Of a stretch of 64,000 nt of DNA, positions 1 through 64,000 are shown in pieces (position 1 is the stretch's first letter; each line of letters opens with the position of its first letter). The translations under genes and the position numbers were made by a program. Source of the stretch: Marinobacterium mangrovicola (GTDB lineage Bacteria > Pseudomonadota > Gammaproteobacteria > Pseudomonadales > Balneatricaceae); the NCBI RefSeq assembly GCF_004339595.1, contig NZ_SMFU01000008.1, positions 744,001 through 808,000 on the forward strand, written 5' to 3'. A model generated the notes under the pieces. It was given only the letters and a program-made list of their open reading frames with translations, ran no database searches and was not told the DNA's origin.

Positions 1-1
1 G

Positions 2-346
2 GATAAGCCCGGCGATATCATCCATATGACCGACTTTATCGCTGGCCAGGGAAGTCCCCGGCATATCGCTTATTCGGCATCCAAGGCAGCACTGGAAAAC
101 CTGACGCTCTCTTTTGCGGGGCTGCTGGCACCTGGTATCAAGGTCAACAGCATCGCGCCCTCAATGATTATGTTTAACGCGAGTGATGATGAGGCGTACA
201 GAGTCAAAACACTGGCGAAGTCGGCGCTGGGCATAGAGCCGGGAGCTGAAGTGGTGTTTCAGGCAGTGAGTTATCTGCTCGATAACCCTTATGTTACCGG
301 CAGTTGTCTGGAACTTAATGGCGGACGAAACGTCAAAAAGCGATGA
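2..346 (+). CDS. folM: Dihydromonapterin reductase FolM, C-terminal part
   Basis: This is the C-terminal part of a short-chain dehydrogenase; the start lies before the window. The stretch DIIHMTD, the catalytic YxxxK motif (YSASK) followed by AALENLTLSFA, then VNSIAPSMIMFN and a final VTGSCLELNGGR follow the E. coli FolM sequence almost block by block as I remember it. FolM reduces dihydromonapterin (and weakly dihydrofolate) with NADPH in the cytoplasm, making tetrahydromonapterin, the cofactor of phenylalanine hydroxylase. The N-terminal Rossmann glycine motif is not in the window. The next gene is 480 bases away and has its own leader, so no operon is implied. Confidence 0.88.
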   Translation, partial: DKPGDIIHMTDFIAGQGSPRHIAYSASKAALENLTLSFAGLLAPGIKVNSIAPSMIMFNASDDEAYRVKTLAKSALGIEPGAEVVFQAVSYLLDNPYVTGSCLELNGGRNVKKR

Positions 347-593
347 TTAGTGATACCTAATTTAAAACTCCGCATACAAGGCTAGATTGTTGGGTTAAGT
401 GTATTTAATTAATAACACTTCTACCCATTTGGGGTCGGTTTGTCGTAAACGGCAGTATCAATGTCAGGGTAAATGGAGTTATTCGGCAACGCTGTTCATT
501 GTTCAAACAGCCTTGTGCTATATTCCGTCCATGGAAGCTGATCTGTATTCGCCTAATTTAGCGTCAGAATAAGGGAAGCCTTTCAAAACCCGG

Positions 594-678
594 ATCCTTT
601 CTCGAAAAGGCAAACCCCGAGTAATCGGGGGACGCAAAGCCGCGGGTCCCTGTCGGGATGGCCAGGCTATCGAAGGAG
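594..678 (+). promoter_or_regulatory. GEMM-I cyclic-di-GMP riboswitch
   Basis: The sequence carries the conserved GEMM-I core: GGCAAACC at 609-616, a CCCGA/TCGGG stem closed by a GTAA (GNRA) tetraloop, then GGACGCAAAGCC at 630-641, a second GC-rich arm, and the 3' side AGGCTATCGAAGG at 664-676. A short outer P1 helix can form between CCTTT (596-600) and the final CGAAGG. These are the invariant landmarks of the class that binds cyclic di-GMP. It lies 150 bases before the HDOD-domain gene and is read in the same direction, so it should control that gene. The rest of the 347-593 gap shows nothing else recognisable. Confidence 0.88.
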
Positions 679-737
679 AGTGAACTGAGAAGAGTCCACC
701 GCTTCTGAGGATCTGAAGTATGCCGTTTACTTTTGGA

Positions 738-773
738 GACGCTCAGACCTGACAAACTGCTCTGAGCGAGTCT
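738..773 (+). terminator. Hairpin, possible riboswitch expression platform
   Basis: GAC-GCTCAGA (738-747) can pair with TCTGAGC-GA-GTC (761-772), followed by a short TTT. It sits between the riboswitch and the HDOD start codon, where a riboswitch-controlled terminator is expected. The U-tract is weak, so it may instead be an antiterminator partner or only a leader hairpin. Confidence 0.45.
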
Positions 774-825
774 TTGGGTTATAGGTGAACCGGGAATCGG
801 TCACTATTTTAATGACGAGCGCCAT

Positions 826-2097
826 ATGAACAGGGCTGAAACCGGTGGTACCAAGGATTCCGGACCACTGAAAATTCTCTTTATCGACCCGCACTCCGCG
901 TTTGTAACCTGGGGAAGTGGGCTCGTGCAGGAAGGCTGTAATTGGGATGTTGTGCGTAACGACGATCCCCGTAGCGCCCTTCAACTGCTGCGCCAGACCG
1001 CCTTTGATGCGGTTATTGTCGGCGCCATTACCAGTTTTGAGCGCGAAATCGGCATCCTTAAACAGGTGTCTGATATCAAGCCCAAGGTCGCCCGTATACT
1101 GCTGTCGCCACCCTTAAGCTCCGCCAAGCTGGCCAAGGCGCTGGATGTGGTGCATCGCTCTATTTTTCAGGGTGCGAGTATCCAGGAGATCGTCAGTTCC
1201 GTAGAGCAGACGGTGCTGGTTACCCGGCAGCTCTACCGCGATAAGGTGGTGCGCTCGTTTGGAGCGTTTCGCCAGTTACCCTCATCCCCCTCGATCTATC
1301 GCGAGTTGAGTAATGCGCTCAGCAGCGAACGTACCAGCACCCGCGATATCGCAATCATCGTTGAGCGGGATCCGGCCCTGGCAGCACGGATTATTCGCCT
1401 GGTTAACTCCAGCTATTTCGGTCTTAACCGACATATATCCAGCCTGACCGAGGCGCTGACACTCTTGGGTGTGCGCACGGTAAGAGGGCTTGCACTCTCT
1501 GGCCATCTGAACGCTCACTACCCGGATGGCTCCGGCTGGAAGTTGTTTTCCTTTGATCGCATGAATCAGCGCGCGTTGAGTGTTGCGCGGCTGGCGCAGG
1601 AGATCGCAGCCCCGTTTTCCAAGCACAATCCGGCGTTGAAGGATCAGGCGTTTCTTGCGGGTCTGCTGCTGGATGTGGGTATGCTGATGCTGGCTGCGGA
1701 GCAGGGTGAGGGGTATCTGAAAGTAATGCGCTTTGCGGCGCGCAAGAAGCAGCCTTTGCACCTTGTTGAACGCATGGCTTACGGCGTGACTCATGCTGAG
1801 CTTGGGGCTTACCTGCTGGATATGTGGAATCTGTCGCCCCAGGTTGTAGAAGCAGTCATGATGCATCATAACCCTGAGGAGTCAGTTGGGCAGACCTTTA
1901 GCCCTCTATGCGCTGTGCATATTGCGGATGCTTTGCTGCCGACCATCGATAACGAGCTTGGTGTGGATCTGACGGCCACCCTCAGCGAAGAGTATATCGA
2001 ACGGCTTAATGTGAAAGCGCACCTTCCCGGCTGGAAAATGTCTGCTAACGCTTACCGTGTCAGGATGCGTAACGCCGATCAGGTCGAATCCGCCTGA
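826..2097 (+). CDS. HDOD-domain signalling protein with degenerate receiver
   Basis: A 423-residue protein. Residues about 15-130 have the alternating pattern of a response-regulator receiver (KILFID start, FDAVIVGAIT third strand), but the phosphate-accepting aspartate expected near residue 66 is a glycine, so phosphorylation is unlikely. Residues about 150-345 form an HDOD domain (LPSSPSIYRELSNALSS, DPALAARIIRLVNSSYFG, VRTVRGLALSG, LLLDVGMLML, HAELGAYLLDMWNL). HDOD proteins are catalytically inactive relatives of HD phosphodiesterases that relay signals, often with cyclic-di-GMP proteins, in motility, biofilm and stress. No membrane segment is visible. The GEMM-I riboswitch upstream puts it inside the cyclic-di-GMP network. 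A hairpin follows the stop codon. Confidence 0.85.
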   Translation: MNRAETGGTKDSGPLKILFIDPHSAFVTWGSGLVQEGCNWDVVRNDDPRSALQLLRQTAFDAVIVGAITSFEREIGILKQVSDIKPKVARILLSPPLSSAKLAKALDVVHRSIFQGASIQEIVSSVEQTVLVTRQLYRDKVVRSFGAFRQLPSSPSIYRELSNALSSERTSTRDIAIIVERDPALAARIIRLVNSSYFGLNRHISSLTEALTLLGVRTVRGLALSGHLNAHYPDGSGWKLFSFDRMNQRALSVARLAQEIAAPFSKHNPALKDQAFLAGLLLDVGMLMLAAEQGEGYLKVMRFAARKKQPLHLVERMAYGVTHAELGAYLLDMWNLSPQVVEAVMMHHNPEESVGQTFSPLCAVHIADALLPTIDNELGVDLTATLSEEYIERLNVKAHLPGWKMSANAYRVRMRNADQVESA

Positions 2098-2120
2098 ACC
2101 TTTCTGTGTCTTTGCAAACT

Positions 2121-2149
2121 GAACCACCGCTGTTCTGCAGTGGTGGTTC
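2121..2149 (+). terminator. Hairpin after HDOD gene
   Basis: GAACCACC pairs perfectly with GGTGGTTC around a 13-base centre, 24 bases after the HDOD stop. No run of T follows, so it is a terminator-like or mRNA-stabilising hairpin, not a textbook intrinsic terminator. Confidence 0.5.
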
Positions 2150-2618
2150 GAAAATTGCTACGCCTATGATGAGAGCACTTCCGGTGCACCTATTAGCCCA
2201 CAGGAGGATCTAACAGAGGTTGCTTCGAATGCTGGGGCCTCGTTAACGCGAAGCCGCTAAGCGACCAAGCTGGGTAAAGCCGATCAGCATCTAAGAATTT
2301 ATCGGCCTGCCGGCATGTTATGTATTTGATTTTTAATCGAAATACCCAAAAATCTCCGCGTTTCACGCCAGTGCATTCCGCCTTGGCGGGCCCCATCTCT
2401 GATTTATCTCCAATCCGCGTCAGCGGCACATACCCTATCCTCAATCCAGACGTTGGCAGCCTTGGTGTGCTGTTTGCACTCTTTTTGTGCGTAATGCGAC
2501 ACTGGCTGGAAAAACTGAGCTTTTTTGAACCGTTGAGCGGCCTTGGCAACGTTTTGTACGCCGGCTGTTCCGGTGCTCATCTGCGTCTGATCCCGATCCA
2601 CGAGAAGGAGTCAAAACA
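2150..2618. other. Non-coding leader region of ggpPS
   Basis: About 470 bases without a convincing gene. The ORF at 2320-2622 has no recognisable motifs, overlaps the ggpPS start and would be untypical protein, so I do not call it. The region ends in a good ribosome binding site, AAGGAG eight bases before the ATG at 2619. A long leader is plausible for a salt-controlled gene, but no specific operator is visible. Confidence 0.4.
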
Positions 2619-4901
2619 ATGATTTTAGCGACCGATCTGGATGGTACGTTCCTTAGCGGCACTCCCGAAGACCGTGCCCGTCTCTATCAACTGATAAACG
2701 CGCATCCCGGAATCCGTCTGGTTTTTGTCACCGGCCGCGGCCTGGAAGCGGTGATGCCGCTGCTTTCAGATCCGGGTATCCCTGAGCCGGAATACATCAT
2801 CTGTGATGTGGGCGCCACAGTGATCGACGGTGCGACTCTGCAGCCGGTCTCCGAGCTGCTTGAGCAGATAGAGCAGAATTGGCCCGGCGAATTTCCGATT
2901 GTGCAGGCGATGGAAAAGTTCGAGAGCATCCGTCGTCAGGAAGTCCCCCAGACCCGCCGATGCTCCTGGTTCTGTGAACGTGATGCGGTGACCGACGAGG
3001 TACGTCAGATCGCTGAGGACCTGGGCTGTGACCTGCTGTACTCCTCCAACTACTACCTGGATTTTCTGCCCAAGGGAGCCAACAAGGGCGCGACGCTGAA
3101 CCGTCTGGTTAGCTTCATGGAAGAGCAGCCGGATGATGTGCTCTGTGCCGGCGATACCCTGAACGATCTGCCGATGCTCGATGGTACTTTCAAGGGAGTC
3201 TGTGTCGGTGGATCCGAGCAGAGCCTGTTGGAAGCTACCGAGAAGAACGCCTGGATTCTGCATACAGAGGAACCCGGCTGTGGCGGCATCCTCGAAGCGA
3301 TGAGCCATTTCGGTTTCCTCGGGCCTCAGGGTGTGGCTCATGAGGGCTTTGATGATACCGAGCGCGGTACCTCGGACCTAGTGATGGTTTATCACCGCCT
3401 GCCCTATGAAGAGGTGCGCGAGAAGGGCAAGGTTCGACGCCAGCCGCACAGTTCGCCGAACGGCATTTTGCCGACCCTGCTGAGTTTCTTTGGCGATGGG
3501 ACTCGCGGTGCCTGGATAGCCTGGAGTATCGATGATGGCACCGAAGATCCTTTCGTCACCCACACCAGCGTCGATAAGGAAGCCTATCCGAACCTCATTT
3601 GCTCACGTGTTCCGTTGATCAAAGAGGACGTGGATATCTTTTACAAACGCTTCTCCAAGGAGGCGTTCTGGCCCATGCTTCATACCTTCTGGGAGCGCGC
3701 TGAGTTCCGTGAGGATCATTGGGAGGTGTTCTGCGACGTCAACCGCAAGTTTGCGGAGAAAGCTGCAGAAGAGGCCGCCGAGGGGGCTCTGGTCTGGATC
3801 CATGATTACAACCTCTGGATGGTGCCGGCATACCTGCGCGAGCGCCGCCCGGATCTCAAGATCGCGTTCTTCCACCACACTCACTTCCCGTCTGCAGATA
3901 TCTTCAACGTGGTGCCCTGGCGCCGTGAGATCGTCGGTAGTCTGCTGCAGTGCGACTACGTCGGCTTCCATATCCCGCGTCAGGTGGAAAACTTTGTCGA
4001 TGTGGTGCGCGGAGTCATGCCGTTCCAGGTGCAGGAGCGTCAGCCCTGTGCGCCGCGTTTCCTGACTTACGGCTGTGCCGCGGGTCTGGGTGAAATGACC
4101 ACCGAAATTGAAACGACGCATCGCACCATTCGACTCGGTGCCCACCCGGTGGGGCTGGATATAGACCGCATGAAGCAGGCGTTGGATTCCCGTGCCTATC
4201 GCAAGCAGAAGCGTTTGCTGGAAGAGGATGTGGGCGTCAAAGGTGAAGGCAAGGTCATTCTGTCCGTGGAGCGGCTGGACTACACCAAAGGGGTGCTGCC
4301 GAAATTGCTGGCGTTCGAGAAAATGCTCGATGCCCACCCGGATATGATCAATGAAGTCACGCTGGTGATCATCTGTGTGCCTGCGGCGCAGGAGATTAAG
4401 GTCTACCAGGAGCTGGTAGCCGATATCGAACAGGCAGTAGGGCGTATTAATGGCCGCTTCGCCCAGGTGGGCTGGACGCCGATCCGCTACTACTATCGTG
4501 GCTTCCCGATGCAGCAGCTAACCGCCTTTTATGAGCGGGCCGACGTGATGTGGATTACGCCGCTGCGTGATGGTCTGAACCTGGTCGCGAAAGAGTTTGT
4601 TGCTATTCAGGGGCTAACCGAAGGGGCCGGGCGGCTTGTGCTGTCAGAGTTCACCGGTGCGGCGGCTGAGCTGCATGGTGCGCTGCTGACCAACCCGCAC
4701 GACCTCCATGATCTCGCGGAGCGCTGTTACCAGGGGCTGGTGATGACGCCGAGTGAAGCCGCCACCCGTATCCGCCTGCTTTACGATATCGTCACTTATC
4801 ACGATATCCGTCGTTGGGGCGCCGAGTTTATCGCTGGCGCACGCAACGAGGAGAAAGAGCCGGAGCCCACGGAGCTGGAGGCGTTGATCACACCGGCCTG
4901 A
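2619..4901 (+). CDS. ggpPS: Bifunctional glucosylglycerol-phosphate synthase/phosphatase
   Basis: A 760-residue two-domain enzyme. Residues 1-240 are a HAD phosphatase of the sucrose-phosphatase type, with DLDGT at 6-10 (D6 the expected nucleophile), a TGRG strand, and GDTLNDLPML near residue 180 as the metal-binding end. From about residue 252 (MVYHRLPYEE, SSPNGILPTLLSFF) to 745 it is a GT20 glycosyltransferase, closer to cyanobacterial glucosylglycerol-phosphate synthase than to OtsA. The pair transfers glucose from ADP-glucose to glycerol 3-phosphate and removes the phosphate, giving the compatible solute glucosylglycerol. An enzyme with this N-terminal phosphatase layout is known from Stenotrophomonas rhizophila. 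Fused trehalose-6-phosphate synthase/phosphatase is the main alternative, but there the phosphatase is usually C-terminal. Confidence 0.82.
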   Translation: MILATDLDGTFLSGTPEDRARLYQLINAHPGIRLVFVTGRGLEAVMPLLSDPGIPEPEYIICDVGATVIDGATLQPVSELLEQIEQNWPGEFPIVQAMEKFESIRRQEVPQTRRCSWFCERDAVTDEVRQIAEDLGCDLLYSSNYYLDFLPKGANKGATLNRLVSFMEEQPDDVLCAGDTLNDLPMLDGTFKGVCVGGSEQSLLEATEKNAWILHTEEPGCGGILEAMSHFGFLGPQGVAHEGFDDTERGTSDLVMVYHRLPYEEVREKGKVRRQPHSSPNGILPTLLSFFGDGTRGAWIAWSIDDGTEDPFVTHTSVDKEAYPNLICSRVPLIKEDVDIFYKRFSKEAFWPMLHTFWERAEFREDHWEVFCDVNRKFAEKAAEEAAEGALVWIHDYNLWMVPAYLRERRPDLKIAFFHHTHFPSADIFNVVPWRREIVGSLLQCDYVGFHIPRQVENFVDVVRGVMPFQVQERQPCAPRFLTYGCAAGLGEMTTEIETTHRTIRLGAHPVGLDIDRMKQALDSRAYRKQKRLLEEDVGVKGEGKVILSVERLDYTKGVLPKLLAFEKMLDAHPDMINEVTLVIICVPAAQEIKVYQELVADIEQAVGRINGRFAQVGWTPIRYYYRGFPMQQLTAFYERADVMWITPLRDGLNLVAKEFVAIQGLTEGAGRLVLSEFTGAAAELHGALLTNPHDLHDLAERCYQGLVMTPSEAATRIRLLYDIVTYHDIRRWGAEFIAGARNEEKEPEPTELEALITPA

Positions 4902-4934
4902 TTGGAAGTCGGCAAAGGGCAGCCGGTCCCGCCG

Positions 4935-6140
4935 CTATTCGGCGGGTTCCGGTGCCGGACCCATCTGCAGCAGCAGGCGAACGGCTGGCGCCAGCAACGC
5001 GCAGGCAAACATCACCATTGTCATCGGTAGCGGTGTGCCATCAGCAAACAGGCTGGTGACCGAGCCTGCCATTGCGCCGAAAGCGAATCCGCAGGCGCCC
5101 ATAAGAGCGGTCGCTGTGGCACTGTTGCGAGGGAAAAAGTCGGTGATCCCGGCCATGGAGTTGGCACTGACCAGCCCGTGACAGCCGAAGAACAGCATCA
5201 CTAGCGGAATGAACAGGAAAATGTTCAGCGCGTCGCCGCCAAAGGTAACAAACAGCAGCAGTCCCGCACCGGTAATCAGCTGGATCACCTGGCCACCGAG
5301 TAGCAGCTTGCGTGGAGCGTGCTTTGCCAGCAGGCGGATATTGAGCTTGTTCATCACCAATACAGAGAAGACGTTCGCACCGAAAGCGAAGGGGTAGACC
5401 GTCTCCGACAGGTTGAAGTATCCCATGTAGACCGAGGGTGAGCTGGTGATAAAGGCAAACAGGCTGCCATAGCCGAAACAGGCTGAGGCAAGGTATCCCA
5501 CTGCGTGGCGGTTCTTTAACACCATCCAGTAACGTTTTATCGCATTGGGCCGGTCTTTCTGCACCACGCGAGTCTCAGGCAGCGACCGGTAGATTACGAA
5601 AGCGATGATGGCACCGTAGATCAGCAGCAATCCGAAGATCATATGCCAGCCCAGGGTTTGCAGGACCAGGCTGCCCAGCACGGGAGCCATCAACGGTGCG
5701 AGCATCAGAATGACAGCCATGCGTGACAGGGTTTGGGCGCTTTCCCGGCCGCTGTACAGGTCGCGAACAATCGCGGGCGTATTCACCACGGTCATTCCGC
5801 CACCCAGAGCCTGGAGAATGCGGAAACACCAGAGCCACTCCACGTTGGGGGTGAACATGATCGCCAGTGAGCCGGTAAGAAACAGGCTAAGGCCGGTAAA
5901 GATGCCGATACGGCGGCCGAAGTGATCGGAGAAGGGACCACCGAACAGCTGGCCCATAGAGAAACCGAACAGGAAGAAACTGATCGACAGTTCCACCTGA
6001 TGGACGCTGGCTCCCAGCGATTCAGCAATGGTCGGTACCGCCGGCAGATAAGCATCAGTGGCCAGAGGCGCCAGTGCTGTCAGTGCCGCAAGAATAAAGA
6101 GAAAGCCCGGTATATGTAGGCTTTTCGTGCCTGCTGTCAT
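4935..6140 (-). CDS. Bcr/CflA-family multidrug MFS transporter
   Basis: A 401-residue inner-membrane protein with twelve predicted hydrophobic segments. The N-terminus carries the hallmarks of the Bcr/CflA drug:proton antiporters: ATDAYLPAVPTIA after helix 1, GQLFGGPFSDHFGRR between helices 2 and 3, and RILQALGGG in helix 4. It should export small toxic compounds using the proton gradient. GGAG six bases before the ATG supports the start. It is divergent from a TetR-family gene, with a palindrome between them, the usual layout of a locally repressed efflux pump. It converges on ggpPS with a 33-base gap, and a GC-rich inverted repeat (near 4930-4946) spans its stop codon and may end both transcripts. 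Confidence 0.88.
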   Translation of the reverse strand: MTAGTKSLHIPGFLFILAALTALAPLATDAYLPAVPTIAESLGASVHQVELSISFFLFGFSMGQLFGGPFSDHFGRRIGIFTGLSLFLTGSLAIMFTPNVEWLWCFRILQALGGGMTVVNTPAIVRDLYSGRESAQTLSRMAVILMLAPLMAPVLGSLVLQTLGWHMIFGLLLIYGAIIAFVIYRSLPETRVVQKDRPNAIKRYWMVLKNRHAVGYLASACFGYGSLFAFITSSPSVYMGYFNLSETVYPFAFGANVFSVLVMNKLNIRLLAKHAPRKLLLGGQVIQLITGAGLLLFVTFGGDALNIFLFIPLVMLFFGCHGLVSANSMAGITDFFPRNSATATALMGACGFAFGAMAGSVTSLFADGTPLPMTMVMFACALLAPAVRLLLQMGPAPEPAE

Positions 6141-6290
6141 TCATGACTCCGAAAAAGTAAAGGCTCCGGTACCCTGTACGGCGAACCCGGAATAAGCGAA
6201 TGTGAGTGGTGAAACGGCACTGAAGGTTTTAACTGGCGAGCCTGAATGTCGTTATGGGTGGCCCAAGACCTGTGCTTCGGGGTAAAATGA

Positions 6291-6307
6291 TAATGTAATA
6301 TACATTA
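6291..6307. promoter_or_regulatory. Palindromic operator between efflux gene and tetR
   Basis: TAATGTA-ATA-TACATTA is a perfect 7-bp inverted repeat with a 3-base centre, in the divergent promoter region and rich enough in AT to overlap a -10 element. This is the size and position expected for a TetR-family dimer site. Assignment to the neighbouring regulator is inference. Confidence 0.6.
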
Positions 6308-6421
6308 CACTATTGATCTGCGTCCAGTACCTGACTTGAACCGTCTGATATAAGGGTACAGCTACAACGCTACGATGATTCAGACGGGTGACCAGTGCGG
6401 ATGCCCGACCGGTGGAAGAGT

Positions 6422-7072
6422 ATGAGCAATCCTGAACAGTGCAACGACAATCAGGCGATGACTCCCAAAGGGCGTGAGCGTCAGCGGCGTATTCTGGACG
6501 CGGCCCGGGAGGTGTTTCTTGAACAGGGTTTTGAAAACGCCAGTATCGGCGAGATCATGAAACGGGCCGGTGGCTCCATGAGTACACTGTATCGCTGTTT
6601 CGGCAACAAGCTGGGTTTGTTTGAAGCGATGATGCAGCAGGCCACCAATGACCTCTTCGACAGCGTGGATGATCGTGTCGTTTGGCATGATGGGCTGGAA
6701 GAGGGGCTCAGAAGTTTTGGCCGCCGGTTCATAGAACAGATCAATACCCCCAATGCTATCGCCCTGTTTCGCCTGGTTATCTCCGTCAATGGTGCCGACC
6801 GTGAGGATATTCAGCGGATCTTCTATGCCAATGGTCCCGGCCGAGTGCGTAGCCGGCTGACCGAGTTTCTGAGCGCGCAGGCGGATAAAGGGCGTATTAA
6901 CGTCGATAGCTGTGAGTTAGCCGCCGGACAGTTCATTGATCTGATTAAGGAACCCTGGCATCAGCAGGCGCTGTTCGGCGTTTCTTACCCTTCTGACCTG
7001 CCGGAGAAAAGCCTGGAGCAGGGGATTGCGCTATTCCTCAATGGCGTAAAGGCCAAGGATGTTGATGCTTGA
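6422..7072 (+). CDS. TetR/AcrR-family transcriptional regulator
   Basis: A 216-residue repressor. The N-terminal helix-turn-helix is clear: RQRRILDAAREVFLEQGF, then ASIGEIMKRAGGSMSTLYRCFGNKLGLFEAMM, the standard TetR DNA-binding signature with the aromatic residue of helix 3. The C-terminal half is an all-helical ligand and dimer domain with no recognised specificity. I chose the ATG at 6422 over an upstream in-frame GTG at 6395 because a GGAAG-like site precedes it and the extra residues look non-family, though spacing is short. Divergence from the Bcr/CflA transporter suggests it represses that pump and possibly itself. Confidence 0.88.
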   Translation: MSNPEQCNDNQAMTPKGRERQRRILDAAREVFLEQGFENASIGEIMKRAGGSMSTLYRCFGNKLGLFEAMMQQATNDLFDSVDDRVVWHDGLEEGLRSFGRRFIEQINTPNAIALFRLVISVNGADREDIQRIFYANGPGRVRSRLTEFLSAQADKGRINVDSCELAAGQFIDLIKEPWHQQALFGVSYPSDLPEKSLEQGIALFLNGVKAKDVDA

Positions 7073-7080
7073 ATGAAAAA

Positions 7081-7113
7081 AGGCCGGTGAGGCGAAACGC
7101 CAGCCACCGGCCT
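7081..7113 (-). terminator. Strong hairpin after tetR; U-tract on the minus strand
   Basis: AGGCCGGTG-A-GGCG pairs with CGCC-AGC-CACCGGCCT around an AAA loop. Seven A residues precede it on the plus strand, giving a poly-U tail only for minus-strand transcripts, while tetR ends nine bases before it. It may act in both directions; for minus-strand RNA it would stop read-through from the hydrogenase operon. The rest of the 7114-7412 gap holds no recognisable element. Confidence 0.6.
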
Positions 7114-7412
7114 GGGAAGAAAAAGGATATGATCTTTGAGTCTAGCAGCAATGGACGATCGGATGAAACGGCTGCAACAGCGCGGAAAAAGAGTAGCTGA
7201 AAGCAAGTTACTGAACGCCTCTACTACTGATTGAATATTGGTCAATCTTCGCAAATTCGTGTAGAAAATTTCACCAATAAAAAGACTGACAACCCGCCTT
7301 TCGGGGGCTTACAATTCGCCCCGCTTCTGATCAGTCGGCCAGGTTCCTGGCCCAGTTGCTTAACGCCCCGTTTCGGTGATCCGCCGGCGGGCTTGAATCC
7401 AGAGAAATACCA

Positions 7413-8240
7413 ATGCAGTGCGTATCGTTTGATGCGTTTCGTACGCTCGGCTTGCCGAATGTCCGCTATATCAAACCGGAACATATGTTTCGGCACAAGG
7501 CGGAGATCAGGGACGCTGAGTGGGTGCTTTTCCCCGAGTACTGGCAACTCGGCGGTGTTCTTTTCGGTTTGAAAGGTCGGATCTTTCCCAGTCTGGCGAC
7601 CTATATGGTTGGTCATGACAAGGTAGAGATGAGCCGTGCTTTCGAGATGGTCGCGCCGGGCAATACGCCCTGGACGCTGATCGAACCGAATACCGAAAGT
7701 GGCGCGGAACGTATTTTGTCGCAGATGGCGCTACCCTTCGTTGCCAAATTGCCAAAGGCGTCGATGGGGCAGGGCGTGTGGTTGATACGTACGGTACAGG
7801 ACTGGAACGCTTATCGTAGTTGCACGGACGTGCTTTATGCACAGGAATGGCTGCCGATCGACCGTGATCTGAGGATCATCGTTGTTGGTGAGCGGGTGGT
7901 AAGTGGTTTCTGGCGATTGCAGGGTTTCGACGGATTCCTGAATAACCTGTCTCAGGGAGGCAGGGTTGATGGCAAGACACCGATACCTGAAGCGGCAATG
8001 GAACTGGCGTTAACTCTGGCGAAAAAGCTGGGTGTTAACCATGCCGGTTTCGATATCGCGATGGTGGATGGCCATCCCTATGTACTGGAGTTCAACCGGT
8101 TGTTTGGCAATACCGGCCTGCCGGGTCTGAACGAGAAAGTGACGGAAGCAATTAAAGAGTACCTGATCGCCCAGGATCATTCAGATGACCCGGATGACGA
8201 TCCCAAAGAACCCACACCACCGTTGAAGGTTGCTGTATGA
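7413..8240 (+). CDS. RimK-like ATP-grasp protein
   Basis: A 275-residue protein with an ATP-grasp fold. The recognisable parts are PFVAKLPKASMGQGVWLI (ATP-binding lysine and glycine loop), YAQEWLPIDRDLRIIVVGERVVSGFWR (nucleotide and central strand) and GFDIAMVDGHPYVLEFNRLFGNTGLPG (metal-binding acidic and asparagine end). RimK-type members join amino acids or carboxylates to amines using ATP; the substrate here is unknown. The N-terminal 90 residues (MQCVSFDAFRTLGLPNVRYIKPEHMF) match nothing I know. No strong ribosome binding site precedes the ATG. Its last 64 bases overlap, in antisense, the 3' end of the hydrogenase protease gene, so both reading frames share that DNA. Confidence 0.75.
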   Translation: MQCVSFDAFRTLGLPNVRYIKPEHMFRHKAEIRDAEWVLFPEYWQLGGVLFGLKGRIFPSLATYMVGHDKVEMSRAFEMVAPGNTPWTLIEPNTESGAERILSQMALPFVAKLPKASMGQGVWLIRTVQDWNAYRSCTDVLYAQEWLPIDRDLRIIVVGERVVSGFWRLQGFDGFLNNLSQGGRVDGKTPIPEAAMELALTLAKKLGVNHAGFDIAMVDGHPYVLEFNRLFGNTGLPGLNEKVTEAIKEYLIAQDHSDDPDDDPKEPTPPLKVAV

Positions 8241-8707
8241 ACAACATTTTTTTCCAGACGCTCAAGAAAGCGTTCAACCAGTCTGTTAACACCCGCGTTA
8301 ACCGCCAGGCTCAGATCCTGGCCGGCGATATTCGCCGCGCCGATCGTAATGCCGTGGAGTTCGAGGCGTTGCGGAAGCAGACCAAGAGTACCGGCCAGAT
8401 TCAGGGCTTCGGCCAGGCCAACGCCATGTGATCCAGCTGTAGCGCTTCCCGCCTGCAGCAGCTGATCAAGTCCCGGCTGCAGGTAGCAGCCGGGGGCTTT
8501 CCTCTCGCTTTTCACCGCATCTACCAGCCAACATTCCGTTTCACCCGCCAGGTAATCGATCAGCCCGACACCGGGTCGATCCAGAGCAACCACCTCAACA
8601 TCCTCTCTCTCGCCAAGCCTTTTCGACAGCCGTTCGATCACCGTCCAGCCCAGCCGGTCATCACCGTTTGGTGAGCCGATACCGATAATCTTCAGTTTGT
8701 CGTTCAT
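8177..8707 (-). CDS. [NiFe]-hydrogenase maturation protease
   Basis: A 176-residue HyaD/HycI-type endopeptidase. The start IIGIGSPNGDDRLGWTVIERL is the family signature; its acidic residue binds the nickel of the immature large subunit. Asp in VVALDRPGVGLIDYL and the His of GSHGVGLAEAL correspond to the other nickel-site positions. The enzyme clips the large-subunit tail after nickel insertion, the last step of maturation. It is the last gene of the hydrogenase operon, starting in an ATGA overlap with the large-subunit stop. The last 25 or so residues (NGGVGSLGSSSGSSE) look low-complexity and lie in the antisense overlap with the ATP-grasp gene. Confidence 0.88.
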   Translation of the reverse strand: MNDKLKIIGIGSPNGDDRLGWTVIERLSKRLGEREDVEVVALDRPGVGLIDYLAGETECWLVDAVKSERKAPGCYLQPGLDQLLQAGSATAGSHGVGLAEALNLAGTLGLLPQRLELHGITIGAANIAGQDLSLAVNAGVNRLVERFLERLEKNVVHTATFNGGVGSLGSSSGSSE

Positions 8708-10002
8708 CTGCGCTCGAGCTTTAGCTGCAGAAAATGGGTGGCGCAGGAGATACAGGGATCGTAGTTGCGAATCACCTTCTCACAATGAAGCCGTAGTTCC
8801 TCTTCGCTATGATCAAGGCCATAGGCTTGTAGTGAGTGTTGCAGGTCCTGTTCGATACGTGCCTGGTTCTGGCTGGTGGGCGGGACGATACGCGCTGAGT
8901 GAATCAGCCCCTTTGCATCGGTTTCATAGCGATGCCAGAGCAGTCCACGGGGCGCTTCCGTCATGCCGTAGCCAACGCCCTCGCGAGGTGTGACTTCAAT
9001 GTAGGGGCTGTCCGGGAGGTGATAGTTGCCGCTGATCGCCAGCGCTTCTTCGATGGCGATCTCGATCTCGATGGCGCGGGCGAGCATGCTGTGGAACATG
9101 TTCTGGCTGGGAAAATTCACCCCTTTGTTTTTTAGCCTTGAAGTGATCGAAGCTGGCAGATGCTCAGTGTTGAGGTTCAAGCGGGCAAGGGGACCAACCA
9201 GGTAGGGGCTGTTATGCAGGAACGACCAGAGCGCGGTGGAGTGTGGGGCCTGCTCTTCGCGGAAATAGTGTTCCCACTGCTGGGCGCTAATATCCAGCCC
9301 TTCGGAGCTGGCCAGGCGGCCGGTATGAAAGGGGTATTCAGTGGCGTTGGTCATCGCCACCGATATAAAGTTATCGATCACTTCCGGCATCGGCAGTGAG
9401 GAGCACCAGTCTGTCAGCGCCTGGGCTTCAGGTTTCAGCTGCTGTAGCTTTTCATGCAGCCTCTCCATGGTCCCAGCATCGGGTGCGTGGTGAAAGCCGC
9501 CGACGCGGGCACCCACAGGGTGTACCGAACGCCCACCAAACAGCCTGATCAGTTCGTTGCCAAGTGCCTGAAGGGCCAGCCCACGGCGGGCTTCTTCAGG
9601 ATGTTTTGCAGCCATGCCGATCACGCTGTCAAAACCCAGATAGTCGGGCAGTGCCAGCAGATGAATATGCAGGGCATGGCTTTGAATCCACTCGCCGCAG
9701 TAGAACAGGCGGCGTATACGCTGGACCCAGTCAGAGGGTGTGATGTCGAACGCCATCTCCAGTGCCTGCACTGCACTCATCTGATAGGCGACCGGGCAGA
9801 TACCACAGATACGAGCGACGATATCCGGCACTTCATGCCAGGCGCGCCCTTCCAGAAACTTCTCGAAATAGCGGGGCGGTTCAAAGATCGATAACTGCAG
9901 TTGTTCGATCCGCCCCTGGTCGATCTTCAGGGTAAGAGAGCCTTCGCCTTCAACCCGTGTCAGCGCTGGCACGTCGATCCGTATTCGTCGCTTATTGCCC
10001 AT
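8704..10002 (-). CDS. hydA: Group 3b [NiFe]-hydrogenase large (alpha) subunit
   Basis: A 432-residue catalytic subunit. Two of the nickel-binding cysteines are in RICGICP at 64-70 (C66, C69) and two in the C-terminal DPCISCATHF (C417, C420), which is followed by a short LQLKLERR tail to be removed by the protease encoded next door. VEGEG near residue 18 is the usual conserved N-terminal acidic motif. The family oxidises or evolves hydrogen at a NiFe(CN)2CO centre. Short length and the neighbouring beta and gamma genes place it in group 3b, the cytoplasmic NADP-linked bidirectional or sulfhydrogenase type. It overlaps the small-subunit gene by 11 bases, implying coupled translation. No hyp maturation genes are in the window. 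Confidence 0.92.
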   Translation of the reverse strand: MGNKRRIRIDVPALTRVEGEGSLTLKIDQGRIEQLQLSIFEPPRYFEKFLEGRAWHEVPDIVARICGICPVAYQMSAVQALEMAFDITPSDWVQRIRRLFYCGEWIQSHALHIHLLALPDYLGFDSVIGMAAKHPEEARRGLALQALGNELIRLFGGRSVHPVGARVGGFHHAPDAGTMERLHEKLQQLKPEAQALTDWCSSLPMPEVIDNFISVAMTNATEYPFHTGRLASSEGLDISAQQWEHYFREEQAPHSTALWSFLHNSPYLVGPLARLNLNTEHLPASITSRLKNKGVNFPSQNMFHSMLARAIEIEIAIEEALAISGNYHLPDSPYIEVTPREGVGYGMTEAPRGLLWHRYETDAKGLIHSARIVPPTSQNQARIEQDLQHSLQAYGLDHSEEELRLHCEKVIRNYDPCISCATHFLQLKLERR

Positions 10003-10801
10003 CCTTCTCCTCCCCGGCTGCTCTTACAGCAAGGCCCGCTTCATTGAACGCAGGGCTTGCGCTGTTGATCAGCAGAAAACGCCGGGCGATGGCATCTGGC
10101 AGCAGCCCTATACCGGCAAAACGGCGGCTCAGGCTTGCGGTATTGGTGTTTTCCGAGGGGCCGTAGCAGCCGTAGCAGTCGCGGCCAAAACTTGGGCAGA
10201 GCGCGCCACACCCGGTGCGGGTGACCGGTCCCAGACAGGGTTTGTCTTCGGTGACCATCACGCAGACCTTCTGCTGGCGCTTGCACTCCAGGCAGAGCTT
10301 TTCGCTGTTATCGAACGGCGGCACGCCAAACAGTAGAGAGTTGATGCAGGCTAGCAGCTGCCGACTATTGATAGGACAGCCCCAAAGCTCGTAATCGACC
10401 CGTACTTCTGAGGCGATGGGATGCGCGTGTTCAAGTGTGCTGATAAATTCGGGCTGGGCATAGATAGCATCCCGCCACTCGTCATGTTTGTTATCCAGGT
10501 TGCGCAGCGCCTGTAAGCCTCCGGCGGTGGCGCAGGCACCGATACTGACCAGGTAGCGACTGTTATCACGCACCTTGCGGATTCGTTCTACTTCATCCGG
10601 CGTGGAAAGGCTGCCCTCAACAAAGGCGATATCAACCGGGGTGTCAGGGGCGTCCAGACCGGCTTCAAGAAAGTGAGTCAGCTGAACACGCTGGCTTAGC
10701 GTAATAAGATCGCCGCCCAGGTTAAGGAAAGCGAGCTGACAACCATCGCAGGAGCTGAACTTATGCACTGCAATGCGAGGCTTTTCGCCAAAGGGCTTCA
10801 T
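9992..10801 (-). CDS. hydD: Group 3b [NiFe]-hydrogenase small (delta) subunit
   Basis: A 269-residue electron-transfer subunit without the twin-arginine signal of membrane hydrogenases, so it is cytoplasmic. FSSCDGCQLAFLNLGGDL gives the first two cysteines of the proximal 4Fe-4S cluster (C18, C21); later SIGACATAGG, WGCPIN, ECKRQQKVCVM, GPVTRTGCGALCPSFGRDCYGC supply the ligands of further clusters. The ORF could be read from 11014, but that part lies wholly inside the gamma-subunit gene. The ATG at 10801 is chosen because it overlaps the gamma stop codon by one base (TAATG) and the protein then begins as family members do. It passes electrons between the large subunit and the beta/gamma diaphorase arm. 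Confidence 0.9.
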   Translation of the reverse strand: MKPFGEKPRIAVHKFSSCDGCQLAFLNLGGDLITLSQRVQLTHFLEAGLDAPDTPVDIAFVEGSLSTPDEVERIRKVRDNSRYLVSIGACATAGGLQALRNLDNKHDEWRDAIYAQPEFISTLEHAHPIASEVRVDYELWGCPINSRQLLACINSLLFGVPPFDNSEKLCLECKRQQKVCVMVTEDKPCLGPVTRTGCGALCPSFGRDCYGCYGPSENTNTASLSRRFAGIGLLPDAIARRFLLINSASPAFNEAGLAVRAAGEEKDGQ

Positions 10802-11643
10802 TAAAATCCCCTTGTACCGAGCAGGTCGCGTACCTGCGGATAATTGAATACCGGGCCATCGCGACATATAAAGGCGGCACCGAACTGACAATGGCCACAG
10901 TGACCGACCGCACACTGCATATTGCGCTCCATACTGAGCCAGATCCGGTCGGCACCTAAGCCTAGCTCGATAAGTCGTTCCGCAGAGGCGCGCATCATCG
11001 GTTCCGGGCCACACAAAAAGGCGATGGCACGATCCGGTTGTAACTGGAGTTTATCCAGCAGTCCTGTGACCATGCCGGTATGCCAGTGCCAGCTCGCGCT
11101 GGCCTCGTCTGCAGCGAGCAGCACCCGGGTATCGGGTTGTTGCGCCCAATGTTCATACTGCTCATGCCAGATTAGATCATCGGCATGTTTCACGCCCTGA
11201 ACCACAGATATATGGCCATAGAGCTCGCGCTGGCGCATCAGATCGTGCACGACCGAGACGGCTGGTGCGCAGCCCAGGCCCCCGGTGATGATATGCACAT
11301 CCTCACCGCGGGCGCGTTGCATCGGCCAGCCCTGACCGTATGGGCCACGAAGCCCCAGGCGATCGCCAGGCTGTAGCCGCACCAGGGCACGGGTAACACG
11401 ACCCACGGCGCGGATGGTGTGATCCAGTAGCAGCGTTTGGTCGAGAAAGCCCTGGGGACCAGACTTGATAGAGATAGGCACCTCACCGACTCCGTAAAGG
11501 TAGAGCATATTGAACTGCCCAGGGGCGCAGTAGAACCGATGGCGCGCGTCGGCATCGGTGAGTCTGAGCCGCAGCGTGACGATGCTGGGCGTTTCCTGAA
11601 TCCGCTCCACCACTTCGGCCTCGAGAGGCAGGTAGGGATTCAT
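10801..11643 (-). CDS. hydG: Hydrogenase gamma subunit, FAD/NAD(P)-binding
   Basis: A 280-residue ferredoxin-reductase-like protein. Residues 1-100 form the FAD barrel (APGQFNMLYLYGVGEVPISI, GRVTRALVRLQPGDRLGLRGPYG), residues 110-230 the NAD(P) domain (IITGGLGCAPAVSVVHDL, FLCGPEPMM), and the tail has a 2Fe-2S motif CAVGHCGHCQFGAAFIC. It moves electrons between NAD(P)H and the iron-sulfur chain of the hydrogenase. The beta-gamma-delta-alpha order equals the hydBGDA operon of Pyrococcus furiosus soluble hydrogenase I. It starts two bases after the beta-subunit stop. Without the neighbours it could be mistaken for dihydroorotate dehydrogenase electron-transfer subunit PyrK or for anaerobic sulfite reductase subunit B. 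Confidence 0.9.
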   Translation of the reverse strand: MNPYLPLEAEVVERIQETPSIVTLRLRLTDADARHRFYCAPGQFNMLYLYGVGEVPISIKSGPQGFLDQTLLLDHTIRAVGRVTRALVRLQPGDRLGLRGPYGQGWPMQRARGEDVHIITGGLGCAPAVSVVHDLMRQRELYGHISVVQGVKHADDLIWHEQYEHWAQQPDTRVLLAADEASASWHWHTGMVTGLLDKLQLQPDRAIAFLCGPEPMMRASAERLIELGLGADRIWLSMERNMQCAVGHCGHCQFGAAFICRDGPVFNYPQVRDLLGTRGF

Positions 11644-11645
11644 AG

Positions 11646-12770
11646 TCAGTCTGCCTTGCCGGTAGAGGGGGAGCAGATGGCAGCGAGCTCCTCGGTCGGA
11701 TCAATCCCTACCGGGCACCAGGCGATGCAGCGGCCACAGCCGACGCAGCCGCTACGACCGTACTGCTCGTGCCAACTGCCGAATTTATGGGTCAGCCACT
11801 GACGATAGCGTTGTGAGGTTTCCTGGCGCAGGGTGATGCCGTGCAGGTAACTGTGGCCGGGGCTGAAACAGGAGTCCCATTGACGTTCATGGCCGGTTTT
11901 CACGCCAGAGACGTCCGGTACATCGTTTTCACTGTGGCAGAAGCAGGTTGGGCAGACCTGGGTACAGTTGCCGCAGCTCAGGCAACGTTCGGCAACCTCC
12001 TGCCAGCGCGGGTGATCCAGGTTGGTGAATAAACTGTGCTGCAGGTTCTCGCCCGGTAGCTGACGTGACTGCCGAGCGGCTGAATCGGCGACCTCTTTAC
12101 GAGCTTGACTGAAAGCCTTTGGATCTCCCGTCTCCAGAGACAGTCGCTGAACGATTTTTTCTCCATTGATGCTCCCGGCGCTGACGAAGTAGCCCCGATC
12201 CGTTTCATACAGAGAAATATCGAAATCGTTACGTACTTCCGGCCCGTCGCCGGTGGCAGCGCAGAAACAGGTATCTGCGGGGTGCGTGCAGCTAATCGCG
12301 ACTAAGAACAGACGCTGGCGGCGAGCTAGAAAGTAAGGGTCAACCTGACCACCCTGGAAGTGCTGCTCCTGCAGCTTTAACGCCGCAAGATCACAGGAGC
12401 GTACTCCGATCACGGCCAGGGGCTCGGTTTCGGTCGGCGCTTCTCGAAAGCGCAAACCGCCGTCGGCAGTGACTTCGGAATACCAGAGGTTCTCGCGGGG
12501 AGCAAAGGTCAGGGGCTTTAATGCCTGAGGACCATTAGCCCAACTGAAGTGGCGAGGAGAATCGGTTTGCTGCAACCGGTAGTGACCGGGCGCCTGAGTT
12601 TGCTCAATACCGCGGGGCAGGGCGTTGATGTGTTCTATCGTCTCGAACAGTAATGCGCTGTCCTTGACCTGCGGAGCCACGCAACGGTAGCCGCTCTGGC
12701 TTAATAGATCCAGTAGCTGCTGGAAGCGCTCCATCGGCAGGAAGCCGGGAGTATCGACGGCCTCTCTCAT
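11646..12770 (-). CDS. hydB: Hydrogenase beta subunit, 4Fe-4S dicluster protein
   Basis: A 374-residue iron-sulfur protein, first gene of the hydrogenase operon. The N-terminal 230 residues match the AsrA/HydB domain (LAVIGVRSCDLAALKLQEQHF, VAISCTHPADTCFCAATGDGP). The C-terminal part has two 4Fe-4S motifs, CLSCGNCTQVCPTC and CVGCGRCIAWCPVG, that wire the gamma subunit to the delta subunit. Homologous subunits in archaeal sulfhydrogenase take part in reduction of sulfur or polysulfide, so a sulfur activity is possible but not shown. The sequence just upstream is AT-rich and presumably holds the operon promoter, facing away from the tRNA; I see no clear FNR or other operator. Confidence 0.88.
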   Translation of the reverse strand: MREAVDTPGFLPMERFQQLLDLLSQSGYRCVAPQVKDSALLFETIEHINALPRGIEQTQAPGHYRLQQTDSPRHFSWANGPQALKPLTFAPRENLWYSEVTADGGLRFREAPTETEPLAVIGVRSCDLAALKLQEQHFQGGQVDPYFLARRQRLFLVAISCTHPADTCFCAATGDGPEVRNDFDISLYETDRGYFVSAGSINGEKIVQRLSLETGDPKAFSQARKEVADSAARQSRQLPGENLQHSLFTNLDHPRWQEVAERCLSCGNCTQVCPTCFCHSENDVPDVSGVKTGHERQWDSCFSPGHSYLHGITLRQETSQRYRQWLTHKFGSWHEQYGRSGCVGCGRCIAWCPVGIDPTEELAAICSPSTGKAD

Positions 12771-12897
12771 TGCAACCTAATCCCCCAAAATTATTCTTAT
12801 CTTATTATTACTGGTACTGATGGATTTGCAGCGAAACCTGAAAACAGGCTAATTCCACATAAAATAGAAGGTTGTGCCGGGCTGTACAAGCGCTCTC

Positions 12898-12926
12898 TTG
12901 TTCGATTTATGCGCCATTGCTAATAT
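12898..12926 (+). promoter_or_regulatory. Sigma-70 promoter of tRNA-Thr
   Basis: TTGTTC at 12898-12903 and TAATAT at 12921-12926 are separated by 17 bases and end 19 bases before the mature tRNA, the normal place for a strong housekeeping promoter. Confidence 0.6.
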
Positions 12927-12945
12927 TTTCCTCCGTTAGCTAAGC

Positions 12946-13018
12946 GCCGTTGTAGCTCAGCTGGTAGAGCAGCTCACTCGTAATGAGCAGGTCGAAGGTT
13001 CAAGTCCTTTCAACGGCA
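12946..13018 (+). tRNA. tRNA-Thr (anticodon CGT)
   Basis: GCCGTTG at the 5' end pairs with CAACGGC at 13011-13017, followed by discriminator A; CCA is not encoded. The D arm (AGCTCAGCTGGTAGAGC), the anticodon stem GCTCA/TGAGC around CTCGTAA (anticodon CGT, reading ACG), and the T arm with GTTCAAGTC are all present. It resembles E. coli thrW closely. This gene is a common integration site for mobile elements, and gene-poor, then low-GC, DNA begins directly after it. Confidence 0.96.
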
Positions 13019-14073
13019 TCAGAGACACCGAGGTAGTTAGCAAGGCCGCATTCCATGAAGCGGCTTTAAATACTGAACAACAGACTAGAGGTCACCTGTA
13101 GCGAACAGGGGGCCTACCTCTCCAGCTCGGGCTAGCGGGTATCCGTGGTAGATTGTTTGAAACGTAGTCCGCCAGCTACTGGCGGGTATGATGTCAAGTT
13201 TGGCTCCCCCAGGCTCAGGGAATATAGCGGCGCTGTTAAGCGATGAAAGCAGTTAATGGTAGCCGCCTATCAAATTCGACCAGCATCTGGCCTTCTCGAA
13301 AAATCGTGATGGATCACCTGCGCTGAATACCTGCTCACCTTCCAGGTTGGCTGAGCAGAAACCAGTGTAGCGACAAGTACCCTGGACCATAGTCCGATGA
13401 TCCTGGCGTTGTTTTGCATGCTATCCTCAAAGCTGTTGACGAACGCATCTTGCGGCTCTGCCACGATTTCTGACCGGGTTGGAACATCTAACAGTCCGAG
13501 ATCGAACCTGAGTGCTCCATGCGTAGTTGCACGTCATTGCTGACATGCGGTTTTATCGAGCAGGGGGCCAGGGCTAAATTTTCGGATTTCTCCAAGCTGA
13601 TAGAGTTGGATTGGCCATCGAATTGGTAACCTATGTTCAGAAGCAGCAAGGCAATTTAGAAACTATTCAAGGCTTGAAAGGAGCATCAATCAAAAACCTC
13701 CGCCGTAGCCTGCGCTTTTGCTAGACAACATGCATATGAGCAAATAGATATCCTAAGGAGCCCTTTCCATCAACAAAGTTTAAGAGGCCCTGTCCTTTGG
13801 CCTAACTTGGGCTTTACCGAAATTGATAGTGACTGTTATCTATGTTATTGAAATAGAAGTTGAAACGATGATTGAAACTTAACTTTTGTAATATTTTGAA
13901 ATTTATTATATTGAATATACTAAAAATATATGCTAAATGTACAGATTAATCTGTATTCGTAATTTTATGATAATTTTCTGTAGGCTAAATTCACCTGATA
14001 GCAGGGATTAAGGTTTATAGAATATTAAAAATATTTTTATTTATTTAAAGTAAAAGAAGAGTATCTCAATCCA
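13019..14073. other. Gene-poor stretch after tRNA-Thr
   Basis: About 1050 bases without a convincing gene. The first 700 bases have backbone-like composition and show only short open pieces (13270-13464 minus, 64 codons; and about 36 codons ending at 13722) that I cannot assign; they could be remains of decayed genes. A small hairpin (CCGCCAG/CTGGCGG) lies near 13170. From about 13740 the DNA turns strongly AT-rich and leads into prsK. No transposase ends or integrase are recognisable. Confidence 0.5.
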
Positions 14074-16119
14074 ATGGAATGGATGAGCGAATTTGGAGCG
14101 GCAGCAGCCGTAGCCACGCTAGGGACAGTTTTTGTTGCGGGTGTCTTTAAGGCAAGTAATACAGCTTATCTTGCGCTCACAGCACTCCTCATTAATACGG
14201 TGATCGTATTACTGGCGGTCTCGAATACCTCTGCGCTTGATATTTTAGGGTTAAATCCCATAACAACCGAACTGTTAAATTTTTCGGTCTGGTCAGTTCT
14301 TTTCCTTTGCGTTGCTATAAGAATAGACTTCAGAAGAAAAGTCTTTTTTGTTGCCTTCTGGTCCACTTGGACGATTTCGTTTTCCGTTTTACTGCTCGAT
14401 AGCGATAATAGTTTTTTATTGCCTTGGGTAGAATTACCCGTGTTACTAGCGACAAGCTTTATGCTGCTGTACACGCTTGAGAGGCTTACCAAATCACAAC
14501 GCCTCGATACAGAGGCGTTCGTTCTTTTACTTATGATCGCCGTTTTATTCATCGTGGATATCAGCCGATACACAATCGCCTTTGTGTACGAGCAAGAAAA
14601 TATTGGTGTCCTGATGCGCAGCTTTAGCTATTGTTTTATATCTATATTAGCTCTCATTTGGCTGTCAATTTTCGATGGCACACGTACTTGGAATTCGAGA
14701 GTAAAAATTTCACAAACCGCTGCATACTATGGGTCTATTATATTTTCCACCGGACTTATAGTGTCGCTTATAATTATATTTTATTCATTAATAAATGCCA
14801 GTAACGGATTTTTAGTTAATGCGTTAATGTCATCGACTCTCTTTATACTTTCTGGTTTGGCAATATTTTCAATAATGTCGATAAAATTTAGAAGTAAAGC
14901 GAGAGTATTCCTAAATAAAAATTTCTTTAGTCATAAGTACGACTATCGATCAGAGTGGATAAAAATTAATAAATCGCTATCTGAATTTGATGAAGGTGAG
15001 CGATTTGAAGAGGTTGCTTTAAACTCTATTATAGATGTGGTGAGCGGTGAAGAGGGCGGGCTTTGGTTGAAGGAAGGTGCCAACTTTCGTCTAGCAGCCC
15101 ACTCTAATTTATTCGAGTTTAGAAAAAATATAAGCTTATACGGTGCTATGCTCAATAGGTTTTATTCTGATCATTGGATTTTCTGCCCGAGTGCATCTCC
15201 CGGAAGTAAACTAGCTAAGTTTAATCATGAACTGCCACTAGAGTTAAGCAAGATCAAAGGACTCTGGTTGGTGATCCCCTTGCAAATAGGTAATAAAGTA
15301 ATCGGGTTTGCTGCAATCGTAAATAATAAGAATGAGCACCTTATCGATTGGGAGGATTTGGACATTATCCGTAATGTTAGTGGACAAATAGCGGGCTATC
15401 TTCAACTTCACATATATGAAAAGCGTGAAGAAATTCAAGCTCAGCTGGCAACGTACTCGCAAATGAGTACGTTTCTTGTACATGATTTAAATAATGTCAC
15501 GGCCCAGCTGTCGATGATCGTAACCAACGCAGCGAAATATAGAACGAATCCTGAATTTATAGATGATACCTTTGAAACCGTTGAAAATGCTTCGCAGCGA
15601 CTGAATACCTTGACTGGCAGGTTAAATAGCGGGAGAGCTGAGGCACAAGAGCTTTGTACGATAAATGATTTGATTACGGCAGTTAAGTCCTCTACTAAAA
15701 AAGGCTTTCCTGAACCAGAATTCGCTTTTGAAAAACGTATGGCGAAGCGAATTCTCTGTGATAAACAAAAACTATCTATGGCGATATCGCATCTTATAAA
15801 AAACGCCCAAGATGCCAGTGATGCGCTCGGAAAGATTTTTGTAGAAGCTAAGATGGAGGGGCCTTGGGCTGTTTTTACTATTCGTGATAATGGCACCGGC
15901 ATGTCACAGAAATTTATCCAGACAAAACTTTTCAAACCTTTTGAAACAACCAAGAAAGAATCGGGTATGGGTTTAGGGGTTTTCCTCACAAAGCAATACG
16001 TAGAGCAGATCGGAGGTGCTCTAGAAGTTATAAGTGAGATTGGGGTAGGAACGGAGTTCGTGATCCAGCTGCCTTTAGTTGAAGAGCGAGAAGAAATAGT
16101 TGAAAGCAAAGGACTGTAG
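14074..16119 (+). CDS. prsK: PEP-CTERM system sensor histidine kinase PrsK
   Basis: A 681-residue membrane kinase. Residues 1-270 are very hydrophobic, with about eight membrane segments. A GAF-like domain follows at about 300-450 (LWLKEGANFRLAAHSNLFEF, LVIPLQIGNKVIGFAAIVNN). The kinase core has FLVHDLNNVTAQLSMI (phospho-acceptor His), LIKNAQDASDALG (N box), IRDNGTGMSQKFI (G1) and GMGLGVFLTKQYVEQIGG (G2). This layout is that of PrsK, the sensor found in exosortase/exopolysaccharide loci. It is followed one base later by prsR, its expected partner. The signal it senses is unknown. The ATG has only a weak AAGAAGAG site some 12 bases upstream. Codon use is AT-rich, like the rest of the island. 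Confidence 0.88.
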   Translation: MEWMSEFGAAAAVATLGTVFVAGVFKASNTAYLALTALLINTVIVLLAVSNTSALDILGLNPITTELLNFSVWSVLFLCVAIRIDFRRKVFFVAFWSTWTISFSVLLLDSDNSFLLPWVELPVLLATSFMLLYTLERLTKSQRLDTEAFVLLLMIAVLFIVDISRYTIAFVYEQENIGVLMRSFSYCFISILALIWLSIFDGTRTWNSRVKISQTAAYYGSIIFSTGLIVSLIIIFYSLINASNGFLVNALMSSTLFILSGLAIFSIMSIKFRSKARVFLNKNFFSHKYDYRSEWIKINKSLSEFDEGERFEEVALNSIIDVVSGEEGGLWLKEGANFRLAAHSNLFEFRKNISLYGAMLNRFYSDHWIFCPSASPGSKLAKFNHELPLELSKIKGLWLVIPLQIGNKVIGFAAIVNNKNEHLIDWEDLDIIRNVSGQIAGYLQLHIYEKREEIQAQLATYSQMSTFLVHDLNNVTAQLSMIVTNAAKYRTNPEFIDDTFETVENASQRLNTLTGRLNSGRAEAQELCTINDLITAVKSSTKKGFPEPEFAFEKRMAKRILCDKQKLSMAISHLIKNAQDASDALGKIFVEAKMEGPWAVFTIRDNGTGMSQKFIQTKLFKPFETTKKESGMGLGVFLTKQYVEQIGGALEVISEIGVGTEFVIQLPLVEEREEIVESKGL

Positions 16120-16120
16120 T

Positions 16121-17533
16121 ATGACTAATAAATTTAAACCTATGTTGCTCGTTGTGGAGGATGATCCAATACTCCGAAAGCAATTGAAATGGCACTTTAG
16201 TGATTATCAATTTCTCGAAGCGAGCACCTGTGATGAAGCAATCGCTATTGTAAAAAAATACAGACCAGCTGTGATATTACAAGATTTGGGTATTCCTCCT
16301 GAGCCTGAAGGCGTTGAGGCTGGCATGAAATGTATCTCTGAGATACTTAGTGTACATCCAAATGGCAAGTTGATAGTGATGACTGGGCGTGGTGATCATG
16401 CAAATGCGATTCGTGCAATATCGCTAGGAGCCCAAGATTTTTTCCAGAAGCCGGTTTCCCCTCAAACATTGGATTTCATAGTAGAGAGGGGGTTCAGGAT
16501 ATCTAATCTACAATCCGGCATACAGCACGGAGATATCGACGCGAATGATCTAGTATCAGAACTTCATACAAAGAATGAGGCGATGATCAAAGTATGTAAA
16601 ACTATAAAGAAACTGGCTCCGACAGACATAACCTGTACCCTGTTAGGAGAGAGTGGTGTAGGTAAAGAAGTATTGGCGAATGCGATCCATCGTAATAGTG
16701 ATCGACGTGACCGTAAGTTTATGGCGATAAACTGTGCTTCGATACCAGAGAACCTAATCGAAAGTGAGTTATATGGTTACGAAAAAGGAGCATTTACCGG
16801 TGCAATAAAGCGAAGTGAAGGGAAGATTGAAAGTGCTAGCGGCGGCACTCTATTTCTTGATGAAATAGGAGATATGCCTTTAAGTATCCAAGCGAGTTTA
16901 CTCCGTTTTCTTCAAGAACGAAAAATACAGAAATTAGGTAGTACGAAAGATATCCCCGTCGACGTTCGCGTTGTGTGCGCGACTAATAAAAACCTGCTAG
17001 AGATGGTTGCTAATGGTGATTTTCGAGAGGATCTCTACTACCGCATTTGCGAATACGTTATAAAGATACCTTCACTTAATGATAGGAGAGAAGACAAATT
17101 ATCCCTTGCTAACTCTTTCCTAAATGAAGCAAAGAAAAAATATAATCCTGCCATAACAGGATTTACACCGAAAGCACAGAAAGAAATTATCGAGTTCGAT
17201 TGGCCTGGAAATATTAGAGAGTTAGAAAGCAGAGTTAACATAGCAGCAGTAATGGCTGAAAATTCGTTGGTGACCGCTGAAGATATGGGCTTCCCGGTTG
17301 AAGAGGATGAAGGATCTTTAGCCGAAAAAGAAGATAATGCCGTTGATGATAGCACTCTTAATGTAATGTTAGATACAACATTAAATCTTAAGGATGTTCG
17401 AAGACAAGCCGAAGTAGTGACGATTAAACAGGCTCTTGATAGAACTAAATCTATCTCAGAAGCGGCTAAGGTTCTCGGCGTATCGAGACCGACACTCTAT
17501 GACCTAATGAAAAAATATAGTCTGGTTTCTTGA
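16121..17533 (+). CDS. prsR: Sigma-54-dependent response regulator PrsR
   Basis: A 470-residue activator. The receiver spans 1-125, with D55 in VILQDLGIPP as the likely phospho-acceptor. The AAA+ domain has Walker A GESGVGKE, the GAFTGA loop (YEKGAFTGAIK) that contacts sigma-54, Walker B GGTLFLDEIGD, and RVVCATNKNL. A Fis-type helix-turn-helix ends the protein (ISEAAKVLGVSRPTLYDLMKKY). I chose the ATG at 16121 over an upstream TTG at 16100 because AAAGGA precedes it and the receiver then starts normally. Family members control PEP-CTERM protein genes together with RpoN. Two sigma-54-like promoters in this island, 20070 and 37219, are candidate targets. It converges on the VanZ-like gene with three bases between stops. 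Confidence 0.92.
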   Translation: MTNKFKPMLLVVEDDPILRKQLKWHFSDYQFLEASTCDEAIAIVKKYRPAVILQDLGIPPEPEGVEAGMKCISEILSVHPNGKLIVMTGRGDHANAIRAISLGAQDFFQKPVSPQTLDFIVERGFRISNLQSGIQHGDIDANDLVSELHTKNEAMIKVCKTIKKLAPTDITCTLLGESGVGKEVLANAIHRNSDRRDRKFMAINCASIPENLIESELYGYEKGAFTGAIKRSEGKIESASGGTLFLDEIGDMPLSIQASLLRFLQERKIQKLGSTKDIPVDVRVVCATNKNLLEMVANGDFREDLYYRICEYVIKIPSLNDRREDKLSLANSFLNEAKKKYNPAITGFTPKAQKEIIEFDWPGNIRELESRVNIAAVMAENSLVTAEDMGFPVEEDEGSLAEKEDNAVDDSTLNVMLDTTLNLKDVRRQAEVVTIKQALDRTKSISEAAKVLGVSRPTLYDLMKKYSLVS

Positions 17534-17536
17534 GCG

Positions 17537-17908
17537 TTATGAGAGAAGTGTTTTTGATCTTTTTTTAACGCGAAAAATTAAATGATAAAAAATAGCTATT
17601 AGAACACCCATTATATTAGATATGGAATCGTAGACTGAAAATTCCCGACCTGTTGTTGCTATATGTTGAATAGCTTCTGAGCTTAAAGCGAATATTATAA
17701 CTAAAGCAGTTAAAACGATGCGGTAACGTTTCGAAGTGATGCTAAGTGTTCCAATAGTTAGGCCTACGAAAAGTGATAAGTGGATTAGCTTGTCAAAGGG
17801 GTTGGGAATGCGCAAAGTGACGATGTCAGTCAGCATCCCGATGATAAGCGTTGCAGCTAAGATGCAGCCGATAGCCACAAGGGGTATACGAGATCTGATA
17901 TCGGGCAT
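17537..17908 (-). CDS. VanZ-like membrane protein
   Basis: A 123-residue protein with four hydrophobic segments and the VanZ-type motifs FDKLIHLSLFVGLTIG and SSEAIQHIATTGREFSVYDSISNIMGV (acidic and polar residues between the last helices). VanZ-like proteins often accompany exosortase and capsule loci; their biochemical role is unsettled. GAGG eight bases before the ATG supports the start. It is the third gene of a minus-strand trio after the exporter lipoprotein and the beta-barrel gene, nine bases behind the latter. The basic C-terminus (FRVKKRSKTLLS) would face the cytoplasm. Confidence 0.75.
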   Translation of the reverse strand: MPDIRSRIPLVAIGCILAATLIIGMLTDIVTLRIPNPFDKLIHLSLFVGLTIGTLSITSKRYRIVLTALVIIFALSSEAIQHIATTGREFSVYDSISNIMGVLIAIFYHLIFRVKKRSKTLLS

Positions 17909-17917
17909 AATGAGACC

Positions 17918-19183
17918 TCAAAATTCTCTTTTAGCACGTATGCCGACTTTAAATTCTTCGAAGGAGTTGCTTGGAAGAAACGCGTTACGATCCTGATAAG
18001 AGCTGTAAACGCTCAATGAAAAATGCCTAGTTAGCTGAGAAGAGAGCGAAAGGTCTGTTTTCACCTCTTCCCAACTGGTTGCCTGGGAATCCGGTGTCTT
18101 GTACTCCGAGTAGCCTAGACGAAACGATGCAGTCTTCCTGGAGCTGAGGCGATAACTGAAAGTGTGTAAAAGACTCAAGGTGTCCGAATCTAACTGGCTA
18201 TTCTCATATCGTTCGGTGAAAAATGCGACCGTCGTGTTGTTGGTACAAAGACCGCAGAGTCCAGTATACAAATATGAGATCCTATAGCGCTCTTGAATGA
18301 ACTCCTCTACAAGACTTCTGTTGGAGAAATTGTCCAAAAGTGCATCGGGATCCGCGCTGGCTGACGTTGTGTCGGTCACCTGTCTGGATGCGGAGAATTG
18401 GAGCTCATTATGTCCACCAGTAAAGTTAAGCCCCAGTTCGAATGTCGGTGTTTCGATCGAGTCTTTAGAACCTGCATCAGAGTACATGTAGCCACCCTCG
18501 ATGAAGTAAGAAACACTTCGTAGTTCACGTGAAAAAGCGATGCCCCAGGAGGCTCTATCCGTGCTTGGTACGGATTCGTATTCGGTTCTGCTGAAAGACG
18601 CATTGAGTGAAGCGCGGTTTAAGGGGGAAAGCAATCGCAGCGCTGATAGGTCAATACCTAACTCTTCGCTATCCAGTTCAGCACGATCCTCGTTTCGATT
18701 AAGGCTTACGCGAGGCGTAAAATTTAAAGAGTCGATTGATGTGAGTCTGATATCTTTAGAAAGCGCTGTCGTCAGATGGTGGGTAGTGGCAGAGTTTCCT
18801 GGGCTGGAGGGTGCCGCTGGATCAATCAGTGACAGCGAGGATATATGAGATAACTGAAACTGTGTTAAGGGACTAAAATTGTAATTGTAATCGAGGGTCC
18901 CGGTTAGCTTCGTGTCATTATCCTGAGAGCTTTTCGCGTAATTGAAATAAGTTAGCCCATAGCTTAACTCCAGCAACTGATCGCTGTTTTCAAAAGCATG
19001 TGCTGCAGATAGAGAAAGCTTATCTTGTCTTTCCGTTATAGTGCCTTCATTCACCTGAGTCGCGTTATTAGAGAGTGCCGAGTCTATCTCGATGCTAAAT
19101 TCGGCCGCATTCACAGGTAATCCGATAGCAATCGCCATGAAAACAGACGACTGTAGTGGCAGTCTGAGGTTACAGGAGATCAC
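17918..19183 (-). CDS. Exosortase/EPS-associated outer-membrane beta-barrel protein
   Basis: A 421-residue protein with a signal peptide (cleavage expected after PVNAA) and then alternating polar/hydrophobic strands rich in aromatic ends (ELSYGLTYFNYAK, ASRQVTDTTSASA, YRLSSRKTASFRLGYSEY), closing with a terminal Phe (KVGIRAKREF), which marks an outer-membrane barrel. A related family sits in many PEP-CTERM/exosortase loci, so a role in export or anchoring of the polymer or sorted protein is likely, but no activity is known. Start is GTG with a GGAA site. The pair CGLCTN in an outer loop might form a disulfide. It lies in one operon with the Wza-like and VanZ-like genes. Confidence 0.7.
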   Translation of the reverse strand: MISCNLRLPLQSSVFMAIAIGLPVNAAEFSIEIDSALSNNATQVNEGTITERQDKLSLSAAHAFENSDQLLELSYGLTYFNYAKSSQDNDTKLTGTLDYNYNFSPLTQFQLSHISSLSLIDPAAPSSPGNSATTHHLTTALSKDIRLTSIDSLNFTPRVSLNRNEDRAELDSEELGIDLSALRLLSPLNRASLNASFSRTEYESVPSTDRASWGIAFSRELRSVSYFIEGGYMYSDAGSKDSIETPTFELGLNFTGGHNELQFSASRQVTDTTSASADPDALLDNFSNRSLVEEFIQERYRISYLYTGLCGLCTNNTTVAFFTERYENSQLDSDTLSLLHTFSYRLSSRKTASFRLGYSEYKTPDSQATSWEEVKTDLSLSSQLTRHFSLSVYSSYQDRNAFLPSNSFEEFKVGIRAKREF

Positions 19184-19195
19184 AGGCTTTTCCGC

Positions 19196-19828
19196 TTAGA
19201 ACGTTAATTCTGGGACTGTAATAATATCCGACGGATAGAGCGGATAGTTGTACCTGAGATCACCTTGTTCAATAAGTGCGTCTAAGTCCACGTCGAAAAA
19301 TTTAACACTCTCATCAGCCTGTTTTCTAACAAGCCGGGCGCTTGATCTATCGGCAAAATCGTTGGTACCGCCGGCAAGCAATACCAAATCTAGTACGGTC
19401 ATTCCCTCTGACCACTTCACGGTGAGTGGTGAGTCTACTGCACCGGTGATCCTAACTCTGCGGGTGAATTCGTCACTGTTGATCTCTTTAACTATCACCG
19501 TGACTTGGGGGTCTCTGACGAACTCTTCCAGCTTCACCTGGATCTCGGAAGCAAGCGAGCTTGGTTTATCGCCTTTCGCCTGTATGTCCCCTAATAGAGG
19601 AAGAGTTACGAAACCGTCCGGGCGAAGTGCAGTAACGACAGATAGCTCGGGGTTGTTCCACACCCGTATGTCGAGTACATCGCGCTCACCAATGGTGAAG
19701 GGCTTTGACTCTAAGGTGCTATCGGTAAGTCCGTTATGCTCGGAAGGCGGTGAGGGAGAAGTCGTGGTACAGGCGGAGGCCAAAACACATCCCGCAGTCA
19801 GTAAAAATGAGCCAATAATTGGTTTCAT
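19196..19828 (-). CDS. Wza-like polysaccharide export lipoprotein
   Basis: A 210-residue lipoprotein with signal peptide and lipobox LASAC (Cys 20), a poly_export domain (FTIGERDVLDIRVWNNPELS, LRPDGFVTLPLLGDIQAKG, LASEIQVKLEEFV, DPQVTVIVKE) and one SLBB-like domain (RRVRITGAVDSP, VLDLVLLAGGTNDFADRSSARLVRK). These proteins form the outer-membrane channel through which exopolysaccharide leaves the cell. The ATG at 19828 is preferred over one nine codons earlier because it gives a normal lipoprotein signal. First gene of the minus-strand trio. At this length it lacks the C-terminal outer-membrane helix of E. coli Wza, so the beta-barrel protein encoded next may supply the pore (inference). Confidence 0.85.
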   Translation of the reverse strand: MKPIIGSFLLTAGCVLASACTTTSPSPPSEHNGLTDSTLESKPFTIGERDVLDIRVWNNPELSVVTALRPDGFVTLPLLGDIQAKGDKPSSLASEIQVKLEEFVRDPQVTVIVKEINSDEFTRRVRITGAVDSPLTVKWSEGMTVLDLVLLAGGTNDFADRSSARLVRKQADESVKFFDVDLDALIEQGDLRYNYPLYPSDIITVPELTF

Positions 19829-19980
19829 GCGAAAATACTCATGTATTAAATCCATTTAATTGAAAGCAACTAATCACACCTTCACGGAAAAATCCTAACC
19901 CAGGATTTATTTTAGGTCTAGTTAATTGGCATGTAATTAAAACGCAGATAAATAATTTTTGAGTGTGCGTGTTGGGTGGC

Positions 19981-20000
19981 GTCGATAAACTTTACATCTG
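19981..20000 (+). promoter_or_regulatory. Candidate PrsR upstream activator site
   Basis: GTCGATAAACTTTACATCTG lies 90 bases (start to GG) before the sigma-54-like element at 20070. A copy with 16 of 20 identical bases lies before the second sigma-54-like element at 37107-37126. Position and repetition fit an enhancer for the PrsR activator; binding is inference. Confidence 0.4.
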
Positions 20001-20069
20001 GAACCAATTCGTTGACTGTATCGTCAGATAAAAGTCTAAACTATTGATTTATATTGAGAATCTATGTGT

Positions 20070-20085
20070 TGGCCTGATTTTGGCT
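20070..20085 (+). promoter_or_regulatory. Sigma-54 (-24/-12) promoter of the sorted-protein gene
   Basis: TTGGCCTGATTTTGGCT places GG (20071-20072) and GC (20083-20084) exactly 12 bases apart, with TGGC and T.GCT matching the RpoN consensus. A start near 20096 would leave a leader of about 98 bases before the ATG at 20194. Confidence 0.5.
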
Positions 20086-20193
20086 ACTAGCGAACCGCGC
20101 GGGTCTGGTTGTCAACGCGGATAAGTAAATTAAGTGCCCCTTTAAATTAAAAGGCGAGCACATGGACTTGGATTGAATGGAGAACTTCCTATT

Positions 20194-20703
20194 ATGAATG
20201 CTACAAAAATATTGATGGCTTGCCTGGCTATGCTATCTGCCGTTGCTGTAATGCCAGCGCACTCTGCAACGCTGGAATACGGCTCACCGCTATCCTTTAA
20301 TTTTCAGGGTGATGATCCGTTGGGTGATTATGAGGAAGTGACGTGGGATTTTGATGTCGCAGACTCGAATCTTCAAACCATTGACTTCACTGGCTGGGTT
20401 AACCCAACAGAACGTTATGATAGCGCGACTGGTGAGTTTGTATCGGTCGTCGTTAACTGGGTTCTCGAGTTTTCAGCCGATAGTGGCTTGAGCTGGAGTG
20501 TAATTGATAGCCTCACAAGTACTGATCTCGTTAACGAAGCCTCAGTTTTAGCGTCTCTTGGTACTTATCGAGTCACAGTTTTTGGAGAATTCGATCAGGC
20601 TCATTTGCGAGTATCTGCTGTCCCGATTCCCGCAGCAGCCCTTCTTTTTGGAACCGCCCTCATAGGCTTTGCCGGTTTTCAGGCACGTCGTAAGGTTTCG
20701 TAA
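20194..20703 (+). CDS. VPIPA-tailed (VPLPA/PEP-CTERM type) exosortase substrate
   Basis: A 169-residue secreted protein with an N-terminal signal peptide (hydrophobic 5-22, cleavage about AHSA) and a tripartite C-terminal sorting signal: VPIPA at 143-147, a hydrophobic helix to about 162 and the basic end RRK. The motif fits the VPLPA-CTERM variant thought to be handled by XrtD-type exosortases, and such an enzyme is encoded at 37669. The middle is beta-rich and acidic (WDFDVADSNLQTIDFTG, WVLEFSADSGLSWSVID), resembling no enzyme. It is expected to be cut, anchored or released at the surface with the exopolysaccharide. ATG at 20194 is taken instead of an upstream TTG; GGAG lies 11 bases before it. 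It has its own sigma-54-like promoter and terminator. Confidence 0.82.
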   Translation: MNATKILMACLAMLSAVAVMPAHSATLEYGSPLSFNFQGDDPLGDYEEVTWDFDVADSNLQTIDFTGWVNPTERYDSATGEFVSVVVNWVLEFSADSGLSWSVIDSLTSTDLVNEASVLASLGTYRVTVFGEFDQAHLRVSAVPIPAAALLFGTALIGFAGFQARRKVS

Positions 20704-20730
20704 GACGAAGAGGTAACTGGAATAGAGTAC

Positions 20731-20774
20731 GAAATACAAGGAAGGGCGGAGCTCTTCTTTGTATTTCTATTTTT
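20731..20774 (+). terminator. Intrinsic terminator after the sorted-protein gene
   Basis: GAAATACAAGGAAG pairs with CTTCTTTGTATTTC (14 pairs with one G-U) and is followed by TATTTTTC. It isolates the sorted-protein gene from the EPS operon that follows. Confidence 0.8.
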
Positions 20775-20815
20775 CAGAGTCGGCTGACAGGCGCTGCAAA
20801 AAATATGGGAAAGTA

Positions 20816-20832
20816 ATGAGCTATAAGCTCAT
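20816..20832. promoter_or_regulatory. Palindrome before the EPS operon
   Basis: ATGAGCT-ATA-AGCTCAT is a perfect 7-bp inverted repeat 31 bases before the first EPS gene. It could be an operator or a leader hairpin. GTCGACAAAC at 20841-20850 just after it partly resembles the start of the candidate PrsR element. Confidence 0.4.
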
Positions 20833-20862
20833 CTATACGCGTCGACAAACGTTGGATTTAAT

Positions 20863-22242
20863 ATGGAAAATTTTGCAGGACGCTCATTGCTCCAACGTCG
20901 AAGCCCGATATCAGTAATGATTCAGGCTGGAGTGGATGTGACAGTTGTCATGTTAGTCTTCTGGTTAGTAGCTACTGCCTTTGACGGCAATTTTCTACTT
21001 AATCATCTTATCGTACTTCTATTGACGTTGATTTTGATGGCCCTTGTTTTCGATAACCAGGGGATCTACCGGCGCAACCGCGGTTATCTAAAAAAATCCT
21101 GGGATCTTATTCGGTCTTGGACGGTTGTAGCGACTATCTCACTCTCTATCGTATACCTGCTTAACATCTTGGATGACATCGACCGAGAGATGCTGATTGC
21201 ATTCTTTGGTGGTTCGATATTGCTTCAGATGTTAAGTCACATACTCTTTAGGCTCCTATCAACAAGAATCAAAGCAGAAAGCGTGCGTGTGGCTACGATT
21301 GGCAAGTCGTCCAGCACAGCGTCAATTGCGCTTAAAATTGGTAACAATCCATGGCTTAAAGAGAAGGTGGTCGGCACCTATCTTGTAGATGCCGGTCCAG
21401 AACTTGGTTCGAGTCACGGACTGAGTGAAAAGGTGATTACTGAGTTAAAAGAAAGTGGTGTGTCCAAGATCTATCTGTCCCTTCCTCTGAAGGACACTCA
21501 CTTGGTTGATACATTGTATAGCAAGTTAGCGCCCTACAACTTTGATGTTCTTTGGGTGCCTGACTTCGGCTCTCTCAAGTTGATTAATCCGAGCTTTCGC
21601 GAACTATCGGGCTCTCCTGTTATATCTCTTTCAGAAACCCCTCTTTTAGGTGTGCACCGTCTAAAGAAAGATCTCTTTGACCGAATTTTCGCCGTTTTTG
21701 CTCTAATGATTTTCGCGCCAGTAATGATAGCCACTGCTGTCGCTGTGCGTCTTTCGTCGCCTGGACCTGTTTTCTATCGGCAGAATCGAACGGGGTGGGA
21801 CGGGCGGATATTCCAGATTTGGAAGTTCAGGAGTATGCGGGTCCATCAGCCAGATGAAGGTTTTATTCAGCAAGCGACGAAAGGGGATCCAAGAATTACC
21901 AGTGTTGGTCGCTTTATTCGAAAAACCAGTATCGATGAGCTTCCTCAGCTGTTCAATGTTCTTGACGGCAGCATGTCGATTGTTGGCCCTCGTCCTCACG
22001 CAATAGAACATGACCAGCATTATTCAAAAAAAGTGGATGCATATATGGACCGGCACCGAATTAAGCCAGGTATCACTGGCCTGGCACAAGTGCGTGGTTA
22101 CCGAGGCGAAACAGAAACAGACGAGCTGATGCGAAAACGTGTTGAAGCCGACGTTGAATACATCAACAGCTGGTCGTTGTGGTTGGATCTAGAAATTATC
22201 TTTCGAACGGTTTTAACGCTATTTAACAAGCGCGCTTATTAG
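20863..22242 (+). CDS. Undecaprenyl-phosphate sugar phosphotransferase (priming enzyme)
   Basis: A 459-residue integral membrane enzyme of the WbaP/WcaJ family, the type called the XrtA/PEP-CTERM-system sugar transferase. Four to five N-terminal helices (18-125) precede a nucleotide-binding-like region (ATIGKSSSTASIAL), a further helix at about 270-290, and the catalytic C-terminus: PGPVFYRQNRTGWDGRIFQIWKFRSM, TSIDELPQLFNVLDGSMSIVGPRPH, HRIKPGITGLAQVRGYRGET. It moves a sugar 1-phosphate, probably glucose or galactose, from the UDP-sugar onto undecaprenyl phosphate and so starts each repeat unit. First gene of a long plus-strand operon that continues with Wzz and the tyrosine kinase. Confidence 0.92.
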   Translation: MENFAGRSLLQRRSPISVMIQAGVDVTVVMLVFWLVATAFDGNFLLNHLIVLLLTLILMALVFDNQGIYRRNRGYLKKSWDLIRSWTVVATISLSIVYLLNILDDIDREMLIAFFGGSILLQMLSHILFRLLSTRIKAESVRVATIGKSSSTASIALKIGNNPWLKEKVVGTYLVDAGPELGSSHGLSEKVITELKESGVSKIYLSLPLKDTHLVDTLYSKLAPYNFDVLWVPDFGSLKLINPSFRELSGSPVISLSETPLLGVHRLKKDLFDRIFAVFALMIFAPVMIATAVAVRLSSPGPVFYRQNRTGWDGRIFQIWKFRSMRVHQPDEGFIQQATKGDPRITSVGRFIRKTSIDELPQLFNVLDGSMSIVGPRPHAIEHDQHYSKKVDAYMDRHRIKPGITGLAQVRGYRGETETDELMRKRVEADVEYINSWSLWLDLEIIFRTVLTLFNKRAY

Positions 22243-22255
22243 GGTCGACTGCCAT

Positions 22256-23800
22256 ATGTATAGTGATGAAGAAGAACAGGGTATTGAAATTCCAAAGAAA
22301 TACTTGGCGGCCTTCGACCGTTATAAGGTTTTGGTGATTATAGCGATATTCGCACTGGCGACGATAGCTTTCATTGTTTCTAACTTAATACCCGCTGTTT
22401 ATCGCTCTCAGTCTGTGGTTTTGGTCGAAACTCAGCAGATTCCGGATGATCTTGTTAGATCTACCGTTACTTCTATTGCGGCTGAGCGTATACAAATTAT
22501 CAAGCAGCGTGTCATGACTCGCGCAAAGCTTTTGGAAGTTGTGAACAAGTATCCTTCGTTGACTGAAAGTAGAGAAGGGAAAACAGTATCCGGGTTCCTT
22601 ACCGAGATCCGAAACGATATCACCGTAGAGTTGATTAACAGTGATAACCGTAGACGTAACGCAACTGTAATAGCATTTCGTGTGGGCTTTGATGCAAAAG
22701 ACCCAACGGTGGCACAGAATGTCGCTAATGATTTAGTTACCTTGTTTCTAAATGAGAATGTTACAGCGAGAACCGAGAGGGCATCTGAAACTACAAGCTT
22801 TTTAGAATCCCAGGCCACGAAAATGGAGCATCGCTTATCTGAAATTGAGCAGGCAATAGCGGAATTTAAAGCGAAAAATAAAGATGCCCTTCCCGAACAC
22901 CTAGATCTTTACGTATCTATGTTAGACCGGGCTAAAACTACCGCAGCGGAATTGCAGAGAGAGATTCAGTCAACAAAAAATCAGATAGATCTGCTGGAAA
23001 TTCAATTGGCAGAGCAGCCAGTCAATCGAAGTTTAACCGACCCAGTCTTGGCAAAGCTTCGTGCCGATTATCAAGCGTTACGAACCAAGTATACCGATAC
23101 TCATCCCGATGTTGTTAGCATGAAAACGCAGCTTGAATCGTATCGTCCAGTAACAACAAGCTTGGAAAATCATAGTAACAATCTAATTGAAGAACGTGTT
23201 GAGGAAGGAAAACTAAGAATTGTATCTTTAGAAAACGAAATTAGTGAAAAAAAAATAGAGATCGAAGATTTAGAGACAAAGATTATAAAAATTCCTCAGG
23301 TTGAGCGCGGCTTAGTCTCCTTAAATCGAGACTATAACGTCATCAAAGCACAATACGATAAAGTAGTTGCTAATACAATGCAGGCTCAGATGGCTGAGAG
23401 TCTAGAACAGGGTAGTAAAGCAGAGAGGTTCTCGATACTTGAGCCTGCTCAATTACCGGACCGGCCGTTTAGTCCGGATCGTAAAAAGTTGTTGGTTGCA
23501 GGAGTAGGCGGGAGTCTCGCAATCCCGTTAGGGCTTGTGTTATTGATCGGCTTTATGGATCGAAGCATAAGGGATGAGAAAGAGTTGGAAAAGCTAATCG
23601 GAGCTCCCCCGATAGCTGTTGTTGGCTATATAGAAACTAAAGCCGAAGTGTTAGCGAAAAAGAAAAAATTAAGTCGAACCCTATTGGTTATATTTGTTCT
23701 TTCTATAGGGGGGGCTTTAGCGGTTCATCTTCTATATATGCCTTTAGATGTTATTTATTTGAAAATTATTTTTAAATTATCCAATTTAACGGGGGCTTAA
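22256..23800 (+). CDS. Wzz/GNVR polysaccharide chain-length protein
   Basis: A 514-residue polysaccharide co-polymerase of the inner membrane. Helix 1 is at about 29-48; a Wzz domain (VIVSNLIPAVYRSQSVVLVE) follows; a long coiled-coil stretch runs from about 180 to 370 (LESQATKMEHRLSEIEQAIAEF, VEEGKLRIVSLENEISEKKIEIEDLE); a GNVR-like tail (IPQVERGLVSLNRDYNVIKAQYDKV) and the proline-rich LPDRPFSPDRKKLL precede helix 2 at about 408-428, and a third hydrophobic segment lies near 475-495. It lacks the fused kinase of Wzc; the kinase is the next gene, three bases on. It sets polymer length and couples to export. Confidence 0.88.
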   Translation: MYSDEEEQGIEIPKKYLAAFDRYKVLVIIAIFALATIAFIVSNLIPAVYRSQSVVLVETQQIPDDLVRSTVTSIAAERIQIIKQRVMTRAKLLEVVNKYPSLTESREGKTVSGFLTEIRNDITVELINSDNRRRNATVIAFRVGFDAKDPTVAQNVANDLVTLFLNENVTARTERASETTSFLESQATKMEHRLSEIEQAIAEFKAKNKDALPEHLDLYVSMLDRAKTTAAELQREIQSTKNQIDLLEIQLAEQPVNRSLTDPVLAKLRADYQALRTKYTDTHPDVVSMKTQLESYRPVTTSLENHSNNLIEERVEEGKLRIVSLENEISEKKIEIEDLETKIIKIPQVERGLVSLNRDYNVIKAQYDKVVANTMQAQMAESLEQGSKAERFSILEPAQLPDRPFSPDRKKLLVAGVGGSLAIPLGLVLLIGFMDRSIRDEKELEKLIGAPPIAVVGYIETKAEVLAKKKKLSRTLLVIFVLSIGGALAVHLLYMPLDVIYLKIIFKLSNLTGA

Positions 23801-23802
23801 TA

Positions 23803-24630
23803 ATGTCGACTTCAATTATAGACGTTGTTAATAAGGCCGCAAAAAAAGATCCAGACATAGTTGAAAAAAACTTAGTATCCGGCTCTAGAGATACAGTAAT
23901 AGACAATTCAAGAAAAGAAAATATAAAACCTATCGAATACACAACGACAAGAGTCATCAACGTTGATCGGTCTGCAATGTTGGAAAATCGGGTTGTATCT
24001 TTAGAGAAAGAGAACCCGGATTCGATCGCATTCTCTATGTTGAGAACAAAAGTTCTCTCTGAGATGAGAGCTAATGACTGGACTAGTTTGGCTATTTCTG
24101 CGCCCACTCCTGGCGCAGGAAAGTCTCTAGTAGCGGTTAACTTAGCTGTCAGCATTGCCTTGGAAGCAAACCAAACGGTATTGCTTGTAGATATGGATTT
24201 GAGGCAACCATCAATACACCGTTACTTCGGTATTGAACCCAAGTACGGGATAACGGATCACCTTGGAAGCAATGTATCTTTAGGTGAGATTATGTTTAAT
24301 CCCGGTATCGAACGTATATCTGTAATTCCAGGACGTAAGAGGATAGTAAACTCATCCGAAACGTTAGCAAGCTTAAAAGTAAAAGAGTTAGTGGCAGAAC
24401 TTAAGTCACGATATCAGAAGCGGCTAGTTATCTTCGATTTACCACCATATCTTGTTTCCGACGACGCTCTTGTATTTTTACCCTATGTTGACTGTTCTTT
24501 GTTGGTAGTTGAGAGCGGCAAAAATAACAAATATGAAATAGAAGAATCGTTGAGTATGGCGAAGGTCAGACCTCTTATTGGAACAATCTTGAATAAAGAT
24601 AGAGCTTTTAAAAAGATTAACGTTTATTAG
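23803..24630 (+). CDS. CpsD/CapB-type tyrosine autokinase (BY-kinase)
   Basis: A 275-residue cytoplasmic kinase. After a variable 80-residue lead, it has the BY-kinase set: SAPTPGAGKSLVAVNLA (Walker A), VLLVDMDLRQPSIHRYFG (Walker A'), and RLVIFDLPPYLVSDDALVFLPYVD (Walker B). With the separate Wzz partner it forms the split counterpart of Wzc, cycling between phosphorylated and free forms to control polymerisation. The C-terminal tyrosine cluster is reduced to a last-residue Tyr, so substrate tyrosines may lie elsewhere. GGGGG stands about seven bases before the ATG. This class is usual in exosortase-linked EPS loci. Confidence 0.88.
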   Translation: MSTSIIDVVNKAAKKDPDIVEKNLVSGSRDTVIDNSRKENIKPIEYTTTRVINVDRSAMLENRVVSLEKENPDSIAFSMLRTKVLSEMRANDWTSLAISAPTPGAGKSLVAVNLAVSIALEANQTVLLVDMDLRQPSIHRYFGIEPKYGITDHLGSNVSLGEIMFNPGIERISVIPGRKRIVNSSETLASLKVKELVAELKSRYQKRLVIFDLPPYLVSDDALVFLPYVDCSLLVVESGKNNKYEIEESLSMAKVRPLIGTILNKDRAFKKINVY

Positions 24631-24641
24631 GGGCTAACATT

Positions 24642-25946
24642 TTGAAACTAGTAGCTTTATTAGTGCTTATATTATTAGCCAGGCCGCTTCTAGCTGATAC
24701 GACATACTATATCGACCCTACAAATGGAAGCGATGAAAATAACGGTAGCAAAGATTATCCTTGGAAAACGATACAGGGTTCTATAAAAAACTCTCATGTA
24801 GCCTTCGGGAAATGGAAACTGCCATATAATGCCGATAGGCCGAGAGTCGTTTCTGTTTCTAGTGTTGAGAGCGAAAGCATTACACTCATATTAAAACCTG
24901 GATTCTACGGTAGGCTTGAAATTATCTCTAAGATTTTTGAAAAAGAATTAACTATAAAATCTGAATATCCATATAAAGCAGTATTCGATTCGGTTTATAT
25001 AAAGTCTTCGGGGAATATTAAAATAGAGGGCTTAACAATAACCCGAAGCGTTACGCATGATGAAAGTAAACATAATTTATTTAGCGCTGTTACACACGAT
25101 TGGACAGGACCGTCGAAGAATATAACGCTCAAAAATAGTCTCCTATATTCTAAATTTGGTAGAGATCAATGGAGCGTAGATGATTGGCTTAAATTTGATC
25201 TGGTGAAAGGGATCGATTCTGATGCTGAACAATCAAGGTATATAGGTAATATTATAATAAACACGTCATTTGCCGTGACTATATCTGGAAAAGACACCCT
25301 TGTTAAAGAAAATGTTATCAACGGATTCAGGGGAGATGGGATCAGGAGTATTGGGGATGATAATACCTTTGAAAGTAATGTGATAATTAATTCATTCGAT
25401 GTCGATGAAAATCATGATGATGGTTTTCAGGCCTGGGTTAAAAGAAATGAAGAGGCGATTAGGCGAAATCGACTGATTAATAATGTGATAGTAGCACGGA
25501 CGGATTCTAATGGGACTTTATATTCAAATAACCAGGGAATAGGGTTGTTTGATGGTATGTACGATAATTGGGAAATAAGAGATAACTTTGTAGTAGTAAA
25601 TCATTGGCATGGATTGTCGATGTACGGAATTACCAACTCTGAGATCATGCGAAATGTTGTTTTTGATCCGTTTGAAGACAGAGTAGGTCCTGCTGAAATA
25701 AGAGTTATGCCGGCAAAAAATGGAGATGCGAGCGCGAATAATATTCTACGTAAAAATTGTGCTCATAATTATATAGGTATTGATAGTACAGAAATAAGAA
25801 CTAATAAGAAAATTAACTATCCCACTAATATAGACGCGTTGAACCCAGGCCATCTAGGGATTAAAGAAACGACTAGTTACGATGAAGTAATATCTTTATT
25901 AAAGGACTACCGTAAAAAAGTAGAGGCTCATTGCGATGGACGATAA
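24642..25946 (+). CDS. Secreted right-handed beta-helix protein
   Basis: A 434-residue protein with a signal peptide (LVALLVLILLARPLLA) then TTYYIDPTNGSDENNGSKDYPWKTIQ, the opening typical of pectate-lyase-like beta-helix proteins, and parallel-helix rungs (IKIEGLTITRSVTHD, SRYIGNIIINTS, GDGIRSIGDDNTFESNVIINS, GIGLFDGMYDNWEIRDNFVVVNHWHGLSMYGI). It could be a lyase or a polymer-binding protein acting in the periplasm on the exopolysaccharide, for trimming or release. No catalytic residues can be fixed. The TTG start at 24642 follows AGGGGC at seven bases. It overlaps the next glycosyltransferase by 11 bases. Confidence 0.75.
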   Translation: MKLVALLVLILLARPLLADTTYYIDPTNGSDENNGSKDYPWKTIQGSIKNSHVAFGKWKLPYNADRPRVVSVSSVESESITLILKPGFYGRLEIISKIFEKELTIKSEYPYKAVFDSVYIKSSGNIKIEGLTITRSVTHDESKHNLFSAVTHDWTGPSKNITLKNSLLYSKFGRDQWSVDDWLKFDLVKGIDSDAEQSRYIGNIIINTSFAVTISGKDTLVKENVINGFRGDGIRSIGDDNTFESNVIINSFDVDENHDDGFQAWVKRNEEAIRRNRLINNVIVARTDSNGTLYSNNQGIGLFDGMYDNWEIRDNFVVVNHWHGLSMYGITNSEIMRNVVFDPFEDRVGPAEIRVMPAKNGDASANNILRKNCAHNYIGIDSTEIRTNKKINYPTNIDALNPGHLGIKETTSYDEVISLLKDYRKKVEAHCDGR

Positions 25947-26871
25947 ATTAGTAATCGTGATGATCGCCGCCTACAACGCGGAAGAATATATTTGTGAAAC
26001 AATCGAGAGCATACTGGTTCAGTCATATAAAAACTTTAAAGTCGTTATATGCGATGACTGTAGTACGGACCAGACAGTAAATAAAATAGAAGGTTTTAAA
26101 GATAGGCGTATAGAGCTTATTAAAAATAGTGAAAATCTAGGGAAGTCAGTATGCCTAAATAAAATAATCGAAGCTACGGATGGCGATTTTTATATGATGC
26201 AGGATGCTGATGATACATCGCATCCAGACAGAATTAAATTATTAGTTAGTTTCATCGAATTAAATCCGTCAGTAGATCTTATAATGTCGGGGTATCAATT
26301 AATTATAGATAACGAAAGTTGTTGTCCTCGTGGTACGGATTTAACTATTAATGAATGCCAGGAACTTGTAGCCCAATATAAAATGCCCTCTCATGATCCT
26401 ACTATGTTTATAAAAGCCGTCGTGGTTTCTGAGGTTAGGTTCGATCGCACTTTAAGGATAGGTCAAGGATTGGATTTTATCTTAAGAGTAGGCGAAAAAT
26501 ATAATATATCTGTTATTGAAAACGTTCTTTACAACTATCGAGTACATCCATCTTCGATCACGAGGATGAAAAGAAAAAAACGTAATACAATGATTTCAAA
26601 AATTAAACTAGAAGCTTACGAAAGACGGAAAGTAAATTCTAAAATACCAATAATAAATTATCCGCATGCTAATAGTGACAGTGATAAATATAATAATTTA
26701 TACGTACACTTTATAGAATCAGTACGTTACCTTCTGCAACGAAGAAAAATTAAAAATGCGTTTTGTGTTTCTTTTAAAAGTATAAGGTATGGAAATTTTG
26801 TTATGATAAATTATTACAAGCCACTCGCTATAGCTATAATTAATTTAGGTTTGATTAGATGCTACCCCTAA
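25936..26871 (+). CDS. Family 2 glycosyltransferase
   Basis: A 311-residue GT-A enzyme. VIVMIAAYNAEEYICETIESILVQSYKNFKVVICDDCSTD is the family 2 start; MMQDADDTSHPDRI carries the DxD-type metal site (about residues 92-95). HDPTMFIKA and a later GQGLDFILRVGEKYNISVI complete the domain. It should add one sugar to the lipid-linked repeat unit on the cytoplasmic face; donor and linkage cannot be told. It overlaps both neighbours, so it is part of the same transcript. Composition is about as AT-rich as anything in the island. Confidence 0.85.
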   Translation: MDDKLVIVMIAAYNAEEYICETIESILVQSYKNFKVVICDDCSTDQTVNKIEGFKDRRIELIKNSENLGKSVCLNKIIEATDGDFYMMQDADDTSHPDRIKLLVSFIELNPSVDLIMSGYQLIIDNESCCPRGTDLTINECQELVAQYKMPSHDPTMFIKAVVVSEVRFDRTLRIGQGLDFILRVGEKYNISVIENVLYNYRVHPSSITRMKRKKRNTMISKIKLEAYERRKVNSKIPIINYPHANSDSDKYNNLYVHFIESVRYLLQRRKIKNAFCVSFKSIRYGNFVMINYYKPLAIAIINLGLIRCYP

Positions 26872-27284
26872 TTATACGGAAAGATTTTAGACATTTATTA
26901 CTGAAGCTTAGAACTAAGTACTTTAATGTCTTATGGAAGATGAATATATCTGACACTGCTCTGATCTCTTTTAAAGCGAAACTTGATCGAACGAATCCTA
27001 AAGGTATAACTATTGGAGAATACACGCATATAGCTTTTGGTGCTGTTTTACTTACACATGATATGTCTAGGAATCTTCATAGTAAGATTAAGATTGGTTC
27101 AAATTGTTTTATTGGAGCTAACAGCATCATACTACCCGGCGTTGAAATTAACGATGGTTGTATAATAGCAGCGGGAAGTGTTGTAACGAAATCTATTAGT
27201 CCTAATTCTATAGTGGCTGGTAACCCAGCCAAGGTCATACGAACAGGTATTAAAGTTGGAAAATATGGCGTTATTAAAAAATAG
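26859..27284 (+). CDS. Hexapeptide-repeat acyltransferase (LbetaH fold)
   Basis: A 141-residue enzyme made of left-handed beta-helix turns (GITIGEYTHIAFGAVLLTHDM, IKIGSNCFIGANSIILPGVEIN, CIIAAGSVVTKSI) with the NPAK ending of WbbJ/NodL-type acetyltransferases (SIVAGNPAKVIRTG). The His in LLTHDMSRN is the likely catalytic base. It probably O-acetylates a sugar of the polymer using acetyl-CoA. It overlaps the glycosyltransferase before and the polymerase after. Confidence 0.82.
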   Translation: MLPLIIRKDFRHLLLKLRTKYFNVLWKMNISDTALISFKAKLDRTNPKGITIGEYTHIAFGAVLLTHDMSRNLHSKIKIGSNCFIGANSIILPGVEINDGCIIAAGSVVTKSISPNSIVAGNPAKVIRTGIKVGKYGVIKK

Positions 27285-28509
27285 CCAATTTAATCGAACG
27301 ATTGCTTTTTTATTTGTGATTTCTTGTTTCGTTCCCGCAAGTCTGCATATTGATTTTTACGGCCTACGATTAGAATTCTATCGTTTTTTATTAATTATAT
27401 TCATGCTTTCTAATCTAGGCGTTATTTTTAAATCCGTTGATAACAAAGAAAATAGATTACTGGCATTATTTTGTTTATTAGCCGCACTTTCTTACATATT
27501 AAATAATGGATTATCCTACATTGTTAGTGGGATAATATTGTTTTTAGAGGTATACGTTGTTTTCATCTTGGCTAGATATTGTTTCGAAAATTCATATTTA
27601 CAATATAAGTTAATAAAATTAGTTGGTGTGATCTTTATCTTCCTGGTGCCTTTTGCTTTAAAAGAGGCTAATGATGGAATAAGAACACTGCAATTGCTCG
27701 GAGCCCAGATATCGGGAACAGAGACTTCTAGTTACCTTGGCGATAATTATTTCAGATACGGTATTCATAGAAGTAGTACAGTCTTTAGTCATCCGATTCT
27801 ATACGGGGTAATAGCGGCTGCTTTTATACCTATATTTATGGTTTCAACTAAAGGTTTATTTCGTGTTGTTACAGTATTTTCATTGTTAGTTGGAGTCGTC
27901 GTTTCAGTTTCAAGTGTCGCTTTTATGATGTGTGCGGTATTTTTGGTCGCTTATATTTTAAAAAGAATATCAGCATACTACAGAAACATATATAGAGATT
28001 TTATACGGACTGGGATAATACTCTTTTTTATACTGTCAATTCTATCAAATAGAGGTCCGATACTTTTCTTCATACAAACGTTTACGTTGAATAGTAATAC
28101 CGCTTTCACGAGATATCAGCAATGGCAATTCGCAATGGACGATATACTGAGAAATCCATTTTTTGGATACGGGTTCGGAGAATGGACAAGACCTCATTGG
28201 TTAGCTCCTAGTATTGACAGCTATTGGTTAAACTTAACGTTAGAAAATGGTATTACGGCGTTATTAATTATATTTTTGTTCTGTGTAGTTGTTTTGAAAA
28301 AAATGATGAGGGCGTATTCTTATAACCGCAATGCGAAAATATATGGTTATATAATCGCGCTAATATCATTATATATCGCCGCATTTACGGTCGATTATTT
28401 TGACCGCGCTCAAATATTTTTCTATTTTATATCCGGATTTTCATTGGGATTACTTACATCCGAGCATAAAAAATCATTAAAGAACGTTAATGCAAAGACC
28501 GTAGAGTAA
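27265..28509 (+). CDS. wzy: O-antigen polymerase/ligase-like protein (Wzy candidate)
   Basis: A 414-residue protein with ten to twelve membrane helices and a large periplasmic loop (residues about 135-175), followed by HRSSTVFSHPILYGVIAAAFIP and, later, NPFFGYGFGEW, a pattern typical of Wzy_C/O-antigen ligase proteins. In a Wzx/Wzy-type cluster it would join repeat units in the periplasm. I use the ATG at 27265, not the TTG three codons upstream. Sequence conservation in this family is low, so the call rests on topology, the two motifs and the neighbours (Wzz before, Wzx after). Confidence 0.75.
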   Translation: MALLKNSQFNRTIAFLFVISCFVPASLHIDFYGLRLEFYRFLLIIFMLSNLGVIFKSVDNKENRLLALFCLLAALSYILNNGLSYIVSGIILFLEVYVVFILARYCFENSYLQYKLIKLVGVIFIFLVPFALKEANDGIRTLQLLGAQISGTETSSYLGDNYFRYGIHRSSTVFSHPILYGVIAAAFIPIFMVSTKGLFRVVTVFSLLVGVVVSVSSVAFMMCAVFLVAYILKRISAYYRNIYRDFIRTGIILFFILSILSNRGPILFFIQTFTLNSNTAFTRYQQWQFAMDDILRNPFFGYGFGEWTRPHWLAPSIDSYWLNLTLENGITALLIIFLFCVVVLKKMMRAYSYNRNAKIYGYIIALISLYIAAFTVDYFDRAQIFFYFISGFSLGLLTSEHKKSLKNVNAKTVE

Positions 28510-28531
28510 AAACCAAACGAACGAGCAGATT

Positions 28532-30037
28532 ATGAAAATTCAATTTACTAAATATAATGGAGACAATGATGGCGATGAAACGCTCACATCTCGAGCGGTT
28601 AAGGGGATATCATACACATTAAGTTCAAAAATACTAATAGTACTTTCGCAGCTTATCACGCTTTTGGTTTTAGCCCGAATCTTGACGCCTGAAGACTATG
28701 GGCTAGTAGCATATGTAAGTATTTTCACTGGTATTGCTACTCATTTGATGGAGGCGGGTATAAGTACTGCGATAATTCAGCGAAAGATAGTTAACCATTC
28801 AGAAGTGTCTAATCTTTTTTGGGTTAGTTTTAGTGTCTCTTCTTTACTAACGATAGTATTTATAATTTTAGGATATTTTATCTCCTATTTTTATAGCGAC
28901 ATCCGCTACTTTTATGTTTTTTCGGCTACTAGTCTTGTCTTTATTTTTTCCGGCGCCTCGATACAGCATGATGCTATATTAAGACGGGGAATGCAGTTTA
29001 AAGAGATTTCTATTCTAGACCTTACTGCGAAAGTTTTAAGTTCTGCTATTGGTGTTTCATCTGCGGTTTACGGTCTTGGATATTGGTCTTTAGTTTATAT
29101 GACTGTTAGTTATCCTTTTATATTGTCTTTGTTGAGGTGGATTTATTCAGGCTGGCTTCCATCATTTTATGACCGTACTACTAAAATTTATATGTTTTTG
29201 AATGTCAGTTCTTTTGTTTTGATAGGAAATATTATTAATTATATTATTATAAATGTGGTCGGTTACTTTATACATTATATCGGTGGCTTGTCGTCATTAG
29301 GCTATTACAATAGATCGCTAAATATTGCGACCATTTTTAGTAAACAATTTCTTACTCCAATGATAGCGGTTACGCAGCCTGCGTTTTCTAAGTTGCAAGG
29401 TAATAACGAAAGAGTCTCTGACAAATTGATGTTGGTGTATAACTCAATTTTGTTATTGTCGGTAGTGACCGGAGTTATCTTGTATTGTAACTCTAATATT
29501 ATTATTGACTTGTTGCTGGGTGACGCCTGGATTTCAGCGTCAGAGCTTTTTCAATATCTAATAATATTATCTGTGCTCGGACCTGTTAGTAACTTTCTTT
29601 CTGTAGGTATGAACACTCTAGGCAAAGTTAAGGAATTAGCGATATGGAGAGTGTTTCAACTACTGTTAATTGTTTTAGAGTGTGTAATTGGCTCCAATTG
29701 GGGCTGGATGGGTGTTGTAATGGTTTCCTCAGTATCAGGCGTAATGTTTAGGTTTCCATTATTTATCTGGTTTGTATCAAAATATATACCACTTAAACGA
29801 TCTGTCGCAATCTTTAATTTTTATTATTTACTATTTTTTGTATCTGCATTACTGTTTTTAGATAAAATTTTATATAGTGGCGATAATCATTATAATATCT
29901 ATATTTTTTCAATTTATTTATCCGTAGGTGCGTTATTTTTTTTAGGAATTATCGCTTATTTAAACAGAGGTTTCAGGTTGGCTATTATCTATGTTTTTAA
30001 TTCTTTATCGGCTATTTTTTTAAAGATGAAATCTTAG
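28532..30037 (+). CDS. wzx: Wzx-type repeat-unit flippase (WzxC-like, MOP family)
   Basis: A 501-residue inner-membrane protein with about fourteen helices. The N-terminal block AVKGISYTLSSKILIVLSQLITLLVLARILTPEDYGLVAYVSIFTGI is typical of the WzxC group, as is GISTAIIQRKIVNHSEVSNLFWVS. It turns lipid-linked repeat units to the periplasmic side. The N-terminal 25 residues are polar and acidic. Last gene of the first block of the EPS operon; a 438-base gap follows. Confidence 0.85.
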   Translation: MKIQFTKYNGDNDGDETLTSRAVKGISYTLSSKILIVLSQLITLLVLARILTPEDYGLVAYVSIFTGIATHLMEAGISTAIIQRKIVNHSEVSNLFWVSFSVSSLLTIVFIILGYFISYFYSDIRYFYVFSATSLVFIFSGASIQHDAILRRGMQFKEISILDLTAKVLSSAIGVSSAVYGLGYWSLVYMTVSYPFILSLLRWIYSGWLPSFYDRTTKIYMFLNVSSFVLIGNIINYIIINVVGYFIHYIGGLSSLGYYNRSLNIATIFSKQFLTPMIAVTQPAFSKLQGNNERVSDKLMLVYNSILLLSVVTGVILYCNSNIIIDLLLGDAWISASELFQYLIILSVLGPVSNFLSVGMNTLGKVKELAIWRVFQLLLIVLECVIGSNWGWMGVVMVSSVSGVMFRFPLFIWFVSKYIPLKRSVAIFNFYYLLFFVSALLFLDKILYSGDNHYNIYIFSIYLSVGALFFLGIIAYLNRGFRLAIIYVFNSLSAIFLKMKS

Positions 30038-30475
30038 CGGTCACTTAAATTTTTTGTTAAAAGGTTATTAATTCATGGCTTTGGCCTTATCGCCTAATTG
30101 CAAATTGAATTCAATATTGAAGGTGTTAACTAAGCGAACAGTAATCTCACATGCGTTGTGCGTGCTGCCTACGTATTTAAGCAATCAAATGTGGTTCGCT
30201 AGCTTAAAAAAAAGTCCAATCTCGACACTTAGGTTAGAAGTAGTTGCAGATAGTAGGCTGAGGATATGGGGCGAGAAGGTACGTTTTTTCAACGCCTGGC
30301 TGGGATGAATTGATGTTTAGGGGGGCTACCATAATAAAAAGAAGGGGATGGCTTCGACATTAACTGAAATTGGGTATGGGGCGTCCGTGCGTAAGCAATA
30401 TATTTTCGTTTGCGTCCCCTGATAGTGATCCGGCGTTGCCGGAGGTGATTTTACTTAAGTATATAGGGAAGCTAT
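30038..30475. other. Intergenic gap inside the EPS operon
   Basis: A 438-base stretch. One 77-codon open frame (30075-30308 plus) starts with ATG but has no recognisable domain or good ribosome binding site, so I do not call it as a gene. A small CCGGC-GTT-GCCGG hairpin lies at about 30430-30442. The gap may mark a recombination seam between two blocks of sugar genes. Confidence 0.35.
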
Positions 30476-31621
30476 ATGGATGTGGCGATTCTAACCCAGC
30501 CGCTGGGGCATAACTATGGCGGCCTGTTACAGGCCTATGCACTTCAATTTGTTCTCGGAACCTACAAGGTTAATTACATCACAATCGACCGGCTTAAAAA
30601 CGAGTGCTCCGCATTTGAAACCATAAAACATAGATTGAGAGAAACAAAAGAAATAGTTAGAGGAAGAAGGAAATACTTTTTTTCTAATAAAAGAAAAAAC
30701 CTCGTTTTAAAAGAACTTATTCGATTTAAGAAAGAACGTATTCACCTATCGATTCCAATCACCAGCGAATCAGGCTTACGGGATTATTTTAAAAATAGGA
30801 ATTTTCATGCAGTAATCGTTGGTAGTGATCAGGTGTGGAGGCCGCGTTATTCTCCAAGTATTTTGAATTTTTTTCTTGATTTCTTAGATGATATTGATTG
30901 TAACGCCAAGAAAGTATCTTACGCTGCTTCTTTCGGAGTCGATTGTTGGGAATACGATGTCAATTTGTCGCTGCGTTGCAAAGAATTATTAGAAAATTTT
31001 AATGCGGTTTCTGTAAGAGAAAAAAGCGCTATCGAGCTATGTAGCGAATATCTTAGTAAACACAGCACACTTGTGTTAGATCCAACTTTGCTTCTTGATC
31101 CAGATGATTACTTATCGCTAGTACCCGAAGCGAAGGCTAGTAGAGAATACGATATCGTCTCATATATATTAGATTCTAGTGATGTTAAGTATGGAGTAGA
31201 AGAATTTATAGCTAATAAATTGAATGCGTCTATCTACTCACTTAAGCCTGATTCTGATCCAAATCATATTTCAATGGTAGATACCGAAAATTATCCTTGG
31301 CCTAGTGTAGAAGAATGGATTAATGCGTTTGCTAATAGTCGTTTTATCCTAACGGATTCATTTCATGGCACCGTATTTGCGATAATTTTTAACAAGCCAT
31401 TCATCGCGCTGGGTAATGTGGATAGAGGTCTTTCCCGTTTTCAATCGTTATTGTCTCTGTTTGGACTAGAGAACCGGTTGGTTACTGATGTATCTGACGT
31501 ATCTGAGAGGCTACTTAGTACTGATCCCGATTGGGCTTTCGTAAACCAGCAGCGCGAGGAGCTTAAAGAACAGAGTTTAAGTTTTTTATTAGAAAGCATT
31601 GGAGCTATTAGAGATGAATGA
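30476..31621 (+). CDS. Polysaccharide pyruvyl transferase family protein
   Basis: A 381-residue protein of the WcaK/CsaB family. The start DVAILTQPLGHNYGGLLQAYAL, the central AVIVGSDQVWRPRYSPSILNFFLDFL, SYAASFGVD, SVREKSAIELCSEY, LDPTLLLDPDDYLSL, and the C-terminal ILTDSFHGTVFAIIFNKPFIAL are the family landmarks; the His in SFHGT is the conserved one. It would transfer a pyruvyl ketal from phosphoenolpyruvate onto a sugar, giving the polymer a negative charge. It precedes two glycosyltransferases in tight overlap. A glycosyltransferase-like side branch of the family cannot be excluded. Confidence 0.85.
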   Translation: MDVAILTQPLGHNYGGLLQAYALQFVLGTYKVNYITIDRLKNECSAFETIKHRLRETKEIVRGRRKYFFSNKRKNLVLKELIRFKKERIHLSIPITSESGLRDYFKNRNFHAVIVGSDQVWRPRYSPSILNFFLDFLDDIDCNAKKVSYAASFGVDCWEYDVNLSLRCKELLENFNAVSVREKSAIELCSEYLSKHSTLVLDPTLLLDPDDYLSLVPEAKASREYDIVSYILDSSDVKYGVEEFIANKLNASIYSLKPDSDPNHISMVDTENYPWPSVEEWINAFANSRFILTDSFHGTVFAIIFNKPFIALGNVDRGLSRFQSLLSLFGLENRLVTDVSDVSERLLSTDPDWAFVNQQREELKEQSLSFLLESIGAIRDE

Positions 31622-32621
31622 TTCACCTCTAGTATCGATAATTGTACCGGTCTTTAATGCGAGTGAGAGCTTAGAGCATTCAGTAAATTCACTCCTAAAC
31701 CAATCCTACCGTTACCTAGAAATTATATTAATTAACGATGCTTCTACGGATTCTTCCATTTCGTTAATGAAAAAGTTAGCGGATAAAGATTCCCGAGTGG
31801 TATTAATAAATCTTCCTGTTAACGTTGGAGTTCATGGTGCAAGGATTGCCGGGCTTAGTCAGGCTAACGGCGAGTGGATTGGATTCCTTGACTCTGATGA
31901 CTATGCAAGACCAAGTATGTTTATGAATATGGTCCGAGCTGCTTGTTACTCTCAGGCGGATATAATCGTCTGCGGCTCTGATCGAGTCGATACTCAACGC
32001 CGTATCATCGCTAATAAAATTTCATTTAAAAAGTCTAAAGCTTTTAAAGAAAATGTCTTCGAAGATTTTTGTTCATTCAGGTTCGGAACGGGATCATTAT
32101 GGAATAAAATTTATAAAAAAAATGTGATTAAATCGATCACAGAAATAACATTTCCTTGGCGCCAGGAAATTAATGAGGATATGATAGTTAATGTGATGTG
32201 TTTTTTAAAAGCAAAAAGTGTTTACGTTTTATCAGATATCTTACACGAGTATGTTTATCGTGCTGAAAGTGTCACCTCTGAAATGTCAAACCCTTTCGCC
32301 TTCACGCAACTACTCAAGGCGTATCTTTTATCTGCACATATTGTAGGTGATTTAGATGTTTCTAAGCTACCTTACATTGCTGATTTGTATCGAACTCAAT
32401 TTTCTTGGCCTGAGTACAAAATCAATGATTTAGAACTATTAGAAGATTTTTCAGAAGAATTTAAAGTTTCACTCGATATCTTCCCTCAGGCTAAGTCTAT
32501 TATTCTACCCATGGTAATTGCTAGACCTGATATAGATATCAGCTTCAAGCAAGCTGTTCGGATCGCCTATAAGAGAGTTAAAATACGGTTGTTAAATCTA
32601 TTACCGACGATTAAGGAGTGA
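31614..32621 (+). CDS. Family 2 glycosyltransferase
   Basis: A 335-residue GT-A enzyme: PLVSIIVPVFNASESLEHSVNSLLNQSYRYLEIILINDASTD opens the domain, and WIGFLDSDDYARPSMF holds the DSDD metal site near residue 92. The ATG at 31614 overlaps the pyruvyl transferase stop (ATGAATGA), a sign of coupled translation; a TTG five codons earlier is less likely. Residues 150-335 (FGTGSLWNKIYKKNVI, WRQEINEDMIVNVMCFLKA) resemble EpsE/WcaA-like enzymes that elongate the repeat unit. The sugar is not predictable. Confidence 0.85.
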   Translation: MNDSPLVSIIVPVFNASESLEHSVNSLLNQSYRYLEIILINDASTDSSISLMKKLADKDSRVVLINLPVNVGVHGARIAGLSQANGEWIGFLDSDDYARPSMFMNMVRAACYSQADIIVCGSDRVDTQRRIIANKISFKKSKAFKENVFEDFCSFRFGTGSLWNKIYKKNVIKSITEITFPWRQEINEDMIVNVMCFLKAKSVYVLSDILHEYVYRAESVTSEMSNPFAFTQLLKAYLLSAHIVGDLDVSKLPYIADLYRTQFSWPEYKINDLELLEDFSEEFKVSLDIFPQAKSIILPMVIARPDIDISFKQAVRIAYKRVKIRLLNLLPTIKE

Positions 32622-32623
32622 TC

Positions 32624-33460
32624 GTGTCAGTCATAGTCTCATTGACTTCCACCTCGACCAGGATGGAATTATTGAAATATACATTATTGTCATTGATGGA
32701 TCAGGATTATCCCGCGTTCAGAATTTATCTATCGCTATCTAAAGAGCCTTATCTTATCGATAGTGGAGTAAAGGTGTTACCGCCTTGGCTAAATGACATG
32801 GTTTCTATCGGAAAGTTAGAAGTGTATTGGGTAAAAAATACAGGCCCCTATCGAAAATTATTACCCATCATTAATCAGGTAGAAGATGACGATCTTTTGG
32901 TTACTTGTGATGATGATGTTATTTACGGCAGGGGGTGGTTATCAAGTCTTATAGAGTCTGCGACAGAATATCCAAAACATGTGGTGTGTGGGCGAGGGAG
33001 GACGGTTAAAAAATCTATATTTAGTTCTAGGCCGCAAACTTATCTTCACTGGCCGCTTGCGCATGGGGGGGCGACGGGGTTTGATATTGTCCCAACCGGT
33101 GTTGGTGGTGTTGTTTATAACAAGAATCTCTTGGATATGGATTTCATTAATAAAAAAGAATTTATGGATTTGGCGCCACGTCAAGATGATCTTTGGTTTA
33201 ATAAGGCTCGAGAGTTACTCAATACTCCAGTACATATTTCGGAAAAGGCAGGAAGTTTTTTATTCCCAATAAATGCGCCTGGTGCTTTATTTGACAATAA
33301 TGCATTTAGTAAAAAATCATCTAAGCGATTCCGTATCATCTCGGCTTTACAGGAAAAAGCTCAAGGTCTAGCCGGCAGGTTAGGTCTACCTATTTGTTCA
33401 AATGACGTAGCATATTCAAATATTAATCGGTATGTAAAGAAAAGGGGCTCGCAAATTTAA
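32624..33460 (+). CDS. Glycosyltransferase-like protein (GT-A fold)
   Basis: A protein of 278 residues beginning SVIVSLTSTSTRMELLKYTLLSLMDQDYPAFRIYLSLSKE, with a metal site DDDLLVTCDDDVIYGRGWLSSLI near residue 93, as in GT-A transferases. SAGG-like positions are replaced by GATGFDIVPTGVGGVVYNKNLL. I prefer the GTG at 32624 because AAGGAG ends six bases before it; a GTG two codons earlier would touch that site. It closes the second block of EPS sugar genes; the next genes run the other way. Which sugar it moves is unknown. Confidence 0.72.
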   Translation: MSVIVSLTSTSTRMELLKYTLLSLMDQDYPAFRIYLSLSKEPYLIDSGVKVLPPWLNDMVSIGKLEVYWVKNTGPYRKLLPIINQVEDDDLLVTCDDDVIYGRGWLSSLIESATEYPKHVVCGRGRTVKKSIFSSRPQTYLHWPLAHGGATGFDIVPTGVGGVVYNKNLLDMDFINKKEFMDLAPRQDDLWFNKARELLNTPVHISEKAGSFLFPINAPGALFDNNAFSKKSSKRFRIISALQEKAQGLAGRLGLPICSNDVAYSNINRYVKKRGSQI

Positions 33461-33920
33461 TGGCCTCTTAGGTTAAGGGTTGTTTGGCTAATAAGTGCGA
33501 CACAGATCGTTCAACTATTGAAAAATAGCCAGCTCCTTACAGTGGTACGTTTTTTCTCGCCCTAATCGCTGGTCTGTTGATCTAGAAAAACCGTATGGAT
33601 ATAGGTTCTTCTTACATAGGTTAACAGCGGAGGTAAATCCCTCGGCTAAAAAATCTCGCGCCGAGGGATCGAGAGCTTTCCATGGATAACTAACTCTCGT
33701 CAAATCCACCAGAAAGCCTTACCGATCCGTAAATATAAGGTTCTTGGTAGTACGGTCAGGAGAAGTTGGTTCCCGGGGAGCGTTTAAGAGCACTGATCGA
33801 TGCGAACTAAGCCATAACTATCAATAGTCGTTATATAGTATCGATATTAATAATAGGTTATTAAAACTACGAGGTTGAGCAAAATTTAATATACGAAACA
33901 TTATGTATTATAGAGGAGGA
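33461..33920. other. Convergent gap with strong hairpin
   Basis: About 460 bases between convergent genes. TCCCTCGGC (33638-33646) pairs perfectly with GCCGAGGGA (33660-33668) around a 13-base AT-rich loop; with no T run it is a terminator-like hairpin, perhaps bidirectional. A 64-codon minus-strand frame (33515-33709) covers it and shows no family traits, so it is not called. Nothing else is visible. Confidence 0.45.
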
Positions 33921-35003
33921 TCATATTTTCCCGTTAAGAAAAATTGGTAATATTCGTTTATCAGATACCATGTGCTTATGAATTAATGTTGTGATTATAA
34001 AGGTAATAACAGCACAGAAAGCTATGAATATATTTTCGTTTTCGAAAAAGGATTTAAATGATAATGCTATCGCATATATGACTAGGTAATGCATCATATA
34101 TATAGTGTAGGAAGCACTAGCGTAGAAGCTTATAATATTACTATGTTTTGGTAAGCTTCTCTCACTTAGATAAAATAATATATTTGCGATCGAATAAGAT
34201 GTTATTGCATATACCATCAGTTCTGCAGATTTTAAAAATACGTTATTAAATGGGTTGTTCTCATTAAATACGATGACTATTGTGGTTAGACAAGCGAATA
34301 AACACCAGCTTGGCGTGTGGAAAATTTTGTAAGCTCCTTTATATTTGAAAAGAATAAAACCAAAAAGATAGTATGGGAATTGATATAATATCTCTCTTAA
34401 TAGGAAGCTAAATTCAAAGTTAAAAAAGTTTACGATTATTTGCGTATAAAATATTCTTAGCAGTACTGAGAGTGTCGCTAATGATAAAATTAAGATAACT
34501 ATGTAGATGTTGTTTTTATCGTCAAGGTCTTTTATGTACTGTTTCAGAAAATTATTTGATGCAAGCTTATCAATCGGACGCAAGAAAAATGCATAAAAGA
34601 TAAGAGGAAACAAAAACCAAAGGTGAAGGTGCCAGACCATAGGTCCGTTGGCGGCATGATTATTTTTAAAGTATAAATTTAAGGTATATTTTTCGATACC
34701 TTCATTATGATACAAGTACACTAACTGGTTTGTGATCGGATTAAGAATTATAAGTCCAAAAAATAGAGGAATTCCAATTCGAATTAACCTGTTTTTAATC
34801 GCGATTGAATACCCGTATTTGCTACAAGTTAACGCTGTCAGAAAACCGGAAATTATAAAAAAAGTTTCCATACGGAATAAGCTAGAGATATAAAATATCG
34901 CGCTGTAAAATGGTGATGGTTGAAGGGCGAGTGTTGCCGAATGAACTATTATACCTCCTATCATTAGTGCCGCTCGGAGGAAGTCGATATGTGCGTATCG
35001 CAT
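33921..35003 (-). CDS. Acyltransferase family 3 membrane protein
   Basis: A 360-residue protein with ten membrane helices. HIDFLRAALMIGGIIVHSATL at the N-terminus carries the conserved Arg and His, and RMETFFIISGFLTAL is the second family motif; WHLHLWFLFPLIFYAF follows. Such enzymes move acetyl or succinyl groups across the membrane onto sugars of EPS, O-antigen or glucans. The ATG at 35003 is used, three codons inside the longest frame, because AAGG lies ten bases before it. It is the last gene of a three-gene minus-strand block with two glycosyltransferases. Confidence 0.85.
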   Translation of the reverse strand: MRYAHIDFLRAALMIGGIIVHSATLALQPSPFYSAIFYISSLFRMETFFIISGFLTALTCSKYGYSIAIKNRLIRIGIPLFFGLIILNPITNQLVYLYHNEGIEKYTLNLYFKNNHAANGPMVWHLHLWFLFPLIFYAFFLRPIDKLASNNFLKQYIKDLDDKNNIYIVILILSLATLSVLLRIFYTQIIVNFFNFEFSFLLREILYQFPYYLFGFILFKYKGAYKIFHTPSWCLFACLTTIVIVFNENNPFNNVFLKSAELMVYAITSYSIANILFYLSERSLPKHSNIISFYASASYTIYMMHYLVIYAIALSFKSFFENENIFIAFCAVITFIITTLIHKHMVSDKRILPIFLNGKI

Positions 35004-35066
35004 CAAATTCAAACCTTTGATATATAGAATCGGCAGTAAAGACTAGCTTATTAATTCAGTAGCGGG

Positions 35067-36017
35067 TTAGTCTTCTCCTATGAAGCTTGGTTTTCCCCTT
35101 TTATTTATAATGCCTGAGTACCAGCCTGATAAAGCTATTTTAAATGAATTAATATTTCCTTTTACGAAATAGCGAAAGAATATCAATGACAAAGCCAGAG
35201 GTGACAAGAATATTTTTGCGAATTTATGGTTTAAATCGCTCATCATTAATATTTTATTTCGTTCGTCTAGAAAAATAGATAGCTTTGATCGGCTTTTGGG
35301 GGCGGCTCCTGATCCGGTTGTTGTTCCTTGAATATGGTGAACTATCGAATTTTTAGAAAAACCTATTTTCATACCCTGATTTAACGCTCTTATACACCAT
35401 TCGATCTCCTCGCAATAGAGAAAATAGTCTTCTCTCATTAGGCCGACCGTTTCTACGAATTTTTTACTTATTAGTATTGAAGCACCAGTAATGTAGTTCA
35501 TTTTACTTTCTACTTTTCTTTCATCAATGTGTGTATCGATGCTAAAACCATTACCGATGGAGATGGGTCTTATGCTGTAGATACTCCAATAGCCTCCTAA
35601 GGATTGAATTTTTCCATCAGATTTCAGAAGTACTCCACCTACTGCGTCATAATTACTAACGGTTAGTTTGTATACAAGAGCCTTCAAAGCGTCGGGTTCA
35701 GGTCTCGTATCGGGATTGAGCACCCACCATGCATCAAAACCATTCGCTTCCTTTATGCCCATGTTTACTCCCGCTGCAAAGCCCCCGTTTTGTCCGGCGT
35801 TAACCAGGTGGATCACTTGGGCTCCAGCACTAAAAGCCTTTAAACGCTCTTGCAGAGATACGAAAGAATCATATCCACCGTTTTCAATGATGAAAACTTC
35901 ATAGTTTGTATATGAGGATTCGCTCAGAGATGTTAGGCAGTTTATTATATCATCCGGATTTCTATATCCGACGATGATAATAGCTATAGCTAGTTGATGC
36001 TGGTTATTTAATGTCAT
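35067..36017 (-). CDS. Family 2 glycosyltransferase (rhamnosyltransferase-like)
   Basis: A 316-residue GT-A enzyme: LAIAIIIVGYRNPDDIINCLTSLSESSY, NGGFAAGVNMGIKEANG, and WWVLNPDTRPEPDALKALV (metal site NPDT) are the marks of the WbbL/RfbF-like group that often uses dTDP-rhamnose. YFLYCEEIEWCIRALNQG is the acceptor-side acidic motif. It overlaps the upstream glycosyltransferase gene by 14 bases. C-terminal hydrophobic stretch (ILMMSDLNHKFAKIFLSPLALSLIFF) may attach it to the membrane. Donor specificity is inference from family. Confidence 0.82.
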   Translation of the reverse strand: MTLNNQHQLAIAIIIVGYRNPDDIINCLTSLSESSYTNYEVFIIENGGYDSFVSLQERLKAFSAGAQVIHLVNAGQNGGFAAGVNMGIKEANGFDAWWVLNPDTRPEPDALKALVYKLTVSNYDAVGGVLLKSDGKIQSLGGYWSIYSIRPISIGNGFSIDTHIDERKVESKMNYITGASILISKKFVETVGLMREDYFLYCEEIEWCIRALNQGMKIGFSKNSIVHHIQGTTTGSGAAPKSRSKLSIFLDERNKILMMSDLNHKFAKIFLSPLALSLIFFRYFVKGNINSFKIALSGWYSGIINKRGKPSFIGED

Positions 36018-36918
36018 CTATTATAAGTCTCAGTCCGTCATAAAATCGCCAAAGACGTATTTTATATAGAGTTTGTGTCGCAGATAATTTCGATTCAAGT
36101 TTCACTAAAGATTTGCAGTTGAAAATTTTAGGTGTATGAATGACTGCTGAGATAGGTAATAGTAAAGTTCTTAAAAACCAGCGTAGCTTACCGTTAGGCT
36201 TAGTTAGAATTAATGCATAGGTTTCTCTATTTAATCGGCGCCATTTTATCTTCAATTCATCCCAGTTTTTTCTTGGCGGATGCTCTATGATCGAAAGGCC
36301 AGCGTAGCCTAGGATATAGCCTTTTTGAGTAGCACGATGACACCATTCCTTATCTTCTGATACGCCGGTTTTAAAGCCACCAACTTTTTTAAATAATTCA
36401 CGTTTGCAAAATATACCAGCTGTTACGGTAAAGCCTTCCTCTTCAATATAGCGCTGGTTATTAAATGCAAAGCAAAGCTCAAATGCTTCTGCACCGCTTA
36501 GTGCTCGAGCTTCTGGTGTTGTTACCACGACTTTGCAACCCGCAATGTCGCAATGGTGTAGGCTATCTATTCCTTTATTTAACCAATCCTGATGAGGTAC
36601 ACAGTCGCTGTCTATGAAGGCGAGGGTTGGGGCGGATGCTACCTCTACTCCTCCATTTCTCGCGGGTCCCGCTCCTTTCTGTTTTACGGTTAATACCTTA
36701 TCAACCAGGTGAGCGATTGGGGCAAAACGGGTGTTGAAGTCAGGACTGTCGTTGTCTGCTAGAACTAATTCGTACTCAGACCTTGGTGTATCTAGTTTGT
36801 TAAGCGCTTCAAGGCATTGCCGCAAAGACTCAACGTCGTCGTAATGGGGAATTATGACGCTGACTCTTGGTGAAGTTGATGGACTAATCATCTCTGGATT
36901 CCAGCGCTTCCTGCGCAT
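36004..36918 (-). CDS. Family 2 glycosyltransferase
   Basis: A 304-residue GT-A enzyme starting RVSVIIPHYDDVESLRQCLEALNKLDTPRSEYELVLADN, with the metal site in APTLAFIDSDCVPHQDWL (DSD) and a C-terminal GGFKTGVSEDKEWCHRATQKGY acidic motif. First gene of the minus-strand block and divergent from the exosortase gene 750 bases away. Start at 36918 is supported by an AGG six bases before; an ATG nine codons in (36891) is the alternative. The gene starts only about 140 bases from TGTCGACA palindromes at 37055 and 37106. Confidence 0.82.
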   Translation of the reverse strand: MRRKRWNPEMISPSTSPRVSVIIPHYDDVESLRQCLEALNKLDTPRSEYELVLADNDSPDFNTRFAPIAHLVDKVLTVKQKGAGPARNGGVEVASAPTLAFIDSDCVPHQDWLNKGIDSLHHCDIAGCKVVVTTPEARALSGAEAFELCFAFNNQRYIEEEGFTVTAGIFCKRELFKKVGGFKTGVSEDKEWCHRATQKGYILGYAGLSIIEHPPRKNWDELKIKWRRLNRETYALILTKPNGKLRWFLRTLLLPISAVIHTPKIFNCKSLVKLESKLSATQTLYKIRLWRFYDGLRLIIDDIK

Positions 36919-37055
36919 CGAGTACCTTATATAGCTCTCCTTAGCAAATAGTATACCAATAGGATCTAACTCGCAGTGGGATACGAAACACTGTCACCTT
37001 TTATGCGTTTTTCCCCTGGGAGAGATAGGTATACCGATCCCTTTTGGCAGCGGCT

Positions 37056-37126
37056 GTCGACATACTTAACAGTTCTTAAACGCATCAGCGATCGAATGTT
37101 AATAATGTCGACAGAAATTACATCTG
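37056..37126 (+). promoter_or_regulatory. Pair of candidate PrsR sites
   Basis: GTCGACAGAAATTACATCTG at 37107-37126 shares 16 of 20 bases with the element at 19981. A weaker copy, GTCGACATACTTAACAG, begins at 37056, 51 bases (about five helical turns) upstream. The better copy begins 113 bases before the GG of the sigma-54-like element, against 90 in the first case; the difference of 23 is close to two helical turns. Confidence 0.4.
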
Positions 37127-37218
37127 CGTCAGTATTTTTTATGGATTCCTTCAGCTTTTCACCTGGGTTAATGGATTTTAATTGGCTATCTCATTGTTTT
37201 AAAAGAGAAATATTTGTT

Positions 37219-37235
37219 TGGAGTGTTTTTTGCTT
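37219..37235 (+). promoter_or_regulatory. Sigma-54 (-24/-12) element upstream of the exosortase gene
   Basis: TTTGGAGTGTTTTTTGCTT has GG (37220-37221) and GC (37232-37233) 12 bases apart with perfect TTGG and TTGCTT ends. The predicted start, near 37245, would give a leader of about 420 bases before the exosortase gene, unusually long. Confidence 0.5.
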
Positions 37236-37668
37236 GGCCTGCAGCCTGTGAGGCCACAGGGAATGAGCGACAGGTTCATTACCTTATTCGCACAATCTCC
37301 AATCTCGGTAGTGGACGTGGCGGGTTTTATTAAATGTTTAATTGGTGCATTTTAACATTTTGTTTTTTTGGGTAGTTAGTTACGGTAAATCAGATAATTT
37401 ATCTGGATCTGTAGTTAGCAAACCATAAAGGGCTTCTTGCTAAACGATAGCAATAAGTCACATAAACTAAAATTATTCTTGATTTTAATATGGAAAGATT
37501 TATCCATTTAATAGTTGCAATTAAATAGCCTTTAGCGCTCTATTTTTATCGCCCGTTCACTTTAGGATGACGGAGAATAATTTTATTAATAGCGAAAGTA
37601 TTATTATCATATGATGTTTATATCATACTAGTCGAAGTTTTTTATTTAAATGTATTTAAGTAGATTTT

Positions 37669-39255
37669 ATGGAGCCTAGGGTGCAAATTAATTATTCATA
37701 TAAATCAGCAAGACTAGATGATGAGAGTTATTTTATAAAATGTGCTTCATTGCTATTGTTATCTGTTTTACTTGTTTATTCTGAAGCGATTTATGGACTT
37801 ATTATTCAGTGGTGGACGAGTGAAGAGTATGGCCACGGATTATTTATGCCTTTTGTGGCCGCTTATATTGTTTGGCAAAAACGTGATCAAATCTCGGAAC
37901 AGCCGTTAAGTTCGAACCTGACAGGGATACCAATCTTGGCATTCTCTCTATTTTTACTGGTTGGGAGTACGTTAGCGGATATAGCTTCGGTCAAAAGTTA
38001 CGCTTTTTGTATCGCATTAATAGGAGTCTCGCTGCTATTGGGAGGCCTACGTCTTTTAAGGTTTACAATATTGCCTATTATATTGTTAGGTTTAGTCGTA
38101 CCGCTACCTTATCTTTTGATTTCATCCTTAACCTCCGGGTTACAGCTTATCTCTTCTGAACTTGGTACCTGGTTTATTCGTAGTTTCGGGATACCCGTTT
38201 TTCTAGAGGGTAATATTATCGATATGGGTACTTATAAGTTACAGGTTGTCGAAGCCTGTAGTGGTCTTCGTTACCTGTATCCATTGCTTAGTATCGCTTT
38301 GATTGTTAGCTATTTTATGCGTACGGGTTTGATATTCAAGGTACTTTTAATAGCGAGTGTAGTTCCCGTCACGATTTTTATGAATAGCCTTCGGATTGCA
38401 GTTACAGGCGTTTTGGTCAACGCCTACGGGAACGAAGTCGCTGACGGATTTTTACACGACTTCGAAGGTTGGGTCGTTTTTATGGCGGCGTTAGCTTTAT
38501 TGCTATTTGAAGTATATATATATAAAGTGTTCTTTCGTAGAAAGGAGCGATTCGCAGAGCTTTTTGACCTATTATCTACTAGCGCCAGCACCAATAAATT
38601 AACGTCAAATATATCAAGCTACAGAATTTTAGTGTCCGAATCATTGATTCTGCTCACGGCAGTTTTGTTGGTTTATATTTATATGGCGGATTCGCAGATT
38701 CCACCAGAAAGAGAGCTTTTCAATCAGTTCCCTATGAGAATAGATGGTAAAAATGTTGAGCTTACTTTATTAGAGCCTGACGTCCTAGATATTTTGCGCC
38801 CAGATGATTATTTTCTTGGGACTTACGGGCGATCTCGAGCGGATCAAGTTAGTCTATATATGGTTTATTATTCACAACAGCATGACGGAAGCGCGTTACA
38901 TTCTCCACGCGTCTGTATTCCGGGGGGAGGCTGGATTATTGAAGATGAACAGATCATTTCTTTTAATCTCCAGAAAAAATTTGATTATTTGGAAGTAAAC
39001 CGCGCAGTCATTCGTAGGGGCGAATTGACGCAAATAGTTTATTATTGGATTGATCAACGTGGGGTACAGTTCACAAACGAATATTTGGCACGGGCATCGT
39101 TATTAAAAAGTTCGGTTATGGAAGGCCGAACTGATGGCGCGTTAATTCGAGTTAACGTATTGGTTGAAAACGATGACTTCAACAGGGCAGACAAAGAACT
39201 TCAGGATTTTGTTCGGGATATGTCAGTTTTCCTTCCGGATTATATACCAAGTTGA
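37669..39255 (+). CDS. Exosortase with fused EpsI domain (XrtD-type)
   Basis: A 528-residue membrane transpeptidase. Residues 1-290 contain about eight helices and the catalytic set of exosortases: C197 in VEACSGLRYLYP, R242 in NSLRIAVTGVLVNAYG and H263 in FLHDFEGWVVF. After a linker and a further helix (about 313-332), residues 340-520 form an EpsI (DUF3485) domain with HSPRVCIPGGGW. This fusion is the layout I know for exosortase D, paired with VPLPA-type tails; the VPIPA protein at 20194 fits. It cuts sorting signals on the outer face of the inner membrane. Start may be ATG 37669 or GTG 37681, the latter with GGAG six bases before. prsT follows 34 bases later. Confidence 0.85.
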   Translation: MEPRVQINYSYKSARLDDESYFIKCASLLLLSVLLVYSEAIYGLIIQWWTSEEYGHGLFMPFVAAYIVWQKRDQISEQPLSSNLTGIPILAFSLFLLVGSTLADIASVKSYAFCIALIGVSLLLGGLRLLRFTILPIILLGLVVPLPYLLISSLTSGLQLISSELGTWFIRSFGIPVFLEGNIIDMGTYKLQVVEACSGLRYLYPLLSIALIVSYFMRTGLIFKVLLIASVVPVTIFMNSLRIAVTGVLVNAYGNEVADGFLHDFEGWVVFMAALALLLFEVYIYKVFFRRKERFAELFDLLSTSASTNKLTSNISSYRILVSESLILLTAVLLVYIYMADSQIPPERELFNQFPMRIDGKNVELTLLEPDVLDILRPDDYFLGTYGRSRADQVSLYMVYYSQQHDGSALHSPRVCIPGGGWIIEDEQIISFNLQKKFDYLEVNRAVIRRGELTQIVYYWIDQRGVQFTNEYLARASLLKSSVMEGRTDGALIRVNVLVENDDFNRADKELQDFVRDMSVFLPDYIPS

Positions 39256-39289
39256 TAATCGGGTTAAATGTTTAAAAAGGGATTATTAA

Positions 39290-41671
39290 ATGTTCGTTAA
39301 ATCAATAAAAATACTCGTATTATCAAGTAGTATTTTGCTTTTCGGCTGTTCGTCACCAGAAGAAAAGGTTGAAACATATATCGATTCAGCTAAATCCTAT
39401 CTTGAGATAGGTGATTATGAAAAGGCACATATTGAATTCAGTAATGCGTTGCAAATAAATCCTGACCATGTAGAAGGTCTCTATCTCGTTACTAAAGTGT
39501 TCGAACACGATCAGGAATGGCCGAAGGTGTATCGGTATCTTCAGCGTGTGCTTGAGCTCCAGCCAAATCATATCGATGCGCTTTTGGACATAGGGCAGTT
39601 GGAGTTAAGTGCACAGCAACTTGATGTTGCGTTATCACGCAGCGCTTCGTTACTCAAACTCGCGCCCGAGTCTGCCGAGGTTCACGCCTTTCGCGCTTTA
39701 GTCTTGTTACGTTTGAGTGAGCCGTCCCGTGCGGTTGAAGAGGCTGAAGTTGCGCTACGTCTGGACCCAGATAATGTTGAAGCAAAGCTAGCCTTGGTAT
39801 CTGAGCGTCTGCAAGCACAAGATCCAGATAGCGCGTTGTTACTCCTGAAGGATGTTGGAGAAGGATCGCTTAAGGTGGTAGCGGCTTTGCGTCTACAAGC
39901 TTATCAACAAAAGCAGGATGTAGACGGGATCCGGTCTGTATATCAGGGGCTTATCGATGATTACCCTCATGAAGATGGCTACTATTTCGCGCTGACCAGC
40001 TCCTACGTTACGACTGAGGAATACGACTCAGCCGTAGATACTTTGGCGAAGCTTTTAGGCTCTGAGCCCGATAACTTAAAAGCACAACTGGGTCTGATCG
40101 ATCTTTACCGCAAGTTTTACGGTATAGAAAAAGCTGAAAACGAGGCAAAGAGTGCAATAGAGCGTAATCCCAAAAATGCTGAGCTTAAGTTTTATTTCGC
40201 CAGTATGCTCGCGGGTAACGGGCAAACTGATAGCGCTAGGGACTATCTGGTTGATATTGCAGAAGCTGAAGTAGAAAGTGACGTCCGCGCTCGTTCGTTC
40301 AATATGCTCGCTGCATTATCATACAGAGATGGCAAGCTTGAAGAAGGGGATGGCTTTCTACAGAAATCGTTAGAGGCTCAGCCGAAAAACGAGCAGGGTA
40401 CTGCTCTGCAGGCGCAGCGTATGTTACAGAATGGTGATACTCAGGATGCTGTTTTATTGCTTAGGTCCATATTGCCGGAGTATCCCGACTCTCCCAAGAT
40501 CCTTACACTCTTAGCTCAAGCACACCAGGCTGCTGGCCGTCGTGAGCTGGCGGCTGATCAATATGCAAAAGCACTTTCAGTGGCCCCAACAAACGCCGGT
40601 GTCATCGTTCCTTACCTGAAGCTGTTATTGGCTCAGAATAGTCTTCAGCGCGCTAACGCGGTGGTTGATGGGACATTGCAGACTCCGGCCGCCCACAACC
40701 AGGAGTTTTTGGTGCTTGCTGCTCAAGTTAAGTTGAACTCTCAGCAATGGGATGAGGCTCAGCATATCGCTGACAGGCTTTCCGGGCTCGAGCAAACCAG
40801 CTCGATAGCATCTGAAATAAAAGGCGCGGCATTCATGGGTCAGCAGGAGTATGACCAGAGTATTGCGGCTTTCAAAGAGTCCTTTGATCAAGCGGCTGAC
40901 AACACAAGACCAATGGTTGCTATGGTACGGGCGTACGTTTCTATGGGGGAACCAGCACGTGCAAAAACGTTTATTGACTCCGTGCTTGCTGTCAGCCCTG
41001 ACAACATCGCGGCGCTGATGCTAAGGGCAGAGCTTTACCGCTTTGAACAGGACGTTAGTTCAGCCGCTGATACTTACCGGTTTATCATTTCCAAGCAACC
41101 AGAGGCACTTACCGCGTACCGGGCGTTAGCCCGGCTGCTGCTTCAGCAGGAAAAACCGGCTGAAGCACTGGATGTACTAGCAGCTGGTATTACTGCGGTA
41201 CCGGGCCGCGCCCTCTCTCTAAAACTGATGGGGGCCAATATTTACGAACAGCTGGGCCGCACAGCAGAAGCGATAGATGTCTATGAAAGTGTTTTAAGGG
41301 ACGATGAGAGTATCGATATAGCAGCGAACAATTTGGCTGTTATCTACACAGACCGGGAAGGATTCGTTGATCTTGAAAAGGCGAAAGCGTTGTCAGAGCG
41401 CTTCCGACAGTCCGAGATCCCATATTTTCAGGATACTGTTGGTTGGGTTAACCTGAAGTTGGGGAATTTGAACGATGCTCTCTATTTCCACGAGAACGCG
41501 GTGGAATCGATGCCCGAGTTCGGAGAGTTTCGGTATCACCTCGGCATGGCCTACAAAGCCTCTGGTGACTTGGATAAGGCAAGGTTTGAACTGGAGAAGT
41601 CGATCAGTCTTAGCGAGGCTTCCTCGCCAGCTTGGTTGAGCGATGCTCAATCTCAGCTCAGTACGCTCTGA
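39290..41671 (+). CDS. prsT: TPR-repeat lipoprotein PrsT
   Basis: A 793-residue protein with a lipoprotein signal (lipobox LLFGC, Cys about 20) and tetratricopeptide repeats almost to the end, for example SAKSYLEIGDYEKAHIEFSNALQINPDH, SEPSRAVEEAEVALRLDPDNVEA and LGNLNDALYFHENAVESMPE. PrsT is a marker of exosortase/EPS loci; by analogy with EPS secretion scaffolds it may hold the assembly and export machinery together in the periplasm. Composition rises towards the backbone along this gene. It is shorter than the roughly 900 residues I recall as typical. It ends 20 bases before the ATPase gene. Confidence 0.85.
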   Translation: MFVKSIKILVLSSSILLFGCSSPEEKVETYIDSAKSYLEIGDYEKAHIEFSNALQINPDHVEGLYLVTKVFEHDQEWPKVYRYLQRVLELQPNHIDALLDIGQLELSAQQLDVALSRSASLLKLAPESAEVHAFRALVLLRLSEPSRAVEEAEVALRLDPDNVEAKLALVSERLQAQDPDSALLLLKDVGEGSLKVVAALRLQAYQQKQDVDGIRSVYQGLIDDYPHEDGYYFALTSSYVTTEEYDSAVDTLAKLLGSEPDNLKAQLGLIDLYRKFYGIEKAENEAKSAIERNPKNAELKFYFASMLAGNGQTDSARDYLVDIAEAEVESDVRARSFNMLAALSYRDGKLEEGDGFLQKSLEAQPKNEQGTALQAQRMLQNGDTQDAVLLLRSILPEYPDSPKILTLLAQAHQAAGRRELAADQYAKALSVAPTNAGVIVPYLKLLLAQNSLQRANAVVDGTLQTPAAHNQEFLVLAAQVKLNSQQWDEAQHIADRLSGLEQTSSIASEIKGAAFMGQQEYDQSIAAFKESFDQAADNTRPMVAMVRAYVSMGEPARAKTFIDSVLAVSPDNIAALMLRAELYRFEQDVSSAADTYRFIISKQPEALTAYRALARLLLQQEKPAEALDVLAAGITAVPGRALSLKLMGANIYEQLGRTAEAIDVYESVLRDDESIDIAANNLAVIYTDREGFVDLEKAKALSERFRQSEIPYFQDTVGWVNLKLGNLNDALYFHENAVESMPEFGEFRYHLGMAYKASGDLDKARFELEKSISLSEASSPAWLSDAQSQLSTL

Positions 41672-41691
41672 TAAGGTTAAAGGAGTTTTCC

Positions 41692-42588
41692 TTGTACGAA
41701 GCATTTTATGGGTTTAAGGATAAGCCTTTCTCGCTGCAGACAGATCCCGCCCATCTTTATCTGGGAGAAGTACACGCAGCTGCGTATGCAATGTTGCAAT
41801 ACGGGTTGATTAATAAAGCCGGTTTTACGGTGATTACTGGTGAAATCGGGAGCGGTAAAACAACTCTGCTAGCTAAGCTGGTTGATGAGATTGAATCGTC
41901 GAAAAGAGTGGGGTACCTGTACCACACTCACGCTGGCCTGGGGCAGCTGTTGCCCTGGGTTTTGTACGCGTTTGGTCAGGATTATTCCTCTGATAACCAA
42001 ATCGAACTCTATGACCGGTTTGTGAGATTTCTTCACGAAGAGAAAAAGCAGGGGCGGCAAGTGATTCTGATTGTCGACGAGGCGCAGAATCTAACGCTCC
42101 CTTTGCTTGAAGAACTGAGAACTCTGTCAAATGTTAACTTTGGTGCCGATCAGCTCATTCAGTTGATTCTTGTTGGACAGCCCGAACTACGGGACAAGCT
42201 CAAGCATCCGAGCCTAAAGCAGTTCGTTCAGCGGATAGCGGTTGATTACCATGTACCCGCACTGGATGCCGAAGAAACCAAGTCATATGTGAATCACCGG
42301 CTAACAAGCAGTGGCCGCACCAAGCCTTTGTTTACTTCTAAAGCCTACGCGTATATTCATCGCTTGAGCGGGGGAGTTCCGCGAATTGTGAACGTGATCT
42401 GCGATACGGTTTTGTCGTTTGGCTTTGCGGATGAGATCGAGTTGATTGATGGAAAATACATCGTTTCGGTGATTAAAAGCCGGGCTGCGGGAGGGCTGCT
42501 GGCGTTGGGGTATGAGCCTGAGCGTCGGGGACAGGCAAAAAGTCACCTGTTAAATGCCTCCTCTCTAGAGGAAGCTTCGAGCGTTTAA
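41692..42588 (+). CDS. ExeA/GspA-like AAA ATPase of the EPS system
   Basis: A 298-residue protein starting MYEAFYGFKDKPFSLQTDPAHLYLG, the signature of ExeA-type ATPases, with Walker A TGEIGSGKTTLLAKL and Walker B VILIVDEAQNLTLPLLEELR, sensor LILVGQPELRDKL and GGVPRIVNVICD. Such an ATPase accompanies PrsT and XrtA/XrtD in many EPS loci; its task is unknown but may be assembly of the export apparatus. The TTG at 41692 is chosen because AAAGGAG lies six bases before it and the family N-terminus begins there; a longer frame from 41632 overlaps prsT. No C-terminal membrane or peptidoglycan-binding domain is present. Confidence 0.85.
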   Translation: MYEAFYGFKDKPFSLQTDPAHLYLGEVHAAAYAMLQYGLINKAGFTVITGEIGSGKTTLLAKLVDEIESSKRVGYLYHTHAGLGQLLPWVLYAFGQDYSSDNQIELYDRFVRFLHEEKKQGRQVILIVDEAQNLTLPLLEELRTLSNVNFGADQLIQLILVGQPELRDKLKHPSLKQFVQRIAVDYHVPALDAEETKSYVNHRLTSSGRTKPLFTSKAYAYIHRLSGGVPRIVNVICDTVLSFGFADEIELIDGKYIVSVIKSRAAGGLLALGYEPERRGQAKSHLLNASSLEEASSV

Positions 42589-42596
42589 AGCTGGTC

Positions 42597-42782
42597 ATGC
42601 TTTCGCGTTTTCTTTTGTCTAGTCGGCACCTGGTGCCACTTTCAGCTACTAAAAGAGTGGCTTGGTTCGGTGAACTTGAACTGTTATCAGGTATTGCCCG
42701 GTTGGGGCGCGAAAGTGGCCCAAACGGCTTTAGCATGATGAGCTATCTCGCCTCGGAATCTGGATTAGAGCAAGTCTTATGA
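42597..42782 (+). CDS. Possible small protein between the ATPase and Alg14-like genes
   Basis: A 61-codon frame with no family I recognise. It fills the gap between the ATPase and the next gene, begins eight bases after the ATPase stop, and its stop codon overlaps the next start in ATGA, as in genuine translational coupling. Residues 20-61 (RVAWFGELELLSGIARLGRES, MMSYLASESGLEQVL) look like ordinary soluble protein. No ribosome binding site is clear. Confidence 0.3.
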   Translation: MLSRFLLSSRHLVPLSATKRVAWFGELELLSGIARLGRESGPNGFSMMSYLASESGLEQVL

Positions 42783-43222
42783 AAGTACTCCTCATCTCCT
42801 CCTCTGGTGGGCACTGGGTTCAAATGTCCAGGGTAAAACCCGCTTTTGCCGGGGCAGAAATGATTTTTGCCTCTACTGAAAAACACTACGGACAGCACAA
42901 CCCAGACCACCCATTCTTTTATATCCCGGATGCATCGCGTTCAAGTCCGTTCCGATTGGCTGTTCAGGGGGGCGCAGTGCTTTGGCTTATTCTTCGACAA
43001 CGTCCAGATTGTATAGTGACTACGGGGGCGACTGCGGGCCTTTGGGCGTTAGTGTTTGGGAAGAAGCTGGGCGCTAAAACGATCTGGCTAGATAGTATTG
43101 CTAACTCATTGGAACTCTCTCTCTGTGGTAAAAAAGCACAAAAGTACGCGGATCTGTACCTGACACAGTGGGAGCATCTAGCCACTGATCGCGGGCCCGA
43201 ATATGCCGGGGCTGTCATATGA
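42779..43222 (+). CDS. Alg14/PssD-like glycosyltransferase subunit
   Basis: A 147-residue protein starting MKVLLISSSGGHWVQMSRVKPAF, with IVTTGATAGLWALVFGKKLGAKTIWLDSIANS, the features of Alg14/EpsF-type subunits: a Rossmann half that recruits the catalytic partner to the membrane (hydrophobic FRLAVQGGAVLWLIL, about 59-73). The partner, Alg13/PssE-like, is encoded next with a 4-base overlap. Together they make one GT-B transferase split into two chains, adding a sugar (a glucuronosyl or N-acetylglucosaminyl group in known cases). Confidence 0.85.
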   Translation: MKVLLISSSGGHWVQMSRVKPAFAGAEMIFASTEKHYGQHNPDHPFFYIPDASRSSPFRLAVQGGAVLWLILRQRPDCIVTTGATAGLWALVFGKKLGAKTIWLDSIANSLELSLCGKKAQKYADLYLTQWEHLATDRGPEYAGAVI

Positions 43223-43734
43223 TTTTTGTTACGGTCGGTACTCAGCTGCCCTATGAAAGGTTGATTAAGGCGATGGATGAATGGGCCGCGCAGAACCCTC
43301 ATCACCAGGTATTCGCTCAAATCGGAGATACCCAGTATTCGCCCAAGCATATGGAAACGACACGGTTGATATCGCCGCAGGACTATCAATTAAAACTTGC
43401 TGAAGCTAGGGTGATAGTGGGCCACGTTGGTATGGGGACGATCATTTCAGGAGTCGAGCATAAAAAACCTTTGGTGTTGATGCCGCGTCGCTTCGATCTC
43501 GGTGAACATCGAAATGATCACCAACGAGGCTCTGCACAGATGTTTGGCAAGCTCGCTGGTATATCTATCGTAGAAAATTCTGAGCAGCTGAAAATCGCAT
43601 TAGAAGCGCGGTTATCAGCGCCTGCAGAGGGCTATAGCGATCAGCTTAAAGTGTCAGGTCAATTGATCGAGCGAATTTCAGGCTTTGTATCAGAACACTT
43701 TGAACTGAGCACATCACGCCGTAAAGAACCGTGA
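43219..43734 (+). CDS. Alg13/PssE-like glycosyltransferase catalytic subunit
   Basis: A 171-residue GT28 C-terminal domain: MIFVTVGTQLPYERLIKAMDEWA opens it; ARVIVGHVGMGTIISGVEHKKPLVLMPRRFDLGEHRNDHQ is the donor-binding block, as in Alg13, PssE and the C-terminal half of MurG. It overlaps the Alg14-like gene by ATGA and should act only in complex with it. Last gene of the EPS island; a weak hairpin follows and the next gene faces it. Confidence 0.87.
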   Translation: MIFVTVGTQLPYERLIKAMDEWAAQNPHHQVFAQIGDTQYSPKHMETTRLISPQDYQLKLAEARVIVGHVGMGTIISGVEHKKPLVLMPRRFDLGEHRNDHQRGSAQMFGKLAGISIVENSEQLKIALEARLSAPAEGYSDQLKVSGQLIERISGFVSEHFELSTSRRKEP

Positions 43735-43735
43735 T

Positions 43736-43762
43736 AAAACCCACGTAAGAAGTGGCTTTTAG
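43736..43762 (+). terminator. Weak terminator-like hairpin after the EPS island
   Basis: AAAA.CCAC pairs with GTGG.TTTT around GTAAGAA, with one mismatch. It lies directly at the end of the last EPS gene and ends in TTTT, but the stem is short. Confidence 0.35.
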
Positions 43763-43944
43763 GCGGAGTGAAACGCCCTGTCTTTGATAAAGCGTGTGCT
43801 ATTCCGAAATCGATCAAGTCAGGCGATGGTCGATCAGAATAGCAGCACGTTTATCAGGTAGTTCAGTCAGTGATTAATCCTTCTCTTTTCCATCCGTTTT
43901 GCAGCTATGTAGCAGTCGCTGTTTTATCCAGCTAGAACCCCACG

Positions 43945-44679
43945 TCAGGCCCAAACCACCAAGGCGATAACTCCAAGATGCAAAGGGTACCAGGACTGGC
44001 GCAGCCAACGGGGAATGCCCGGAATAGGGGCGCGATCCAGGTTGACCTGGGAGACGGCGAAAACGGCGCAGCCGGTGAGAAAGCTGATCAGGATCGAGAT
44101 CTGTGCGTGGTTAATCAGCGCGCAGATCGTCAAGGCGGGGACCAGGCTTATGAGTTGGTCTCGGTATCTGAATCCAAATGCAAAGGCAGGTACCAGCAGC
44201 AAGCCCCAGAGTTTGTATTCGAAATACGGGTTGACCGCTAAGGCAAGCAATAACATGCCGCCGGCGGCCAGGAGCTTAAGGGCACCTTTATCGATCCGGT
44301 CGACGGTGGCGAATGCGAGCAGTCCAAGTGCAAGCGTAAAGCAGACATTCAGCTTGCCGTTGTCCATGACGAAGAAATAGGGAATCTGGCTAATCGCTGC
44401 GAGTACCAAAACCCTGAGGCCGTAGATATAGGGGCGGCGGGTGTTATGTACCAGGTGCCAGGCGATTAATGCGGCGAAGAGAGGAAAGGCGGTGCGGCCA
44501 GCGGTCTGGGTCCAGGGCGCGAGTGGAGAGTCCGGCCAGAGATAATGGAAACTGTGCTCCAGCGTCATGGTAATAATCGCGATCCATTGCGCGTAAGCCA
44601 CCCAGACGTTTTTATTGCGAGCTGTTTGCTCGACGGGCATGGATGGTTGAACGATATCGTTTGAAGACTGAGGTTGCAT
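43945..44679 (-). CDS. TraX-family membrane protein
   Basis: A 244-residue protein with seven or eight membrane helices and the TraX-type block AQWIAIITMTLEHSFHYLWPDSP, TAGRTAFPLFAALIAWHLVHNTRRP, ISQIPYFFVMDN. TraX of the F plasmid acetylates pilin; chromosomal relatives are common and their substrates unknown. The ATG at 44679 is used because AAGGAG lies 11 bases before it; an in-frame ATG 20 codons earlier gives an odd lead. It is divergent from the PAP2/phosphatase gene and converges on the EPS island. Composition is backbone-like, so it need not belong to the island. Confidence 0.78.
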   Translation of the reverse strand: MQPQSSNDIVQPSMPVEQTARNKNVWVAYAQWIAIITMTLEHSFHYLWPDSPLAPWTQTAGRTAFPLFAALIAWHLVHNTRRPYIYGLRVLVLAAISQIPYFFVMDNGKLNVCFTLALGLLAFATVDRIDKGALKLLAAGGMLLLALAVNPYFEYKLWGLLLVPAFAFGFRYRDQLISLVPALTICALINHAQISILISFLTGCAVFAVSQVNLDRAPIPGIPRWLRQSWYPLHLGVIALVVWA

Positions 44680-44989
44680 CGGCAGATCTACTCCTTGTAT
44701 CCGGTTAGTTATGGACAGGAGAGCGCATCCGCAGTTCACTGGATGCCAAGAACCGGCACTGGGAGTATCCAGTTCCAGGTCTCGACAGATAAACTCAGTG
44801 ATCTGCTTTGGGCAGTTTCAAAGCCCGTTCGTTGTACGAGATAGCTGGCTGACCCGCAAGGTACAAACCTGTGAAAGCGTGAATTGGGGGTAGCGAGCGA
44901 TAATGAGCAGGTCGTACAAAGTGTGATAAATAGCCGCGGCCAGGATGGCCGTTTGAATCAGGTGTCATCAGGACAGGGATCCAGGTTTT
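44680..44989. other. Divergent intergenic region
   Basis: 310 bases between the TraX-like and PAP2-like genes, presumably with both promoters. A small hairpin (CGGCC-AGGAT-GGCCG) lies at 44938-44952. TAATGAGCAGGTCG at 44901-44914 is identical to 14 bases of the tRNA-Thr anticodon-arm region at 12981-12994, in the same orientation. Confidence 0.4.
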
Positions 44990-46396
44990 ATGGCGAGGGC
45001 TTTTCCTTTTTTCCGGCTGAGGTTGATCTGGCTGCTCTTCCTCGCGCCGTTCTTCTTTATTACCTATAACCTCGCCAACCGTTACGCAGCTCAGCTGCCA
45101 GAGGTCGATAGCCTGGTATTTGCCTGGGAACAGCATATGCCGTTTTGGGCCTGGACGATTATTCCCTACTGGTCGATCGATCTGCTTTATGGACTGTCGC
45201 TGCTGCTACCGCGGACACGAACCAGCATTCACCGCCTGGGACTGCGGTTGCTGAGTGTACAGGTCATCTGTGTGACCTGCTTTATGCTCTGGCCGCTGCA
45301 TTTCTCGTTTACCCGGCCGGATACCGGCGGGGTGTTTGGGCATCTTTTCGATATTCTGATGGGTTTTGATAAGCCCTTTAACCAGGCGCCTTCACTGCAT
45401 ATCGCACTGTTAGTTGTTATCTGGTCCTGTTTCCGTGAGTACTGTGCACAACGCTGGCACTGGCTGATTCATGGCTGGTTTTTCCTGATAGGGCTATCGG
45501 TGCTCACTACCTGGCAGCACCATTTTATCGATCTGCCTACCGGTATACTGGCGGGTTGTTTGTGCTGCTGGTTGTGGCCATTCGAAGAGAAGCCGGTGTA
45601 CCGGATGTTCAGTCTCGAAGTCTTCAGAGCGCCGGCCAATCCGCTGTTGCCGCGACGTCTGAAGTTGGGACTTGCTTACCTGGCGGTAGCTATTTTAACG
45701 GCTGCGCTTGCCGTCTATCTCCAGCCTTGGGGGCTGTGGCTGTTTTGGCCGGTTACATCGCTGAGTTTGGTCGCGCTGAACTATCTGCTGATCGGAGCTG
45801 ACGGGTTTCAAAAGCGATCCGAGGGTCGGTTTAGCCTCACGACACAGCTGTTGTTCATGCCCTATACGGCGGCGGCCTGGTTGAACTCGCGCGGCTGGAC
45901 TTTCAACTACCCGAACGCCAGCCTGGTCGATGAAAACGTCTATCTCGGACGGCTGCCCTCAGGCCGGGAAGCAGGGCGCTACTGCGGCATTGTCGATCTC
46001 TGTGCGGAGCTGCCGCTAGGGGTGTTGCGTAAAGCTAAGCCCGCCCACTATTGCTCGGTACCGGTGTTGGATCTAACGGTGCCCAGCACCGATCAGTGTC
46101 TTCGTGCTGCCGATCATATTGAAAGGTATCGCCAGTCGGGCCCGATACTGGTGTGTTGTGCTCTGGGGGTCTCGCGCAGCGCCATGGCCGTTGCTGCCTG
46201 GTTGCTGTGCTATCGACCCGGGACGAGCGTGGATGATGCGATTACGCAGATTGAAACGGCGCGCCCACAGATCAAACTGTCAGATAAACACCGCAGGGTG
46301 CTGGAGCAGCTCGCCTCACATCAAAGTGCCAGAGCCGATAAGCCGATCAGTTTCGAAGCGATTACTGCAGCAGCCTCCGATGCTTCTTCCCTATAA
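44990..46396 (+). CDS. PAP2 phosphatase fused to dual-specificity phosphatase
   Basis: A 468-residue two-part protein. Residues 1-230 are membrane-bound PAP2/IPC-synthase-like, with APSLHIALLVVIWS and TTWQHHFIDLPTGILAG giving the two catalytic histidine motifs that face the periplasm. Helices continue to about 300, and the C-terminal 170 residues are a tyrosine/dual-specificity phosphatase with the P-loop VCCALGVSRSAMAVAA (C-x5-R). The layout resembles E. coli YnbD. In that family the role is probably in phospholipid or phosphatidylinositol-like metabolism. Here the usual ynbABC neighbours are absent. Length is typical for the fusion. Confidence 0.83.
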   Translation: MARAFPFFRLRLIWLLFLAPFFFITYNLANRYAAQLPEVDSLVFAWEQHMPFWAWTIIPYWSIDLLYGLSLLLPRTRTSIHRLGLRLLSVQVICVTCFMLWPLHFSFTRPDTGGVFGHLFDILMGFDKPFNQAPSLHIALLVVIWSCFREYCAQRWHWLIHGWFFLIGLSVLTTWQHHFIDLPTGILAGCLCCWLWPFEEKPVYRMFSLEVFRAPANPLLPRRLKLGLAYLAVAILTAALAVYLQPWGLWLFWPVTSLSLVALNYLLIGADGFQKRSEGRFSLTTQLLFMPYTAAAWLNSRGWTFNYPNASLVDENVYLGRLPSGREAGRYCGIVDLCAELPLGVLRKAKPAHYCSVPVLDLTVPSTDQCLRAADHIERYRQSGPILVCCALGVSRSAMAVAAWLLCYRPGTSVDDAITQIETARPQIKLSDKHRRVLEQLASHQSARADKPISFEAITAAASDASSL

Positions 46397-46690
46397 AGTC
46401 GCGGCTCATTCGCTGCCATGACCTTTGTAAATGCTGCTGGCGGCTAAGGCTGTCAGCAGCAATCTCGCTTCCTCTCTTTATCTTTCCTTCACCTTTGCCT
46501 CACCTTCCCTTCACCTATGCCTCGCCTCAGCCAGTGCCTGGCTGCATGTCGGTTAGGTATCTGCAAAATCGATATATGTCATCCGGTCAAACGATTTTTA
46601 CGATGTTAGCGCGCCGAGTAGCCTGTGAAAGTCGCAAAGTCACTCGTTCTCAAGGGCGACGTTTAGATAATAGCTATCGGGGTAGTTGCG
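46397..46690. other. Intergenic region with pyrimidine-rich repeats
   Basis: An inverted repeat GCTGCTG/CAGCAGC (46432-46460) follows the PAP2 gene and may be its terminator, without a T run. At 46486-46532 an 11-base motif (TCACCTTTGCC and variants) recurs four times with drift, making a one-sided C/T tract. CAAACGATT at 46588-46596 partly resembles the half-site of the operator pair at 56321/56403. The promoter of the catabolic operon should lie here. Confidence 0.4.
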
Positions 46691-47848
46691 GTGTTCAAAT
46701 ACTTTCCAACCAATTATGTCTGGAACCTGTCGGTAGATCTCTCTATCGAGATGGGCGCCAGAATCGGTGAAATCGAAGAGATGTGCGGCCCGCTTCAGGA
46801 AGCCGCCAAGCAGCAGGATGCCGAAGGTACACGGGCATTCCGGGAAAGCTGGGAAAAGATGGCTGACAAGCTCTGTGAGCTTGCCAGAGAGGATGAAGAG
46901 CGCGGCAGGATGATCTCCGCCGGTGACAAATATAAGCGCGCTTCCAACTACTACATCACCGCCGAGCGTCTGCAGGGGCATGGCTCTGAAGGCCGCGAGG
47001 CGCTTTACCAGCGTTTTCTGGATAGCTTCTTGCGTGGTATCGACCTGGCGAAAGATAACTGCATTCGGGTCGAGATTCCCTACGGTGATTCTTTTTTGAC
47101 CGGCCTTTACGTCCGGGCAGAAGGTGTTGAAGGCGAGGCGCCGCTGTTGGTGCAGGTTAACGGCCTCGATTCCACCAAGGAGATGAAGTACTTCGTTGGC
47201 ATGCCGGGCTGGCTGGCCAAGCGTGGTGTGTCCTCTCTGATTATCGATCAGCCGGGTACCGGCGAGGCACTGCGCCTGCAGGGGCTGAAAGCGATCTACA
47301 ACGCCGAGCACTGGGCCTCCCAGGTGGTGGATTGGCTGGAGCAGCATCCAGAAGTCGATTCCAAGCGGATCGGTATGGAAGGCGTCTCTTTAGGCGGTTA
47401 CTACTGCCCGCGTGCCGTGGCCTATGAGCCGCGCTTTGCCTGCGGTGTTGTCTGGGGTGCAAACCACGACTGGCGCGCCGTGCAGAAGGCACGTCTCAAG
47501 CGTGAGGGCGATTTCCCGGTGCCGCATTACTGGGAACACGTCTGCTGGGTCTGGGGCGCCAAGGATATCGATGAATTTATGCAGATCGCCGAAAAAGTGC
47601 ATCTGGATGGCGTCGTAGAGAACATCCGGGTGCCGTTCCTGGTGACTCACGGTGAAAAGGATTCACAGATTCCGCTGGAGTATGCCCAGCGTACCTACGA
47701 TCAGCTGGTGAACAGTCCCGACCGTGAGTTGAAGGTATTCACCAAGCGGGAAGGCGGTATTCAGCACGGCAGCTTCGATAACTCCGCTAACAGCGGTGCA
47801 TATATCGTAGACTGGGTCGCCGAAAAGCTGGGTGGTCACACCGCATAA
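46691..47848 (+). CDS. Alpha/beta hydrolase, dihydroxypseudooxynicotine-hydrolase-like
   Basis: A 385-residue enzyme with a helical N-terminal lid (1-125, AREDEERGRMISAGDKYKRASNYY) and an alpha/beta hydrolase core: LLVQVNGLDSTKEM oxyanion region, GMEGVSLGGYYCPR with the nucleophile Ser about residue 230, VTHGEKDSQIP with the acid, and GGIQHGSFDN with the His. The N-terminal lid is typical of the group containing 2,6-dihydroxypseudooxynicotine hydrolase, which cuts C-C bonds beside a keto group. First gene of the catabolic operon (GTG start, GGGG upstream), followed 37 bases later by the dioxygenase. Probably cleaves a ring-fission product or aryl ketone side chain; substrate unknown. Confidence 0.8.
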   Translation: MFKYFPTNYVWNLSVDLSIEMGARIGEIEEMCGPLQEAAKQQDAEGTRAFRESWEKMADKLCELAREDEERGRMISAGDKYKRASNYYITAERLQGHGSEGREALYQRFLDSFLRGIDLAKDNCIRVEIPYGDSFLTGLYVRAEGVEGEAPLLVQVNGLDSTKEMKYFVGMPGWLAKRGVSSLIIDQPGTGEALRLQGLKAIYNAEHWASQVVDWLEQHPEVDSKRIGMEGVSLGGYYCPRAVAYEPRFACGVVWGANHDWRAVQKARLKREGDFPVPHYWEHVCWVWGAKDIDEFMQIAEKVHLDGVVENIRVPFLVTHGEKDSQIPLEYAQRTYDQLVNSPDRELKVFTKREGGIQHGSFDNSANSGAYIVDWVAEKLGGHTA

Positions 47849-47885
47849 GTCGACCAGCATCTAAGAATAATAACGAGGATCAAGT

Positions 47886-48812
47886 ATGAAAATTATAGGA
47901 CCGGACGCGCTGCTTTTTGGGGTCGATGACCTGGAAGCCTGCACCCAATACCTGACCGATTATGGCCTGACTCCGGTCGGTGATGGCCGCTTTGAAGCGA
48001 TGGATGGCACGGCCATCGTTATCGCTGCTAAAGACGATACAAGCCTGCCTGCCGATATGGGCAATGGCTGTCAGCTGCGCAAGACACTCTACGGCGTGGC
48101 AGACGAAGCTACTCTGAACGCGATTGCCGAGGAGCTTGGTAAAGATCGCGAAGTGAGCCGTTTGGTGGATGGGTCTATCGAATCCGTAGATGATATGGGC
48201 TTCACCCTTGGTTTTCAGCTCACCATCCGCCGGGACTATGAAGCGCCTGCCGAAGTGGTTCACTCACCGGGCAGCAACGCGCCAAAACGTGAGTTGAACG
48301 AGCTAGGCGTAGACCCCAGCGTAAAAATTACTCCGCGCTCTCTGTCTCACCTGGTTTACTTCGTGCCCGATGGCGACAAGGCCGAAGCCTTCTACCGTGA
48401 TCGTCTTGGTTTCCGCGTCACTGATCGTCTGGTGGGCGCTGGTCCGTTCATGCAACCGGGCGGCACCCAGGATCATCACACCCTGTTCATGATCCAGGCA
48501 CCCGAGTTCATGCGTGGTCTTGAGCACTTCACCTTCCACTTCGGTGGCCCCACCGAGGTGATGCTCGCCGGCAGCCGCATGGTCGAAAAGGGCTACCAGT
48601 CGTTCTGGGGCCCGGGCCGTCACCAGATGGGCTCCAACTGGTTCTGGTATTTCAACAGCCCGTTCGGTGCCCGCATGGAGATGGACGCGGATATGGACCT
48701 GCACGACGAGCAGTGGGTTGCCCGTGAAATTCCGATCAGTGCAGAGATCTCCCAGGCGTTCCTGTTCCAGTATCGCGAGAAGTGGATTCCGGGGCCGGGC
48801 GGAGGCAAGTAA
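47886..48812 (+). CDS. Extradiol-type ring-cleavage dioxygenase (VOC superfamily)
   Basis: A 308-residue two-module VOC protein, the build of type I extradiol dioxygenases. Module 1 (1-130) lacks metal ligands; module 2 (from LSHLVYFVPDG, about 157) has the likely triad His (SLSH), His (GLEHFTFHFG, about 225) and Glu (ARMEMDAD, about 265). Such enzymes use Fe(II) and oxygen to open catechols next to the hydroxyls. GAGG seven bases before ATG. Placed between a C-C hydrolase and a Rieske ferredoxin. Glyoxalase-like function is possible, but length and context favour the dioxygenase. Confidence 0.8.
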   Translation: MKIIGPDALLFGVDDLEACTQYLTDYGLTPVGDGRFEAMDGTAIVIAAKDDTSLPADMGNGCQLRKTLYGVADEATLNAIAEELGKDREVSRLVDGSIESVDDMGFTLGFQLTIRRDYEAPAEVVHSPGSNAPKRELNELGVDPSVKITPRSLSHLVYFVPDGDKAEAFYRDRLGFRVTDRLVGAGPFMQPGGTQDHHTLFMIQAPEFMRGLEHFTFHFGGPTEVMLAGSRMVEKGYQSFWGPGRHQMGSNWFWYFNSPFGARMEMDADMDLHDEQWVAREIPISAEISQAFLFQYREKWIPGPGGGK

Positions 48813-48813
48813 C

Positions 48814-49158
48814 TTGTCCCGCAACCCTCAGCGGTTGTGCGCTATCGACGAGTTGCCGGAAGGGGAGTCGAAAGGCTTCGATCTGGATGGGGACGGTCAG
48901 GACGAGCTGTTTGTCGTGCATCGCGAAGGCGTCCTGTACGCCTATCGCAACAGCTGCCCCCACCAGCCCGGCGCTCCCATGGCCTGGCGCAGGCACGCGT
49001 ACCTCAATAAAGAGAGTTCGCTGATCGTCTGCTTCGCCCACGGCGCGCAATTCGATATTGAATCCGGTCTCTGTATTGATGGGCCCTGCCAGGGGGCTTC
49101 CCTGACAGCGGTGCCCCTGTCGCAGGACCGGGATGGAAACGTCTACCTGACCGAATAA
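48814..49158 (+). CDS. Rieske-type [2Fe-2S] ferredoxin
   Basis: A 114-residue protein with the Rieske ligands CPH (SCPHQPGAPM) and CFAH (LIVCFAHGAQFDI), followed by GLCIDGPCQGASLTAVPL. It would pass electrons to an oxygenase. The TTG at 48814 starts one base after the previous stop and follows GGAGG at eight bases; longer in-frame starts lie inside the dioxygenase gene. There is no matching Rieske oxygenase alpha subunit in the window, so its partner is unclear; it may keep the iron of the extradiol enzyme reduced, as known for XylT-like plant-type ferredoxins, though those are of another type. Confidence 0.82.
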   Translation: MSRNPQRLCAIDELPEGESKGFDLDGDGQDELFVVHREGVLYAYRNSCPHQPGAPMAWRRHAYLNKESSLIVCFAHGAQFDIESGLCIDGPCQGASLTAVPLSQDRDGNVYLTE

Positions 49159-49188
49159 AACAAAGATAAGAACAACAGGAGTGTCATC

Positions 49189-50322
49189 ATGGCAGCGGGT
49201 TTGAACAAGGTCCTCGTGATTGGGGGCGGATTTTCCGGCATGTCGGCGGCGATCTCTTTTCGCAAGGCCGGTGTTGAGGTTGATCTGGTAGAGATCGACG
49301 AAAAATGGCGCCCGGAAGGCGCAGGTATCTCCATTAATGGCCCGTCGCTGCGTGCGCTCGACGAACTGGGAGTCTACGAACAGTTCGAGGAACATGGCTA
49401 CGTCAGCGAAAATTTCGACGTGTTCGCCGCCACCGGCGAGTTTGTCGTGCAGCTGCCCACACGTCCGCCGGTGCATGAGCGTGAACTGCCGGGCGGTGGC
49501 GGGATTCTGCGCCCGGCGCTGGCCAAGATCCTGGCGGACAAGTGTCTGGAAGTGGGCACCAACGTACGCCTGGGGCTGAGCTACAGCGAGATTACCCAGA
49601 CAGGAAACGGCGCTCGCGTCCAGTTTACCGATGGCACTGAAGCCGAATATGACCTGGTGGTGGCTGCCGATGGCGTCCACTCCAGTGTGCGTAAAACCTA
49701 TTTTCCCGATGCGCCTCAGCCCAAACCGATTCATCAGAGCGTCTGGCGTGCCGTGCTGCCGCGACCGGCCGACGTGGTGCGTCCGCGCATGTGGATGGGC
49801 CGCACCAAGGTCGGCGTAAACCCGATCTCCGAAACCCATATGTACATGTTTCTGACCGAAGATCGCGCCATCGATGATCGCGTGGAACCGGAAAAACAAG
49901 CCGAAGTGCTGGCTGCTCTGGTGCGTGAATTCCCTGCGCCGATGCTGCAGGAGCTGGCCAACGAGCTGGACAAACCGGATGCCAACGTGGACTACCGTCC
50001 GCTGGCTAATCTGCTGGTGCCGCTACCCTGGCACACCGGTCGCATCGTGATGATCGGCGATGCCGCCCACGCCACCACACCGCATCTGGCCTCCGGTGCC
50101 GGCATAGGTATCGAGAGCGCCATGGTGCTGGCCGAAGAGCTGGATAAAAGCGCCGATATCGAGACCGGTCTCAAGGCGTTCGAAGCGCGCCGCTGGGAGC
50201 GTTGCCGCATGGTGATCGAGAACTCCGCCGCGCTGTGCGAGATCGAGAAGAGCGGCGGCAGCCGTGACGAGCACGCGAGCATCATGCGTGAGTCCATGGC
50301 CACGCTGGCACAGCCGATCTGA
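49189..50322 (+). CDS. FAD-dependent aromatic monooxygenase
   Basis: A 377-residue group A flavin hydroxylase. VLVIGGGFSGMSAAISFRKAG is the FAD motif; DLVVAADGVHSSVRK the DG motif; IGDAAHATTPHLASGAGIGIESA the GD motif. These enzymes use NAD(P)H and oxygen to add a hydroxyl to a phenolic ring, preparing it for ring opening, as salicylate, 6-hydroxynicotinate and dihydroxypyridine hydroxylases do. AGGAG seven bases before the ATG. It is in the same operon as the dioxygenase. The substrate cannot be read off. A perfect hairpin separates it from the next gene. Confidence 0.88.
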   Translation: MAAGLNKVLVIGGGFSGMSAAISFRKAGVEVDLVEIDEKWRPEGAGISINGPSLRALDELGVYEQFEEHGYVSENFDVFAATGEFVVQLPTRPPVHERELPGGGGILRPALAKILADKCLEVGTNVRLGLSYSEITQTGNGARVQFTDGTEAEYDLVVAADGVHSSVRKTYFPDAPQPKPIHQSVWRAVLPRPADVVRPRMWMGRTKVGVNPISETHMYMFLTEDRAIDDRVEPEKQAEVLAALVREFPAPMLQELANELDKPDANVDYRPLANLLVPLPWHTGRIVMIGDAAHATTPHLASGAGIGIESAMVLAEELDKSADIETGLKAFEARRWERCRMVIENSAALCEIEKSGGSRDEHASIMRESMATLAQPI

Positions 50323-50342
50323 GGTCAGCTCAGCTTCGGTTT

Positions 50343-50366
50343 AACGCCCGGCTTCCTCCGGGCGTT
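50343..50366 (+). terminator. Hairpin inside the catabolic operon
   Basis: AACGCCCGG and CCGGGCGTT pair perfectly around CTTCCT. No T run follows, and the next gene follows at 50395, so it is more likely an attenuator or mRNA stability element than a full stop. Confidence 0.45.
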
Positions 50367-50394
50367 GCTCCCCACAGTTTTTAGGAGACAAACA

Positions 50395-51198
50395 ATGGCG
50401 ATCAATCCCAAGCGTCGTTTCGTCGATCTGTCGATCTTTCTGGAAAACGATGTTCTCTCCGATCCACCGCCGCTGGCGCCGAAAATTACCTACCAGACCC
50501 ATGACGAAACCGTGCATGAGTTTGTGCAGATGCTGCCGGGTACCACGCCGGAAGATTTCCCCGATGGTGAGGCGGCCGCTGCTGAATGGGTCACCTGCAC
50601 CACGCATAGTGGCACTCATCTGGATGCGCCTTACCATTTTCACTCCACCCAGGACGCCAAACTGGGTGAGAAAAAGCCCTCCATGACCATCGACCAGGTG
50701 CCGCTGGAATGGTGCTTTCAGCAGGGCGTAAAGCTCGACTTCCGTCACCTGCCGGATGGTCACGTGGTAACGGCCAAAGAGGTTGAAGAGGAGCTCAAGC
50801 GGATCGGGCATGAACTGCAGCCGCTGGATATCGTGGTGGTGAACACCCGCGCCGGCTCCCGCTACGGCAATAACGACTACGTGAACGCCGGCTGTGGTAT
50901 GGGCTATGAAGCGACCATGTACCTGCTCGAACGCGGTGTGCGCCTGACCGGCACCGATGCCTGGAGCTGGGATGCCCCGTTCAGCTACACCGCCGAGCGT
51001 ATCCGCGAAACCGGTGACAAAAGCCTGATCTGGGAAGGGCATAAGGCCGGCCGTGATATCGGCTACTGCCACCTGGAAAAGCTGCATAACCTGGAAGCCC
51101 TGCCGGCTACCGGCTTTATGATCAGCTGCTTCCCTCACAAGATTCGTGGTGCCTCCGCTGGCTGGACCCGTGCCGTGGCGATTTTTGACGAAGAGTGA
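50395..51198 (+). CDS. Cyclase-family metal hydrolase (kynurenine-formamidase-like)
   Basis: A 267-residue protein with the family metal site HSGTHLDAPYHF (about residue 70-81), the second element VVVNTRAGSRYG and the late ERIRETG. Family members are manganese- or zinc-dependent amidases and lactone hydrolases, including bacterial kynurenine formamidase and isatin hydrolase. GTDAWSWDAPF resembles isatin-hydrolase-like sequences. Start ATG 50395 follows AGGAG at eight bases; ten extra codons upstream lie in the hairpin region and are discarded. In this operon it may open a lactone or amide intermediate. Confidence 0.83.
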   Translation: MAINPKRRFVDLSIFLENDVLSDPPPLAPKITYQTHDETVHEFVQMLPGTTPEDFPDGEAAAAEWVTCTTHSGTHLDAPYHFHSTQDAKLGEKKPSMTIDQVPLEWCFQQGVKLDFRHLPDGHVVTAKEVEEELKRIGHELQPLDIVVVNTRAGSRYGNNDYVNAGCGMGYEATMYLLERGVRLTGTDAWSWDAPFSYTAERIRETGDKSLIWEGHKAGRDIGYCHLEKLHNLEALPATGFMISCFPHKIRGASAGWTRAVAIFDEE

Positions 51199-51217
51199 AT
51201 AGAGCAGGGAGAAAGGC

Positions 51218-51796
51218 ATGAGCTTTCCGCCGATTCATCGAGTAGTCACCGGCCATGATGCCGAGGGCAATGCCGTGGTTGCCAGCGAGGGCGCACCGCC
51301 CAAGGTGGTCGAGATCGAATCGATACCGGGCACGATTTTTCATGAAATATGGGCCACCGGTGCGACACCGGCCATCGTGGATAACGGTGAAGATCCCACC
51401 CTGGGCGATCTGCAGCTGTCGCCACCGGCATCGGGCACCCGTATCCGCATCGTCGATATTCCGCCGGACAGCGAAGAGTTTCTCGCCCGCGGCGCCGAGG
51501 CGATGGATGCGGCGTTCAGCCAGATCGGTGAGGTCGAGGCTTCTACCGTGAAGGCCGATTCACCCCATCCGCTGATGCACCGTACCGAAACGGTGGATTA
51601 CGGCATCTTGCTGGAGGGCGAACTGGTGCTGGTGCTCGACAGGGGCGAGGTCACTTTAAAACCGGGCAGCGTCGTGGTGCAGCGCGGTACCAATCATGCC
51701 TGGGCCAACCGCTCCGGCAAGCCCTGCCGCATCGCCTTTATCCTGGTCGATGGCCGCTATGATCCGGCGCTGGCCGAAGCACTCGAAGCCCGCTAG
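51218..51796 (+). CDS. Cupin-domain protein
   Basis: A 192-residue protein with one cupin barrel in the C-terminal half: RTETVDYGILLEGELVLVLD (first motif, with Glu but Asp-Tyr in place of the usual His pair), then PGSVVVQRGTNHAWANRSG (second motif with one His). The N-terminal 90 residues (IHRVVTGHDAEGNAVVASEG) are typical of a cupin group often next to cyclase and FAH genes in aromatic catabolism. Metal ligands look incomplete, so it may bind a pathway intermediate or act as an isomerase and not as a dioxygenase. Confidence 0.78.
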   Translation: MSFPPIHRVVTGHDAEGNAVVASEGAPPKVVEIESIPGTIFHEIWATGATPAIVDNGEDPTLGDLQLSPPASGTRIRIVDIPPDSEEFLARGAEAMDAAFSQIGEVEASTVKADSPHPLMHRTETVDYGILLEGELVLVLDRGEVTLKPGSVVVQRGTNHAWANRSGKPCRIAFILVDGRYDPALAEALEAR

Positions 51797-51838
51797 GCCG
51801 GGCACAGAATAAAAAGTATTAAAAGAGGGATATAAAGG

Positions 51839-52825
51839 ATGAAACTGGCCACTCTTAATGACGGCAGCCGTGATGGACAGCTGCTGGTCGTCTCCCGTGA
51901 TCTGAGCCGTGCGGTCAAGGCGCAGGGCGTTAACACCATGCAGCAGTTACTGGAAAACTGGTCCGATTTTGAGCCCGGTCTGCAGCAGCAGTATGCCCAG
52001 CTTAATAACGGCGAGCTCAGTGAGACACTGTTTTTCGACCCGGCCCAGGTGATGGCACCGCTGCCGCGCACTCATCAGTTCGTCGATGGTTCGGCCTTCC
52101 TCAATCATGGCAACATCATGGAGCAGGCGTTCAATCTGACCATTAAGAACGAAGATAACCGACCGATCATGATTCAGCGCCAGGGCGACGATTTCCGTGG
52201 CCCCTGCGAGGATTACCCGTTCCCGTCAGAGGCGGATAACGGTGATTTTGAGGGCGAGGTCGCGGTCATCCTCGATGATACCCCCATGGGCGTCACGCCG
52301 GCGGAAGCGGAAAGCAAGGTCCGTCTGCTGGTGTTGATGAACGATGTCAGTATGCGTGCCCATCTGTTCAAGGAGATCCAGCTCGGGTTCGGTTTTCTGC
52401 TGGCCAAACCGGCCACCGTGTTCGGCCCGGTTGCTGTCACGCCGGATGAGCTGGGTGAGGACTGGAAAGAGGGGCGCGTGCATCTGGATATGAACGTATC
52501 GCGTAATGGCGAGTGGTTCGGCAATCCTAATGGTGGCGAGATGGACTTCAGCTTTGGCGAGCTGATTGCGCACCTGTGCTACAACCGCAACCTGCGCGCC
52601 GGCATGGTGCTTGGTAGCGGTACCTTCTCCAATGAGAAGTACAACAAGGTGGGCTCAGCTTGCCTCGCCGAGCGCCGCGCTATCGATGTGATCGAGTGCG
52701 GTGAGCCGAAGACCGATTTCCTTCATTTCGGTGAAAGACTGCGTTTCGAGATGTTTGGCCGCGACGGCCAGTCGATCTTCGGCGCCATCGATCATCGCTT
52801 TGTGCAGGCGGATAGCAAAAGATGA
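51839..52825 (+). CDS. Fumarylacetoacetate-hydrolase-family enzyme (1)
   Basis: A 328-residue protein. MKLATLNDGSRDGQLLVVSRDL opens it; FEGEVAVILDD gives the metal-binding Glu-Glu pair and LLVLMNDVSMR the Asp; GMVLGSGTFSNEKY and GSACLAERRAIDVIE end the fold. FAH-family enzymes cut or decarboxylate 1,3-diketone-like ring-opening products using magnesium. Its lead domain (1-90) is that of the longer FAH type. It overlaps the SDR gene by ATGA. A second, separate FAH-family gene follows the SDR gene, so two successive steps may use this fold. Confidence 0.85.
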   Translation: MKLATLNDGSRDGQLLVVSRDLSRAVKAQGVNTMQQLLENWSDFEPGLQQQYAQLNNGELSETLFFDPAQVMAPLPRTHQFVDGSAFLNHGNIMEQAFNLTIKNEDNRPIMIQRQGDDFRGPCEDYPFPSEADNGDFEGEVAVILDDTPMGVTPAEAESKVRLLVLMNDVSMRAHLFKEIQLGFGFLLAKPATVFGPVAVTPDELGEDWKEGRVHLDMNVSRNGEWFGNPNGGEMDFSFGELIAHLCYNRNLRAGMVLGSGTFSNEKYNKVGSACLAERRAIDVIECGEPKTDFLHFGERLRFEMFGRDGQSIFGAIDHRFVQADSKR

Positions 52826-53814
52826 AGGTGCTGGTCACCGGCGGTAACGGCTTTGTCGGCCGGGCACTGGTGCAGCGTCTACTGACAGATCCTGCGATTG
52901 AGCAGTTAACCGTTGTGGACTGCATGGTCGATGGTTTACCGGATGACCCGCGCATAACTGCGGTCAGCGGCAGTATTGTCGATACCGGGGTGCTGGAGCA
53001 GGCGTTCGCCGGCAGGCCGGAGGTTATCTATCACCTGGCCAGTATCCCAGGCGGCGCCGCCGAAGATAACTACGAGCTGGGGCTGGATGTGAACCTGCGC
53101 GCTACGCTGGCGATGCTGGAGCTGGCGCGGCTTCAGTCCGAAGAACAGTCCCAAGAACAGTCCCAAGCGCAGTCGCAAGATCTGTCGCAGAGGCAGCGCC
53201 CGCTGTTTCTGTTCTCCAGCTCCATCGCCGTGTATGGCGCGCCGATGCCGGATCCGGTGACCGATGACTCAACCATGAATCCCCTATTGAGTTATGGTGC
53301 GCAGAAGCTCGCCGCCGAGGTGTTGGTAAAGGATTATCACCGGCGTGGCTGGATCGATGCCCGTATCCTGCGCCTGCCCGGAATCGTTGCCCGGCCGCCA
53401 CAACCTTCTGGTCTGCGCTCGGCATTTATGAGCGACCTGTTCTGGAAACTGTCTGCCGCTGAGCCGATGGTTTGCCCGGTATCGCCGGATGCGGTGGCCT
53501 GGTGGATGTCGGTGGGTTGCTGTGTGGATAATCTGATTCATGCCGCGACCGATCGCGATCCAGCGTGGGAACAGCGCTGCGATTACACCCTGCCGGTACT
53601 CAGACTGACGGTTGGTGAAGTGGTAGCAGGGCTCGCTGAACGCTTTGGCCAGGACCGCGCTGAAAGCGTTGAATACCAGCCCGATGCGGCTCTGGAAAAG
53701 GTATTTGGTCGCTTCCCTATGCTGGACTCCAGCGCAGCTCTTGCGGTGGGTTTCAAACATGATGGGGATATTCAAAGTCTGATCAGTCGCGCTTTGTATC
53801 GCCAGGTGGTCTGA
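52822..53814 (+). CDS. NAD-dependent epimerase/dehydratase-like (extended SDR)
   Basis: A 330-residue extended SDR. MKVLVTGGNGFVGRALVQRLL is the NAD site; VIYHLASIPGG, FSSSIAVYG and the catalytic YGAQK are in place. The sequence is like D-erythronate dehydrogenase (DenD)-type enzymes that oxidise sugar acids. Residues about 107-122 are a Ser-Gln-rich insert (EQSQEQSQAQSQDLSQ) made by a 12-bp tandem repeat before the SSS strand, where relatives have a short loop. Translationally coupled to the FAH gene. Role in the pathway is unclear. Confidence 0.8.
   Translation: MKVLVTGGNGFVGRALVQRLLTDPAIEQLTVVDCMVDGLPDDPRITAVSGSIVDTGVLEQAFAGRPEVIYHLASIPGGAAEDNYELGLDVNLRATLAMLELARLQSEEQSQEQSQAQSQDLSQRQRPLFLFSSSIAVYGAPMPDPVTDDSTMNPLLSYGAQKLAAEVLVKDYHRRGWIDARILRLPGIVARPPQPSGLRSAFMSDLFWKLSAAEPMVCPVSPDAVAWWMSVGCCVDNLIHAATDRDPAWEQRCDYTLPVLRLTVGEVVAGLAERFGQDRAESVEYQPDAALEKVFGRFPMLDSSAALAVGFKHDGDIQSLISRALYRQVV
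53140..53187 (+). repeat. In-frame 12-bp tandem repeat in the SDR gene
   Basis: Four 12-bp units of the form CAAGAACAGTCC; the first two differ at one base and the later two diverge further. Each codes for a QEQS-like tetrapeptide, so copy changes keep the frame. It is a likely slippage site. Confidence 0.85.
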
Positions 53815-53958
53815 ACACTAATCCCGACTGTGATACTGGGAATTGCACTTGGCATGTGCCGAGAACCGGATTACTGTTGAGGCTTCTATCTGTTGGCTGG
53901 CGAAATGATATAGCCGGCCAAGAGCCAAATAGACAACATAATAAAGAAGGCTGTTCCT

Positions 53959-55032
53959 TTGTCTCAAGATTACTCTCTGTCTCTGGATGGCTCTTTACCT
54001 CTAGATGACTCTTTACCACTAAAGTACGCGCTCGGCACGTTTTCAGTGGCGGGTGCGCCTGCTTTCCCCGGCATTGTTATGGGCGACTCTGCGCTCGCCC
54101 TTCAGGCGCTGCTTCCGCTCTGCCGTAATCTGGGCAAGCCGCTTTATGCGGTGTCATCCATGCTTGAAATGCTGGATCACTGGGATCAGAACCAGCCTGC
54201 GCTGGACGCTGTCGTGCAGGATCTGCAGGCCGATCTAAACAGCGTCACGCCCAATCTTCCCTGGGTTTCCCTGGCCCACCTGCGGGTGCATGCGCCGATC
54301 GAAAACCCTCGCCAGTTTTTCTGCGCCGGCGCCAATTACCGCAAGCATGTCATCGATCTGATCGTGGATCAGGGGCGGGACCCGGGGCTGCAGAATCTGT
54401 CGAAAGAGGAGACCCGCCGCGCCGCTGAGCAGGCGATGGACGAGCGGGTCAAACACGGCGAGCCTTACGTCTTTACTCAGCCTGTGGGATCTATCTGCGG
54501 GCCTTACGATGACATCCTGCTGCAGCCTGACGTGGAACAGCCGGACTGGGAGCTGGAGCTGGCGGTTGTGATCGGGAAGGAGACCTTCCGGGTTAGCGAA
54601 GCCGAAGCGCTCGACTACGTGGCCGGTTACACCATCATTAACGACATATCCAACCGCGAGCTGATCCACCGTACCGATATGAAAGCGATAGGTACCGACT
54701 GGGTGATGGGCAAAGGGCTACCGACCTACAATCCCATGGGGCCGTTCCTGGTACCGGCATCGCAGATCGGCGATCCACAGCAGCTGCATGTCAAACTGAG
54801 CCTGAATGGCGAGGTGATGCAGGATGAGGGCTGCTCGGACATGATCTTCCCGGTGGCGAAGCTGATCGCTTATCTGAGTTCCCGTATCCGCCTGCTACCG
54901 GGCGATATCCTGATTACCGGCTCTCCGTCCGGTAATGGCAGTCACTATGGTCGTTTCCTGCGGGATGGCGATTGCCTGGAAGGGGAGATCAGCGGAATTG
55001 GTGTGATGCGAAATCGCTGTAAAGCGCTCTGA
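53959..55032 (+). CDS. Fumarylacetoacetate-hydrolase-family enzyme (2)
   Basis: A 357-residue FAH-fold enzyme. FFCAGANYRKHVID starts the catalytic domain at about 117, WELELAVVIGKE gives the metal-binding Glu pair, TIINDISNRE the Asp, and LLPGDILITGSPSG the end. Compared with the first FAH-family protein it has a different lead domain. TTG start with AAGAAGG eight bases before. Its first residues (LSLDGSLPLDDSLPL) come from a duplicated 18-bp segment, so a start further in is possible. Likely an acylpyruvate hydrolase or hydratase-type step after ring opening. A strong terminator follows. Confidence 0.83.
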   Translation: MSQDYSLSLDGSLPLDDSLPLKYALGTFSVAGAPAFPGIVMGDSALALQALLPLCRNLGKPLYAVSSMLEMLDHWDQNQPALDAVVQDLQADLNSVTPNLPWVSLAHLRVHAPIENPRQFFCAGANYRKHVIDLIVDQGRDPGLQNLSKEETRRAAEQAMDERVKHGEPYVFTQPVGSICGPYDDILLQPDVEQPDWELELAVVIGKETFRVSEAEALDYVAGYTIINDISNRELIHRTDMKAIGTDWVMGKGLPTYNPMGPFLVPASQIGDPQQLHVKLSLNGEVMQDEGCSDMIFPVAKLIAYLSSRIRLLPGDILITGSPSGNGSHYGRFLRDGDCLEGEISGIGVMRNRCKAL

Positions 55033-55038
55033 TCAGCC

Positions 55039-55079
55039 AGGGGCCTGGGCGGTGACGCCTTGGCCCCTATCTCTTTTAA
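55039..55079 (+). terminator. Intrinsic terminator ending the first catabolic operon
   Basis: AGGGGCC (55039-55045) pairs with GGCCCCT (55062-55068), with an inner GCG/CGC pair, followed by ATCTCTTTT. It lies between convergent genes. Confidence 0.8.
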
Positions 55080-55109
55080 ACTCCTGTCCCTATTAAAGTC
55101 TGTTCTCTA

Positions 55110-56201
55110 TTAAATCCCAAGCAGTCGTTTGGCGTTGTTTGAGAGAATCTTCTCCCGCTCCTCAGGGCTGAGTTCCGTCAGCTCATTCACCAGGGCGTGA
55201 ATATCATAGGCGCCCATATCGAACGGGTAATCCGTCCCCACAACCACCTGATCAACGCCCACCGAATTGATCAGCGCCTGCACCGCTTCCGGGGTGTAGA
55301 CCAGGGTGTCGAACCAGATGCGACGCAGGTATTCGCTGGGTGCATGCTTCATCGTCTGTGCTTCCGGGCGCACGCGGTGGCCGTGGTTGCTGCGTTCCGG
55401 GTAGAAGGGGAGATAACCGCCGCTGTGGGCCGCCAGTATCTTCAGATTCGGATAGCGGTCGAATACACCGCCGAAGATCAGCTGTGACAGCGCAATGGTG
55501 GTTTCCAGCGGTTGGCCGATCACGTTGGACAGGTAATGGGTGTCCAGACGATCGCCCAGGTCGGCGCCAAAGGGGTGGATAAATATCACCGCGCCGAGTT
55601 TTTCCGCGCAGGCCCAGAGCGGTTCCAAAGCCGGGGAGCTAAGCGGGGTACCTTCCACGTGGGTGGAGATCTCCGCGCCACGAAAGCCGTTTTTGACCGC
55701 TGTTTCCAGCTGGGCAACGGCCAGCTCCGGATGTTGTAACGAGAGCGCACAGAAGCCGCTGAACTTCTCAGGATGCTGGTCGATCAGCGACAGGATCGCG
55801 TTGTTCTGTACATCCACCAGCGCTGTGGCCAGTGCTTCATCCGCCCAGTAACAGTAGTGGCTCGGGGATGGGCTGATCACCTGCAGGTCGATCCCCAGGC
55901 GTTCCATATCTTCCAGCCGGGCGCCTGGGTCCACCAGCTTGCCGGCGATGTCGGGCAGCATCCGCTCATCGTTGTATTGGGATGAGGCTTCGCCGGTGGT
56001 CAGCCGCATGCGGGCGTTTTCCTGACGCCGCTGCGCTTCCTGAGCAGTCAGCCTTTCTACATCGGGTACAAATACGTGGCAGTGCAGATCGATCACCTGA
56101 ACCGCCCGGGATCGCTGGTTAACCGCTTGTTGCGCCTTGTTCGCCAGCGAACAGGAGGGAGGACAGCGGGAGTCGCAGATATGCAGTTGGATAGCGTCCA
56201 T
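55110..56201 (-). CDS. Amidohydrolase, ACMSD/decarboxylase-like
   Basis: A 363-residue amidohydrolase_2 protein. IDLHCHVF at about 38-45 supplies the first metal histidines, IFIHPFG and AAHSGGYLPF the middle ones, and VVGTDYPFDMG the Asp. The group includes aminocarboxymuconate-semialdehyde decarboxylase and gamma-resorcylate decarboxylase, non-oxidative decarboxylases. The N-terminal 36 residues have three cysteines (CDSRCPPSC) and no family counterpart I know; AAGGG before the ATG supports this start. It is divergent from the DUF1302 gene with a pair of inverted repeats between, and converges on the first operon. Confidence 0.82.
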   Translation of the reverse strand: MDAIQLHICDSRCPPSCSLANKAQQAVNQRSRAVQVIDLHCHVFVPDVERLTAQEAQRRQENARMRLTTGEASSQYNDERMLPDIAGKLVDPGARLEDMERLGIDLQVISPSPSHYCYWADEALATALVDVQNNAILSLIDQHPEKFSGFCALSLQHPELAVAQLETAVKNGFRGAEISTHVEGTPLSSPALEPLWACAEKLGAVIFIHPFGADLGDRLDTHYLSNVIGQPLETTIALSQLIFGGVFDRYPNLKILAAHSGGYLPFYPERSNHGHRVRPEAQTMKHAPSEYLRRIWFDTLVYTPEAVQALINSVGVDQVVVGTDYPFDMGAYDIHALVNELTELSPEEREKILSNNAKRLLGI

Positions 56202-56320
56202 TGGTTTCCCTTTTTTATGATTATCTTGGGCGCAGCGGCGAAACCTCAGGGTAAAACCGCTACCGCCCGGGACGTTTTTCGAGACGCTATAAATCTATGC
56301 AATCCGGTCACAATCCAATA

Positions 56321-56415
56321 AATCGTTTATAAACATGTAAGCCATCGATTGTGTGGATATGAAAAGTAGGTGTTACTACCCGTAAAACCGATAGTTTCCA
56401 TTTTTATAAACGATT
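56321..56415. promoter_or_regulatory. Inverted operator pair between amidohydrolase and DUF1302 genes
   Basis: AATCGTTTATAAA (56321-56333) recurs as its exact reverse complement TTTATAAACGATT (56403-56415), 69 bases apart. The first copy contains the perfect palindrome GTTTATAAAC. This looks like two binding sites for one dimeric regulator in a divergent promoter. The rest of the 356-base gap (56202-56557) shows no other element. The regulator is unknown; the LysR gene at the right edge is a candidate by proximity only. Confidence 0.6.
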
Positions 56416-56557
56416 GGTCAGATGCCTCGTTTGGAGAGAACCTCTTCCCCATCGCCAACAAGCACAGGTGGCAGACGCGGCAAATCCCGGGTGATCGGGA
56501 GCGTTGAGCACACTGCGGCGATTTCCCATTAAAAAAAACAACAGGGGCTCAGTTCTC

Positions 56558-58213
56558 ATGACCAATAAAAAGGCGGTTTTCCGGCCAGTTGCGCCGTTCC
56601 GGCTGACACTGGCAGCGGCTCTGGTACTGGGGGTACCGGTCGCCCAGGCATTTGAGATCGATACGGGTAACAGGGATGTGTACCTGCGGTGGGATAACAC
56701 CGTGAAGTACAGCACAGCGTTTCGTCTGCAGGATCAGAGCGAGGAGTTGATCTACGGAACCGGCGGGTTGAACGGTAACGATGGTGATCTGAACTTTGAT
56801 AAAGGGTTGATCTCCAATCGTGTCGATATCCTGTCAGAGCTGGACATCGGTTATAAAGACTTCGGGGCGCGTATCAGTGGCGCTGCCTGGTATGACGATG
56901 TTTACCACAAGAAGACGGATCGCGGCGTAGGCTCTGCGATTCCTCCATTCCTTGATACACCCAACGCTACCTCGGTTCCATACAACGAGTTCACCAAAGC
57001 GACTCAGGATCTGCACGGTGGCGATATCGAACTGCTGGACGCCTTTGTTTATTGGAACGGCCTGATCGGCGATCGTGCGCTGTCGGTACGCGCCGGCCAG
57101 CACGGCCTGGTCTGGGGTGAGAGCCTGTTCTTCGGTGCGAACGCCATCGCCGGTGCCATGGCGCCGGTGGATGTAGTCAAGGCGCTCTCTGTACCGAATA
57201 CCCAGTTCAAGGAGTTGATCCGCCCGGTTAACCAGCTCTCCAGCACCTTTCAGTTGACCGATGACCTGACTCTCGGCGCCTTCTACCAGCTGGAGTGGGA
57301 AGAAACCCGTCTGCCGGGTTCAGGTAGCTACTTCTCCACCGCTGATATTATTGGCGATGGCTCCGAAAACATCGTCGCCGGTCCCCTGGGGCGTATTCCT
57401 CGCGTCAGCGATGCGGAAGCGGGTGACTCAGGCCAGGGCGGTATCCAGCTGCGCTATGCCGGTGAATTCACCGACTACGGCTTCTACGCCATGCAGACCC
57501 ACGCACGTACGCCGACCCTCTACGAATACGGCGCCAACTACGCCGTGGGTGATCTGGGCAACTACGCCTGGCTCTATCAGGAGGATATCAAAACCGTAGG
57601 TGCCAGCTTCATTACCACGGTAGGCAACGTCAATATCGCCGGTGAGGGTTCGCTGCGTTGGAACATGCCGCTGGTATCCAATGCGGTGGAGCTCCACGAT
57701 AGCAGTCGTCCATCCGACTATGTGGATGATCCGCTACACGCCGTTGGCCGCACAGCCCATGTCAACCTGAACATGCTGGCGTCACTGGGCCCGTCTTTCA
57801 TCTCCAAGGAAGCGAGTCTGGTCGGTGAGGTAGCTTGGCACCGTCTGTTGAGTATCACCGATAACCCCGAAATGCTGGATTCCAAGGCAGAACGTGACGC
57901 CTGGGGTCTGAAGGTTGTGTATACCCCCACCTATCGTCAGGCGTTCCCGGGCTGGGATATCAGCGTACCGGTGGGTATCAGTTACTTCCCGAGGGGCAAG
58001 TCTGCTGTGTTGAGTAACTTTGGTGTCGATGAGGGCGGTGATATCAGCCTGGGTGTTAACGCCACCTACCTGAACGATATCCAGATGGGTCTGCAGTACA
58101 CCCACTATTACGGTAGCGAAAAAGCCGCGCGTGACGAAGTGCAGGAGCTGACCTTCGACCAGTCGCGTGCTGACCGTGACTTCATTTCATTCTTCGTCAA
58201 GACCACCTTCTAA
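56558..58213 (+). CDS. DUF1302-family outer-membrane protein
   Basis: A 551-residue protein with signal peptide (cleavage after VAQA), then FEIDTGNRDVYLRWDNTVKYSTAFRLQDQSEEL, the typical DUF1302 opening, many amphipathic strands (SVRAGQHGLVWGESLFFG, LGAFYQLEWEETRLPGSG, GLQYTHYYGSEKAAR) and a final Phe (FFVKTTF), marks of an outer-membrane barrel. DUF1302 and DUF1329 genes occur together near degradation genes for hydrophobic compounds and may help these cross the envelope. ATG 56558 is taken, because the signal peptide starts there; the longer frame from 56504 adds untypical residues. Confidence 0.85.
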   Translation: MTNKKAVFRPVAPFRLTLAAALVLGVPVAQAFEIDTGNRDVYLRWDNTVKYSTAFRLQDQSEELIYGTGGLNGNDGDLNFDKGLISNRVDILSELDIGYKDFGARISGAAWYDDVYHKKTDRGVGSAIPPFLDTPNATSVPYNEFTKATQDLHGGDIELLDAFVYWNGLIGDRALSVRAGQHGLVWGESLFFGANAIAGAMAPVDVVKALSVPNTQFKELIRPVNQLSSTFQLTDDLTLGAFYQLEWEETRLPGSGSYFSTADIIGDGSENIVAGPLGRIPRVSDAEAGDSGQGGIQLRYAGEFTDYGFYAMQTHARTPTLYEYGANYAVGDLGNYAWLYQEDIKTVGASFITTVGNVNIAGEGSLRWNMPLVSNAVELHDSSRPSDYVDDPLHAVGRTAHVNLNMLASLGPSFISKEASLVGEVAWHRLLSITDNPEMLDSKAERDAWGLKVVYTPTYRQAFPGWDISVPVGISYFPRGKSAVLSNFGVDEGGDISLGVNATYLNDIQMGLQYTHYYGSEKAARDEVQELTFDQSRADRDFISFFVKTTF

Positions 58214-58225
58214 GAGGACTTGAGC

Positions 58226-59605
58226 ATGATAACTACAAATAAACTCAAAGCCTTGAGTGTCGCCATCATCGGCGCCTGTTCCCTGAGTGCCCAACTGAGT
58301 ATGGCCGGTGTCAGTGCCGAAGAAGCGGCCAAGCTTGGCGATACCCTGACCCCGCTGGGCGCCGAGATGGCCGCCAGCGCCGATGGCCTGATCCCCGCCT
58401 GGACCGGTGGCTATACCCCCAAGGATGCGTCGGAAACTGAGCAGGATATTCCAAACCTGTTCACTGACGAAAAGCCGCTGTACAGCATTACTGCCGCCAA
58501 TTTGGCCGAGTACGCTGACAAGCTGACCGAAGGCACCAAGCGGATGTTTGAGCTCTATCCGGATACTTACCGGATAGATGTGTACCCGAGTCACCGTACC
58601 GCCAAGGCACCGGACTGGGTCTACGAGAACACGGCTGCTAATGCCACTCGCGCGACGGTGGAAGATGTTAACGGTGCACCTGTAGTCAAAGGTGCCTTCG
58701 CCGGTACGCCTTTCCCGATTCCGCAGGCCGGTGTCGAGGTGATGTGGAACCACCTGATGTTCTGGCGTGGCTTCGCGGCGGATATGATCTTTCGTCACTA
58801 CCTGATCACCGCTGATGGCCAGCCGGTGATGACCACTGATGGTGAATCGGTGATGCAGATGCCGTTTTACGATCGTGAGAGCTCCGTGGAAGAGTTCGAT
58901 AAGGATGGTGACCGTTGGCTGTTCCGTCTGAAGAACATCGGCCCGCCGATCCGTGCCGGCGAGCAGATCATGGGGCGCAATAACGTGGACCCGCAAAAGA
59001 GCCAGTCCCACGTCTACCTGACCGGTCAGCGCCGCGTACGTAAGCTGCCGAACGCCTGCTGCGACACGCCGACACCGGCCACCGCAGGGGTAATGTCCTT
59101 CGACGAACTGACCGTGTTCTCTGGCCGTCTCGACCGTTTCGACTGGAAGCTGGTGGGCAAGCAGGAGATGCTGATCCCTTACAACAACAACGGCATCCAG
59201 CACCTGGATGGCCCGGAGGCGCTGTTTGACAAGCACCACCTGAATCCGGATCACGTGCGTTGGGAGATGCACCGTGTCTGGGTAGTCGAGGCAAACCTGA
59301 AAGAGGGCGAACGCCACCAGCTGCCGCGCTCACGCTACTACATCGATGAAGATACCTGGTCTGCAACCCTGGCTGACCGCTGGGACGCGCAGGGCGAGCT
59401 GGCCAAGACTCTCTGGGCGCTGAATGCGGTGATTCCGAAAGCGCCGGGCACTATCCCGATGACCAGTGGCTTCTACGATCTGACCTCCAAGTCCTGGTTC
59501 GTACAGAACTACTACGTCGGCGATGACCACACCTATCGACTGGTGGATCGTCACAGCCCGACCGAGTTCAACCCCGCCATTATGGCTGGCCGGGGCGTAC
59601 GTTAA
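58226..59605 (+). CDS. DUF1329-family exported protein
   Basis: A 459-residue protein with a signal peptide (ALSVAIIGACSLSAQLSMA), then GVSAEEAAKLGDTLTPLGAEMAASADGLIPAWTGG, the standard DUF1329 opening, and the conserved FAGTPFPIPQAGVEVMWNHLMFWRG and DMIF. Periplasmic or outer-membrane linked, LolA/LppX-like fold in some members, suggesting lipid-like ligand transfer. It follows the DUF1302 gene by 12 bases with AGAGGA before the ATG at 58226. The two are nearly always partners. Confidence 0.87.
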   Translation: MITTNKLKALSVAIIGACSLSAQLSMAGVSAEEAAKLGDTLTPLGAEMAASADGLIPAWTGGYTPKDASETEQDIPNLFTDEKPLYSITAANLAEYADKLTEGTKRMFELYPDTYRIDVYPSHRTAKAPDWVYENTAANATRATVEDVNGAPVVKGAFAGTPFPIPQAGVEVMWNHLMFWRGFAADMIFRHYLITADGQPVMTTDGESVMQMPFYDRESSVEEFDKDGDRWLFRLKNIGPPIRAGEQIMGRNNVDPQKSQSHVYLTGQRRVRKLPNACCDTPTPATAGVMSFDELTVFSGRLDRFDWKLVGKQEMLIPYNNNGIQHLDGPEALFDKHHLNPDHVRWEMHRVWVVEANLKEGERHQLPRSRYYIDEDTWSATLADRWDAQGELAKTLWALNAVIPKAPGTIPMTSGFYDLTSKSWFVQNYYVGDDHTYRLVDRHSPTEFNPAIMAGRGVR

Positions 59606-59617
59606 ACCGGAGTAGAA

Positions 59618-59658
59618 GGGCGGTTTTAGCGCAGGCTAAACAAGCGCTATAACCGCCC
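59618..59658 (+). terminator. Long hairpin after the DUF1329 gene
   Basis: GGGCGGTT.AGCGC pairs with GCGCT.AACCGCCC (59618-59632 with 59644-59658). No T run follows. It may end or stabilise the DUF1302-DUF1329 message before the transporter gene. Confidence 0.6.
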
Positions 59659-59783
59659 GATTGCAAGATCTATCCCCCTTCCCTTGACGGCCCTCGAACG
59701 CTGCTTCGTGGGCCATTTTTTCGGCGCCGGATATCGGGCCCAGGTCGGTTTTCACGACCGGGTGGTTGCCGAAGGAGAGTCTC

Positions 59784-60968
59784 ATGAACACTGAACGTCA
59801 GGCGGGCTTGCCGCAATCCCTGTTACTGCTGCTGGGTAGCTGTCTGCCGGTGCTAGGCGCGGTGCTGATCGCTCCGGTACTGCCACGGATGCAGAGCCAC
59901 TTTGTCGGTACTCCGGGCCTGGAAGCGCTGGTCCCCATCGCTCTGACCATTCCCGCGCTGGTGATTGCTCTGACCGCGCCCTTTGCCGGGTTGGTTGCTG
60001 ATCGCTTCGGTCGTCGCCGTCTGCTGCTGGTGTCGATGATCGTTTACAGCATCTTCGGCCTGATGCCGTTTTGGCTCGATTCTCTGGTCGGCATCGTGAT
60101 TAGTCGTGCAGGTCTTGGCTTTGCCGAAGCCGGCATCATGACTTGCTGCACCACGCTGATCGGTGATTACTACGGCGGCAAACGTCGCGAAAAACTTTTT
60201 GCCCTGCAGGCGGTGGTCACTTCGCTGTCTGCAGCGGTGTTTATCTCTGTGGGCGGCGTGCTGGGCGAACAGGGCTGGCGTACGCCGTTTGTACTTTACG
60301 CAGCGGGCTTTATCTTCCTGCCGCTGATGGCCTGGCTGCTCTGGGAGCCGGTCAAGCATCACGCCCAGGCGGCAGCAGGGCAGGACGAAACCTTTCCCTG
60401 GGGCGGGCTGGCGCCGCTCTACCTGCTCTCGTTCCTGGCCGGTATCAGCCTGTTTATCGTGCCGGTGCAGGCCGGTTTCCTGCTGACTCAGTTGCAGATC
60501 GACGCGCCCCAGGATATCGGTATGACCATGGGCGCCAACCAGCTGGGTGTGTTGCTCGGCGCGCTGGGGTTCCGGCTGATATCCAGCCGTTCCAGCGGCT
60601 CGCTGCTGATGCTCGGGTTCAGCCTGGCCGGTGCCGGCGGCATCCTGATGGCGTTCGCTCAGACCCATATGCTGGTAACCTTGGCGGTGCTGATCAACGG
60701 GCTGGGTGTCGGCCTTATGCTGCCGACACTGATTACCCGCATCATGTCGCAGGTTGAACTCAGGCAGCGTGGGCGCGCCGCCGGTGGCTTCACCGCAACG
60801 CTTTTTGGTGGTGAATTTGCCAGCCCCCTCGTTGTACTGGCGATGACGGGCGGCTTCGGTGTAGCACTGACCAGTGCCCTGATGGCGGTAGGGCTGGCGC
60901 AGCTGCTGGTGGCAGTGCTGTGCGTAACGCTGATTCGATTCCGGGCACCGGTTCCGGCAGCGACCTAA
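59784..60968 (+). CDS. MFS transporter
   Basis: A 394-residue inner-membrane protein with twelve helices, GLVADRFGRRRLLLVSM between helices 2 and 3 and RAGLGFAEAGIMTCCTTLIGDYYGGKRREK in the fourth and fifth, as in the major facilitator superfamily. QMELxQRGRAAGG-type loop near the end is GQVELRQRGRAAGGF. AAGGAG lies before the ATG at 59784; six codons of upstream frame are dropped. By position with DUF1302/1329 and the sulfatase it probably imports the pathway substrate, though export cannot be excluded. Confidence 0.85.
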   Translation: MNTERQAGLPQSLLLLLGSCLPVLGAVLIAPVLPRMQSHFVGTPGLEALVPIALTIPALVIALTAPFAGLVADRFGRRRLLLVSMIVYSIFGLMPFWLDSLVGIVISRAGLGFAEAGIMTCCTTLIGDYYGGKRREKLFALQAVVTSLSAAVFISVGGVLGEQGWRTPFVLYAAGFIFLPLMAWLLWEPVKHHAQAAAGQDETFPWGGLAPLYLLSFLAGISLFIVPVQAGFLLTQLQIDAPQDIGMTMGANQLGVLLGALGFRLISSRSSGSLLMLGFSLAGAGGILMAFAQTHMLVTLAVLINGLGVGLMLPTLITRIMSQVELRQRGRAAGGFTATLFGGEFASPLVVLAMTGGFGVALTSALMAVGLAQLLVAVLCVTLIRFRAPVPAAT

Positions 60969-60994
60969 TAAGAACAAGATGGAGTAGAGATTAA

Positions 60995-62632
60995 ATGACA
61001 GTTAAACCTTTAGTGGGGGCCATGTTCGCGCTGGCGATGGCCGGTTCTCTCAACGCTCAGGCTGCCACGGAAAAGCCGAATATTCTGCTGATCCTGGCCG
61101 ATGACCTGGGCTATTCGGACCTGGGTAGCTTTGGCGGCGAGATCGAAACGCCGAGCCTCGATAGACTCGCCGATGAAGGGCTCAAGCTGACTAACATGTA
61201 CGCAGCAGCGAGCTGCTCGCCGACACGCTCCATGCTGATGTCCGGCACTGACAACCACCTGGCCGGTCTTGGCACCATGGCGGAGGCGCTGCCCCACGAG
61301 CCTTTCCATCAAGGCAAACCCGGTTATGAGGGCTACCTGAACGATAAGGCGCACTCCCTGGCTGAACTGCTTCAGGATGCGGGCTACAGCACCAATATGG
61401 TGGGTAAATGGCACCTGGGGATGGGCGCGGATCAGGGCCCCGATGCCCGCGGTTTTGAGCGTTCCTTCGCGCTGTTTGAGGGCGGCGCTGTCCACTTCAA
61501 ACCGAATACGGTCAATCCTTCCAAGCTTGATAAGGTCACCTACCGTGAAAACGGCGAAGCGGTGGAACTGCCGGATGATTTCTATTCCAGCGATTTCTAC
61601 ACCGACAAACTGATCGATTATCTCAAGGCCAACGAGGGCAGCGGCAAGCCGTTCTTCGCTTACGCCGCTTACACCTCGCCGCACTGGCCGCTGCAGGCGC
61701 CGGATGCCTATCTGGACAAGTACAAGGGCGTTTATGACGGCGGTTATGCCGAGGTGCGTGATGCCCGCATAGAGCGGATGAAAGAACTGGGTCTCTACCC
61801 TGAGGATATGCAGCCGGCCAACCGTATTCCGGATAACCCCAAGCTGCCGCAGTGGGAGCAGCTGGATGAGGAGCAGCGCCAATACCAGGCCCGCCTGATG
61901 GAGGTCTACGCCGCCATGGTGGATAACCTGGACGATAACGTGGGCCGGGTGATCGATTATCTGAAAGAGAGCGGTCAGTACGACAACACGATGATCCTGT
62001 TTATGTCGGATAACGGCGCCTCGGGTGATAACCATACCCGCTTCTATCCCCACGGACCGGATACCGATAACAGCCTCGATAACCTGGGCCGGGTAAACTC
62101 CCAGGTGGATTACGGTATCCGCTGGGCGGAAGTCAGCTCCGGCCCGCTGAACAAGTTCAAGATCACCAGCTTTGAAGGTGGCATCAGCGTTCCGGCCATC
62201 GTGCGCCTGCCTGAAGGGATGTCCCGCACTGGCCTGGTGAATACTCGTATGCGTGTGGATGACCTGTCACCGACCTTCCTGGAACTCAGTGGCACACCGC
62301 TACCGGGGGATAGCTACAAGGGACAGGCCAAGCACCCGATCACCGGCCAGTCCATGCTGCCGGCCCTGCTGGGTGAAACCAACGCTGCTGGCGCGAAAAG
62401 TGAAATGGCGGGGGAACTGTTCGGTAACCTCTATTACCACGAAGGCGATCTTAAGCTGGTGGGCTATCGTGACCGCCGCACCAAGGAAATGAACTGGGAA
62501 CTATATGACCTCAGTGTCGACCGCGGTGAAACCAATGACCTCTCGGACAGCCAGCCGGAAACGCTGGAGCGTCTGAAAAAGGCCTGGATGGAATACGCCG
62601 ATCGTGTGGGGGTAGTGCGACGTCCGGAATGA
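60995..62632 (+). CDS. Exported arylsulfatase
   Basis: A 545-residue sulfatase with a signal peptide (FALAMAGSLNAQA). ILLILADDLGYSDLG gives the metal Asp pair (36-37); C74 in ASCSPTRSML is the formylglycine site (C-x-P-x-R); GKWHLG, YAAYTSPHWPLQAP and FMSDNGASGDN supply the further ligands. It removes sulfate from aryl or alkyl sulfate esters in the periplasm. It is 26 bases after the MFS gene, suggesting that the substrate is a sulfate ester taken up after, or its product consumed by, the operon. No formylglycine-generating enzyme is in the window. Alkyl sulfatase of this family is an alternative. A terminator follows. Confidence 0.88.
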   Translation: MTVKPLVGAMFALAMAGSLNAQAATEKPNILLILADDLGYSDLGSFGGEIETPSLDRLADEGLKLTNMYAAASCSPTRSMLMSGTDNHLAGLGTMAEALPHEPFHQGKPGYEGYLNDKAHSLAELLQDAGYSTNMVGKWHLGMGADQGPDARGFERSFALFEGGAVHFKPNTVNPSKLDKVTYRENGEAVELPDDFYSSDFYTDKLIDYLKANEGSGKPFFAYAAYTSPHWPLQAPDAYLDKYKGVYDGGYAEVRDARIERMKELGLYPEDMQPANRIPDNPKLPQWEQLDEEQRQYQARLMEVYAAMVDNLDDNVGRVIDYLKESGQYDNTMILFMSDNGASGDNHTRFYPHGPDTDNSLDNLGRVNSQVDYGIRWAEVSSGPLNKFKITSFEGGISVPAIVRLPEGMSRTGLVNTRMRVDDLSPTFLELSGTPLPGDSYKGQAKHPITGQSMLPALLGETNAAGAKSEMAGELFGNLYYHEGDLKLVGYRDRRTKEMNWELYDLSVDRGETNDLSDSQPETLERLKKAWMEYADRVGVVRRPE

Positions 62633-62664
62633 TCTCTAGTTCGTTGTCTGGGTTCATCCTTTTG

Positions 62665-62688
62665 GCCGCGCTTTGCGCGGCTTTTTTC
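62665..62688 (+). terminator. Intrinsic terminator after the arylsulfatase
   Basis: GCCGCG-CTTTG-CGCGGC followed by six T residues, 32 bases after the stop. The remaining bases to 62854 show nothing recognisable. Confidence 0.88.
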
Positions 62689-62854
62689 GTTTTGAAGGAG
62701 ACTTCCCCCCTAGTGAGGAAATGTGGTTTCAAAGCAGAAAGTTGAGTAAGCAGCAGATGACCGTCAGCTTCATCACCCCTGCTATGGCTTTCTGATCCCG
62801 ATCTCCCGGACTAGATAGATTGTTTTTTAGGTTTAACACTGCTTTTTAATTATT

Positions 62855-62867
62855 GTTACACTATAAC
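62855..62867. promoter_or_regulatory. Zur-like box
   Basis: GTTACACTATAAC fits the gammaproteobacterial zinc-uptake regulator pattern GTTAT-N3-ATAAC at nine of ten defined bases. It lies 60 bases before the DUF1826 gene. DUF1826 genes are, in my recollection, often Zur-controlled beside COG0523 GTPases. Confidence 0.5.
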
Positions 62868-62927
62868 GTTACATATCGTCGGGGAGGCTTCCCTATCCTG
62901 TGAATTCTGATAACGGCACGAGTAACA

Positions 62928-63572
62928 ATGAATGCAATAAGCTCCGCGGTTTTTACCGAGCAACCCGGTCGAGTGGCACGTATTGGTGACCAACCCCGGG
63001 TACTGGGTGACATTTACCAGACCGACTGTAATCTGGCTGTCTGGAAACGCGACCTTGATAAAGAGGTTGAACACTACATGGCTCAACTCGCTGAATCGAA
63101 GCGTCAGGTTCACCTCCGTTGTCTGGTCGGTACCGGCGAAGAGATGCGAGAAGAAACTGCCACTCAACTCAACCGCGTATTGCCTGCTTTCGCTGGTAAA
63201 GACGAGTTGATCGACAACATCTGCGAACTGGTGGAGATGTACCAGTGCCTGTTTGAGCCAAAGCAGATTGGTGTGCGCCTGGCCACACTTACGCGTGCCA
63301 TGTGTCCAAAATTTCACGTGGATTTTCTGCCTGCTCGCCTCGTTACCTGTTTTAGCGGCGCGGGCACCCAGTGGTTACCGGAACCGGAAAATGCCGGCCC
63401 ACGTATCCCGGAGGCTGAACCGGACAGGGTCGAGCAGATCAGTACGGGGGATGTGGCTCTATTGAAAGGGGATGGCTGGTTTGAAAATGAGGGCTATGGG
63501 ATAGTGCACCGCTCTCCGCCCGTGTCAGACGGAGAGATGCGACTGTTCCTTTCTTTAGATTTTGCGGATTGA
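62928..63572 (+). CDS. DUF1826-family protein
   Basis: A 214-residue cytoplasmic protein of unknown function. Recognisable are LAVWKRDLD, LCELVEMYQCLFEPKQIGVRLATLTRAMCPKFHVDFLPARLVTCFSG, STGDVALLKGDGWFENEGYGIVHRSPP and the final RLFLSLDFAD. Conserved His/Asp/Cys residues (MCPKFHVD and the later VHRSPP) resemble a metal-binding double-stranded beta-helix. A Zur-like box upstream points to zinc starvation, so it may help supply zinc or replace a zinc function. It stands alone between the sulfatase terminator and a minus-strand LysR gene. Confidence 0.82.
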   Translation: MNAISSAVFTEQPGRVARIGDQPRVLGDIYQTDCNLAVWKRDLDKEVEHYMAQLAESKRQVHLRCLVGTGEEMREETATQLNRVLPAFAGKDELIDNICELVEMYQCLFEPKQIGVRLATLTRAMCPKFHVDFLPARLVTCFSGAGTQWLPEPENAGPRIPEAEPDRVEQISTGDVALLKGDGWFENEGYGIVHRSPPVSDGEMRLFLSLDFAD

Positions 63573-63661
63573 GTTTGGCAGGGCAGAAGCGCGATTCATG
63601 GCATTAACTGCATGAGTCGATGGTTGTTCTGATACTGCCACCTGGGTCGATGAGACTGCTC

Positions 63662-64000
63662 TCAGGATTCAGACTGATTCACCGTGCTACTTGCCTTCGC
63701 CAGCTGCCGCGATACCTCATCCCCGGTAATATCCAGCATCAGGTCTCTGACCCAGCCAATGACCGGATCCAGATCCCGGTATTGGTGCCACTGCAGGGAC
63801 CAGGGGATTTTCGGGAAGTCGATCTCGGGTTGAACGATGCGGATCGGCAGGAGTTCGCCCCAGAAGTCCGCCAGACGTTTGTGCACAGTGGCGATGCGGT
63901 CGGTGCCGATCACGTACTGGGGCAGCTGGCTGTAGGCGCTGACGGTCATCGCCACCTTGCGCTCAACGCCGGCATTTTTTGCCAGTACCGCATCGATACC
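63662..64000 (-). CDS. LysR-family regulator, C-terminal part
   Basis: The C-terminal 112 codons of a LysR regulator; the DNA-binding domain is beyond the right edge. VAMTVSAYSQLPQYVIGTDRIATVHKRLAD, LPIRIVQPEIDFPKIPWSLQWHQYRDLDPVIGWVRDLM is the effector-domain end typical of the NahR/NodD branch. Members often respond to aromatic compounds, so control of the neighbouring catabolic genes is possible, but this cannot be checked within the window. Confidence 0.83.
   Translation of the reverse strand, partial: GIDAVLAKNAGVERKVAMTVSAYSQLPQYVIGTDRIATVHKRLADFWGELLPIRIVQPEIDFPKIPWSLQWHQYRDLDPVIGWVRDLMLDITGDEVSRQLAKASSTVNQSES

Follow-up and report, generated by a model that had tools for sequence, protein, structure and literature searches.

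Two intergenic regions of the window, by which we mean the whole 64,000-nucleotide stretch of Marinobacterium mangrovicola DNA analysed here, probably each hold sites for the response regulator PrsR at a sigma-54 promoter. One of these promoters would drive the gene of a VPLPA-CTERM sorted protein and the other, most likely, the exosortase gene xrtD. A PrsR/sigma-54 switch upstream of sorted-protein genes is already known, and the idea is not new; the location of one copy before an exosortase gene looks to be the only unusual aspect of the shared switch. In the available text of Haft et al. 2006 (PMC1569441), a 17-bp motif 1 and a motif 2 (sigma-54 -24/-12) are described upstream of PEP-CTERM genes, with 32-92 nt from box to motif 2 and a leader of 23-221; PrsR is named as the likely motif 1 binder, and a few sites lie upstream of other genes. 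Shared with that system, as the same text presents it, are the 17-nt motif ending in TTTACA, sometimes repeated and then followed by -24 (GG) and -12 (GC), the sorted-protein gene, the large intergenic region and the encoding of PrsK and PrsR nearby (PMC1569441); PrsT, also encoded nearby there, has here a PrsT-like counterpart that scores below the family cut-off.

The outside matrix used for scoring boxes was derived from other genomes, the window being excluded from training. The features of the left-hand region are as follows.

14074 to 16119, plus strand: prsK, histidine kinase (TIGR02916 368.9 bits, cut-off 300)
16100 to 17533, plus strand: prsR, NtrC-like response regulator (TIGR02915 554.4 bits, cut-off 502.6; likely ATG 16121)
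19980 to 19996, plus strand: predicted PrsR box CGTCGATAAACTTTACA (21.1, the window's top score with the outside matrix)
20069 to 20085, plus strand: sigma-54 -24/-12 element TTGGCCTGATTTTGGCT (spacer 72; predicted start near 20096)
20194 to 20703, plus strand: VPLPA-CTERM sorted protein (TIGR03370 26.5 bits, cut-off 25.35; the open frame begins at TTG 20173)
20731 to 20767, plus strand: terminator-like hairpin with T-run, between the VPLPA gene and the exopolysaccharide genes (20863 onward)

The prsK and prsR genes stand in tandem and overlap, and prsR adjoins the VPLPA gene neighbourhood. The PrsR translation contains a C-terminal helix-turn-helix region and the GAFTGA sequence reported in the preliminary description, in agreement with the receiver, sigma-54 interaction and Fis-type DNA-binding regions expected of the regulator of this class. 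It is the genome's only copy above the TIGR02915 cut-off, a second PrsR-like match falling below it at 405.9 bits, and there is one RpoN. The spacer of 72 at the VPLPA promoter is inside the published range for the nearest box to GG-N10-GC, and 108 nt separate 20085 from the gene at 20194; judged on these features, the predicted promoter is an ordinary member of the PrsR/sigma-54 PEP-CTERM class. Read-through into the exopolysaccharide genes is unlikely because of the terminator-like site between. To the left of 19980, a promoter diverging towards the export gene was likewise considered and rejected, the best score being -0.4 at 31-180 nt from the box and 0.8 over 19780-20000.

The right-hand region is more crowded.

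36943 to 36959, minus strand: possible divergent sigma-54-like element TTGGTATACTATTTGCT (score 10.0), facing the glycosyltransferase gene 36004-36918
37055 to 37071, plus strand: predicted PrsR box TGTCGACATACTTAACA (spacer 146; 17.3 with the outside matrix)
37097 to 37113, minus strand: overlapping predicted PrsR box TGTCGACATTATTAACA (17.3 with the outside matrix; exact match in the box search)
37106 to 37122, plus strand: predicted PrsR box TGTCGACAGAAATTACA (spacer 95; 15.1 with the outside matrix)
37127 to 37143, plus strand: weak box CGTCAGTATTTTTTATG (spacer 74; own-site matrix score 8.1)
37218 to 37234, plus strand: sigma-54 -24/-12 element TTGGAGTGTTTTTTGCT, upstream of xrtD
37245 to 37668, plus strand: predicted 424-nt leader, from the presumed start to xrtD (folding z -3.2 over 37245-37700)
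37669 to 39255, plus strand: xrtD, VPLPA-specific exosortase (TIGR04152 553.1 bits, cut-off 400)
39290 to 41671, plus strand: PrsT-like TPR protein (TIGR02917 278.9 bits, below the cut-off of 312.2)
41632 to 42588, plus strand: ATPase-like gene (label assigned from sequence)

The preliminary description had drawn attention to 20-mers at 19981 and 37107, identical at 16 of 20 bases, and to GG-N10-GC elements at 20070 and 37219 preceding a sorted protein and the exosortase region; all of this is present in the sequence, with both protein assignments above their model cut-offs. Its third, weaker copy at 37056 exists and is weaker as a 20-mer, but as a 17-bp box it outscores the copy at 37106 (17.3 versus 15.1). 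CGTCAGTATT recurs in the weak box at 37127 and in the second of the boxes belonging to a chromosomal VPLPA gene. At 17 of 19 positions the stretch 37218-37236 matches an Amphritea VPLPA promoter, whose box stands at spacer 62; the window's next best 19-mer reaches 14/19. XrtD is the sole exosortase match in the genome, and the ATPase-like gene is also found 3' of PrsT in Amphritea and Neptuniibacter. Alternative -24/-12 elements before xrtD at 37183 and 37172 are weaker (4.5 and 4.6), the former being out of helical phase by 3.25.

The existence of a PrsR regulon, as the preliminary description proposed, is supported by the occurrence of PrsK and PrsR above their cut-offs in the window, a single RpoN, boxes at the other VPLPA genes and composites tracking PrsR. 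Three VPLPA-CTERM genes were recognised in the genome, two over the cut-off and one below it at 21.9 bits, and all three have boxes and a sigma-54-like element upstream; the suggested genome search for further sites thus found them before both other VPLPA genes. Further matches to box plus sigma-54 element occur at C7:51025 and C2:380177 (minus strand), and at an exact intergenic box, C4:78365, a sigma-54 element was not found nearby (best 4.3). Among 390 genomes of the order, 34 carry a strict box-plus-promoter composite, at 45 places in total (none in the reversed control), although it matches none of the promoters of this genome. PrsR exceeds its cut-off in 33 of those 34 genomes, compared with 114 of the 390 overall (Fisher p 1.5e-18, a value without correction for relatedness). 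At the 30 of these 45 loci that were read, the next gene is PEP-CTERM-like in 20 by regex and in 24 when those recognised by eye are included; three more have a hydrophobic-basic tail only, and at three, one of them truncated where its locus ends, nothing was recognised. Against the regulon, a box above 13 within 400 nt is missing from 15 of the 18 VPLPA-type loci of relatives, some in PrsR-encoding genomes, and 18 of the 23 box matches above 13 in XrtD loci are not upstream of a VPLPA-type gene.

Spacings in the 45 strict composites are confined to 51-53, 60-64 and 71-73 bp, classes one helical turn apart, and the window spacers of 72, 95 and 146 depart from that phase by no more than 1.25 bp. 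The idea that the spacings differ by helical turns holds for the composites, but not for some boxes of this genome: those of the v2 promoter, and the first of v1, are 3.75-4.25 bp out of phase. By sigma-54 score alone, 20070 ranks 9 and 37219 ranks 18 in the window; pairing with boxes, rather than this score, singles them out.

The xrtD arm is less orthodox. In contrast with the system of Haft et al., as set out in the text available (PMC1569441), one promoter here faces an exosortase gene. The distance of 434 nt from promoter to xrtD, against a published maximum of 221, counts against this arm, as does GGA in place of GGC in the sigma-54 element; the nearest good box has a spacer of 95 against a published maximum of 92, although including the weak box at 37127 would make it 74. 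Nor was the promoter found to be conserved: among 66 XrtD loci (two with less than 400 nt) there is no box above 13 within 600 nt upstream, one at locus L090 straddling the start codon, and in six family relatives with readable xrtD upstream regions, two of them resembling the L055/L056 genes, the best box scores 7.2. In relatives xrtD is closely preceded by another gene, and in Amphritea and Neptuniibacter it lies downstream of the pssDE operon.

It could be, then, that of the two promoters just the VPLPA one is active, the xrtD-side boxes being the leftover of a lost VPLPA gene or belonging to some other short transcript, with xrtD transcribed from a nearer housekeeping promoter. The box-free upstream regions of relatives, with xrtD close behind another gene, fit this, as does the AT-rich 434-nt stretch (G+C 0.33 over 37235-37668). 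A sigma-70-like 9/12 match at 37586-37615 could serve, though five such were found against 3.6 expected, and a faint VPLPA-tail-like frame occurs near 37534 (tblastn E 0.12). We did not accept this as a relic, since 15 of 300 shuffles attain its best local score of 32 (shuffle mean 25.2). Moreover, there is no terminator-like site in 36850-37720, and the xrtD-side boxes and sigma-54 element are intact with spacings in phase. Rfam gave no RNA in 13000-44000 at gathering scores. We regard this explanation as credible but unlikely; PrsR control of xrtD is plausible from the sequence as a lineage-specific trait, as is co-induction of xrtD with the VPLPA substrate, albeit with spacer and leader beyond published ranges.

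The 37055-37122 cluster might also be a shared enhancer. The possible divergent element at 36959 has spacers of 95 and 137 to boxes. For it, as for the 37218 promoter, the closer of the outer boxes is 95 bp away, and both are in phase with the cluster along the helix. Rightward it would serve xrtD-prsT-ATPase and leftward the glycosyltransferase/acyltransferase genes 36918-33921, in this lineage only, after xrtD left the pssDE operon. This seems a rather doubtful extension.

Use of the boxes by a sigma-54 activator other than PrsR is very improbable. PrsR binding here is a prediction and the sub-threshold PrsR-like protein offers a candidate, but prsR lies beside the VPLPA gene and nearly all composite-bearing genomes encode PrsR. 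In a DAP-chip experiment in vitro, the PrsR-type regulator DVUA0057 of Desulfovibrio vulgaris enriched the five PEP-CTERM targets predicted for it, according to the portion of the study available, which reports further hits too and involves no VPLPA/XrtD system (PMC3333781). In the accessible account of Aquincola, pepA, a PEP-CTERM gene with a predicted upstream enhancer, is RpoN1-dependent with its start mapped at -24/-12, whereas prsT, whose counterpart here lies downstream of the xrtD promoter, shows no response to rpoN1 (PMC9850573). Zoogloea pepA requires PrsK-PrsR, as recounted in part of PMC9012009.

Conservation covers 17 bp, roughly YGTCGAN5WTWACA, at 19980-19996 and 37106-37122; the trailing TCTG is common to both window copies but not conserved among other members. 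The box is partly palindromic (TGT...ACA). Motif 1 is exact at 19980, with variants ATTACA at 37106 and TTAACA at 37055. Across the 4.98-Mb genome, the 20-bp pattern GTCGAN6TTACATCTG is matched exactly at two sites, the 19981 and 37107 copies. One mismatch adds a single match, inside a 319-codon open frame, and up to two mismatches give 24 matches versus 11 for the control pattern, which is reversed, so that little can be read into weak matches; the 17-bp box at up to one mismatch (161 versus 76 control) is likewise uninformative at such low stringency. Over 200 first-order Markov copies of the window, the mean count was 0 for the 20-bp pattern (two in the window), 0.05 for the 17-bp box (five) and 0.03 for box plus GG-N10-GC (three), which speaks against the element being equally frequent in randomised sequence. 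The outside tests carry more weight because these patterns came from the window's own sites. Four other box-like strings, at 14876 (17.8), 19291 (16.4), 3629 (15.8) and 19233 on the minus strand (15.5), equal or exceed some boxes at the reported promoters in outside-matrix score. All lie within genes, and the best sigma-54 score 31-180 nt either side is at most 8.7, versus 10.0-11.3 at the reported places; the 19291/19233 pair within the export gene was rejected as a promoter, having no good sigma-54 element. Chance resemblance between two AT-rich intergenic stretches, for which these strings and the unremarkable sigma-54 scores might speak, is scarcely credible given Markov and reversed controls at or near zero, third and fourth copies upstream of other VPLPA genes and the order-wide survey.

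The sites, their neighbouring genes and the association of the composite across genomes with PrsR and with genes for sorting signals are observed. We favour PrsR sites at both promoters, and infer binding, transcription and the xrtD arm as follows. PrsK would phosphorylate PrsR, which would occupy the 17-bp boxes; the DNA would loop, bringing PrsR to RpoN polymerase at -24/-12 on the same DNA face, and its GAFTGA AAA+ domain would open the promoter, as is known for the NtrC family. The 20070 promoter would drive a single gene, for the VPLPA-CTERM surface protein, and the 37219 promoter most likely xrtD, prsT and the ATPase gene via the long leader; substrate and sorting enzyme would therefore be raised together.

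Starting from an unprompted reading of raw sequence, these findings support, in a VPLPA/XrtD system, the regulon put forward in 2006 for genes of PEP-CTERM proteins, and the quantised-spacing rule could sharpen PrsR target searches. The literature found says little about how exosortases are regulated, and xrtD here is a named case of one whose own gene may be part of the PrsR regulon. If the shared enhancer were real, PrsR control would extend, in this lineage only, from the sorted proteins, for which it is known, to the enzyme that sorts them and to polymer-modifying genes.

Both 20-mers and both GG-N10-GC elements lie exactly where the preliminary description placed them when it proposed a PrsR regulon uniting the VPLPA protein and the exosortase region. 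When compared with motif 1 in the available text of Haft et al. (2006), the 20-mers prove to be motif 1 plus four extra 3' bases. The motif 1 part (here the box, a 17-bp predicted PrsR site) recurs elsewhere, but the four trailing bases are not conserved outside the window. According to that text, motif 1 comprises 17 nt with TTTACA at its end, is repeated in some cases and has PrsR as its proposed binder; motif 2, also of 17 nt, has the sigma-54 -24/-12 pattern. The spacer between them is 62.8 (SD 10.6, range 32-92), motif 2 lies 71 nt (range 23-221) from the PEP-CTERM gene, and the motifs precede 99 of 167 PEP-CTERM genes in Proteobacteria. This kind of system is already known, since 2006, and the predicted PrsR/sigma-54 regulon is supported by the sequence comparisons made here.

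Features of the system in the window and elsewhere in the genome
14074-16119, PrsK, over family cut-off
16100-17533, PrsR, over family cut-off
20194-20703, VPLPA-CTERM protein
36959-36943, minus strand, sigma-54-like element TTGGTATACTATTTGCT, score 10.0
37669-39255, XrtD, VPLPA-specific exosortase
PrsT-like TPR protein, score slightly below family cut-off
Contig C5, 5799-6401, VPLPA gene; boxes at 5595 and 5639, TTGGCGCAATATTTGTA at 5720
Contig C5 (locus L121), 6731-7303, VPLPA gene; boxes at 6550 and 6582, TTGGCCTGTATTTTGCT at 6678

The genome (4.98 Mb) encodes a single RpoN, a single exosortase and, besides one PrsR match over the cut-off, one weaker. A terminator-like site ends the VPLPA gene. 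The window also encodes an exopolysaccharide gene set, within which a 434-aa open frame (24642-25946) has no NCBIfam match. Neither VPLPA nor XrtD was matched in seven genomes of the same genus, so that the system was either gained here or lost there.

With one poor match excluded, three credible VPLPA-CTERM genes were found in the genome, two over the cut-off and a third scoring 21.9 bits. Those not in the window sit together on contig C5, and the further copies foreseen before sorted-protein genes are present at both, as boxes with sigma-54-like elements; that at 5720 has GT, not GC, at -12. Genome-wide, the composite of box and GG-N10-GC, sought with two spacing ranges, occurs at five places (two in the window, one C5 gene, C7:51025 and C2:380177), and its reversed control at none. 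Exact 17-bp boxes number 12: five are in the window and one is at a C5 gene; of the remaining six, five fall within open frames and one, lacking a sigma-54 element, is intergenic. Two box-like strings at 19217-19307, without a good sigma-54 element, lie within an export-protein gene, 5' of an outer-membrane-protein gene.

Across 390 genomes of the order, a strict composite (GTCGN6TTTACA-N48..78-TTGGCN7TTGC), which misses the window's own promoters, was found at 45 places in 34 genomes; the reversed pattern had no match. PrsR scores over the cut-off in 114 of the 390 and in 33 of the 34 composite-bearing genomes (Fisher p 1.5e-18, uncorrected for relatedness), the sole exception being 88% complete. 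Of the 45 places, 30 were returned as loci and their neighbouring genes read. The gene that follows carries a PEP-CTERM-like signal in 20 by regex and in four more by eye; three have a hydrophobic-basic tail with the motif absent, and three, one of them cut off, have no recognised signal. None of the 30 is exosortase-like.

All 45 spacings, which include several near-duplicates and are not independent events, fall into three classes separated by one helical turn: 51-53 (4), 60-64 (39) and 71 and 73 (2). Relative to this phase, with a turn taken as 10.5 bp, the helical phasing suggested earlier holds for the window boxes, with offsets of 0.75 for the VPLPA gene (spacer 72) and 1.25 and 0.25 for xrtD (spacers 95 and 146). 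On C5 one box is 1.75 off (spacer 64) but three are off by 3.75-4.25 (spacers 79, 108 and 111), so that in this genome phasing is a tendency, not a rule.

Nor is PrsR control of VPLPA genes universal, since a box over 13 (matrix score) within 400 nt is missing at 15 of the 18 VPLPA-type loci compared from relatives, some of these 15 being in PrsR-encoding genomes; the three with a box have VPEPA or VPVPG tails. Strong boxes also occur at the prsK/prsR junction of two other gammaproteobacteria (L066 20482-, 19.1; L069 20364-, 20.3). These perhaps reflect autoregulation; no good sigma-54 element is adjacent in the direction read.

NtrC-type activators bind their boxes, loop the DNA and contact RpoN polymerase through an AAA+ GAFTGA domain to open the promoter. 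By inference, each step would apply in this organism: PrsR, phosphorylated by PrsK, would bind paired or repeated boxes, looping would bring RpoN polymerase at -24/-12 together with the AAA+ GAFTGA domain of PrsR, and promoter opening would follow this contact. For PrsR itself the mechanism is established in part: the available texts describe in vitro binding to five PEP-CTERM targets in D. vulgaris (PMC3333781), RpoN1 dependence of Aquincola pepA (PMC9850573) and, as recounted in PMC9012009, dependence of Zoogloea pepA on PrsK-PrsR.

In favour of a promoter for xrtD, three good boxes, two of them overlapping, lie upstream together with a sigma-54 element. This element shares 17 of 19 bases with the VPLPA gene promoter of Amphritea OB2, in which the box is at spacer 62; no other 19-mer of the window, with both strands compared, shares more than 14. 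Against it, the element has GGA in place of GGC, and the leader (434 nt) and nearest spacer (95) exceed the ranges in the available text of Haft et al. (23-221 and 32-92). None of 100 shuffles of the inferred leader (37245-37700) folds as well as the leader itself (z -3.2), in which a 6-bp hairpin comes first, at the position of the predicted start; an Rfam search of 13000-44000 gave no match. On the other side of the box cluster, TTGGTATACTATTTGCT points toward a glycosyltransferase gene (36004-36918), with spacers of 95 and 137, both in phase. Some 20 elements in the window score equally, so a divergent promoter at 36959 is a lead only.

Relatives, too, speak against an xrtD promoter of this kind: among 66 XrtD loci, none has a box over 13 within 600 nt upstream. 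In six readable family relatives an open frame stops 1-57 nt 5' of xrtD and the best upstream box scores just 7.2. In Amphritea and Neptuniibacter pssDE directly precedes xrtD, the order being pssD-pssE-xrtD-prsT-ATPase (L055, L056); that in the window (37669-43734) is xrtD-prsT-ATPase, then pssD-pssE. Five of the 23 boxes over 13 in XrtD genomes precede VPLPA-type genes (L055, L077, L089 and L117), the remaining 18 being located elsewhere. The box thus belongs to the sorted-protein genes, and xrtD seems to have acquired it locally. The predicted exosortase promoter is the one unusual part of the system.
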